From contig NC_087380.1 in assembly GCF_963675165.1 (NCBI RefSeq), positions 2,161,803 to 2,225,802 on the forward strand: 64,000 nucleotides of DNA, in the 5' to 3' direction. The translations under genes were made by a program, and so were the position numbers. The DNA comes from Halichondria panicea. Its lineage: Eukaryota; Porifera; Demospongiae; Suberitida; Halichondriidae. Shown piece by piece: positions 1-64,000 of the stretch. The notes below the pieces were generated by a model. The model was not told the origin of the DNA, ran no database searches, and saw only the letters and a list, made by a program, of their open reading frames with translations. Numbering within the stretch: the stretch's first letter is position 1; every line of letters starts with the position of its first letter.

Positions 1-476
1 TGCTAGGATTGGCCAGGGGAACCACAAAAAAGCGTGGAAACAAGAAATCCGACGAGAGCATAACTCCAATCCGTTACAACGTCATAAACATGTACAATAC
101 ATAGTATATAGACTGTGTTCCAGATCCATCTACCAGCTTCCATCCACCACATCATTCCATGCAGGTCACCAGTACGGTCCGTGCATGTTACTACGCATGG
201 ATGGACTGTGTGTACCTGTGCTCAACACTGCATGTATTAGGAACATTAATTCATCACAAATCATCATGATTATATGCCCGCACATTCCAAAATGGATGTA
301 TAATAAAAGGATTGGTCATCACCCACCAGTAAAAATTGCGTATTTATATTATATTGGCCGGGAAAACATGGAAAACTACCAGTACATGTGATTGATGTTG
401 TAACGGATTGGAGTTATGCTCTCGTCGGATTTCTTGTTTCCACGCTTTTTTGTGGTTCCCCTGGCCAATCATAGCA
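1..476. repeat. Fold-back element (partial), before last exon of gene 0
   Basis: Bases 1-80 are almost exactly the reverse complement of 397-476, with about 316 bases of unique sequence between them. The left arm begins at or before the window edge, so the outer end is not seen. It lies in the intron before the gene 0 terminal exon. No coding sequence is recognised inside, so it is best read as a non-autonomous DNA transposon of MITE type. Confidence 0.75.
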
Positions 477-664
477 ATTTTCACATTGAAATGTTTTTCT
501 AGTCGGATAAACACAGTGCTAGCTATCTGAGTACACACAGAACAACAGACTGACTGACCGACTATATACTATAAAACTCGTGGCGCCGTGGCGCACCTCG
601 GGTTAATTATGTATCTCTCTACTGTTCTGAATTTGTTAACTATATCTACATTTCCCCTCCTCAG

Positions 665-1043
665 ACATGACCTACCACCAGTGTCGCTAAAGGGTGTGGT
701 CAGTACTGGTGAGATACAATCATACGAGATAATGGAAATGGGTCACGAATACGAGGAAGTGTCCAAGTTCCAACGAGCCGTTGGTGGAACACCACCCTTA
801 CATACAAGTGGCTCCGAAAGCAAGTATGTTATAAAAACTGAGTCATCACCACCCACTCCACCCACTCCACTCACTCCACAACCCTCACAAGCGACTAACG
901 CTACTGGAAACGATACTGAGTTTACAGCGTGCGTTGCTTACAGCAGTGCACGACCACCCACAGTCGCCCCCCACATCCCACCAGCTTATGAACTAATACC
1001 CAATCCCCTGTATGCTACTGTTGACTATTTGCATATTGTATAA
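665..1043 (+). CDS. Gene 0: terminal exon of a CCP/Ig receptor, tyrosine-rich cytoplasmic tail
   Basis: This is a single 3' exon whose upstream part lies outside the window. It starts after a pyrimidine-rich acceptor (cctcag) with one base completing a Lys codon, then reads HDLPPVSLKGVVSTGE, exactly like the last exons of genes A (10369) and C (31482). The tail carries several tyrosines: YEIM, EYEEV (resembling the pYEEI ligand of Src-family SH2 domains), AYELI, LYATV and a final VDYLHI, which fits the ITIM consensus (V/I/L/S)xYxx(I/L/V). A Pro/Thr-rich spacer separates the groups. Stop TAA is at 1041. It is the only copy here keeping the distal tyrosine cluster; in A and C the frame is changed just before it. 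Homology of the exon is clear; signalling through SH2 proteins is inference. Confidence 0.8.
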
Positions 1044-1288
1044 TCTTGTCTAATGTTTTTGCTTGCATGCATTTCATTTCATTTTACATGGCATTGTCAT
1101 CAATTTTACGCATCCTTGCTATTTGCATGGACTCTACCCAACAACTGTGGATTATCATGCCATGTCGTTGAATGTGGTGGTTATTAGCCGCTAAGAACTC
1201 ATAGCCTCATCTACCATTTGAAAAGCCGTTCTGGTGACAAAAAGTAAATGTGTGGCCTGGTGGCAGAGGAAGATAGCCAGTGTCAATT

Positions 1289-1431
1289 AAAATCTGCTTC
1301 CGGATGACTTTAAAATTGCATATCGATCGTCTATTCTTTCTTTGTTACCTCCAACCACAGTGAAGTTTACAAGGGAGGAGGTACTAAAGAAAGATTAGAT
1401 GATAGGAAAATGTCCTCCGGAAGCAGATTTT
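1289..1431. repeat. Small hairpin MITE, 143 bp
   Basis: Termini aaaatctgcttccgga (1289-1304) and tccggaagcagatttt (1416-1431) are perfect inverted repeats. Inner parts also pair (ctttctttgttacctcc with ggaggtactaaagaaag). It is noncoding and sits 3' of gene 0. Confidence 0.75.
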
Positions 1432-1473
1432 AACTTTGACCTTGTGACTATCCAGTATCCTGCATATAGCCAT

Positions 1474-1850
1474 CTCTGATTTGAGAGGATGACCCTCGGA
1501 GAGTGGGAGGGGAAAACCAGAGACCACTATATATACGTACCACCCACAGGTATATAGGCAAAACTAGCTGAGCCAGTGCAAAAGTGACGGTTCGCGAGTG
1601 CGAGTACAAATCTAACGGAGGATCATTGAGAACGGAACTGTGTCCCTCCTAGGGATCTTTGGAGTGTGCATTGTAATAAGTTTTGAGTTTCATACCACAT
1701 GACTATTAGAAAACACAGTAATTATATAGCATAACTACAATACTACAAGCTTACACTATATGTAACTTACATATATTGCCAGCCCTTTCTTTCTATGGAT
1801 GAACCCAAACATACTTAATATCATGAGTCAACCAACATCTCTCTTGAGTG
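1474..1850 (+). pseudogene. Relic of RPTP tail exons
   Basis: Bases 1474-1555 match the Pro-rich exon found at 54110-54183 of gene D, including the ctcggagagtgggagggg core. Bases 1796-1850 match the end of the next exon and its donor (gatgaacccaaac...gagtcaaccaacatctc, as at 54466-54510). No continuous frame remains. The fragments are in the same order as in gene D, so they are decayed remains of a phosphatase gene 3' end that once lay here. Confidence 0.65.
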
Positions 1851-1982
1851 TATAGTCGGCTATACTGAGTATCCCTGTCAGCTTCACTTCAGCCCCACTC
1901 TACCGTATACATATACTATTTCTTACCATTTCAACCACTGTACACATATAGCTACAGCTGTTTACTAGTACTTGTGGGTGCA

Positions 1983-2231
<249 letters not shown>

Positions 2232-2497
2232 TTGCTTTCAATCTGATAGAGTACTTTAGTGTTTATTGTGAGCATTGCTTGTTGTGTTGTCCTGAGACAA
2301 TGTTTGTCCACATCTCAATAGCCTAGGGCTGTGATAGTTTAGGAACTCTAGCAAATGGTGCATGTTGCCTTTGTTTCATTTATCTGTTAACATGCAATAT
2401 GTGTGAAGTACATACAAAGTCTTGCATTGAAATGTATCAGATTCTAAATAATTGTGGGTGACTATATTTACATCGGTCATAGCATTCCCCCGTACAG

Positions 2498-2684
2498 AGA
2501 TGGAGGCAGGTTCAAGAGGATCCTTGTGTATAGAGACCCTGCTGGGGGTACGGATTTGCATGACTATATTCGAATTTGACTCTCTGCTCAGTAGCTACCA
2601 CCAACACGACAGAGAAACACAACCCTGAACTGGAGACAATGCTTAGCTAGATACCCTGCATTCCATGTGGACAGGGGCCGTTAG
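2498..2684 (+). pseudogene. Relic of RPTP last exon
   Basis: Bases 2498-2684 match the terminal exon of gene D (56050-56239) from the acceptor through to the stop (gacaggggccgttag). Indels and an inserted tag near 2648 destroy the frame that in gene D reads [16 protein letters not shown]. It lies about 415 bases before the gene A start codon. Equivalent copies precede genes C (18344) and D (35599). Confidence 0.8.
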
Positions 2685-2731
2685 TAACTGAACTAGCAGC
2701 TGTACAGTATTGTATGTGTATAGTGTAGGAT

Positions 2732-2952
2732 TACCGTATAGCGTGTAATTTTCGTGGGGCAAAATATTCGTGGTTTTCGTGGTTGGAGGTCTGACCACGA
2801 ATATTTTACCCACAAATGAAGCGACCTTGCCTATACCTTCACCTGCAGTGCTGCCAGTGCAAGCTCCAACCACGAAAATATTACCCACGAAATGTCTCAA
2901 TATTGCTGAACCACGAATATTTTGTCCCCCGAAAATTACCCGCTATACGGTA
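2732..2952. repeat. MITE with TIR taccgtatagcg
   Basis: Left end taccgtatagcgtgtaattt and right end cgctatacggta are inverted repeats of about 35-40 bases with mismatches, and a second inner pair (ccacgaatatttt) is present. The ends are TA, as for Tc1/mariner-type insertions. It lies between the RPTP relic and the gene A promoter. Confidence 0.75.
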
Positions 2953-3034
2953 TCTTTCTGTGTTCATGTGATGTATGTATGTGGGTGCATGCACACTTTT
3001 GATGTGTGGAAATTCATTGCAATGATAATTTCAG

Positions 3035-3050
3035 ACTTACTGTTGTCACT
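3035..3050 (+). promoter_or_regulatory. Gene A copy of the shared upstream box (diverged)
   Basis: The sequence acttactgttgtcact lies about 50 bases before the ATG, at the place where genes B-E have acttcctgttgtca. The TTCC core is changed to TTAC. The block after it (ataatttggagcatg) is also shared. A promoter role is inferred from position and conservation. Confidence 0.4.
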
Positions 3051-3099
3051 GAGATCACTCAACTATAATTTGGAGCATGCATGCATGAACACAACCAAC

Positions 3100-6000
3100 A
3101 TGAAGAAGTTACAAGGTGACTGTGTCTCTTGGCTGGTCCTTTTGATTGGAGTTGCTCAGCTCCTACTAGTGTGTGGAGAGGGTATGTTAACTTATGACCT
3201 CTGCCAGCAATATTCACTATTGATTTCATCCACGATCTCCTTCCAGTTGTGTGCCTGTCTCTCCCTCCCCTGAACAATGGAACAGTCTCATACAGCGACT
3301 TAACACTGGGTCTGAACACTATGGCCACCTACACCTGTATCCCTGGCTACACTCTCAATGGAAATAGTACCAGGACTTGTGGGAATGTTGGAGAGTGGAG
3401 TGGGTTTTCTCCATATTGTCAGCGTAAGTGGAACTGTTTGTGTACAGTACATCCAGTCTAGAGACTAGAAGACCAATATAATTATAGTTGTACTGTATCT
3501 CAAGATTGGAAGAAATTGTGCTGATACCGTAAAAGAATAAGCTACAACATAGATCTAGAGCACTAAAGTGCAAACCCCTGGCATGATTATAAAGAAACCA
3601 GATAGTCAGTGGCGTGTAAAATGGGGGCTTTGGGGGCTTGAGCACCCCCCTGTCCTCCCAGACAACCATGAAACTAATCCTATCACTCATGCAGTAGTTA
3701 GCTATAGCTAGCTAACTGTGCAGCTCCAAAGGTAGAGTAAGTCGCCAAACTCCGTCAGACATCAAAGTGCGTCAGGTAAAAGGGCGTGTAACGCACAAAC
3801 AAAACAAGACTGAGTCAAACTAATTACACACACTAACAGATGGCCATGGGCCTATTATCCAGCGAAAACTTAAATAGGCCAAGTCGCTTCCAGTCAGAAC
3901 AGTGATAACTTGAAAAAAACCACCGAATTTTTCGATTTTTGTCAGAATGTACCGATCGCCGTTTTTGCCAAACTACACAGCTAGAGCTAACTGACACAAG
4001 CTGAGTACAATCTAGATAGAGTGCAGTACAGAGTGGAGCAATTCCCAGAATCAGGCGACCCTGCAAAGCAGAGCTACACTTGTTTCTTTGTGAGGTTGTA
4101 AAGTGCTGAGTCAGCAATATTCTAGCTATAAGCGCTAATGGTATATAGCGCTTATAACTTTAGGCGCTATTATACTAGCGCTTATAGCCAGAATATTGCT
4201 GACTCAGCACTTTACAACCTCACAAAGAAACAAGTGTAGCTCTGCTTTGCAGGGTCGCCTGATTCTGGGAATTGCTCCACTCTGTACTGCACTCTATCTA
4301 AATTGTACTCAGCTTGTGTCAGTTAGTTCTAGCTGTGTAGTTTTTCAAAAACGGCGATCGGTACGTTCTGACAAAAATCGAAAAATTCGGTGGTTTTTTT
4401 CAAGTTATCACTGCTCGGACTGGAAGCGACCTGGCCTATCTAAGTTTTCGCTGGATAATAGGCCCATGGCCATCTGTTAGTGTGTGTAATTAGTTTGACT
4501 CAGTCTTGTTTTGTTTGTGCGTTACACGCCCTTTTACCTGATGCACTTTGATGTCTGACGGAGTTCGACGACTTACTCTACGTACGTGCAGCCATAGATA
4601 CTGTACACTCCGTGGATGTGAAACGTAGGTAGTATACGGGTAGATTACGGAGTATTCGTGTTCACTCACTGCAACGGCACCCAGCTGCAGAAATGGACAC
4701 TTTTAGTGTTGTTTTTCTTGCACAGCTGCGCACTTGTGGCTTCAGTTGAGGAGAAGGCTTGCTGTACTCGTAGGTGGGAGGTAAGTCTATCATAGAGCAT
4801 GTATATTGAGCCTACATTATTAGTGGATAGCCTTTTGGAACTCATTTTTGTCTGTAACTTACTAGGTGACAAGTTTGTGGTTAGGCGATCTTTGGTTGGG
4901 TTTATGGTTGGAACATTTCGCTTTGCTTTCCTGTTAGTCTATGAAGTGAAGTACTGGGAGAATGTGTTCAGCACTTAAGGAAATGTATAAGGCTAGCAGA
5001 AAACTGAATGATAGGTCAAAAATAGGTGTTCAACAGTACCTATCTTGTGGTTAGGCAATCTTGCCAACAAAAAGCTCCATCACTTAAATGATGTGGTCAT
5101 TCAATAATATAGATGTCCTTATACCAGGAGAATCTATTTTGACCCTCAGTAAATGTTTTGTTATTTCAGGAAAGCGTGTCTTTTTGTGGTGAACATGTTT
5201 ACTCATACAAATGTACTGTATGATGATAATGCATACATGATCGTACAACAGCGGCCTGAGTAAATTATTATTACTAACATACTTTTTTAATTTAGGTAAT
5301 GCTCTATCACCAAAGGAAGCGGAAAGGAGCATAATTATTCCCTGATGCAAGACTAACAAACAAGTGTACGAGCACAAGTAGCGATAAGACGAAGAAGAAT
5401 CCTCCTTCAACTTTAAATCAGTTTTAGTGGTCCATTTAGTTGTCTATTACTAAGTCTATCTCCGTGCATGGATGCCTGCCTATATAATATTCTGTGTGCA
5501 TACATGCTGTGCTATATATACAATGTCATCACAAAAATTAAGTCAGCAGTGTACATGTAGCTAGATCAGGTTCCAATATGATTTCTGCATTTCCACTTTC
5601 ATTCATGAACATCTCTCTTGGCTCTCCCTGCGCAGAGAATCAGTTAGCACTGGAAGAACTTGGACTGGGAGCTTCAGTTATCCTATCACTCACACGTAGT
5701 TACTGTTATTATTGTATCCATGCAGTAGATTCCGTATACTATAGGGAATTTCGGATACTCGGTCCGTGTCATCCGTTGCAATGAGTGTTTCAGGACTTTT
5801 GGTAGTGGGCGGAAGTGTTTCACATCCACGGAGTGTACAGTATCTATGGTGCAGCTTTCTATCTCGATTACAAGTCATGACCACGCCCAATTGAGCATGC
5901 GCAATCAGCATTGCCATATTCCAATGTTGTTATGTAATGCATAATAGCTGATCAAGATCCTCTGCACTCTCCCAGTCACCTCTTGCTCCACTGAGAGATT

Positions 6001-9000
6001 TTGAGAAGCAATGACTAACACTAGAGTGACTGGACATCCCCATTGCAGTGGTTGACCAGTTTACTAGGATGTACCCCAGAAGAATAGTGATTGGAGATCC
6101 TACAAGATGACTGACTCATACTTGATACTCTTATTTAATATCACGCTATGCATGTAAAAGACGCGCCGCAATAAATGTGGGGGCGTAAAATCGCGCACTA
6201 TGCACGCGGCGGCCCTATTTTTTTCTGTGCTCTTGAGCACCTCCCTGCTTCAATCTCTAGAAACGCCCCTGATATAGTGATATATAAATGCAGTGCATAT
6301 GTGATGCAATCTGAGAAAAGAGTTTACATATGTTTCAAACAATATGTATAGACATAGGACTGACTGATCCTCCCACCTGCTCTGACCTAACTAATCCGAC
6401 CAATGGAATGATCAACTACAATAATATGGGGACTGTTAGTATGAGACCAGTGGGAACTGTGGCCACCTTCACCTGTGACACTGGCTACATTCTCGATGGA
6501 AACCCCACTAGGACTTGTGGGAGTGATGGAGTGTGGAGTGTGTCAGCTCCTATTTGTCTGCGTAAGTGAAATGGGATTTCGTACAATACAATTTTTTTAA
6601 ATTCTAATTACCCATCTAGAAAAACTGATTTGTTCTGACCTCACTCTCACCAATGGATACGTTACCTATGGCAGTGATAGATCTACTGACAACAGACCAG
6701 TGAACACTGTAGCTTTCTTCCACTGTAATCCTGGCTACACCCTCAATCTCACTGGAGGGAGCTTGCTCAGGGTCTGTATGAGTAGAGGGATCTGGAGTGG
6801 GTCAACTCCAACTTGTCAATGTGAGCTCAGTAAACTCTATATATTCAAAGTTTCAAACAATTGGGTATAGACATAGGACTGACTGATCCTCCACCCACCA
6901 CCTGTTCTGACCTGACTAATCCAACCAATGGAATGATTGGCTACAATATGGGGACTAGTAGTCAGAGACCACTGGATACTATGGCCATCTATACCTGTGA
7001 TACTGGCTACACTCTCAATCATGATACCACACGCAGGGTCTGTGTGAGTGGAGGGATCTGGACTGGGTCAGCTCCAACCTGTCAAAGTTAGTAGTGAAGT
7101 ATATTATTACATGTACAATCATTCAATGAGCAAGTCATTAATAACCTATACAGCCATTGAGTGTCCTCCTCTACCAACCATTACCAATGGTATGATCTCC
7201 TACTCTCCTGATGTCACCCCTGACTATGACCTGGGAACTGAGGCAACCTACACTTGTGAGGCTGGGTTCTATCTTGAGGGTAATGAGGTACGTGTGTGTA
7301 TGGATGATGATGGAATGGACGCCATTGGAGTGTAGAGTGATCAGGAGCCAAGCTGTGTTCGTAAGTTATCAGCGAAAGTGTAATTCATTTGTACTGTACG
7401 AACCGGAAGAACATACATACACATTATTATAGTGCTTGTCAAAGAGAGTTTTGTAGCTCCATAAAAAGTTATATACATGTATGTAGGACCGACTGCTGCT
7501 CCATCCACCACATGCTCTGACCTGACTAAACCAACCAATGGAATGATTGCCTACAATATCGAGACTAATAGTCTGAGACCAGTGGACACTGTGGCCACCT
7601 ACACCTGTGACACTGGCTACACTCTCAATGGAGACACTACCAGGGCTTGTGAGAGTGGTGGAATGTGGAGTGGGTCAGCTCCAGTGTGTCAGTGTAAGTG
7701 GAATGAATTTTCCGTTTTTCATGTTATGTATGGATTCTCATACAGAGATACTCTGTTCCGACCTCACTCTCATCAATGGAAACATTGTCTACAATGTTGG
7801 ATCCCCTGACAACAGACTTATCTTCTCTACAGCTACCTACAGCTGCAATCCTGGCTACACTATCACTGGAGGGAGCACTACTAGGGTCTGTGTGAGTGGA
7901 GGGATCTGGACTGGGTCAGCTCCAACCTGTCAAAGTTAGTAGCAACATTACATGTACAATCATTCAATGAGCAAGTCATTAATAACCTATACAGCTATTG
8001 AGTGTCCTCCTCTACCGACCATTACCAATGGTATGATCTCCTACTCTCCTGATGTCACCCCTGACTATGACCTGGGAACTGAGGCAACCTACACTTGTGA
8101 GGCTGGGTTCTATCTTGAGGGTAATGAGGTACGAGTGTGTATGGATGATGATGGAATGGACGCCATTGGAGGGTGGAGTGGTCGGGAGCCAAGCTGTGTC
8201 CGTAAGTTGTACTCTGTATAATTATTAGTGTTGGTTGATGTGTTTTCTTGTCATGTGGTATTATTACTCTTTATAATTATTATCACAGTCATCACTTGTC
8301 CCCGTCTCCCTGATCATACCCACACTTCAATAACCTACTCTACTGACACCACACCACCTTTCACCATTGGAACACGAGCAATGTACACCATCAACTGTCC
8401 TGAGGGCATGGAGAGAGACGGAGGAGATGATGTGAGGACTTGTACTAGTGATGGCAATAGTATCATAGGGGTGTGGAATGGATCTGCTCCAACCTGTACA
8501 GGTAATTATCTTATACATGTGTACGACAAATGATTGCTTAAGTTTGCTTTTTCCTATAGCTCAGAAGGTGTATCTATCTCATGGGAACACACACTACTAT
8601 GCCAACAACACTGCAGTCATCATTTCAACCATTATGACAACAAATGACACATCCTTGACCTGTCACACTGACTCAACCACCTGCTGTAGAGGTGTTGACA
8701 ATCCAGTGAGATCTAATGGTTTCGGAGAATGGTTTTTTCCTATTGGAGAGAGTATTGCTCGGAACAGTGTCACTGGTGATGGGTTTTATTGGACAAGATT
8801 CTATCAAGCTATCAGACTGTATCGTCAAGGTGATACCCAGACTCCACTGGGAACCTACTGCTGTAGAATACCTTACAATACTGGAGAGATGAGGACATTC
8901 TGTGCTAGTCTTGTTGGTGAATATCTGCTTAGCATGCATGGCATCATTCTAGGCATCATTCTAGGCTATAAAATTATAGTGGTAATATAGAGTCGTGTGG

Positions 9001-10708
9001 CTGAAAACATGGCTTATATATTATTCAGTGTAAATAATTGATAATCCTTCTCAGCAACACAATGTGACCCACTGATAAATACTCCTGATAATGGAAATGT
9101 GATTTACTCAAATCAATTGGACGATGGCAAGTACACCTTTGGAACCGTAGCCACATACACCTGCTCTCCCGGCTATGGTCTGAGAAGTATAGAGAATCGA
9201 ACATGCATCACTGTTGATGATGGAGGTACAGTCGGGATATTCAGTGGAAGTGAACCAACTTGTGATCGTGAGTTAGCTGAATAAATGAGGGATTAGTTGA
9301 CAAACTTTGTAATATTAACGGCAATTACTTTCTTCTACAGCCATTGAGTGTCCTCCTCTACCGACTATTACCAATGGCATGATCTCCTACTCTCCTGATG
9401 TCACCCCTGACTATGACCTGGGAACTAATGCAACCTACACTTGTGAGGCTGGGTTCTATCTTGAGGATAATGGTATACGAATGTGTGTTGATGATAATAG
9501 AATGGACGCCATTGGAGTGTGGAGTGGTCGGGAGGCAAGCTGTGTCTGTAAGTTATCAGCAGAAGCAGTTACAGCATAGGAATATTTGCCACTATTATTT
9601 TTAGCTAGTATACTGCATGTCCCTCTGTACGTCCTTGATCATAATTATACGTAAGTTGCAAAATGTCAGAACAATTGATTGACTAACTGTTTATCATTTT
9701 CCCAGCCGTCCCCCCTCCTGTACGTTCAGTGTTATTCCAGCTCAGACTCACCAACATCAACAACTGTCCTGACTGGGTGGTGAGTGCTAAGAATTTCCTA
9801 AAGCAAACAGTACTGTTTCTCTCTCTACAGGACCAGGATGGGAGGATAGAAGCTGTGATGAGCACATTTGCTGCCGAGGTGGAGAGTCACTGTGGGTGTG
9901 GTTTCTCAAGCATGGTCATGACTGCCCCTCTCTTCCGCTGCTTCCCTGGGTCGGACAGAGCTGTTACATTCCGAGCCACTCTAACCGATTCCAGGCTCCT
10001 CACTCCCATACAAGACTGGATACAAAGCAATGGATTCATTCCCATTCAGAATGTACTGATTGAAATGGACAAGTCTTGTCCAGTACAGATATTGAGCCAT
10101 ACAGACACAGAGTGCACCAATCAGCCTACAGCTGCAGGGAGCAGTGACATAGCCGCTGTGGTCGGTGGAGTGGTGGGAGTGATCATTGTGGTTGTGGTGG
10201 GCGTTGTCATCATAGTGATTGCTGTACTGTTGTTCAAAAGCAGGAGAGAGAATTCGAAGCTGACCGTCCACAGTAGAACAAAGTGAGTCAATAAATTTAA
10301 ATTTTTTGTTACTCTACCGTAAAAAGATTCTGAATTCTCCATACAATAATCTTACATTCCTCCCCCAGGCATGACCTACCACCACCAGTATCGCTAAAGG
10401 GTGTGGTCAGTACTGGTGAGACACAACCATACGAGATGATTGAAATGGGTCACGAATACGAGGAAGTGTCCAAGTTCCAACAGGCCGTCGGTGGAGAGTA
10501 TGACATCATTGGAGCACCCTCACAGACAACTGGCTCCGAGAGCAAGACTCCTATAAAGACTGAGTTGCTACTGCCCACTCCACCCACTCCACCCACTCCA
10601 CAACCCTCACAAGCGACTAAAGCTCCCGGAAATGATATTGAGTTTACAGAGTGCGTTGCTTACAGCACGACCACCCACAGTCGCCCCCCACAGTCCACAA
10701 GCTTGTGA
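3100..10708 (+). CDS. Gene A: CCP/Ig single-pass receptor with short tyrosine tail (one in-frame stop)
   Basis: Sixteen exons can be joined: 3100-3181, 3247-3423, 6352-6561 (acceptor may be 6358), 6620-6820, 6871-7086, 7154-7360, 7487-7693, 7746-7934, 7995-8201, 8289-8501, 8560-8916, 9055-9267, 9341-9547, 9706-9779, 9831-10282, 10369-10708. All donors are GT and acceptors AG, and the total is 1184 codons with the frame kept to TGA at 10706. Order: signal peptide [15 protein letters not shown]... (1-28), nine CCP (each with CxxL, YxC, GY, C, W and final C), Ig (about 637-755, with CHTD, WFFPIGE, GTYCC), two CCP, SEA-like domain (about 896-1010), TM (about 1027-1053), tail of about 130 residues. 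CCP5 (7154-7360) has TAG at 7333 where other copies have Trp TGG; the exon is phase 1-1 and could be skipped. Unlike B, C and E it lacks an N-terminal Ig exon. The 2.9-kb intron after CCP1 is filled with transposons. A membrane receptor role is well supported; the ligand is unknown. Confidence 0.8.
3732..4581. repeat. Giant palindrome, arms about 400 bp
   Basis: Bases 3732-4130 and 4190-4581 are near-perfect reverse complements about a centre at 4156, where gcgctata-type short palindromes occur. The two 94-residue mirror reading frames (3833-4117 minus, 4196-4480 plus) are the same arm read twice and are not genes. It is in the long intron after CCP1 of gene A. Confidence 0.9.
4588..5853. repeat. 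Long inverted-repeat element adjoining the palindrome
   Basis: Bases 4588-4624 (gcagccatagatactgtaca...) recur in reverse complement at about 5817-5853, and weaker matches continue inward (actgcaacgg with ccgttgcaat). The 1.2-kb interior has no recognised gene. Together with 3732-4581 and smaller debris near 6160-6290 it accounts for most of the intron between CCP1 and CCP2 of gene A. Confidence 0.6.
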
Positions 10709-11782
10709 ACTATATAAACATGAAACTGCAAACTGATATATACAGAATTTGTGTTGACTGCTCTAGCAATTATTTTAATGATACATTCATTTGCTTGTAT
10801 TTGCATGCATGGGCCTTTTTTTGGCTATTACAAATTTATGTTCAAAGACTTTGGTCTGCATTTGCATTTACACGTTCTTGCATGTGTAATGTCATCACCA
10901 GTCCTTCGTGAATATGAATATGACGAGGTATCCTCATTGTATAGCCATTCCCATTAATTGACACATTGGTATTCATGAGAAGATAGCTTGGAGTGGTTTG
11001 TGCTTGCTTTCAATATGATATAGAGTGCTTTAGTGTTTATTGTGAGCATTGCTTGTTGTGTTGCCTTGAGGCAATGATTTTGCACCTCTCAATTTCTACC
11101 TAGGGCTGTGAGATAGAACTCCAGCAAATGGTGCATGTTGCCTTTGCTCCATCCTAGTCAATCTGTATTTAACAGCTGATCCTATACCATGTAGATCTAT
11201 TGCCAACTCATGTATAATTATATAGACTACCTGTATACTATATAGTGCAATCATTTCACTTTGTTTTGAAGTCATAATTATAACCACCCACCCCACCTCA
11301 AGAGGAGATGGTTCTCGAGACATGCTCACTGGCATGGTAAACCTTTCCTTGGTTCGACCCAAGGATAATGTGGAGGAGTCCTCAACCACGCCTTGTCACA
11401 CACACACCATCGACATTGTAAGTTAAAGGGAAGGGCAGTGCATTGCTGTAGTGACTGTGTCTATAGAGAGAGGCCATTAGCTACATGAAAATTGATTGAC
11501 TACAAGTATGTATCTTGTACTGGTCAATAGAGCTTAAATTGGTACTGTACAGTTCTATGCCTTATGTTGCTTTGAATTGATGCCAATAGCTTGTTGTATA
11601 ATAATGATACAGAGTCTAAATGCTGTGTCTATGTGCTCAAGAGTACTCTTATGCATGTATGTGGGTGCATGTACATTTTATACTTCCTGTTGTCATTAAT
11701 TAAAGTGAATAGATGTAGATCTACATGTAGATTCTAATAGATCTACACTAGAATTACCAATGACTGCATGCAAGAAGACAGC
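10709..11782 (+). other. Intergenic A-B: repeated array spacer
   Basis: No gene is seen. Bases 10965-11160 repeat the spacer also present at 2240-2370, 17745-17900, 34470-34630 and 54670-54860 (gtgagcattg...gcctagggctgtga...tagcaaatggtgcatgttgcc). Bases 11270-11480 match 17980-18190 upstream of gene C. In gene D this material is the last intron of the RPTP, so here it marks a lost phosphatase end. No RPTP last-exon relic was found in this interval. Confidence 0.6.
11682..11695 (+). promoter_or_regulatory. Shared upstream box, gene B
   Basis: The box acttcctgttgtca lies about 88 bases before the ATG. Its reverse complement contains acaggaagt, which matches the ETS-family consensus (A/C)(C)(A/C)GGAAGT. 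The same string occurs before C, D and E. Confidence 0.45.
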
Positions 11783-14700
11783 ATGAAAAAGCTACAAGGT
11801 GACTGTGTCTCTTGGCTGGTCCTGTTCACTGGAGTTGTTCAGCTCCTACTAGTGTGTGGAGAGGGTATGTTTTAACTGACCTGCTATAAATGAACATAGA
11901 CTGTACATAATGATATGCATACAGGAGTGTACTTATCTCTGGGATCAACCAACATCACCACTAACAACACTGAGATCCTCATCACTGATATTGGAGATGA
12001 TGTTGGGGATGGTCGTCCTTCTCTCATCTGTCACACTGACCTTGTGGCCTGTTGTACACCCAGTGAGACAATGGCAAAAGGTATTGGACTTTGGCGCTAT
12101 CCAAATGGAACTCGTGTTCCTGGTGAATCAGGAGCATCTCGTCCGTATGTGTCATTAAGAAATGGTCAATCCATCAAACTGGCTCGTAGAGAGAGTTTGT
12201 TGTTCTCTCCTCCCCTGAGTCCAACTGGTTCCTACTGTTGTACTATACCAACTAATGAAGGAGTGATGATGTTCTGTGCCAACCTGGGTGAGTGGTTCTG
12301 TAATCTTGGATTCCATCCACAATCTGATTCTGTTTCCAGTTGTGTGCCTGTCTCTCCCTGCCCTGAACAATGGAATAGTTTCATACAGCCACTTAACACT
12401 GGGTCTGAACACTGTGGCCATCTACACCTGTGACACTGGCTACACTCTCAATGGAGGCACCACCAGGACTTGTGGGAGTGATGGAGTGTGGAGTGGGTCA
12501 GATCTATCTTGTCTTCGTAAGTGAATATTCACTTTTGTGCTGTTTGAATGTTTTTTGTGTGTTTCATATATTCTGAGATAGCAGCCTGTTCTGACCTCAC
12601 TCTCACCAATGGAGACATTGTCTACACTGATGGATCCCCTGACAACAGACCTATCGGCTCTAGAGCTACTTACAGCTGCAATCTTGGCTACACTATCACA
12701 AGAGGGAGCACCACCAGGACCTGTGTGAGTGGAGGGAGATGGGATGGATCACCTTCAACTTGTCAAAGTGAGTTCTGTAACTCGTACACAGTTTGTGTTT
12801 CAAATAATTATGTATAGACACAAGACCGACTGTTGCTCCACCCACAACGTGCTCTGACCTGACTAATCCGACCAGGGGAATGACTGCTTACAATATGGGG
12901 ACTGCTAGTCCAAGACCAGTGGACACTGTGGCCACCTACACCTGTGCCACTGGGTACACTCTCAATGGAGTCACCACCAGAACTTGTGGGAGTGATGGAG
13001 TGTGGAGTGGGTCATCTCCTGTGTGTCAGCGTAAGTGGAATGGAATGTGGACATTCTTGTTTTAGTGTAGTACCCTCTTCTCTACAGGTATCGGCTTTGA
13101 CTTACCCTCACTGACCAATGGGATGATCTCCTACAATGGTGGATCCACTAACAACAGACCAGTGGGCACTGTGGCCATCTTCAGCTGTAACACTGGATAT
13201 ACTCTCAATGAAGACGCTACTAAGACTTGTGGGAATGATGGAATGTGGAGTGGATCATCTCCTGTGTGTCAGCGTAAGTGGAATGGAATGTGGACATTCT
13301 GTTTTTGAGTGTACCCTTCTCTACAGGTATCTGCTTTCACTTACCCTTACTGACCAATGGGATGATCTCCTACAATGGTGCTGTATCCACTAACAACAGA
13401 CCAGTGGGCACTGTGGCCATCTTCAGCTGTGACACTGGATATACTCTCAATGAAGACACCACTAAGATTTGTGGGAATGATGGAATATGGAGTGGATCAG
13501 ATCCAGTGTGTCAGCATAAGTGGAATGGAATGTGGACATTATTTTTTTGAGTGTACCCTTCTCTACAGGTATCTGCTTTGACTTACCCTTACTGACCAAT
13601 GGGATGATCTCCTACAATGGTGCTGGATTCACTAACAACAGACCAGTGGACACTGTGGCCATCTTCAGCTGTGACACTGGATACACTCTCAATGAAGACA
13701 CTACTACCAGAACTTGTGGGAATGATGGAACATGGAGTGGGTTAGATCCAACATGTGAAGGTCATAATTATTAGCTGAGTGGTAGTACATGTACCGTGAC
13801 TCCTGAGCTTATTACTACAGCCATTGAGTGTTCTCCTCTACCGACCATTACCAATGGCATGATCTCCTACTCTCCTGATGTCACCTCTGACTATGACCTG
13901 GGAACCGAGGCAACCTACACTTGTGAGGCTGGATTCTATCTTGAGGGTAATGAGGTACGAGTGTGTATGGATGATGATGGAATAGACACCATTGTAGTGT
14001 GGAGTGGTCAGGAACCAAGCTGTGTCCGTAAGTTATCAGTGAAAGTGTGTAGGTACTGTACAACCCGAACATGCATGTTTGGTCATATGCAATTAATTAT
14101 CACAGCCATTATTTGTCCTCATCTCCTTGTTCCTACCCACACTTCAATATCTTACCTTCCTCGTACCAGTTCCTTTTCTCCTATGGAACACAAACAACTC
14201 CAATAATAAATATATTGTCCGCAGGTATCACATGTTCTGCTCTCATTAATGTTATGAATGGGACCATCAATTACCTTAGTGGTACTACTGCACCATATGA
14301 CTATGGAACAACAGCTACTTATCAATGCAACTATGGACATATGTTAACAACTGGAGACAGTGAGAGGACCTGTACTGGTGATAGTAGTACTCCTAGTGGT
14401 CAGTGGGATGGTGCTGCTCCTCAATGTCCACGTACGTTCTATTATTGCATTATCGTATCACATGATAATGTACACGCAACATAGCTGTGGACTGTGGGAC
14501 TCCTCTGTCTATTACCAATGGATCTCCTGGGATACCAACAACCTCAACATTGGACAGTGACCTACAGCTGTAATGATGGCTATGCACTCTTTGGGATTGC
14601 TACAAGTACTTGTTAGGCAAATGCAACCTGGAGCAGACCACCAGAATGCAGAGGTGTGTGCTTTAATACATTAATTACTGTTTGCATTCACAAGTTTAGC

Positions 14701-15849
14701 CCTGTTGTGCTATGATGTTTGTTAGAGCGTATATGCCCAGTGGGAACCTATCACGAAGAGTTGTCAACTGGAAAGAGTGTGTGTGTGTCTTGCCCTAGAA
14801 ACACATTCAGCATTGTTGAAAATAGTGTGGAGTGTACCTGTTTTCGCGGCTACTACAGGACAAAACTAGAAGGACCAAACTTTCCATGTTCATGTAAGAA
14901 TTGCACTCTACATTAATTTCTAGGCATGCATGCATGTGCATGTGCGAGTGGGTGTTTAGTTGTTGAATTGTACATATGAACACGTTAGTTTATCCATATA
15001 GCTCCTCCGGTTAGCTGTAAGAGTTTGCAAGTAGTTACTGAGAGGACTCGAGGTAACACAATCACTGTGCGTTGGGAGAGGCCCGAGATTACTGGGAGAG
15101 ACGACTTCTACTACAACATATTCTACTCTGAGGACAACCAGACCTTCACTCAACACAACAGCAGGCCGTATGTCAAACAAGATGCCCTGGTGGACTACTC
15201 AGTGTCTGGTCTGCAGCCACTCACCAGCTACACCATCCGAGTGATCCCTGAGAATGGAGTGAGTGGTCAGGAGGAGGGAGGTCAGAATAGGAGCTGTGAG
15301 GTCGTTGCCATGACTGGAGATACAAGTGAGTGGACTCGCATTTTTTGCTGTTAGTATTGTACTTATTATTTGAAGAACAACATTTAAGTAAAATTTCCAA
15401 TTTCGTAATTAACATTTCTACCTTGCCCTCAAGGATCTAATGCCCCCTCCCTGGTGATCGGTTTTTGCACAGTTGTGGTTTGGATCGAGCCCACAAAGTC
15501 GTATGGGAGGGTTCATTCCTCAAGGGTCTGGTTCAGATCTGGTGGTGTCCAAAGGAAGAAAAGAACTTTTCCACGCCATTGGAGATGATACCAGGCTCAT
15601 CAGTACTGATAACGTCATGGTGCAGGTATATGACTATATACACAGTGTATTTCAGCAATGCAATGCAATGTATATTGTTCAGGTGAGAGCAAAAACATCA
15701 GTTGCAGAGGGGAGGTGGAGTGAGCTGGTGCCACTGGGTAAGTTTTGTCAGTGTGTGATTACACCAAGTTCCATGTTACTATACACTTTAAATGCATCGT
15801 TCCTTGTACAGGTTGCAAGAATACCGAATGTTCCACTGGCCCTATATGA
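11783..15849 (+). pseudogene. Gene B: decayed CCP/Ig receptor with Eph-like Cys-rich and FN3 modules
   Basis: Exons seen: signal peptide 11783-11864; Ig 11925-12287; CCP 12340-12516, 12582-12767, 12818-13030, 13088-13273, 13327-13515, 13569-13760, 13821-14027, 14106-14205 (truncated), 14225-14431, 14485-14653; Cys-rich 14726-14893; FN3 15002-15325; second FN3 15434-15625 plus 15683-15737; a last piece 15812-15849. The Cys-rich exon (CPVGTYHEE...CVSCP...CTCFRGYYR...FPC) followed by PPV and an FN3 with VRWERPEITGRDDFYYNIFY is the order found in Eph receptors. Damage: the donor of 13327-13515 is AT instead of GT; 14106 is truncated and out of frame; 14485 has a 5-base deletion near 14550 and TAG at 14614; the second FN3 shifts frame and reaches TGA at 15586. 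The CCP at 13088 has Gly for its first Cys. No TM or kinase follows. A product made by skipping damaged symmetric exons is possible but would end before a membrane anchor. Confidence 0.75.
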
Positions 15850-16347
15850 GTGAATGATGATAAGTATATATAAATGACAGCTTATGTTTAGAACCAAATT
15901 AATATTGTATAGATGATGTAGTAGCAAGATCTTAGAGGTGATATTTTTGTAACCTGTTGAGGAAGTAGAATGGTATAATTAGAACTATCTGGACATTTTT
16001 CGGGCTAATGGAACAGTTTATAGGAATGTGTAGTGGGTTGGTTCCAGTTTGTATGCATATTCGCTGTGTGTTTTTGTGCATTGATGTTTTCACATTGCAT
16101 CAACTCATGCACTTTGTTGTGATTACAGATAAGGTACACACTCAGGCTAATCTGACATCTGGCAACCTTATAGACGGTGCCTCTAATCAATTCATGTGCA
16201 CGATTCAAGGACCTATTGTAGTAACATACTGAATTGACTCATACCTTATGCTTTTGGTGAGCAATAGTCTTGTGAGGAATGCTCCCCAAGTCGTCTAACA
16301 ACCCCCTGAGTCCAACTGGGTCCTACGTTCAGTTGTAGACATAGACA

Positions 16348-16407
16348 TAGCCTCAATTCCAGGCCGATTAAAATACGTATTTTAAAATCGGCCTTGAATC
16401 GAGGCTA
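16348..16407. repeat. 60-bp near-perfect palindromic MITE
   Basis: It reads tagcctcaattccaggccg...cggccttgaatcgaggcta. The terminal motif tagcctcgattccag is shared with the element at 19794-20536 and with the spacer of the palindrome near 30065, so it marks one element family. Confidence 0.8.
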
Positions 16408-16522
16408 ATATAGACATACCGGTACCAACACACACACGACAATATGAAAACGTCGTTATGCAAAACTAAATGTAATGATCTTTATCAAAAATGAACATTG
16501 TTTCATTATTATTATAATAATT

Positions 16523-16924
16523 ATTCCTTGTTGCCCAGTGAGTGGGCAGATCAAAGCAATCCAGTGCTCTGTATATGGCATGTTGCATCACTACCATAGC
16601 AACCATATATTGCACTGCATTACTTTTCCACTAGTTGTGGGAACAAAAACTAAAAATTTACTATGAAATTCAGCAAAACTAACGAATTCACTAAAATTCC
16701 GGTTAACCAAAATTCCACTCAAAATACATGTCTTTTATAGGGGAAAATTGACCAATCAGAAGAGTTTAACATCATTGGGCAACAAGTTAGTTATTGCAGG
16801 CGCCCTCGTGCAACATGCCATATATTGCGCTGGATGAATAATGCTCTCGGGGCCGCGGACCTCAGGCATTATGTTGCTCCAGTGCAATATATGGCATGTT
16901 GCACTCGTGCTGGGCAATAACTAA
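16523..16924. repeat. Nested hairpin elements
   Basis: Bases 16786-16924 fold back on themselves (gttagttattgc... with ...gcaataactaa), containing gcaacatgccatatattgc and its complement. An outer pair (cttgttgccca near 16530 with tgggcaacaag near 16777) encloses a second block carrying the same atggcatgttgca motif. Noncoding. Confidence 0.65.
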
Positions 16925-16969
16925 TACTTTATTACTGTACGTATTATGCTAAAAATAATTATTCCGAGT

Positions 16970-17056
16970 CAGGGCCTACAGTCACAGCCCACAAGCTTAT
17001 GAAATACCCAACCCCCTGTATCATTATGCAACTGTTGACTATGTATGTATGTGCAT
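16970..17056 (+). pseudogene. Relic of the distal tyrosine-tail exon
   Basis: The stretch acaagcttatgaaatacccaa followed by ccccctgtat...actgttgactatg matches the end of the gene 0 tail (about 975-1032), the part encoding AYELIPNPLYATVDY. It lies after gene B, which has no such tail, so a short-tail receptor end once lay here. Confidence 0.6.
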
Positions 17057-17386
17057 GTATAATGTTATTTTGCTAGTTTCTGCCATTTCATTTTGCATGG
17101 CCATGAAACTGAGGGTGGGCACAGTTGCACAGTTACCACCACCCAGGGTCGTCGACTACCCTCACTTCAATGTGAGTCAACTAGCACACATGCACTAACT
17201 GTATGAATGGACAGTATGTAGTAGTTAAGCTGCATTATTGTACAACAATGTGCTATTATAGTGTTCTGTTCTCATTGGTTGGAAGCTGTACGCATTATTG
17301 CTAAAAATTGATTTAGTGCTTTCCTTTTCTTGTCAATGAATGCCTGTTGCTAGTTGTCTCGCATTTATATCCTTAATTCCTTGCAG

Positions 17387-17470
17387 TCGCAACAGCTACA
17401 AGGATCTGAAGGTTTCACGTGATCTGTCACACTTTTTAGAAATCGCTTGGATGAACCCATGCAACATCTC
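17387..17470 (+). pseudogene. Relic of RPTP penultimate exon
   Basis: After ccttgcag the frame reads [16 protein letters not shown] and MNPCNIS, as in gene D (54408-54482), but the donor is changed (tctcgagtg instead of tcgtgagtc). It stands alone, about 0.9 kb before the last-exon relic at 18344, keeping the gene D order. Confidence 0.65.
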
Positions 17471-18343
17471 TCGAGTGTTAGATATACTGCTCACCCCATT
17501 GCTTGTAAATGCACAACCTGCAGGAACTCCTATGGTGCAATGCATGTGCACCTTTGCTTTCAATACAGGGTATATATTTCCTAGCTGAATACAGCTGAGT
17601 TGCATATGTATGTATACCCTTCCCACCATGCACTGTGTAGACCAGTGTCTAGCTTATCTACCATTGGCTTTCTTTGACATAATTATTATAGCTGTATACA
17701 GCTGCATGCATGTGTACTCAGTGGGGGTGGTGTGCATGCTGTGTTTGCTTTCATTATAATTGAGGCTTTATTGTTTGTGCATGAGCATTAATGTCATGTT
17801 GTGTTGTCCTGAGGCAATGTTTGTGCACGTTTATAGTTTAGGAACTCTAGCAAATGGTGGATGTTGCCTTTGTTCATTCGTCAATCTGTTCACTGTGTGC
17901 AGTGCTTAGTGATAACATGGAGTGATTATTGATGCCAGTATTAATTATTTTTGTTCAATAGTAATATGCCTTATTATTGAAGTCATAATCACACCCTCCT
18001 CATGCAGGACAGATAGTTCTCAAGACATGGTAAACCAAACGGGACTTTCCTGATTCGACCCAAGAGTAATGTGGAGGAGTCCTCAACCACGCCTTGTCAC
18101 ACACCATTGATATTGTAAATTAAAGGGAAGAGCAGTGCATGCATTGCTGTAATGACTGTCCATAGAGAGAGGCCATTAGCTACAAACATGTTATTGTACT
18201 GTATCTGTACATTGTCAACAGAGCCCAGTTATATGCTGTATTTTCTTGAATCTAACCACTTGATGCCATTTTTGCTTGTTTTTGTACATGGTTTGCAGAA
18301 ATAGTTTTTGGTCACTGTTTGCATTACATCTCTCTTGTTACCG

Positions 18344-18535
18344 AGATGGAGGCCGGTTCAAAAGGATCCCCGTGTACAGAGACCCTGCTGCGGGGTATGG
18401 ATTTACATCACCATTCGATTGACTCTCTGCTCAGTTTAGTTCTGTACTATGCCAACAAACACGATGGAAAAACACAACCCTGAACTGGAGACAATGCTTA
18501 GATACCCTGCATTCCATGTGGACAGGGGCCGTTAG
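18344..18535 (+). pseudogene. Relic of RPTP last exon before gene C
   Basis: It is close to 56050-56239 (agatggaggccggttcaaaa...ggacaggggccgttag). The acceptor is damaged (ttaccgag instead of gtgcagag) and an indel changes frame after RDPA. It is followed by the same ctgaactagcagctgtacag spacer as the other copies. Confidence 0.75.
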
Positions 18536-18765
18536 TAACTGAACTAGCAGCTGTACAGTATTGTATATGTATAGTGTATAGGATTCTTTTTCTGTGTATG
18601 TTCTGAAACAAGTATTTATGTGGATACATGCACACTTTTGATGCGCAATCACACTTTCACTTCCTGTTGTCATCATCGATCATTTTTCTGTGTATGTGGG
18701 TGCATGTACACTTTTGATGTGTGGGACCACAGATTGAATAGGTGGGACATTGACAATTCAGACTA

Positions 18766-18780
18766 ACTTCCTGTTGTCAT
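18766..18780 (+). promoter_or_regulatory. Shared upstream box, gene C
   Basis: acttcctgttgtcat followed by cactattaaagtcagttgatttggagcat ends about 50 bases before the ATG. A second copy of the core lies at about 18659-18673. The block is nearly identical to that of gene D (35909). Confidence 0.45.
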
Positions 18781-18829
18781 CACTATTAAAGTCAGTTGAT
18801 TTGGAGCATTATGCATGCATGAAGACAGC

Positions 18830-31806
<12,977 letters not shown>

Positions 31807-32208
31807 ACACTGAAATGCCCCCCTTGATGCTGACTGCTATATACATATTATAATTATATATGTATCTGTACATTTATTTGCAAATTGTGTGCATATATTT
31901 GTGAAAACTCTGATAACACGAGTGCTGCAAGCTAAACTATGCTAATGCTTCTCGCCATGTTTTGCTTTGCTAAAAAAGTATTGTGTTATAACTGTTAGAA
32001 AAAGTATTACTTCTTGCTTCGTATATTTATTAGTGTTTGGAATTATTGATGAACCAGTCATTATTATAGAGTGAAACAAAAGTCTTATCTGGTCTTTAAT
32101 TTGTCACTCTCAATACTGTAATACCCACTTGGGGTTTTGGAAAAAAACATTATAAACTCAAGATCATTTCCTTTCACGATAAAAAGTTTATCGATGTCAT
32201 TATTAACT

Positions 32209-33270
32209 TATAGAGCGGTTGCATCGACGTCATCGCATTACGTCATAAAAAGTTTTTGGAGGACAACCTCCCGAAAATTTACATGGCGGCTGCACGAACT
32301 CTCAGTTTAGCTTTGCTCTCTTAGCAGAGAAAGCGAATTAAGCAACGTTAATAGCTATAGACGATCAAAGGACCCCTACCTGAACTGCTGCAGAGGAAAT
32401 GAGTTTGATGTAACTTGTAAGCTCTCATGCGCTTATATTATTATTAATTAAAATTATGGATCAGGAGTGCATGAATAGATCTATGTCAATATCTGCTAGC
32501 TGCCTTTTAGATCTAGTCAGCAGCAGCTTTATATGAAGTACATACACAGTATATCTAAATGATCATAATGGCAGGGGAGAATATAGCGTACTTTTGTACT
32601 CGGATTACCTTCTGATGTATGCACACACAACACATATACAGGGTGTGCTCCTCTCGATGATATGGTACAAAGATTTGGATGCTTGCTTCTGTCATCTTCT
32701 AAGCTCAATAATTAAGAGATGCAGTGTTTTTTGTTGTTATTTACTCTTTTTTTGTCAATCTTGAGTCAACCAACATTCATTAATTGCTCGACCCATTATT
32801 AATGTTTCAGAGACCAGAGACGATGTCGGTAAAGCAGTGGCGTAGGCAGAGGGGGGGCTGAGGGGCTAGAGCCCCCCCCTTTTGTGCTTTATCAACTCCT
32901 ACTCAGCTGCGATCTGTCCATGTATTCTGCACTGTACTGCATGTGTACGTGTATAGCTACTAGAATGCCGGATGTCATTGAATGGAAATGTGGGCAGGGC
33001 CATCTAATGCGCATGCTGACTGCTGAGCAAAAGTGATGGCCTGCTCAACTGATTTGAGCCCTGCCCTTCCCAAAATCCTGGCTACGCCACTGTCAGGTAG
33101 ACTGACAGTTACAATACTAGAGCACTCTGTATCCTGGATCATAGTTCTACTGTGTCAAATGGTGTCCAGTTCTTCGTGTACTTTTACATTGTTTACACCT
33201 GTGTTTTTGGAGGTTGTCCTCCAAAAACTTTTGTGCGTGGGTGGATGACGCGCGATGCAACCGCTCTATA
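32209..33270. repeat. 1.06-kb inverted-repeat element
   Basis: tatagagcggttgcatcg near 32209 and cgatgcaaccgctctata ending at 33270 are inverted; a second pair, tttttggaggacaacctcc (about 32260) and ggaggttgtcctccaaaaac (about 33206), lies inside. A tiny frame MAAARTLSLALLS begins at 32283, but nothing supports it as a gene. Confidence 0.75.
32835..33092. repeat. Nested hAT-like MITE
   Basis: The terminal repeats cagtggcgtaggca and tggctacgccactg resemble the CAGTGGCG ends common in hAT elements. The poly-G and poly-C stretches near the left end are typical of such copies. Partial relatives start at about 3606 and 29021. Confidence 0.65.
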
Positions 33271-35598
33271 ATTATGTCAGCCCACGGGTAATAATTATTT
33301 TTAATTGAGTGGATTCTCGATTTAAAGCCGCGGTGTATGAGGTTGTTCTGAATGAAAGACTTGAACTGTTCTGGTGACAAACGAGATATGGATGAGAGAG
33401 TGGCCGTCATATCTCAGGGCCGCTTGCTAAGTGGGTACACAGTGCCTCTTAAGCTCCCCCATGCTGTGTAAGCAGCTGGACAACTACAAGTCAGGAACAT
33501 TGATCTAAATTAATGTTGACACTGATTGCAAAATATTAAGTCAGTAGATCTAGACATGCAGTGCGGATTCTTGATGGGTTGTTTCTCCGTGTAACCAATC
33601 CCATCATCTATATACCTTCTTAATGATGGGCTAGGCTATAGTTGGGAGCTCTAGTAGCATTGAGTAGTAGCAGGGTATTAAATTAAGCATGTGCCCTATA
33701 CTGCCCATACTGATAAAGTTTTGCTTTGAGTGCTACTCTTGGTATTCCTATCAAGAGTACGTATATCCCTAGCTAGGTATTAATGGGTTTGTCTACGTGT
33801 TACTGTACATACATTTGCTTTCCTTATGAGATCACCCTGTTTGTAGTTTGTATGGAGTATAATGCGGTTGCTTTGAGCAGAGATTAGAGGGATTGGAAAT
33901 GGAAGTGACCTCGAATAACCATCCGTGTTGCCCCCGGTTTTACTCGAGGCTGTCTACTCCAACATGGAAAGAAAACTCAGGCTGGAAACGGTTGAGCAAG
34001 TAAAAGTGTTTCCTGGGGTTTGGCGGGGGGTTTAGGAATAGGCCCCGTCTCCCAATGTAAAGCTAAGGAAAAATCACGTTCGTGGACTCCTGTTTCCCAT
34101 CCTCTTCCTTAATCTATGCTTTGAGGGATGAATGGGTGTGTGCGCTTGCTTTCAATCTGCTTTAGTGCTTATTGCAACTATTTGAGCATTGCCTGAGGCA
34201 TTGTGTTTGTGCACATGTGTGCCCTACTGCCCATAATTTAAATTTTGCTTTGAGTGCTATTCTTGGTATGGGTTGATATTGCAATTTGGTTTCCTATCAA
34301 GAGTACGTATATCCCATTTACTATTCTGCATGTGCACTTAGCCAGGTACGTACGCAATGGGTCTGTCTACGTGTTTTACTTTACATAGATTTGCTTTCCT
34401 TCTGAGATTACTTTGTGCTGCATGTACTGTAGTCTGGTTACTTTGAGGTATGAGTGAGTGGGTGTGTGTGCTTGCTTTCAATCTGCTTTAGTGCTTATTG
34501 TGAGCATTGCCTGAGGCATTGTGTTTGTGCACATGTGTGGCCTTTCAATAGCCTAGGGCTGTGATAGTTTAGGAACTAGCAAACGGTGTATGTTGCCTTT
34601 GCTCCATTAGTCAATCTGTTCACTGTGTACAGTGGGGCTATCTCAACAAGTGCCCTCTGTTGGTGAGAGTTTGTTCAGAGTCAATCTTTACTATTTTGGC
34701 TTTCTACGTATGTCTGACAATATCATCAGTAGTTGAACAATTAAGTGTACCAATTAAAACTGCATTCTATAATGACCATGATTACCTTGATGTGCCACTC
34801 CGCAATTCATAGGGTTTGGCCTTCCAAGGTGACTTTATTGCCTTAGCTTTCAATTATGAACTGCGCTTACTATTAGATTAGAGGAAGCCATTAGAAGAAA
34901 CCACTACTGGTTTTGAAACCGTTTATCAAATCTCTGCGTTTATATACTCAACCCAGAACTCTCAATATCGCCCACAAAATGCTGAGTGGCTGACAATCCT
35001 TCCGGTCTGATTCGTGTAGTCACATACAGTATTGCTTGTAGGGCTCATGTCAAAGGAGGCTAGCTTAGACCGGTCTTAGTGTACTTACATATAATTATAT
35101 ATATGCTCCTGGTGCATATAGTTGTAGTTCTGGTAACTATATAGTAGAACTAGATCTATTTGATAATGTTAGTTCATTCTGAAGTTACAGTTTCCAACGT
35201 CGAATTTTCCTTAGCACTGACCTAGTTTCTGTAGCCTCACTTTCTAGCCCAGCGGGACCTTCCTGCCGGTTGACCCATTGGCAAGGGTAATGTGGAGAAG
35301 TCATCACACTCACACATCATGTATAACAGGTATAGTCCCTTGCTGTGGTTTCTGTATCGAAAACATTGCGTGTAACCTGACTGTATACATGTTTGTAAAT
35401 TCCATTATTTTGCAGTTATATAGCAACTTGTCAATCAACTTGTGCCAGCTACATGTATACTTGCAAATGTTACAATAATCATATAATTAACTGCAATGCA
35501 TTTTTCAATTTAACTCTCTATCAGTTTACTACAATTTGGAATTGTCAACATAATTTATGCCATCTGCAATTAATTAGTCCTGTTATTTTCCCGTGCAG

Positions 35599-35783
35599 AG
35601 ATGGAGGTAGGTTCAAGAGGATCCCGTGTACAGAGATCCTGCTGGGGGGTACAGATTTGCATCACCATTCACTCGCTGCTCAGTTTAGTTCTGTACTATG
35701 CCACCAACACGATGGAGAAACACAACCCTGAACTGGAGACAATGCTTAGATACCCTGCATTCCATGTGAACAGGGGCCATTAG
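35599..35783 (+). pseudogene. Relic of RPTP last exon before gene D
   Basis: It has a good acceptor (ccgtgcag), but one C is missing in the aggatccc run, so the RIPVYRD frame is lost; the rest matches 56050-56239 to the stop tag at 35781. It is followed by the shared spacer and the gene D promoter box. Confidence 0.8.
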
Positions 35784-35908
35784 TAACTGAACTAGCAGCT
35801 GTACAGTATTGTATGTGTATATGCATGTGCAGGATTCTCTTTCTGTGTATGTAATTGTATGTGGGTGCATGTGCATTTTTGATGTGGAAATTGCAATCAC
35901 AATTTCAT

Positions 35909-35940
35909 ACTTCCTGTTGTCATCACTATTAAAGTCAGTT
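35909..35940 (+). promoter_or_regulatory. Shared upstream box, gene D
   Basis: acttcctgttgtcat followed by cactattaaagtcagtt lies 29-60 bases before the ATG. The preceding ggaaattgcaatcacaattt is shared with gene E. The ETS-like core is intact. Confidence 0.45.
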
Positions 35941-35968
35941 AATTTGGAGCATGTGTGCATGAAACAGT

Positions 35969-38900
35969 ATGAAGAAGTTACAAGGTGACTGTGTCTCTTG
36001 GCTGGTCCTTTTGACTGGAGCAGCTCAGCTCCTACTAGTGTGTGGAGATACTTCACCTGGTAGATTTATGTATATAACTTTCATAATCCAGGGGTAGAAT
36101 AATAACAAAATGTGCAGTGTATATAATTGTCTCAGGAATCAACTTTCTTTGACTGCCCACATTGATAACTAAATGATATAGTATGGCTATTTGTAGGTCA
36201 AGCCTCAGGTGTGTGTAATTATTGTATGGTTCACTATAGCCGTACAGTGTCCAGAATTGCCATCCATCCCAAATGGATTGATAGAATATGTTGAAGATGA
36301 TGGTGCTCCATTTGACCTGGGTACCATGGCGACGTACATGTGCAACGATGGTTTCTTCCTAGACGGAGACGATGAGAGGAGCTGCACTACTAGAGAAGTA
36401 GGAACTAGTATTGTAATGTGGACAGGCCAAGAACCACAGTGTGTTCGTAAGTTGGCAATTTTGTTGTTTAGACCTTCAATTTCCATTATATAGCTATTCA
36501 GTGTCCTTCCCTTGAGCCAATTACTATAATGCAATGACTACACATGCGTGCCGTGTGAGTGTTCTAATGCATGGTTGTGTATTACGTTTTCTTCACACAG
36601 CTATTATTTGTCGCACTCTACCCGATATTCCCAATGGATTCATCACCTACGCTCCCGACACCACACCTGACTATGATCTGGGCACTGTGGCCACTTATGC
36701 TTGTAACCCTGGGTTTGTACTGGACCTCTCCCTGGGGGGATCTGAGATGAGAACTTGTTTCGATGACATTGAGAATGATGCAGAGGGAGCGTTTGATAGA
36801 CCGGCACCAAGATGTTTTCGTAAGTCTTTAAATTTATAAAATCCGAATTTCAGATTCAGTTCAAAGTGTAAAGGTTGTGTGTACAAAGTTGAAACATATT
36901 CTCTTGTATATAGCTCGAGGAGTTTTTCTGTCCTTTCAAGGAACAACCTACACTACGAACAACAGTAATATTGTACTTACTAGAATTGGAACTACAAATG
37001 ACACATCCTTGACCTGTCACACTGACTCAACCACCTGTTGTAGAGGTAAGGACAAGGAGCCATCTTCAAATATGGGTACTGGAGAGTGGATTCTTCCTAA
37101 TGGAAAAAATATTGTCCGGAAGAAAGTCACTGGTAGTGGGTTCTATTACACTAGGTTTCCTCAAGCTATCAGACTGTATCGTAATGATGATATCCAGACT
37201 CCACTGGGAACCTACTGCTGTAGAATTACCGACAGTGGTGGAGTGATGAGGACATTCTGTGCTAACCTCATCAGTGAGTGGTGTATACATTTACCATAAT
37301 TATTACTAGAATGTTTTGGGAGCATCAAACGTATACAAACTTTGCGCAAAATAATTCGTAAAACACTTGTAATTACACGCAATAGTAAAATCACAAGCGG
37401 TCAATTTTTCTGCTGATTTCGCTCATTCGCAAAGGTTTTTCACTAGCTAGTGATGAGGTATATATAGGTAACAATTTTAATATAATCACTTGCTTACTTA
37501 ACACAGCAGACATTCCATGAAATTTAAGTACCTCGAAAATGTGGTATTAATTAATATTGCAGACAACACCATTCGATGTCCCCCTGATGACTCGTTGATG
37601 GCTCCCACTAATGGGATGGTCTCATACTCTAGTCCAGAGGAAGGTGGGAGTTATGTATTTGGAACGGTGGCCACCTTTTCCTGTTCACCTGGTTTTGGCC
37701 TGAGTACTCTTGAGACGACTAGAACATGTACAGGAATAAATGATGCTGAAATAGGAACCTTCAGTGGCTCAAGTCCAACATGTGATGGTGAGATAGTCAT
37801 TATACTGTATATTACATTTCTTAGGGATCACTTGCCCTGCTCATAAAATTATAGTCTAAGATCTCCTTCATCAGACATACATGTATCATTGATAGACCAT
37901 ATAGCACTTGCTATAGTTGATGACATGGTAGGGTTCACCAGTAACTTTTCTTGTCTCTAGAGGAACACACTGAGAGCCAATATTTTAACTGTTGTGGGTC
38001 CATTGTCACAAGCAGGTCTTCTAGGCATTTGTCAACTTCGTCCTCCTGACTTCTGTTACTGCATTTGTATTGCAGCCATGTTTTAAAATTGTTTACTGAG
38101 ACTCTTGTGTCTTTTGGGGGAACAATAGCGTAGGAAGCTGTTCCTTGCTAGCAAGCCGTACAGAACTGAGAAGCTTGGGCTGGGGGTGGGGCTCGAGTGT
38201 AGGTTTTTTGCACCCTACCATTTGTTGCAGAGAGCTTCCTGCAGAAGGTGAAGTCATAGTTAAAGGGAACACTGTAAAAAAAAAAGTGCGGTGACCACAC
38301 TAAAACCGTCGCATATAGCACACTTTTTCAAAAAAGCGTGCTATATGCGACGGTTTTAGTGTGTCCACCGCACTTTTTTTCAATCATTTTTTACAGTGAA
38401 GGTATACAGGTTTTATTTTTTTGTCTTAAAATTTTCTTTGTGGGGTATAAAATAGCCCTGAGACAAAAAAATTTTTTCTGAAAATTAACTTTTCAGAGAA
38501 ACAGGACTGTAGAAACACAATTTCAGGCTTAAATTTTGCTTCCTGTTGTGGTCAAATGTGGGTGCAGTCAAACGTGACGTCAGAGTAGGCAATTGTGCTG
38601 CATGCAAAATGTGTATTCTGAGTGTGTTGAGTGTGTTGCAGCTGGTTGCTCCAATAGATCTAGCAGTCATACAGTTCTCTCAGTTGAAATATGAGTGGGA
38701 AAAACAAGTCCTATGTACCAGAGCTCACTGGAAAGCAACAGAATCCTGTTTTTGTGTACAGTGAAAACTCACAGATATGACCTCCCTTGCTGCTCAGTTT
38801 GGGATCCAAAAGAGGAAGAAGCTGAGATCTGAGGTCTGCTTGGACCCATGAATGGTGACTCTCCCCCTGGTGTACGCCATCTGTAGCACCCACATATCAA

Positions 38901-41900
38901 GGATAAAATCCCTCACACAGATTCTCTATTGGTATAATTATACATTGCTACACAACGTACACCGCATTCACACCTGACACACTCAATTGCATGACTGTAT
39001 ACTTATACATATGGACCTAGTCTATATACTAATCAGTCAATTAACATTTCCTATCCTGCCTTCATTGTCACCATTATCATCACCACTCGAACTAGCATGG
39101 GAAGGTTTTCTGGCTTATACAGATATGGCTTCACAGCGCTTGTTTCATCTTCACTGCAGCTTTTTTCATGCTCAACAGATGAGAAGGAGTAGGAAAGACT
39201 CAACTGGCCTGAAAAAATCATAGCTAGAAAATCACATGTGTCTGTCAGTCAGACTCATGCAGCCACCAGTATGCAATGTTTACTAGTACCTACTCTGACG
39301 TCACGTTTGACCGCGCCCACATTTGACCTCAAGGAAGTAAAATTTTAAGCCTTTTCTAACAATCCTGTTTCTCAGAAACTTTAATTTCAAAAAATTTTTT
39401 TTTTTTGCATCAAGGTTATTTTATACCTCACAAAGAACATTTTAAGGCAAAAAAATAAAACTTTATTTTTTCATGGTACCTTCCTTCCATTAGCTTGCAC
39501 GCATGTCCATTCCAATGTTGAAGCAGCAGGGCAATTCAAGACCAATGCGAAGGTTTTTTTAGCAGAGAAGTAGAAATCACCCTGTCAGAACATAACAAAG
39601 CTGTTGCTAAGGCTTGCTGTTTTTATAGATAAACTTCTTGCGTACATAGCCAACGAAGTAGGCAGTTAGTACATGTGCATTCGGTATCTATAGTTATAGG
39701 GTCCCTCATCCCTCAGGATTTGGGACACTATAACACGTGGATACCTCATGCCCATGAATTTTGTATAATATAGCAATTGTATAGCAATTTTATAGCAATT
39801 TTGTTGGAGCCATTTTTCCATTCATGGATGGTCCAATTGACAACACTTTTATCTCAACTTTGATAATACCACTTGAAAGGTCTCTTTCTAAGCTTTCAGA
39901 AAATCATAAAAATTATTCTTATATTCCACGGAATTCAAGTAGTTATGGCAACTGAAACAGTCCCCGAACTATCAATTAAGATCGGAGGGGGGGTTGTAAT
40001 TGAACATCAATAACTTTTGTTGATCCATGTCAAAAAATTTTTTATGAACGCTTAAATTAAAAGGAGATATTTCAATGTTCTGACTATGATCTGGGCACAG
40101 TAGCTACTTATGCTTGTAACGCCGGGTTTGTTCTAGACCTCTCCCTGGGGGGATCTGAGATGAGAACTTGTGTGGATGATAATAAAATGAATGCTGTTTG
40201 ATAGGCAGGTTCCAAGATGTGTCCGTAAGTAATCAATTAAAATAATTGCAGATTCAATAATTATGCTTGCATTTGCCGTGTTCTGATTCTAAATTCTCAA
40301 TACAGCTATCAAGTGTCCTGTTCTGCCCGTTTTCACCAATGGAATGATCGTCTATGCCACAGACCTGACCCCTAACTTTGACCTCAATACTACAGCAACT
40401 TATAGCTGCAATGATGGCTACACTTTAGATCTCTCTATTGGTGTTGAGGTAAGGACGTGTATTGACGATGGAAACAATGATGCTGTGGGAGTGTTTAGTG
40501 GCAAGGAGCCTGCTTGTGTTCGTAAGTACTGCAGTAATAAATCTCTCTCATCAATATACATGTACCATGATATAAAGCAACCAAATTCATTTTTTAAATG
40601 GGGCAATCCAACTAAATTTATGGGTGCCCAGAAAACAAATTAGTACGATACTGTGTCTATTATTGCACAATGATTCCCGTCTTGCTTATACTTTGCAGGC
40701 ATTCAATGCACCCCTCTACCTGAAATACCAAATGGCAGGATTGAATATGGTCCAGACATGACTGCCAACTACATGCTCAAGACAACTGCTACTTACATTT
40801 GCAACGACAGATTTTTTATGGACCTATCTGTCGGAAATGAGGCCAGAACTTGTGAGGATGATGATGGATTAGACGATCTAGGAGAGTTCACTGGCTCACA
40901 ACCAACCTGTGTCCGTAAGTATCTTATTTATGTTATAGCATCTTTAATTCAAACTAGCAATTGTACAGGTTGTTAATGGTTTGTTTTTGGGAGTAAATGA
41001 AGCGTTGGGAAATATCTTGGTTATTTGGTGCATTGGAGCTACATCTGCCACTGACTTTATACACCGACTTTATGCACGATGCTGCTTGTGTGTTACAAAT
41101 GTTCGTTTGTTCTTCATACAGTTATTATTTGTCACACTCTACCCAATATTCTCAATGGATTCATCACTTACGCTCCCGACACCACACCAGACTATGATCT
41201 GGACACTGTGGCTATTTATGCTTGTGACACTGGGTTTGTTCTGGACCTCTCCCTAGAAAGATCTGTGACTAGAACTTGTGTGGATGATGATGGACTGGAT
41301 GCTATTGGAGTGTTTGATAGACAGGCTCCAATATGTGTCCGTAAGTTACATTAAAGATTGAGATTATGTTTGCATTTGCCGTGTTCTGATCCTAAATTCT
41401 CAATACAGCTATCGAGTGTCCTGTTCTGCCCGTTTTCACCAATGGAATGATCGTCTATGCCACAGACGTGACCCCTGACTTTGACCTGGGTACTACAGCA
41501 ACTTATGGCTGCAATGATGGCTACACTTTAGAAATCACTATTGGTTTTAAGGTAAGGACGTGTATTGACGATGGAGACAATGATGCTGTGGGAGTGTTTA
41601 GAGGCGAGGAGCCTGCTTGTATCCGTAAGTACTCCAGTAATAAATCTCTCTCATCAACATACATGTACCATGATATAAACAAATTCAAGCTATCTAATCC
41701 ATGAAACTATAATATGTATAAGGTTATGAGTGTCCAGAATAGCTAGCAACGAAGGTTGCATGTAATAATTAATTTAGCAATGTCTCAAACTAGCAATTTC
41801 ACGTGCATGATTTCAATGGTTGGTTTTTGTAAGTATTGATACATTGTGTGGTCTGCCACTGACTTTATATACTGACTGCATGTGAGTGTTTCAATAGTTT

Positions 41901-44900
41901 TGTGTGTTACAAACTATTTATTTGTTCTTCACACAGCTATTATTTGTCGCACTCTACCGAATATTCTCAATGGATTCATCACTTACGCTCCCGACACCAC
42001 ACCGGACTATGATCTGGACACTGTAGCCACTTATGATTGTGACGCTGGGTTTGTTCTGGAACTCTCCCTGGGAGGATCTGAGACGAGAGCTTGTGTGGAT
42101 GATGATGGACTGGATGCTATTGGAGCGTTTGATAGACAGGCTCCAATATGTGTCCGTAAGTTACATTAAAGATTGAGATTATGTTTGCATTTGCCGTGTT
42201 CTGATTCTAAATTCTCAATACAGCTATCGAGTGTCCTGTTCTGTCCGTTTTCACCAATGGAATGATTGTCTATGCCACAGACGTGACCCCTGACTTTGAC
42301 CTGGGTACTACAGCAACTTATAGCTGCAATGATGGCTACACTTTAGAAATCACTATTGGTTTTAAGGTAAGGACGTGTATTGACGATGGAGACAATGATG
42401 CTGTGGGAGTGTTTAGAGGCGAGGAGCCTGCTTGTATCCGTAAGTACTGCAGTAATAAATCTCTCTCATCAACATACATGTACCATGATATAAATAAATT
42501 CAAGCTATCTAATCCATGACACTATAATATGTATAAGGTTATGAGTGTCCAGAATAGCTAGCAACGAAGGTTGCATGTAATAATTAATTTAGCAATGTCT
42601 CAAACTAGCAATTTCACGTGCATGATTTCAATGGTTGGTTTTTGTAAGTATTGATACATTGTGTGGTCTGCCACTGACTTTATAATTATACTGACTGCAT
42701 GCATGTGAGTGTTTCAATAGTTTTGTGTGTTACAAACTATTTATTTGTTCTTCACACAGCTATTATTTGTCGCACTCTACCGAATATTCTCAATGGATTC
42801 ATCACTTACGCTCCCGACACCACACCGGACTATGATCTGGACACTGTAGCCACTTATGATTGTGACGCTGGGTTTGTTCTGGAACTCTCCCTGGGAGGAT
42901 CTGAGACGAGAGCTTGTGTGGATGATGATGGACTGGATGCTATTGGAGTGTTTGATAGACAGGCTCCAATATGTGTCCGTAAGTTACATTAAAGATTGAG
43001 ATTATGTTTGCATTTGCCGTGTTCTAATTCTAAATTCTCAATACAGCTATCGAGTGTCCTGTTCTGCCCCATTTCACCAATGGAATGATCGTCTATGCCA
43101 CAGACGTGACCCCTGACTTTGACCTGGGTACTACAGCAACTTATAGCTGCAATGATGGCTACACTTTAGAAATCACTATTGGTTTTAAGGTAAGGACGTG
43201 TATTGACGATGGAGACAATGATGCTGTGGGAGTGTTTAGAGGCCAGGAGCCTGCTTGTGTTCGTAAGTACTGCAATAATAAATCTCTCTCATCAACATAC
43301 ATGTACCATGATATAACCAAATTCAAACTATCTAATCCATGAAACTGTAATATGTATAAGGTTATGAGTGTCCAGAATAGCTAGCAACGAAGGTTGCATG
43401 TAATAATTAATTTAGCAATGTTTCAAACTAGCAATTTCACGTGCATGATTTCAATGGTTGGTTTTTGTAAGTATTGATACATTGTGTGGTCTGCCACTGA
43501 CTTTATATACTGACTGCATGTGAGTGTTTCAATAGTTTTGTGTGTTACGAACTATTTATTTGTTCTTCACACAGCTATTATTTGTCGCACTCTACCGGAT
43601 ATTCTCAATGGATTCATCACTTACGCTCCCGACACCACACCGGACTATGATCTGGACACTGTAGCCACTTATGATTGTGATGCTGGATTTGTTCTGGAAC
43701 TCTCCCTGGGAGGATCTGAGACGAGAGTTTGTGTGGATGATAATGGACTGGATGCTATTGGAGTGTTTGATGGACAGGCTCCAATATGTATCCGTAAGTC
43801 TTTTTTGTTCTGGTTTCCATAACTTTACATTATGAATTTATTTCTAACCTACTGAATGTGCAGGTATCATTTGCCAACCTCTTTTCCCTTACCCCTATGG
43901 TATGATAACATATCATCTTGAAACTCCACCTTTCTCATACGGAACACGAGCACAGTACGTCGTCTCATGCCCTCCCGAACTAGAGAGAAGGGGAGGAGAT
44001 GATGTGAGGAATTGTACCGCTAATGGAAATAGTGCTGTGGGGGTGTGGTCTGGAGCTGCTCCCATCTGTGCAGGTTTGCAGTGTAAACGTTGTGTGTACA
44101 AAGTTGCAAAAAAATTATGTAATTTGTATAGCTCGAGGAGTTTTCCTTTCATTTCAAGGAATAACCTACACTACGAACAACAGTAATATTGTACTCACCA
44201 GGATTGAGACTACAAATGACACATCCTTGACCTGTCACACTAACTTAACCACCTGCTGTAGAGGTAAGGACAAGGAGTCATCTTCAGGTATGGGTACTGG
44301 AGAGTGGCTGTTTCCTAATGGAACAAGTATTATTCGGAAGAAAGTCTCTAGTAGTGGGTTCTATTATACAAGGTTTCATCAAGTTGTCAGACTGTATCGT
44401 AATGATGATACCCAGACTCCACTGGGAACCTACTGCTGTAGAATACCTGACGGTGCGGGTGGAGTTTTGAGGACATTCTGTGCTAACTTCATTGGTGAGT
44501 GTGTATAGGTCATTAAATATTTTGCTTATTGTTATACTGCAGACGAAAACATTCGATGTCCCTCTGACTCAGTGATGGCTCCTACTAATGGGATGGTCTC
44601 ATACTCTAGCCCAGAGGAAGATGGTAGTTATGTTTTTGGAACTGTGGCCACCTTTTCCTGCTCACCTGGTTTTGGCCTGAGCACTCTTGAGACTAGAACA
44701 TGCACAAGAACAAATGATGTGGGAACTTTCAGTGGCTCAAGTCCAACATGTGATGGTGAGTATAGTCATTGTAGAGTCTATAGTTGCATAATTATAAATT
44801 ATTTCTTAGTGATCACTTGCCCTGCTCCTCCTAATATTTTCAATGGAACGATTGTCTACTCATCTCCTAGTACAACTGAGGTGTTCAATTACACAACAGC

Positions 44901-47900
44901 AGCTATTTATCAGTGTAACCCTGGATATAAGTTAATAGATGGAAACAATGTGAGGACCTGTACTGGCAATGATAGTACTCCCAGCGGTCGGTGGAATGGT
45001 ACTGCCCCCCAGTGTCCACGTATGTTCTATTATTGGAACTCGTTCGTATCACATGATTAAGTACATACACAGCTGTGGATTGTGGGGCTCCTCAGTCTAT
45101 TACCAATGCATCTCCTGGGATACCAACAACCACAACATTCACTGGGACAGTGACCTACAGCTGTAATGATGGCTATGCACTCTTTGGGATTGCTACAAGC
45201 ACTTGTCAGGCAAATGCAACCTGGAGCAGACCACCAGAATGCATAGGTGCATGACGATTATATAATGTGTACATGCATGACATATAGACTAATACAGGTG
45301 TCACTATTGGTGGTATCCACTCTGGTGTGCCCATCTTAATTGGACACTCTGTTACCATCACTTGCACCGCTGCCTCTCCTGCTGACTCAATAATGTTGCT
45401 CCGTGATGGTCGAGCTTTTCATGAAACTCATCAGTCAACCATCTTGGTGTATACTATCTCTTTTGTGAACGATAGCATTCATCAAAACACCTTCAAATGT
45501 GAGGCCCTGCTAACAGGAAGAACAATCGATTCTGATACTGCCTCTGACAGTGTGACTGTCACTATTTCTGTTGAAGGTAAGTCGATAATTGCGTATGGAT
45601 ATTATTCAACACTACCCCACAGTTCCCCAACAACCTATTAATGCTAGTATCAGCCCATCTAGCCTGTCACTTCCACTAATTGGAGAGCCATACATTGTGA
45701 CTTGCACTGTTTCTTTATTGCCTGGACTAACTCGTACACCAACTGCTCAGTGGCTCAAAGTTGCTATGGGAGAAGAACTAAATAATCTTAATCGATCCAC
45801 TCTTAATCTCTCTCCACTGAGAACCTCAGATGCTGGCAGATACCGTTGTCAGGTAAATGTCAGTACTATTGTTCACTCTCAACCCCTCTCAGACAGCAAC
45901 GATATTGACATAATTGTTCAAAGTAAGTCAAATCTCTAATTGCTTTTATTGTCGTATTATTAATATTTTTACAGTACCAACACCAGCAGTGAATATCTCA
46001 AGGTTTCCTTCTACCTCAGCTTTGTTTGCTAACTTCAATATGGTAACATTTACATGTCAATTGTCTATACATGAAGACATTGATACTCCCGTCACTTTGA
46101 GCTTGACTTGGACTCGTGAGGTTTATAGTGATGAAGCCGATACAACCACTGAAGTTATCATGGTGAATAGTACAACCAAAGAAATTATTAGAAAATGGAC
46201 CTATAATGATTTGAGTTCAATGGACCAGAGAGTAACCTGCAATGGGACAATAAGCTCAGCTAGCAGTTTTATTCAAGGCAATAGCATTACAATTGAAGAC
46301 ACGTTATCTGTTGCTGGTGAGTTGCTGTTTTCATCCTATGATAAAAAGTGAACACGTTCTACTTTATTCAGGTGTGTTTCTGTTGTTCAACGACATTGCA
46401 CTTGATGACAACATGACCTCTGTGGCAGCGAGGGACGTACGTGTCATACAATGTCACTCTGACAAGACAGATACATTCGATGAAGACCAACACGGATGGA
46501 CTTTCCCTAATAGCACCAAAATTACTAACCGTACCACACTGGCTGTTGCAACACGGGAGGGAGGACACCTGGCACTCACTCGAGTGGGGAACAGTTCCCT
46601 GCCAGCTGGAGAGTATTGTTGCAAGGCTCAGGACGCCAGGGGAACCAGCCACACCCTCTGTGTGCATGTGAACCCAGGTGAGGGGTGCATGGAGGTAGAT
46701 GTTATGTCCACTAACGCAGCCAGTCTAAATGCTCTAATTACATAGCTTTATTCTTTCAGGCCCTATACTTTCTATTTACTACCCACAGAACCAAGTTCCA
46801 GTGGCAGTGTTGGAGGGATAGCTGCTGCGATTGTCATTTTTGTGGTTACTCTACTGATCATTGGAGCAGTTATTGTCATTGTTGTCAGGTAAACTTAAGT
46901 CAAACACATTCCTGTGAATTAAGTTCTAAATACCATGCAAATCTTCTCTGCATTAATATGATGTACCATGATTCTTTCAGAGCTCGTAGATCTGGAAAGC
47001 ACACTTTCTCTGGCCTTGCATTTGGTGGAGGGAGAGTTAAGCGTAAATCTCTCTTCACTGTGAAAGTTGACCCCTTGACCCCATTGGACATTCCCCTGGA
47101 CGATCACATTGACACCTTGACCCCTGATGCAAATATGTATGTGGGCGTAACCACCTTCAGTAAGGAACCAGATAAAAAAGTTGAAGCAAATCAGCAAGGT
47201 ATCCCTTAAAATAATTGCCCTTAAGTATATATACACAAGGCTCTACTATTTCACAGGATCTGCACTTGGTACAAGCAGTTCATTTTACACCACTGACTTT
47301 CCTGTTCATGTGGACACAATGCACGAGGACACAGACAAGCTCTTTGAGACTGAGTACACGGTGAGCATGTGTGCAGAGTCGAACAATCTTTCTCACTGTT
47401 CACATTTGTTCATCTCAGTCCATCAGCAAGGAGCCCCACTCTCCAAACAACGAGTCAAAGCTGCCTCACAACACAACCAAGAATAGATTCGGAAATGTCT
47501 TCCCTTGTGAGTACACAAATTAATGTCAACTTGTGCTTATTCTGTATACAGATGATTTCAACCGTGTTAAGTTGAAGCTTGTGAAGGACGTCAGAGGATC
47601 AGACTACATCAATGCCAGCTATGTCAATGTGAGTCAATAATAATTCATCATTTTTCATGCATACACTGCATTTATATTTGCAGGGCTATATGACCAACAC
47701 CAAGTACATTGCTGCTCAAGGTGAGCACATCACTCATGCACATTCACAGTGTATCATTGACCCAAACTCAGGTCCTTTGCCCAATACGCTAGAAGATTTC
47801 TGGAAGATGATTATGGAGAACAAACTGCGAACAATTGTCATGCTCACCAAATGTTTTGAGGAGAGGGTGAGCTGCTACACATTCAACCATTGATATCATT

Positions 47901-50583
47901 GTGAAAGTTTTCCTTCTAATCTCGTTACCACAACTTATCATTGTAGAAAAAGTGTGAGTGTTACTGGCCCCTGAAGGACAATCAACCTCTTGAGATGGGC
48001 TGTGGTATCGTGGTCTCTCTGACCAGTATGGTGGCCTTCCCCGACTTCACTGTCAGGAGAATGAAAGTCGATCAAGTCAGTTTGTTTACAGTTTGGAATG
48101 TACTGTGTACACAAACGCCCGCGAATTTTCAAAGTGAAGCCTTATAGCTGTTGATAAACGATAAAGCAGCATACAAAGTTGATAAGTAATTGTGTACACA
48201 AACGCCCACGAATTTTAGTGAAGTGAAGCCTTGATACAAATTATATTGTTGTATCACCAATCATGTATCACTGTTATACACAATTCCAAACAACTATTGA
48301 TACATACTGTAAACTCCACCCCCTATAGCCCACCCTTGGCTCGTCCCCTGTGTTTGAGGTGACTCTGTTCCACTACACCTCCTGGCCAGACCACGGTGTC
48401 CCCTCTAGTGGCATGTCCCTCATCTACTTCACCCGTGCTGTTCGTAAGACACACCCCCAGGATGATCCCCGCCCACTCCTCGTACACTGCAGTGCTGGTG
48501 TCGGACGAACTGGAACGTTCATTGTCTTGGATACGATGTTGGATCGTATGGAGCAGGACGGGATGATACATATCTACGATTGTGTTACTCATATTCGGAA
48601 ACAGAGGGTGCTCCTCGTACAGACTCTGGTATGCTAGGAAGTGGTTTATAGTATTGTATGTATAAAGAACAATGAAGTATACGTAATTTTGCATTTGCTG
48701 CCTGTGTGTGATAAATAAGTTTTGCTATGTTAATGGTTTTCACAACAAAATTCTGCGACCAGCTGTCATTATAATCACCTCCCTCTCCCCTATGTGTCTT
48801 TATCACTTCCTCAGTCCCAGTACATCTTCCTGCATGATGCCCTCAAGGAGCTCATAGTGTGTGGGGAGACAGAGATACCAGCACATGTTCTCATGACAAC
48901 CGTCAACCAGCTCAAAGAACCAGCTGCTACTGATGAGGAGATAGACATGGCTCAGTCTTGGGTAGAGGAGGACACACCCACTGGCTTCCAGCGACAGTTT
49001 AAAGTAGGCTAATCATTTGTTGTTCTTGCCCCAATGTACTTGCCCCATTCTTGAGATCTCACTTTGTGTATTACTGCTATGCTATTATTGCTGTGCTCAA
49101 GCCTGTGTATTTTATGGCTGTGGAATTAATTATTATTATTGTGGATTCATTTTTGGGGAAGTCAACTTGGACTATACTGCATGGTAATGTATATTACTCA
49201 GATTTTGAGTGAGTGTTCTGTGCCTGACGGGACAGAAGACTACTACAGCTCTCAGAATGAGGAGAATGAAGACAAGAACAGATACTCTCAGATTCTGCCA
49301 AGTAAGCTAAAATCACTAATAACTCCACATGCACACGGCGTGCTGCAAAAATTATGCAGTGTTGTAGTCAAATTTGCATTTTATTTTTAGCTTTAAGATT
49401 CCATTTTTCATTTTCAGATGAGATGCATCGAGTCAAGCTTCGATTCTCACCTTCTGGTTCTAACTACATCAATGCCAGCTACATTCATGTGAGGAAGCTA
49501 AACAGTACCGCCCACACACTATTTCTTCACTGTTCATGTGCTACTTCTTGTCCAGGGCTACCATGCACTATGTATTTCTCTAGCGACTTTTTATGTGATT
49601 TAATACTTTAATTGTGAAGTGTTTCTCCCAACAATAATCCACTACTCTCTTGTCCAGGGCTACCAACAGAGGCGAGGGTACATAGCCACTCAAGGTCCCC
49701 TGGAGCACACCACTGGAGACTTGTGGAGGATGGTGGTGGAGAATGAGTGCAGCTGTATCGTCATGCTCTGTACCCTCAGGGAGGGGGAGGAGGTGTGTTG
49801 TATTTATGTATCTTTTTTGTTTATGCTTTCATTTTTAACTTGCATTTAGAAAGTGAATATTTGCACATAAACAGTTTTAACAAAACTTTTTATGCAGCAA
49901 AAAGTACAATGTATACATAACCCTAAACCTCCTATAGCTCTTATATTGAACAGTATATGCACTATACTGTATCTTCACTTATTTTTTTCTTCTTCAACAG
50001 AAGGTGTGCCATCGCTACTGGCCCAAGTTCCAAGGAGAGGCAGGAACTTATGGTGACTTCACTGTCACTCAGCAGACATTCGACGCTTACGGTGACTACG
50101 TTGTCAGGAAGCTATCTGTTGCCATGGCAGCCTCCGATGATATCCCCTCCGAAGTGACACAGTTTCACTTCACCCGCTGGACGGAGAAGGACCCCCCACA
50201 GACCCCTGCCGCTATACTAGACGTTGTGCAGGAAGTGAATGCTGTTCAGATGGCCTCAGGCAATAAACCCATTGTCGTCATGTGCAAGTAAGTGTGTGTA
50301 TGTGTATGCGTGCTTTGATGGTACAGCTATACCTATGCTAAACAAGTATCTCAATGTCTCACTACCCCCCCCCCACATACACACACGCACACACACACAC
50401 ACAGCAACTTATGCATTAAAGTAAACAATGTCTCACTACCCCCCCCCCACATACACACACGCACACACACACACACAGCAACTTATGCAGTAAAGTAAAC
50501 AATGTCTCACTACCCCCCCCCCCCACACACACACGCACACGCAGCAACTTATGTATTAAAGTAAACAATATCTCACTACCCCC

Positions 50584-50617
<34 letters not shown>

Positions 50618-53600
50618 TGTGCACACGCACACGCAGCAACTTATGCGCATTAAAGTAAACAATGTCTCACTACCCCCCCCCCACAAACACACACGCACAC
50701 GCACACGCAGCAACTTATGCATTAAAGTAACTCACTACCCACACTTAATACCTTACTACCTCCCCCTCACACACATGCAGCAATGGGATTGGTCGCACTG
50801 GAGTGTTCATCACCCTGCATGCTCAACTGGAGCGACTCAAGATTGAGGGTGTGGTCGATCTGTTCCAGTTCATCAAGTTTGCTCGCAAACAGAGGGAGGG
50901 GCTCGTTAGCAGTCCTGTAAGTCATTAACAATACAAGTCTATTGGTCTACTGTATTCTCTATTATCTATTCTATGCTGTATAGATCCAATGTTTAGCTAC
51001 TCTGTTTATTTTGAAAAAGTACGTGTGTGCTTTCAGCTTTGTACATTCATTTATTATCTTTAAATATGAAGTAATCACTGTACATCCACCCACTGTGCAG
51101 GAGATGTATGCTTTCTGTCACGAGGCACTGGCTGACTATGTGGACAGTTTTGAAACTTATGCCAACTTCAAAGAACTGGTTTAATTATAACAGTAACTTC
51201 ACAAAAACATTTGATTTTAGATTATACTGCTGCTTTTATAGTTTTTAGATTATTGTACAGACTCAGATTATACCAATAGCAAAACTGTGAATGTGTTTAC
51301 CACTGACTTTTATGATACTGAATTATTGCACTTGCCGTGGTGACAGTGTGTTCTTTAATGAATCCTAATGTGTGTTGTTACCAATTCTCTCCACACCCAC
51401 CATATTACAGGTTTCTCCAGCAGCGTGTTTGGCATAACGATGAGATCAATGCTCGTATTGAGCGTATTGAGGCTGACTCTAGTGGAGTGGAGGAGGACGA
51501 GAAACTCTACGCCACCTACGCCATGCTACACACTTATCGCAATGAGTGAGTGGGGGAGGGGTGGTGGGTACCGTACCTGTACGTCTAGTTATTTTTAAAT
51601 CATGAATTATTAAGACTTGCTTAGGTAATTAGATTGTTGGATTGGACGATTGCATTTACTGGAATTAATCCTTACTAAATTACTTAGTTTAGCACTGCGC
51701 AAAAAGCATACATGGATGGTAGCTAGTCATTTGAAGTATATATAGTGAAGTTGATGTACTTGGATTGCTAGATACTGCCATAGATATTTGGTACCACAGG
51801 TATTAAGTATTCAGTTTCTATGACACATTGTAACTGTGCATGTATCTAATTTTACAGTACATGGGAATATAATTTATGCTAGTAAGAGCTTGCATGAGCA
51901 GATGTTGCATGTTGTCCTTGCTACATCACATGATGTGCATTGTCTTCTTGCAAAAACATTTATGTGTGCCTTTACTTGCATAAACTTTCATTGTCTGACC
52001 TCCTATCCGACTACCAGCGGATATCCCATGGAGCTAAGGAGCGTTGTGTGAAAAGACCACCCCCTCTGAGATAGGACGACCCTCGGAGAGTAGGAGGGGC
52101 CAGACCAGAGACCACCATCACTACCCCATAGGTACATGTGTGTGAGGTGGTACTGAGAAGGTTGAAAGATGTAGCTATAATGTGTATAGTTGTACGGTAC
52201 TACCATAATTGCCTACATGCTAAAACTAAAGCCTTTAACTTTGAGTGTATGCATGGGTGCACGTACGTACATGTGCAGCAAATTGCTGTACTGTGACATT
52301 GCTTTTATGGGTACTTCCTATAGAGCCTGTACATACTGTTGTGTTTGAATGACAGTGATTTGCTATTATATCTGTCCCCCTGCAATCTCAACAGTTGATC
52401 AGCTACAAGGATCTGAAGGTGTCACATGACCTGTCGAACTTTTTAGAGTCAGCCTGGATGAACCCAAGCATCTCGCAATCGTGAGTCAACCAACATCTAT
52501 CTTTAGTTAACTATTCTGTCAGTATAACGATCCCCAATTGACAGTTTTAACAAAACTTTTTATGCAGCAAAAGTACAGTGTATACATAACCCTAAACCTT
52601 TCCTATAGCTCTTATATTGAACAGTATATGCACTGTACTGTATTTTCACTTATTTTCTTTCTTCTTCAACAGAAGGTGTGCCATCACTACTGGCCCAAGT
52701 TCCAAGGAGAAGCAGGCACTTATGGTGACTTTACTGTCACTCAGCAGACATTTGACGCTTATGGTGACTACGTTGTCAGGAAGCTATCTGTTGCCATGGA
52801 AGCTTCTGATGAGCCCCCTCTGTAGTGACACAGTTCCACTTCACCCACTGGACCGAGAAGGACCCCCCACAGAGCCCTGCCGCTATACTGGACGTTGTGC
52901 AGGAGGTGAATGCTGTTCAGATGGCCTCAGGCAACAAGCCCATTGTTGTCATGTGCAAGTAAGTGAATGTGTGTGTGTGTGTATGCTTTGATTGCATTAC
53001 AATAAACAAGTATCTCAATGTCTCACTACCCCCCCCCACACACACACGCAGCAACTTATGCATTGATGTCTCACTACTACCTTACTATACCTCCCCCTCA
53101 CACACATGCAGCAATGGGATTGGTCGCACTGGAATGTTCATCACCCTGCATACTCAACTGGAGCGACTCAAGATTGAGGGTGTGATCGATGTGTTTCAGT
53201 TCATCAAGTTTGCTCGCAAACAGAGGGAGGGACTCGTTAGCAGTCCTGTAAGTCATTAAGTCTATTACAATACAAGTCTATTGGAAGCTACATTTTACTG
53301 TATTCTACTGTATTCTATTCTCCATTCTATGCTGTATAGATCCAATGTTTAACTACTCCGTTTATTTTAAAAGTACCTGTGTGCTTTGTACATTCATTTA
53401 GATATTATCTTTCAATATGAAGTAATCACCGTGCATCCCCCACTGTGCAGGAGATGTATGCTTTCTGTCACGAGGCACTGGCTGACTATGTGGACAGTTT
53501 TGAAACTTATGCCAACTTCAAAGAACTGGTTTAATTAACATTAACTCACAGAAACATTTGATTTTATATTATACTGCTGCTTTTATAGTTTTTAGATTGT

Positions 53601-56239
53601 AGTACAGACTCAGACTATACCAATAGCAAAACTGTGAATGTGTTTACCACTGACTTTTATGATACTGAATTATTGCACTCGCTGGGGTGAGAGTGTGTTA
53701 TTTAACGTGTGTTATTACCAATTCTCTCCCCACCCACCATATTGCAGGTTTCTCCGCAGTGTGGTTGGCGTAACGATGAGATCAATGCTCGTATTGAGCG
53801 TTTTGAGGCAGACTCTAGTGGAGTGGAGGAGGACGAGGGACTCTACGCCACCTACGCCATGCTACACACCTATCGCAATGAGTAAGTGGGGGAGGAGGGG
53901 CTGGGTACAGTGTATAATAGTATTTAAGACTTTGGATTGTTAGTAAGAGCTTGCATGAGCAGATATTGCATGTTGTCTTTGCATGATGTACATTGTCTTC
54001 TGCAAAAACATTTTATGTGTGCCTTTACTTGCATAAACGTTCATTGTCTGACCTACTATCCGACTACCAGTGGATATCCCATGGAGCTGAGGAGTGTTGT
54101 ATGAAAAGACCACCCCCTCTGAGAGAGGATGACCTCGGAGAGTGGGAGGGGCCAGACCAGAAACCACCACCACTACCCCATAGGTACATGTGTGTGAGGT
54201 GGTACTGAGAAGGTTGGTTGTACCATAATTGCCTACATGTATAATTATGCACTAAAACTAAAGCCTTTACTTTGAGTGTATGCACTTACGAACATGTACA
54301 GCAAATTGCTGTAATGTGACATTGCTTTTATGGGTCCGTACATACTGTTGTGTATGAATGACAGTACGTGATTGCTATGTGTCCCCCTTGCAGTCTCAAC
54401 AGCTGAGCAGCTACAAGGATCTGAGGGTGTCACCTGACCTGTCGCATTTTTTAGAGTCAGCCTTGATGAACCCAAACATCTCGTGAGTCAACCAACATCT
54501 CTTGAGTGAACTCCCCGGTTGAGGTTGTTATCTCGCACCCCCTCACTATACCCATGTGTACACATTTGCTTTCAGTTTGGTTTCCCTTCCTTAGCCTCAC
54601 TGCTTTCCATACATTTAGCTATGTGCACAATGGGTATTTGCTTTTCTTCAAAGAGTATAATAGCCTGCATGCATGAGTCTGATAGAGTGCTTTAGTGTTT
54701 ACTGTGAACATTATACTTGTTGTGTTGCCCTGAGGGAAATGTTTGTGCACCTGTGTGACCTTACCATTCAATAAAAATAGCTTAGGGCTGTGGTAGTTCA
54801 AGAACTCTAGCAAATGGTGCATGTTGCCTTTGCTCCATTATTCAATCTGTTCACTGTGTACAGTGGGGCTATCTCAACAAGTGCCTTCTGCTGGGACTTT
54901 AATGAGAGTTTGTTCAGAGTCAATCCTTTCTTTCTTTACTACTTTGGCTTGGTATGTATGTCTAACAATAATATTTACTCATCCTAGTATATTTGAATTG
55001 GTGTATCTTATTAGACAAAACATTTTACTTTGATGTATACCACTCAATTCATAGTGTTTGGCCTTCCAAGGTGACCAGCTGTAATTCTACAACCTTAGCT
55101 TTCGATTATGATTTGCACTGACTATTAGAGGAAGCCATTAGAAGAAGCCACTATACTGACTGGTTTTGAAACCGTTTATCAAATCTCTGCGTTTATATAC
55201 TCAACCCACAGATTTCAATAATTATCGCCCATAAATGCTGAGTGGTTGACAATCTCTTTCAGTCTCTTTTGTGCTGTCCCAGAATTGTTTGTTATATCAT
55301 TCATTTGCTGTCAAAGAAGCTAGCTGGTATTTGTGTAAGGCTGCTAGTTGTAGCTCTGCATGGTAACTGCATGCTAATACGTTAGGAACAGTTTCCACTG
55401 TCAGAAGAAAGTGCTGTTTCTCATGAGTTTACGCGGTTTCTATATTCTATAACGCTTTGGCACTGGCTCTGCATGGTTTCTGTAGCCTATACTTTCTTTG
55501 GCTCATCTTTGTTATCACTCACTTCTAAACTCAACAACCAAGGATAATGTGAAGGAGTCCTCTTGTCACACATGCACACGTGTACATTTTAAGTAACAGG
55601 TATAGTCCTTGCTGTGGGTTTTTTGTAAAAATTAAAACACTGCAAGTTTCCAGCTTTGCAATTCTAGCTTGCAACTTGTGGCAACGACTTGCAGTGTGAT
55701 GTGTATTTGATTAGTTTATAGTTCTGTACTAGTCTACAACTTCAGGGTTCCATCCAGACATTTTGAAAATAAGGGGCGAATTGTATATCAGTGTGCTGCT
55801 ATCTCTAAACGGCCACCTAGAAGGGTCTTGGGACATGCTCCCTCAAGAAGATTATAGTGTTTTTAGGTACGACAGGCGCGTTGCAGCTCAAGGTAATTAG
55901 CCTCTTATTGAACTCGGCAATAACGTTGTACGTGGGCGGATAATTAGCTGCATCGTGCCTGTCGTACTGAAAAATCCCAAGGGGACGAAACCCTGAAGGC
56001 GTAAGTATGCCATGTACCATTTATTCCTCTTACCCCCCCCCCCGTGCAGAGATAGAGGTACGTTCAAGAGGATCCCCGTGTACAGAGATCCTGCTGGGGG
56101 GTACGGATTTGCATCATTTAAATTTGACTGTCTGCTCAGTTTAGTTCTGTACTATGCCACCAACACGATGGAGAAACACAACCCTGAACTGGAGACAATG
56201 CTTAGATACCCTGCATTCCATGTGGACAGGCCCTGTTAG
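35969..56239 (+). CDS. Gene D: CCP/Ig receptor-type protein tyrosine phosphatase
   Basis: Exons: 35969-36059, 36197-36208 (12-base microexon, tentative), CCP 36240-36446, 36601-36819, Ig 36914-37273, CCP 37563-37787, 40306-40521, 40699-40914, 41122-41340, 41409-41624, 41937-42155, 42224-42439, 42760-42978, 43047-43262, 43575-43793, 43864-44073, Ig 44132-44494, CCP 44543-44755, 44810-45019, 45073-45246, Ig 45298-45576, 45623-45922, 45975-46316, 46372-46677, TM 46789-46888, juxtamembrane 46981-47198 and 47257-47360, then the phosphatase exons listed separately. The frame is continuous to 51545; splicing to 52018-52051 ends at TGA with ...MELRSVV, giving about 2589 residues. Alternatively, tail exons lead to the stop at 56237. 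Signal peptide 1-31, TM about 1832-1855. The reaction is dephosphorylation of protein phosphotyrosine at the cytoplasmic face. Ligand unknown. Confidence 0.85.
36494..36535 (+). pseudogene. Truncated CCP exon start
   Basis: After the acceptor tatatag the frame begins [11 protein letters not shown], as CCP exons do, and then stops at 36535 with no second half. It lies between two intact CCP exons of gene D. Confidence 0.5.
38270..38398. repeat. 129-bp hairpin MITE
   Basis: cactgtaaaaaa at the left and ttttttacagtg at the right are inverted. The arms pair over nearly the whole length (gtgcggtg, actaaaaccgtcgcatatag and complement). Confidence 0.85.
38398..39484. repeat. 1.09-kb inverted-repeat element
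   Basis: Arms of about 190 bases pair imperfectly: 38400-38590 with 39295-39484 (for example ttttatacctcacaaagaac against gttctttgtggggtataaaa type sequence, and gtcaaacgtgacgtcagagta against tactctgacgtcacgtttga). The interior, about 700 bases, has only short frames such as 38689-38763, with no recognised product. Confidence 0.7.
41122..43793 (+). repeat. Tandem duplication of a two-CCP block, about 815-823 bp
   Basis: CCP-a exons start at 41122, 41937, 42760 and 43575 (219 bases), CCP-b exons at 41409, 42224 and 43047 (216 bases). Spacings are 815, 823 and 815. Introns are nearly identical too (41710-41930, 42530-42750, 43350-43570). The pair at 36601 and 40306 may be the older source. CCP-a reads [22 protein letters not shown]-b reads [19 protein letters not shown] or close to it. 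Confidence 0.95.
47257..49003 (+). other. Gene D phosphatase domain D1 (catalytic)
   Basis: Exons 47257-47360, 47419-47506, 47552-47628, 47684-47720, 47772-47866, 47947-48075, 48329-48628, 48815-49003, with phases matching across every junction. Visible PTP motifs in order: [68 protein letters not shown] (general acid Asp about residue 2126), [11 protein letters not shown] (nucleophile Cys about 2159 and the P-loop Arg). The KNRY substrate-recognition Tyr is Phe in the first motif, as written KNRF. All catalytic residues of an active classical PTP are present. The exon cut inside the PTP fold is unrelated to the phase-1 ectodomain pattern. Confidence 0.92.
49202..51545 (+). other. Gene D phosphatase domain D2, first copy
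   Basis: Exons 49202-49301, 49418-49488, 49658-49792, 50001-50287, 50781-50916, 51101-51178, 51421-51545. Motifs: [50 protein letters not shown], then RWTEKDPP in place of WPD and MCNNGIGRTG in place of HCSAGxGRTG. Cys and Arg of CX5R are kept (Cys about residue 2465), but the WPD Asp is Glu after WT, and the His before Cys is Met. Known RPTP D2 domains are usually weak or inactive and regulatory; these changes fit that. The last exon encodes a charged helix-like stretch ([22 protein letters not shown]). Confidence 0.85.
50345..50745. repeat. Minisatellite in D2 intron
   Basis: A unit of about 66-94 bases, caatgtctcactacccccc + (CA)n + gcagcaacttatgcattaaa, recurs at 50352, 50426, 50500, 50566 and 50660. 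The matching intron of the second D2 copy (52959-53111) has only about one unit. Confidence 0.9.
52018..52480 (+). other. Tail exons after first D2 copy
   Basis: Spliced in phase from 51545, the exon at 52018 reads [11 protein letters not shown] then TGA at 52049-52051; the terminal SVV fits a class I PDZ ligand (S/T-x-V). In another frame the same bases hold KRPPPLR and then a TAG. A following exon at about 52408-52480 reads [20 protein letters not shown] and ends at a good donor. Which 3' end is used cannot be settled by eye. Confidence 0.5.
52673..54482 (+). pseudogene. Second, frameshifted copy of D2 and tail exons
   Basis: Exons 52673-52958, 53112-53247, 53451-53528, 53760-53881, 54071-54183, 54408-54482 repeat 50001-52480, a tandem duplication of about 2.67 kb including introns. 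The first exon is 286 bases rather than 287: one base is lost near 52815, giving TAG at 52823 directly followed by TGA. The other exons keep open frames and splice sites ([49 protein letters not shown]). Only the end exons may still serve the gene if 52673-53881 is skipped. Confidence 0.85.
54483..56049 (+). other. Last intron of gene D
   Basis: A 1.57-kb intron with no gene. It includes the spacer block shared with 10965-11160, 17745-17900 and 34470-34630 (54670-54860) and a block like 34800-35060 (55040-55330). Bases 55868-55966 form a small fold-back (tacgacaggcgcgttgcagct with agctgcatcgtgcctgtcgta). Confidence 0.6.
56050..56239 (+). CDS. Intact RPTP last exon, unrecognised C-terminal module
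   Basis: Acceptor ccccgtgcag, then in phase with 54482 the protein reads [20 protein letters not shown], continues [20 protein letters not shown] and [20 protein letters not shown], and ends at TAG 56237. With the preceding exon ([18 protein letters not shown]) it forms a module of about 85 residues that I cannot assign to a family; the GGYGF turn faintly recalls the start of a PDZ fold but that is weak. Decayed copies sit at 2498, 18344 and 35599, and this is the only open one in the window. Confidence 0.6.
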
Positions 56240-56358
56240 CAACTGAACTAGCAGCTGTACAGTATTGTATGTGTGTATATATGTGTGTGTAGGAGTATAA
56301 TTACTATAGGCTGTATAGGTGTACACTTGATGTGTGGAAATTGCAATCACAATTTCAG

Positions 56359-56372
56359 ACTTCCTGTTGTCA
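56359..56372 (+). promoter_or_regulatory. Shared upstream box, gene E
   Basis: acttcctgttgtca ends 48 bases before the ATG and is preceded by ggaaattgcaatcacaattt as in gene D. The ETS-like core is intact. Confidence 0.45.
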
Positions 56373-56419
56373 CCACTATTATAAAGTCAAAAATGTTTAG
56401 ACATGAATGTAAAGGCAGT

Positions 56420-59400
56420 ATGAAGAAGTTACAAAGTGTCTCTTGGCTGGTCCTTTTAACTGGAGCTGCTCAGCTCCTACTAGTGTGTGGACAAAGTTCA
56501 CCTGGTATGTTTAAATTTCATGACCTCTGCCAGCCAGTTTATATCAATTGCATACATGCAGGAGTGTACCTATCTCTGGGATCAACCAACATCATCACTA
56601 ACAATACTGAGATCCTCATCACTACTATTGGAGAGGGTGCTCCGGGTGATCTTCCCCTTCTCATCTGTCACACTGATCTAGTGGCCTGTTGTAGAAAATC
56701 TGATACAATAGCAAAGACAAATCCAACGGGAGATTGGCACTATCCAAATGGAATTCCTATTCTTGTTGGAAATAAAGCACCGCCAGATGCATTGTTTTAT
56801 ATACAGAGAAATAAACAAGTGGTTAGACTGCATCGTAATGAGAGTATCAACCCTCAGACTGGTTCCTACTGTTGTACTATACCTACTATTGCAAAGGAAA
56901 TGATCCTCTGTGCCAACCTTGGTGAGTGAACCATGCAGTACCGAGTTCATAAAAGTAATAATAAAGTAATAATGTGGTCTACGCAATGGGTAGAATTCAA
57001 TAAAGTATAATTTCCCCTTTCATATTTCAATGCAGTCGTGTGTCTGTCCCTCCCTCCCCTGACCAATGGAATGATATCCTACTCTGACCCAACACTGGGT
57101 GTGGGGAGTGTGGCCACCTACAGCTGTGAGGCCGGATATATGATAAATGATAACAGTACTAGCACGACATGTGAAGAGGGTGGAGAGTGGAGTCAATCCA
57201 GTCAACCAAACTGCGTTGGTGAGTGCCCTTGTCTTGTTTTATATTTGCTATGCTGCATGCTGTTAACTCTAATTTATGGCCCGGGCCCTTCGATGATTTG
57301 TATATATAATTATTGCACAGTACCTATAGATTAATATATTTCTGCAGCCATTCTAACTGCAATGGTCTGTACTGAATTGATGGATCTAGTCAACGGAACT
57401 ATCACGTATAACATGGATCCCATGGGCCTAAGACCAGTAGTGGGCACTGTGGCCACCTACACCTGTAACCCTGGCTACACTCTCACTGGAGACAACACTA
57501 CGATTTGTGAGAGTGGGGGGAGCTGGAGCAGTTCAGCTCAAACTTGTGAAGGTTGGTTAACTATAGCTATGCTGTAGTACATGTATACATGCAGTCGCAT
57601 AACTGTTCTCAATAAATCAGGCTATTTTCTCCTCAGTGATTGTGTGTCCTCTTCTACCGGCCATTACCAATGGCACCATCTACTACTATCCTGATGTCAG
57701 TACTCTTTACGTTGACCTGGGAACTTATGCAGCCTATATTTGTGAGGCTGGATTCAATATCATTAATCAGGTACGAATGTGTATGGAAGATGATGGATTG
57801 GACGCCATTGGAATGTGGAGTGGCCAGGAACCAAGCTGTGTCTGTAAGTTATCAGCGAAAGTGTATCTTGTATATGTACTGTACGAATCCGAATATGTAT
57901 AGAGTATGGTCATGCATGCATGTGCACATTACACAGTCATCACTTGTCCCTCTCTTCTCCCTGATAATTCTCACACCTCAATAATCTACCTTCATGACAA
58001 TACCACACCACCTTTCCCCTATGGAACACGAGCGAATTACACCATCGACTGCCCTGAGGGCATGGAGAGGGACGGAGAAGACGATGTGAGGACTTGTATT
58101 CGTAATGGCAGTAGTGCAGTGGGTATTTGGAATGGAACTGCTCCAACCTGTACAGGTACGTATATAGGTCAACCAACACCACAGTTATATAGCCAAAAAG
58201 ATCGATCACGTGTTATAATGTTGGTGCATTCGAATGGGCTCAAGGTTAATGTGGTACGAGGTGAACGCTACACAGAATAAATTAACATTATCTTGGTTAT
58301 AGTTATAGGTGTGTTCTATAAATCAATGTTTCGGTCACTTTTCTTCAAGTTTCAACCTCATTATTATGCTTCGGTGTTTGGATGCGGTGAGGTATACAGT
58401 ATATAGTGTGTTGTTTGTGTGTGTGTCTGTGTGTATGTACTGCTATATATAGCTGCTCAATGATAAATAAAGTGCAAGTAAGAGCTTTCATAGGCCTCTT
58501 TAAAATCTTTTTTTACTTGGATTTGAATTTGTAGATTTGCAAAACAATGGAGTTATGGCTACTTTGAAGGCCACTGCAGTATTTTCAGACTCGTGTGTAG
58601 CAAAATCTGTTGATATAACTTACGTTGTAGCTATTCTACTTATAGGAGTTAGCACACTAATTAGCTGCAATAGTGGGGAAAGAGCTGCAGACCTGCACTG
58701 TTTCAAGAATGCAGAAGCCCCATTAATAAATGTACTGGCAACCTTCTTAGCAACAATCAGGGTCAATCCTTTCCCACTCTCTTGCACAATTCTTGCATGT
58801 AAGTAGCTAAAGTATTTAGCTGTGCTGCTATCATTCCACTGAGGCATCATCACCCACAGCGCTGTAATTTTATACAGCCACAGATACAATGGACTGTACT
58901 GATCTGATGGATCCTGTCAATGGAGGTATCACTTACGATATTGGCACCACTGGTAACAGACCAGTGAACACTGTGGCCACGTACGTCTGTGATACTGGCT
59001 ACATGCTCGAGGAAGACGCCAACACCACTAGAACTTGTGAGAGTGCGGGGAGATGGAATGGGTCAGAACCAGAACCATCCTGTATAGGTTAGAAACACAT
59101 ACAACACCAGCTGCGTGAAATTAGTATGCTAAATATTGCTCTGTCCTGCAGCAAAACAGTGTAAAGAATTGCCTCTGCTGAAAAATGGAACAATCATGTA
59201 CAATGCTAGTACTCCTTATTACCTGGATACCACAGCAAAGTACAAGTGTAACAATGGGTATTTCCTGGAGGGACAATTTCAGAGGAACTGCACTGCTGGA
59301 GAGGTGGACAATATCAGTGGGGTGTGGACAGGATACGTACCAACATGTGTCCGTAAGTTGATTTTTGTGGCTTAAATTGCCGTATTATGTACATGTACAT

Positions 59401-62400
59401 TCAGCGAGGTATACGGTAGTGTGTTTTTGTGTGTGTGTGTGACGTGTGTGTCTGTCTCTCTGTCTGTCTGTCTGTGTGTGTAGACTGCTAAAGCTGCTCA
59501 AGGATCAATCAAGTGCAAGTAATAGGCTTCTAGTGATGTTTTCTTGGATTTTAATTTGTGGATTTGCAAAATAATGCTTTGTTCTTGAGTTATGCCTAGT
59601 TTTGCTTACTTAGAGTGCTATTGCAGCCTTTTCAGAAGAGTGCGTAGCAAAACTTGTTCACCGAGTGTTGCTACTCTACTTAGTAGTTAGCTCTGCATTA
59701 GAATACTAGCTATTAGTAGCTGCAAGAGTGAGAAGAGAGCTGCAAGGCTCTGTACTATAGATGCAGCTAGACTTGAACTTTTGGCATCAATCGTTTTTAA
59801 TAACAATTATGATCGATCATTACCCACTCTTTGTGATTCTGGCTCGGATTCTGCCTGCATTCAGCAAAATGTTCATCATGATAAAATAATAATGTGTGTA
59901 GCTTTGGCATTTCCACCGAGGCATTAGCACCCGCGGTGCTTTCATTGTTCTCAGGAATACGATGTGACCCGCTGATGACTGCTTCTGATAATGGAAATGT
60001 TACTTACTCAAATCAATTGGACGATGACAAGTACATCTTTGGCACAGTGGCCACCTACACCTGCTCTCATGGTTATGGTCTGAGCAGTACTGAGAGTCGA
60101 ACATGTATCACTGATAATGGTGGTGGTGGGGCAATCGGGAGATTCAGTGGGAATGAACCAAACTGCGATCGTGAGTTGATTTTACTGATTAATCTAACAA
60201 TTAATTCCTGTATTGTCCATAGGTATCACGTGTTCTGCTCTCCCAAGCATTACAAATGGGTCCATCAGTTACCCTAGTGGTACTACTGCACCATATGACT
60301 ATGAAACAACAGGTAATTATCAGTGCAACGATGGACATGTGTTAACAAGTGGAGACAGTGAAAGGACTTGTACTGGTGATGGTAGCACTTCTAGTGGTCA
60401 GTGGAGTGGTAATGCCCCCAGATGTCCACGTATGTTTTAAGTGTTTTGTTCGTGTCACATGATAATGTACACACACAGCTGTGGACTGTGGGACTCCTCT
60501 GTCTATTAACAATGGATCTCCTGGGATACCAACAACCACAACATTCACAGGAACAGTGACCTACAGCTGTGTTACTGGATATTGGATATCTCCAAGAGTC
60601 ACCACAGCAACGGCTACCTGTAAGGCTGACAGGACCTGGGTACCTCTACCAACTTGTCAATGTACGTGAATTTCTACCCGACTTGTGCATTGACATATCG
60701 TTTTCACTCACTCAGTTGTGGATTGTGGCTCTCTTCCCACCATTATGAATGCATCTCCTGGAACACCCACCAGAACAACCTACCTAGGGACAGTTACCTA
60801 CACCTGTGTCAGTGGATATGAAGTCTCCAATGGAGTTACCACAGCAATGGCAATCTGTCAGGACAACGGAAACTGGAGACCTCTACCAACTTGTACAAGT
60901 ATGGTTCAGGGATTTTTTAACTTCAGAATTGTACGTCATACTGAATTACGTACATACAGTTGTGAACTGTGGTGATCCTCCCACTATTCTCAATGGATCT
61001 CCTGGTACACCATCCAGCTCAACATTTGGAGGGACAGTGTCTTACACATGTAATAGCAATAGATATCACGTGTCAGATCCAGCCACTGTGACTTGTGAGG
61101 CTAGTGGGAGTTGGAGCACAAGACCAATTTGCTCAGGTCTGTGAAACATATTTAATAATTAATTTTTGTGGTGACATGATTGTTAATAGCCATCTGCAAT
61201 GACCATCAAATTGAAAATGGTGACATCAACTATGATTCTAATGCCACACCGAGAGTAGAGGGAGCCATTGCCTTTTACTTGTGTGTGTCTGGTTACCAGC
61301 TGTCTGGTGTGAGATTTAGGATCTGTGCGGACAATGGAAATAGAATGGGTGGTGTATGGACTGGATCAATACCAAGCTGTACAGGTATAAAAACAAAGAA
61401 ATCTCCATTCCCTATTGTATGTACATTTCTAATGTTGCAGCAATCTGCCTTGATCTCACCCTTGCCCATGGAGTGATCAGCTACAGTCCATCTACTACTC
61501 TCAGACTGGAGGATACTGTGGCTACACACAGCTGTGGTGAGGGGCACGGACTGTTTCCTAGTGTGAGAACAAGAACATGTCAGCCCGACAGGACGTGGAG
61601 TGGAGAGGAAATCACTTGCAAACGTAAAGATTGGGTATATCGTAGATGCTATACACTAATGTATGTATTGTCCGCAGGTATCACGTGTTCTCCTCTCCCT
61701 AATGTTACGAATGGGACCATTAATTACCCTAGTGGTACTACTGCACCATATAACTATGAAATAACAGCTACGTATCAATGCAACCACGGACATATGTTAA
61801 CAAGTGGAGGAGACAGAGTGAGGACCTGTACTGGTGATGGTAGTACTCCTAGCGGTCAGTGGAGTGGTACTGCTCTTCAATGTCCACGTATGTTATAATA
61901 TTGTATTGGTCGTATCACATGATAATGTACACACACAGCTATGGACTGTGAGACTCCTCTGTCTATTACCAATGGATCTCCTGGGATACCAACAGCCACA
62001 ACATTCACAGGGACAGTGACCTACAGCTGTGATGATGGCTATGCACTCTTTGGGATTGCTACAAGTACTTGCCAGGCAAATGCAACCTGGAGCAGACAAC
62101 CGAAATGCAGAGGTGTGTACTTACATTAACTCACAAGTTTAGTCCTGCAGAGGTACGTAGTTTACATTATTGGGCATAATAAAATTATACAACACAGGTA
62201 TCACTCTTACTGGTATCCAATCTGGTGTACCCATCTTAATTGGAGGTTCTGTTACCATCAACTGCACAACTATATTTTCTGCTGACTCAATAATATTGCT
62301 CCAAGATAACCACCCTCTTTATGGAACTCGTCAGTCCTCCACCATCTTGACGCATAACATCCCTCTTGTGAACGATAGCATCCATAGAAACACGTTCAAA

Positions 62401-64000
62401 TGTGTGGCCAATTTCTCAGAAACTCCAGACACTGCCTTTGACAATGTCACTACTATTATTGGCAGTAAGTTACAGTTTTAGCACTCATGATGATTAAACT
62501 TCACTCTATAGTACCTGATCAACCTATCAACGCTAGTATCAGCCCATTAATATATTCACTTCCATTAATCGGAGAGCCATACACTGTGACTTGCAATGTG
62601 TCTAAGTTGCCTGGACTAACTCGTACACCAACTGCTCAGTGGATACAAGTTGCCACGGGGACTGGAAGACTAATCTCGCCCACTCCTAGTCAAGCTACTC
62701 TCAAATTTTCTCTACTGAGAACCTCAGATGCTGGTACATATCGTTGTCAGGGTAACCTCAATACCACTATTTACCCTGACCTCCTTTCTGACAACAGTGA
62801 TTTCGACTTAAATGTTCAAAGTAAGTAATCCCCATAGCCCTAATCATCCGTCAATGTTATCATTTTACAGTACCAAAACCAGCAGTGACAATCACAAGGT
62901 CACCCTCCACCTTCTACTTGTTTGCTAACCTCAGTGTGGTAACATTTACATGTCAAGTGTCCATACATACAAACATTGATACTCCTGTCAGTTTGAGCTT
63001 GACTTGGACTCGTGAAATTTATAGTAATGAAGATGATACAACCACTGAAGTGATCATGGTGAATAATACAACCAAAAATATTGAGAGGAGATGGACCTTT
63101 GATGATTTTAGTTCAAAAGACAAGAAAGTAACTTGCAATGGAACAATAAACTCAGCTAGCAGTTTTATTCAAGGCAATAGCATCACAATTGAAGACATGT
63201 TATCTGTTGTTGGTGAGTTGCCGTCTTCATAACCTATAATTATGATAAAGCTAATACACTATTCAGGTGTGTTTCTGATGTTCAACGGCAGTGTACTGGA
63301 CAACACGACCTCTGTACCAGCGAGGGATGTAAATGTCATACAGTGTCACTCTGACAAGACAGATACATTTGATGAAGACCAACATGGATGGAGTTTCCCT
63401 AATGGCACCAAGATTACTAACATCAGCACACTGGCTGTTGCAACACGGGAGGGAGGACACCTGGCACTCACTCGAGTGGGAAACAGTTCCCTGCCAGCTG
63501 GAAAGTATTGTTGCAAGGCTCAGGACGCCAGGGAAACCAGCCACACCCTCTGTGTGCATGTAAACCCAGGTGAGCTAGAGGGTTGAGGTAGATGTTATGT
63601 CATCCGAGCCAGTAGCCATCTAATTGCTCTGAGATTCTTGGGAATGAATGTGAGGCACATGTGTAACCAGCTCCTAGATGGAACAACTAGCGATCTATAC
63701 CTCTAGTTACATAGCCTGGCCTGGCCTACTCTCTATTTTTATTACCCACAGAACCAAGTTCCAGTAGCACTGCCATGGTGGGAGAGATAGCTGCTGCAAT
63801 TGTCATTCTGGTTGTTGCTCTACTGATTATCGGAGCAGTTATTCTCATTGTTGTCAGGTATATAATTAAGTCATTAATTAAACTTTTATCTCTGTAAAGA
63901 ATGCACAACTTAAATAACTATATTAATGGATGTACTATACTTCTTTTAGAGCTCATAGATCTGGAAAGCACACTTTCTCTGGCCTTGCGTTTGGTGGAGG
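56420..64000 (+). CDS. Gene E: CCP/Ig receptor, D paralogue, probable RPTP (3' end outside window)
   Basis: Exons: signal peptide 56420-56504, Ig 56562-56921, fifteen CCP (57036-57218, 57348-57551, 57637-57843, 57937-58155, 58878-59087, 59152-59352, 59955-60170, 60223-60429, 60479-60661, 60716-60898, 60960-61136, 61190-61384, 61441-61623, 61678-61887, 61939-62112), four Ig (62198-62464, 62512-62820, 62871-63212, 63267-63569), TM 63752-63857, juxtamembrane from 63950 to the edge. Every exon is open, every splice site canonical, and phases agree; about 1590 residues are in view. Signal peptide 1-28; Ig with CHTD, WHYPNG and GSYCC; TM GEIAAAIVILVVALLIIGAV. The four Ig exons, TM and the juxtamembrane start ([15 protein letters not shown]) closely match gene D, so a tandem phosphatase beyond the edge is expected. 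That is inference. Confidence 0.87.
58370..58867. repeat. Mobile element copy 1 in gene E
   Basis: It starts near cggtgaggtatacagtatat, carries a GT-rich tract (58410-58437), then gctgctcaatgataaataaa and sequence shared with 59490-59700 and, in reverse, 20595-21737. It ends just before the acceptor of the CCP exon 58878. The 89-residue frame 58537-58806 inside it is not supported as a gene. Confidence 0.6.
59400..59940. repeat. Mobile element copy 2 in gene E
   Basis: It begins gcgaggtatacggtagtgtg with GT and CTGT tracts (59420-59480), continues as in copy 1 (aagctgctcaaggatcaatc) and ends ccaccgaggcattagcaccc a few bases before the acceptor of the CCP exon 59955. Confidence 0.6.

What the first reader, a model, noticed from the sequence alone, without database searches (positions are those of the whole stretch)
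665..64000. Tandem receptor array with a common CCP/Ig ectodomain and interchangeable intracellular outputs
Six consecutive genes share exon families, but the membrane-proximal part differs: SEA-like/TM/short tyrosine tail (0, A, C), Eph-like Cys-rich plus FN3 (B), four Ig plus TM plus tandem phosphatase (D, and apparently E). Short tails rich in SH2-type tyrosine motifs beside phosphatases recall paired activating/inhibitory immune receptors. Together with tandem exon gain, decay and copy-number differences this suggests a diversifying recognition locus (immune or allorecognition). Structure is seen; role is inference.
Basis: partly seen in the sequence, partly recalled or inferred. Interest (0 to 1): 0.88.

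Follow-up and report, generated by a model that had tools for sequence, protein, structure and literature searches.

The report
Receptor gene array with swapped tails
A long row of related cell-surface receptor genes in an unidentified animal genome (perhaps a sponge) shares the same kind of outer half but ends inside the cell in different ways, and some genes are visibly stitched together from two kinds; this looks like a fast-changing recognition system, although no function was tested.

Summary
The window (C4:2161803-2225802 of a 131-Mb assembly) lies inside a one-strand array of at least 34 receptor genes over about 450 kb. Signal peptide, Ig-like and CCP/Sushi exons are shared. Main endings: a tyrosine-rich tail (S), a four-Ig stalk with tandem phosphatase (P) and, outside the window, a P-type stalk with an S-type tail (H). 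In 3 of 5 H genes read, the join lies inside one exon, within 5-7 bases; the other 2 also keep the P-type TM exon. TM exons of both types end in phase 2, so tails fit either in frame. Five-prime ends do not sort by ending, the two F genes excepted. Half a megabase away an unrelated receptor family shows the same break at the TM exon (tyrosine tail versus kinase). Omega: CCP/Ig exons 0.42-0.72, phosphatase exons 0.14-0.36 (one at 0.80 on four changes). Corrections: 'SEA-like' is unsupported; canonical ITIMs are rare; gene C is frameshifted; gene B has no TM that I could find. A recognition role is plausible but untested; species, population variation and expression are unknown. Verdict: new variant of the paired/clustered receptor kind.

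The parts
665..1043 (+). Gene 0: last exon, tyrosine-rich tail (the rest of gene 0 lies upstream of the window)
   Evidence: TAIL profile and exon model; sequence
3100..10708 (+). Gene A (type S): signal peptide, CCP exons, one Ig-like exon, membrane-proximal module, TM, tail
9706..10282 (+).
   Evidence: Pfam, PDB and AF2 negative
10369..10708 (+). Gene A tyrosine-rich tail exon, starts in phase 2
11783..17073 (+). Gene B (type F): signal peptide, Ig-like, CCP (with a 242-bp tandem array at 12913-13740), Eph-like Cys-rich (14726-14893), FN3 (15002-15351), what looks by eye like parts of a second FN3 (no Pfam match), tail remnant at 16983-17073; no TM found
18830..31806 (+). Gene C (type S, frameshifted in the membrane-proximal exon near 31136): Ig-like, 9 related CCP exons in a 277-bp tandem array (23025-25404), second Ig-like, tail
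35969..50916 (+). Gene D (type P): signal peptide, CCP and Ig-like exons, four-Ig stalk, TM, PTP D1 and D2
45298..46677 (+). Gene D four-Ig stalk (IG1, IG2, IG3, IGJ), modelled exons phase 1-1
46789..46888 (+). Gene D TM exon (phase 1 in, phase 2 out)
   Evidence: sequence
47684..49003 (+). Gene D PTP D1 exons found by profile (WPDHG and [10 protein letters not shown] intact)
49360..50916 (+). Gene D PTP D2 exons (CNNGIGR kept, WTE in place of WPD)
52673..53247 (+). Extra partial copy of the D2 second half, with a frame break
56420..64000 (+). Gene E (type P), 5-prime part; phosphatase exons follow in L029 (window-relative 64674-67448)
62198..63569 (+). Gene E four-Ig stalk
63752..63857 (+). 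Gene E TM exon (phase 1 in, phase 2 out)
   Evidence: sequence

Best explanation
The locus is a birth-and-death array of cell-surface recognition receptors built on a modular exon grammar. Phase 1-1 cassettes (Ig-like, CCP, stalk Ig) make an ectodomain of variable length. A TM exon enters in phase 1 and leaves in phase 2. Phase-2 output cassettes follow: a tyrosine-rich tail or a tandem phosphatase. Unequal exchange between tandem neighbours adds and removes CCP exons and has moved outputs between ectodomains; the H genes are fossil joins of a P-type stalk and an S-type output. SHOWN: the exon grammar, the array, the joins, the mixing of 5-prime ends across S, H and P, the D1 phosphatase motifs, and the conserved YEEV/YxxPhi tail tyrosines. 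INFERRED: a tail, once phosphorylated, recruits SH2 proteins (Src-type by its YEEV motif), while the P members remove phosphotyrosine, so receptors with similar ectodomains would push the same pathway in opposite directions; and the ligands are fast-changing, either microbial or allogeneic.
For: Array: 25 tail exons on C4 1.882-2.193 Mb, 9 genes with D1 and D2 phosphatase exons on 2.095-2.331 Mb plus a truncated one near 1.998 Mb, 16 stalk IG3 exons, all on 1.968-2.315 Mb. In the 304 kb read there are 29 units: 14 S, 5 H, 5 P, 2 F, 3 fragments; CCP exons per unit run from 0 (1 unit, a fragment) to 28. H joins: in 3 of 5 H genes alignment to P genes ends and to S genes begins 5-7 nt apart, in frame, inside one exon; the other 2 keep the P-type TM exon and then S-type TM and tail. 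Phase fit in A, D and E. The 5-prime-end tree of 28 rows needs 12 label changes against a shuffled mean of 13.2, as low in 34 of 200. Conflicting trees of neighbouring stalk exons: H_1973285 pairs with P_2197771 in IG2 (100/99) and with two other P genes in IG3 (86/89). Omega on independent pairs: CCP 0.68 (0.62-0.76, 102 pairs), IGN 0.62, IG1 0.72, tail 0.52, membrane-proximal module 0.33; phosphatase exons PTPb 0.22, PTPe 0.14, PTPa 0.18, PTPc 0.36. Tails: YEE[V/I] 19 of 19, paired YxxPhi 15 of 19. Same design in an unrelated family: DNA 87.6% identical into the TM-coding part, then tyrosine-rich exons in one and kinase exons downstream of the other.
Against: No module has omega above 1. One phosphatase exon (PTPd) gave 0.80, on 2 pairs and 4 changes only, and IGJ is at 0.42. 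H as one clade is not rejected (AU p 0.0915; 0.0552 with introns), so the exchange may have been one old event plus gene conversion. The tail tree is mostly unresolved (13 of 16 inner branches open). The two F genes do share a 5-prime end. Tail copies are close paralogues, so motif counts are not independent. 3 of 29 units are fragments, gene C is frameshifted, and gene B has no TM that I could find. No expression, ligand, splice or population data. The species is not identified.
Confidence: 0.5

Rival explanations
1. A lineage-specific expansion of adhesion or developmental receptors (LAR/RPTP-like), with no role in non-self recognition; the tails and phosphatases tune cell adhesion.
For: The closest solved relatives of the D1 exon are RPTP alpha, S and LAR; the IGN model's best matches are NCAM2 and antibody Ig domains; omega stays below 1.
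Against: Very variable CCP number, homogenised tandem exons, mosaic outputs and many copies are unusual for a fixed developmental receptor.
Confidence: 0.25
2. Mostly neutral turnover: tandem duplication and gene conversion in a repeat-rich region shuffle exons, many copies are decaying, and the mixed outputs carry no signalling meaning.
For: Gene C frameshift, gene B without a TM that I could find, 3 fragments, truncated P gene at 1995815, extra D2 copy in D; ectodomain omega of 0.42-0.72 is fairly relaxed.
Against: Catalytic D1 motifs intact in the 4 P genes in which both domains were read, four of five phosphatase exons at omega 0.14-0.36, CCP cysteines and tryptophan nearly unchanged (dN 0-0.06 of mean dS), YEEV kept in 19 of 19 tails.
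Confidence: 0.2
3. The allorecognition locus itself: polymorphic ligand/receptor genes that decide fusion or rejection.
For: Architecture close to the Botryllus fester co-receptors (V-type Ig, sushi, C2 Ig, TM, tyrosine motifs; PMC12065747, passages read).
Against: No polymorphism or fusion data; strict ITIM in 2 of 19 tails and hemITAM in none; many other receptor, phosphatase and kinase clusters lie in the same genome, so nothing singles this one out.
Confidence: 0.15
4. Assembly artefact: mosaic genes made by collapsing or misjoining near-identical repeats.
For: Highly repetitive tandem region.
Against: Three H genes share the same join yet differ in sequence (stalk end branches of 0.05-0.12 changes per site), and a second family shows the same design; the contig is 7.8 Mb.
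Confidence: 0.03

Closest known systems
Botryllus schlosseri fester co-receptors (FcoR), fuhc locus (PMC12065747; passages read)
   Same: Clustered type-I receptors with signal peptide, V-type Ig, sushi, further Ig domains, TM and a tail with tyrosine motifs; the review reports some loci that switch motif by alternative splicing.
   Different: Here many CCP exons, strict ITIM in only 2 of 19 tails and no hemITAM, and the alternative output is a receptor phosphatase in a separate gene. Homology was not tested.
Vertebrate paired receptors (KIR, LILR, SIRP, teleost LITR; from general knowledge)
   Same: Linked genes with similar ectodomains and different signalling ends; mosaic genes from unequal exchange.
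   Different: No ITIM/ITAM division of labour; the phosphatase is built in rather than recruited; CCP-rich ectodomain.
Tandem-domain receptor tyrosine phosphatases (RPTP alpha, LAR)
   Same: Ig ectodomain (LAR, recalled) and TM; D1 with WPD and HCSAGVGR; D2 with altered WPD (the D2 comparison with LAR/alpha is recalled).
   Different: CCP/Ig-like variable N-terminal half shared with phosphatase-less receptors; a tandem array of 9 or more copies.
Hydractinia Alr complex (mentioned in PMC12065747; primary paper not read, recalled)
   Same: Clustered IgSF genes with tyrosine-motif tails.
   Different: No CCP and no phosphatase members, as far as I recall.

Membership tests
Paired activating/inhibitory receptors | Linked genes with near-common ectodomain and different signalling ends | tested here: met
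   Domain map, H joins, 5-prime-end tree
Paired activating/inhibitory receptors | Inhibitory members carry canonical ITIM | tested here: not met
   Strict ITIM in 2 of 19 tails, shuffle mean 3.3; ITSM 0 of 19
Paired activating/inhibitory receptors | Activating members use an ITAM, own or by adaptor | tested here: inconclusive
   Strict ITAM 1 of 19; a relaxed YxxPhi pair in 15 of 19; adaptor pairing not tested
Paired activating/inhibitory receptors | Opposite signals on the same ligand | not testable with these tools
   needs expression and binding assays
Botryllus FcoR-like | Signal peptide, V-type Ig, sushi, C2-type Ig, TM | tested here: inconclusive
   Signal-peptide, IGN, CCP and stalk Ig exons occur in H and P genes, though IGN is not found in every one; IGN is Ig-like by an AF2 model of pLDDT 73 with weak Foldseek hits, V-type not shown
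Botryllus FcoR-like | ITIM or hemITAM or core YxxI/L/V motif | tested here: met
   Core motif in 19 of 19 (shuffle mean 9.9); hemITAM 0 of 19; ITIM 2 of 19
Botryllus FcoR-like | Common descent by sequence | not tested
   No Botryllus sequence available
Receptor tyrosine phosphatase, tandem type | TM, active-type D1 (WPD, HCxxGxxR), second PTP domain | tested here: met
   D1 and D2 motifs in D, E, the next gene and 2090003; TM exon read in D and E; activity not tested
SEA domain | Match to SEA profile or fold | tested here: not met
   Pfam none at E<=10; PDB only MS2 coat protein at E 0.025 and 0.79; AF2 pLDDT 34 from one sequence, so the fold itself stays open
CCP/Sushi | Pfam Sushi with the conserved cysteines and tryptophan | tested here: met
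   column profile
Eph receptor (gene B) | Ephrin-binding domain, Cys-rich, two FN3, TM, kinase | tested here: not met
   Cys-rich at cut-off and one FN3 present; 10 ORFs of 15409-18050 have no Pfam match at E<=0.1, kinase included; one search lists no kinase here but scored only 129 of 1749 candidates; no TM seen by eye; ephrin-binding domain not searched

The most novel reading that the evidence does not exclude
An early-branching animal runs a general output-exchange system: several unrelated receptor families on one chromosome share a phase-1 ectodomain / phase-2 output grammar, so recombination repeatedly re-wires the same recognition cassettes to a tyrosine tail, a tandem phosphatase or (in a neighbouring family) a tyrosine kinase. 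This would make a paired-receptor logic in which the negative arm is a built-in phosphatase rather than an ITIM.
Probability: 0.3. Interest if true: 0.82.

Novelty: new variant of a known kind. Interest (0 to 1): 0.6.

Why it matters
Paired receptors with opposite outputs are best known from vertebrate leukocytes. An array in which the same recognition exons are attached to a phosphotyrosine tail, to a tandem phosphatase, or (in a neighbour family) to a kinase, with dateable joins, would show how such logic arises by exon recombination. It would also offer a candidate recognition locus in an early-branching animal, if the species guess holds.

Tried and rejected
SEA fold: not supported. ITIM/ITSM/hemITAM reading of the tails: not met. 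Eph-receptor reading of gene B: no kinase in 10 ORFs scanned downstream, no TM seen. Positive selection at module level: not found; my first table binned by dS is biased upward in the lowest bin and was replaced by independent pairs binned by total divergence. Species: not identified. Troponin was not found, but that search is uninformative because no control rang. The only COX1 match is a nuclear fragment read with TGA as W. Assembly-size paper searches gave no usable match. 'Perhaps a sponge' rests on recall plus the many kinase and phosphatase matches. Papers on receptor expansions with sushi, phosphatase or kinase in sponges (listings only): nothing listed describes this array; in PMC8242945 (passages only) sushi and immunoglobulin genes are among those regulated by LPS in Halichondria panicea, and the word phosphatase does not occur in its main text.
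Full report
WHERE IT IS. The window is C4:2161803-2225802 (+) of an unnamed 131.46-Mb assembly in 39 contigs. The species is not identified. A sponge is my recall-based guess, helped by the many kinase and phosphatase matches; it is not a result.

OBSERVATION. I built profiles from exons of the window and searched 304 kb: C4 1860001-2060000, 2090001-2100000 and 2151803-2245802. They gave 472 hits after overlap removal, 0 on the minus strand. The 29 units sort into 14 S (CCP/Ig-like ectodomain, membrane-proximal module, TM, tyrosine tail), 5 H (same kind of ectodomain, four-Ig stalk, S-type TM and tail), 5 P (four-Ig stalk, TM, tandem phosphatase; one, at 1995815, is truncated and lacks the stalk, and another, at 2090003, begins outside the stretch read), 2 F (Eph-like plus FN3) and 3 fragments. 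CCP exons run from 0 (one fragment) to 28 per unit. The window holds the tail of gene 0, A (S), B (F), C (S), D (P) and the front of E (P). It sits where a mostly S/H stretch gives way to consecutive P genes.

SIZE OF THE ARRAY. Counted by me from the listings: tails of this type number 25 on C4 1.882-2.193 Mb, with 7 more distant ones on 0.12-0.23 Mb and one at 0.848 Mb. D1 and D2 phosphatase exons mark 9 genes on 2.095-2.331 Mb, and a remnant lies near 1.998 Mb. The stalk exon IG3 has 16 matches, all on 1.968-2.315 Mb; by position 7 belong to H genes, 8 to P genes and 1 to a fragment. That is at least 34 tail or phosphatase genes in about 450 kb; the part not read is known only from these coordinates. 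Ig-like exons of the IGN type give at least 150 matches (150 of 291 candidates scored), mostly on C4, and phosphatase arrays of other kinds lie on C4 0.33-0.77 and 1.27-1.38 Mb.

DOMAINS. Sushi, fn3, ig and Y_phosphatase are supported by Pfam; Ephrin_rec_like scores 23.1 bits against a cut-off of 23.1. The N-terminal and middle Ig-like exons (IGN) have no meaningful Pfam match. An AF2 model from nine window sequences has pLDDT 73; Foldseek found nothing at E<=0.001, the best being NCAM2 at 1.1e-3, and of the 50 matches listed most name Ig proteins (NCAM, antibodies, Dscam, OPCML) while some titles name only a partner protein; TM-scores by query are 0.35-0.51. So Ig-like is likely, V-type is not shown. 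The 'SEA-like' module finds nothing in Pfam at E<=10, only MS2 coat protein at E 0.025 and 0.79 in PDB sequences, and did not fold (pLDDT 34, one sequence, with a short open intron included).

GRAMMAR. Modelled CCP, IGN and stalk exons leave in phase 1, except the last CCP in genes 0 and C, where the model skipped an exon. The TM exons of A, D and E end in phase 2, and the tail exon of A begins in phase 2. A tail can therefore follow either TM exon in frame.

OUTPUT EXCHANGE. I aligned six 3-prime regions of the upstream stretch to three P and three S references. In the H genes that start at 1973285, 2018762 and 2045367, alignment to P genes ends at the last bases of the IGJ exon and alignment to S genes begins 5-7 nt later, inside the first membrane-proximal S exon, in frame; read by eye, the P splice donor and the S acceptor are gone. 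Loss of two splice sites makes P plus S to H the simpler direction. In the H genes at 1966708 and 1989731 the P similarity runs on through the P-type TM exon, then a scrap of the same IGJ/S junction, then S-type TM and tail, which fits a second round of exchange. The sixth region, the fragment at 2026564, matched P genes only. Trees: H and P stalks are interleaved (3 label changes, shuffled mean 3.2), but one clade of H is not rejected (AU p 0.0915; 0.0552 with introns); exon trees conflict (H_1973285 with P_2197771 in IG2 at 100/99, with two other P genes in IG3 at 86/89); the tail tree has 13 of 16 inner branches open and puts H among S (4 changes, shuffled mean 4.5). Five-prime ends (signal peptide plus 400 bp, 28 rows) need 12 changes of type against a shuffled mean of 13.2, as low in 34 of 200; only the two F genes sit together. 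Thus, F apart, the front of a gene does not predict its ending.

A SECOND FAMILY. In C4 2668001-2687000, beside the kinase matches, ectodomain ORFs at 2679474 and 2683027 are 80% identical in protein and have no Pfam family. Their DNA is 87.6% identical over 1078 columns into the TM-coding part and then parts: the first is followed by tyrosine-rich exons (EAYGV, TYEVV, HYNDP), the second by kinase exons with PK_Tyr_Ser-Thr matches of 6e-17 and 2e-26. That these exons belong to the same genes is inferred from order. No IGN or CCP profile hit was found there; the four weak 'SEA' hits are TM-like stretches. So an unrelated family shows the same break point.

PHOSPHATASES. The D1 exon is closest to RPTP alpha, S and LAR. 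D, E, the next gene and 2090003 keep WPDHG and [10 protein letters not shown] and have WTE in place of WPD in D2; CNNGIGR across an intron was read for D, E and the next gene. D has an extra partial D2 with a frame break.

TAILS. Of 19 tails read, 19 have YEE[V/I], 15 a YxxPhi pair 6-12 apart, 10 YxxM, 2 a strict ITIM (shuffle mean 3.3), 1 a strict ITAM, 0 ITSM, 0 hemITAM. Paralogy makes these counts non-independent. YEEV as a Src-type SH2 site is recalled knowledge.

SELECTION. On greedy independent pairs at 1-20% divergence: CCP 0.68 (0.62-0.76; 102 pairs), IGN 0.62 (9), IG1 0.72 (3), IG2 0.63 (3), IG3 0.57 (5), IGJ 0.42 (4), module 0.33 (5), tail 0.52 (9), signal peptide 0.47 (11), PTPa 0.18 (1), PTPb 0.22 (5), PTPc 0.36 (2), PTPd 0.80 (2; only 4 changes), PTPe 0.14 (2). 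In CCP the cysteines and tryptophan are nearly fixed, while many other columns change at 1.0-1.5 times mean dS. This is relaxed or locally diversifying change; positive selection is not shown. Tandem arrays of 277 bp x 8.7 copies at 94% in gene C and 242 bp x 3.4 copies at 91% in gene B show exon multiplication.

READING. The best-supported account is a modular, recombining family of recognition receptors with exchangeable phosphotyrosine outputs. It resembles paired receptors and the Botryllus FcoRs in logic and layout (PMC12065747, passages read), but it fails the ITIM test and replaces the recruited phosphatase by a built-in one. Ligand, cell type and role are unknown. I found no paper describing this array in the listings; the library holds open-licence papers only.

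Noticed in passing
L034-L035 (C4:2668001-2687000): A second, unrelated receptor family: two paralogues about 88% identical in DNA into the TM-coding part, then one is followed by tyrosine-rich exons and the other by tyrosine-kinase exons.
   Followed up: partly
window 3732-4581: Near-perfect inverted repeat, 406-nt arms, 97% complementary, 38 nt apart: a foldback-like element within gene A.
   Followed up: no
window 29635-30494: Nested inverted repeats (92, 133 and 172 nt arms, 98-99% complementary) in gene C between the CCP exons and the membrane-proximal module.
   Followed up: no
window 16741-16920 and L033 (C1 near 5280527): Similar ORF translations (QYMACCTRAPAITNLLPNDVKL) at both places suggest a dispersed repeat; in gene B it lies between the FN3 part and the tail remnant.
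   Followed up: no
window 1983-2230: (TG)124 microsatellite, 99% matches, between genes 0 and A.
   Followed up: no
L034-L035, C4:2675403-2678235: Long simple-repeat ORFs (TVTTVT and SVTVVT type) that look like one repeat in two orientations, between two receptor genes.
   Followed up: no
C4 0.33-0.77 Mb, 1.27-1.38 Mb; C10 1.70-1.94 Mb; C15 4.0 Mb; C1 15.5-17.4 Mb: Further clusters of phosphatase (C4) and kinase-profile matches in the same genome.
   Followed up: no
C1:5280527-5280718 (L033): Nuclear copy of a COX1 fragment that reads through with TGA as W; no other COX1 match reported.
   Followed up: no
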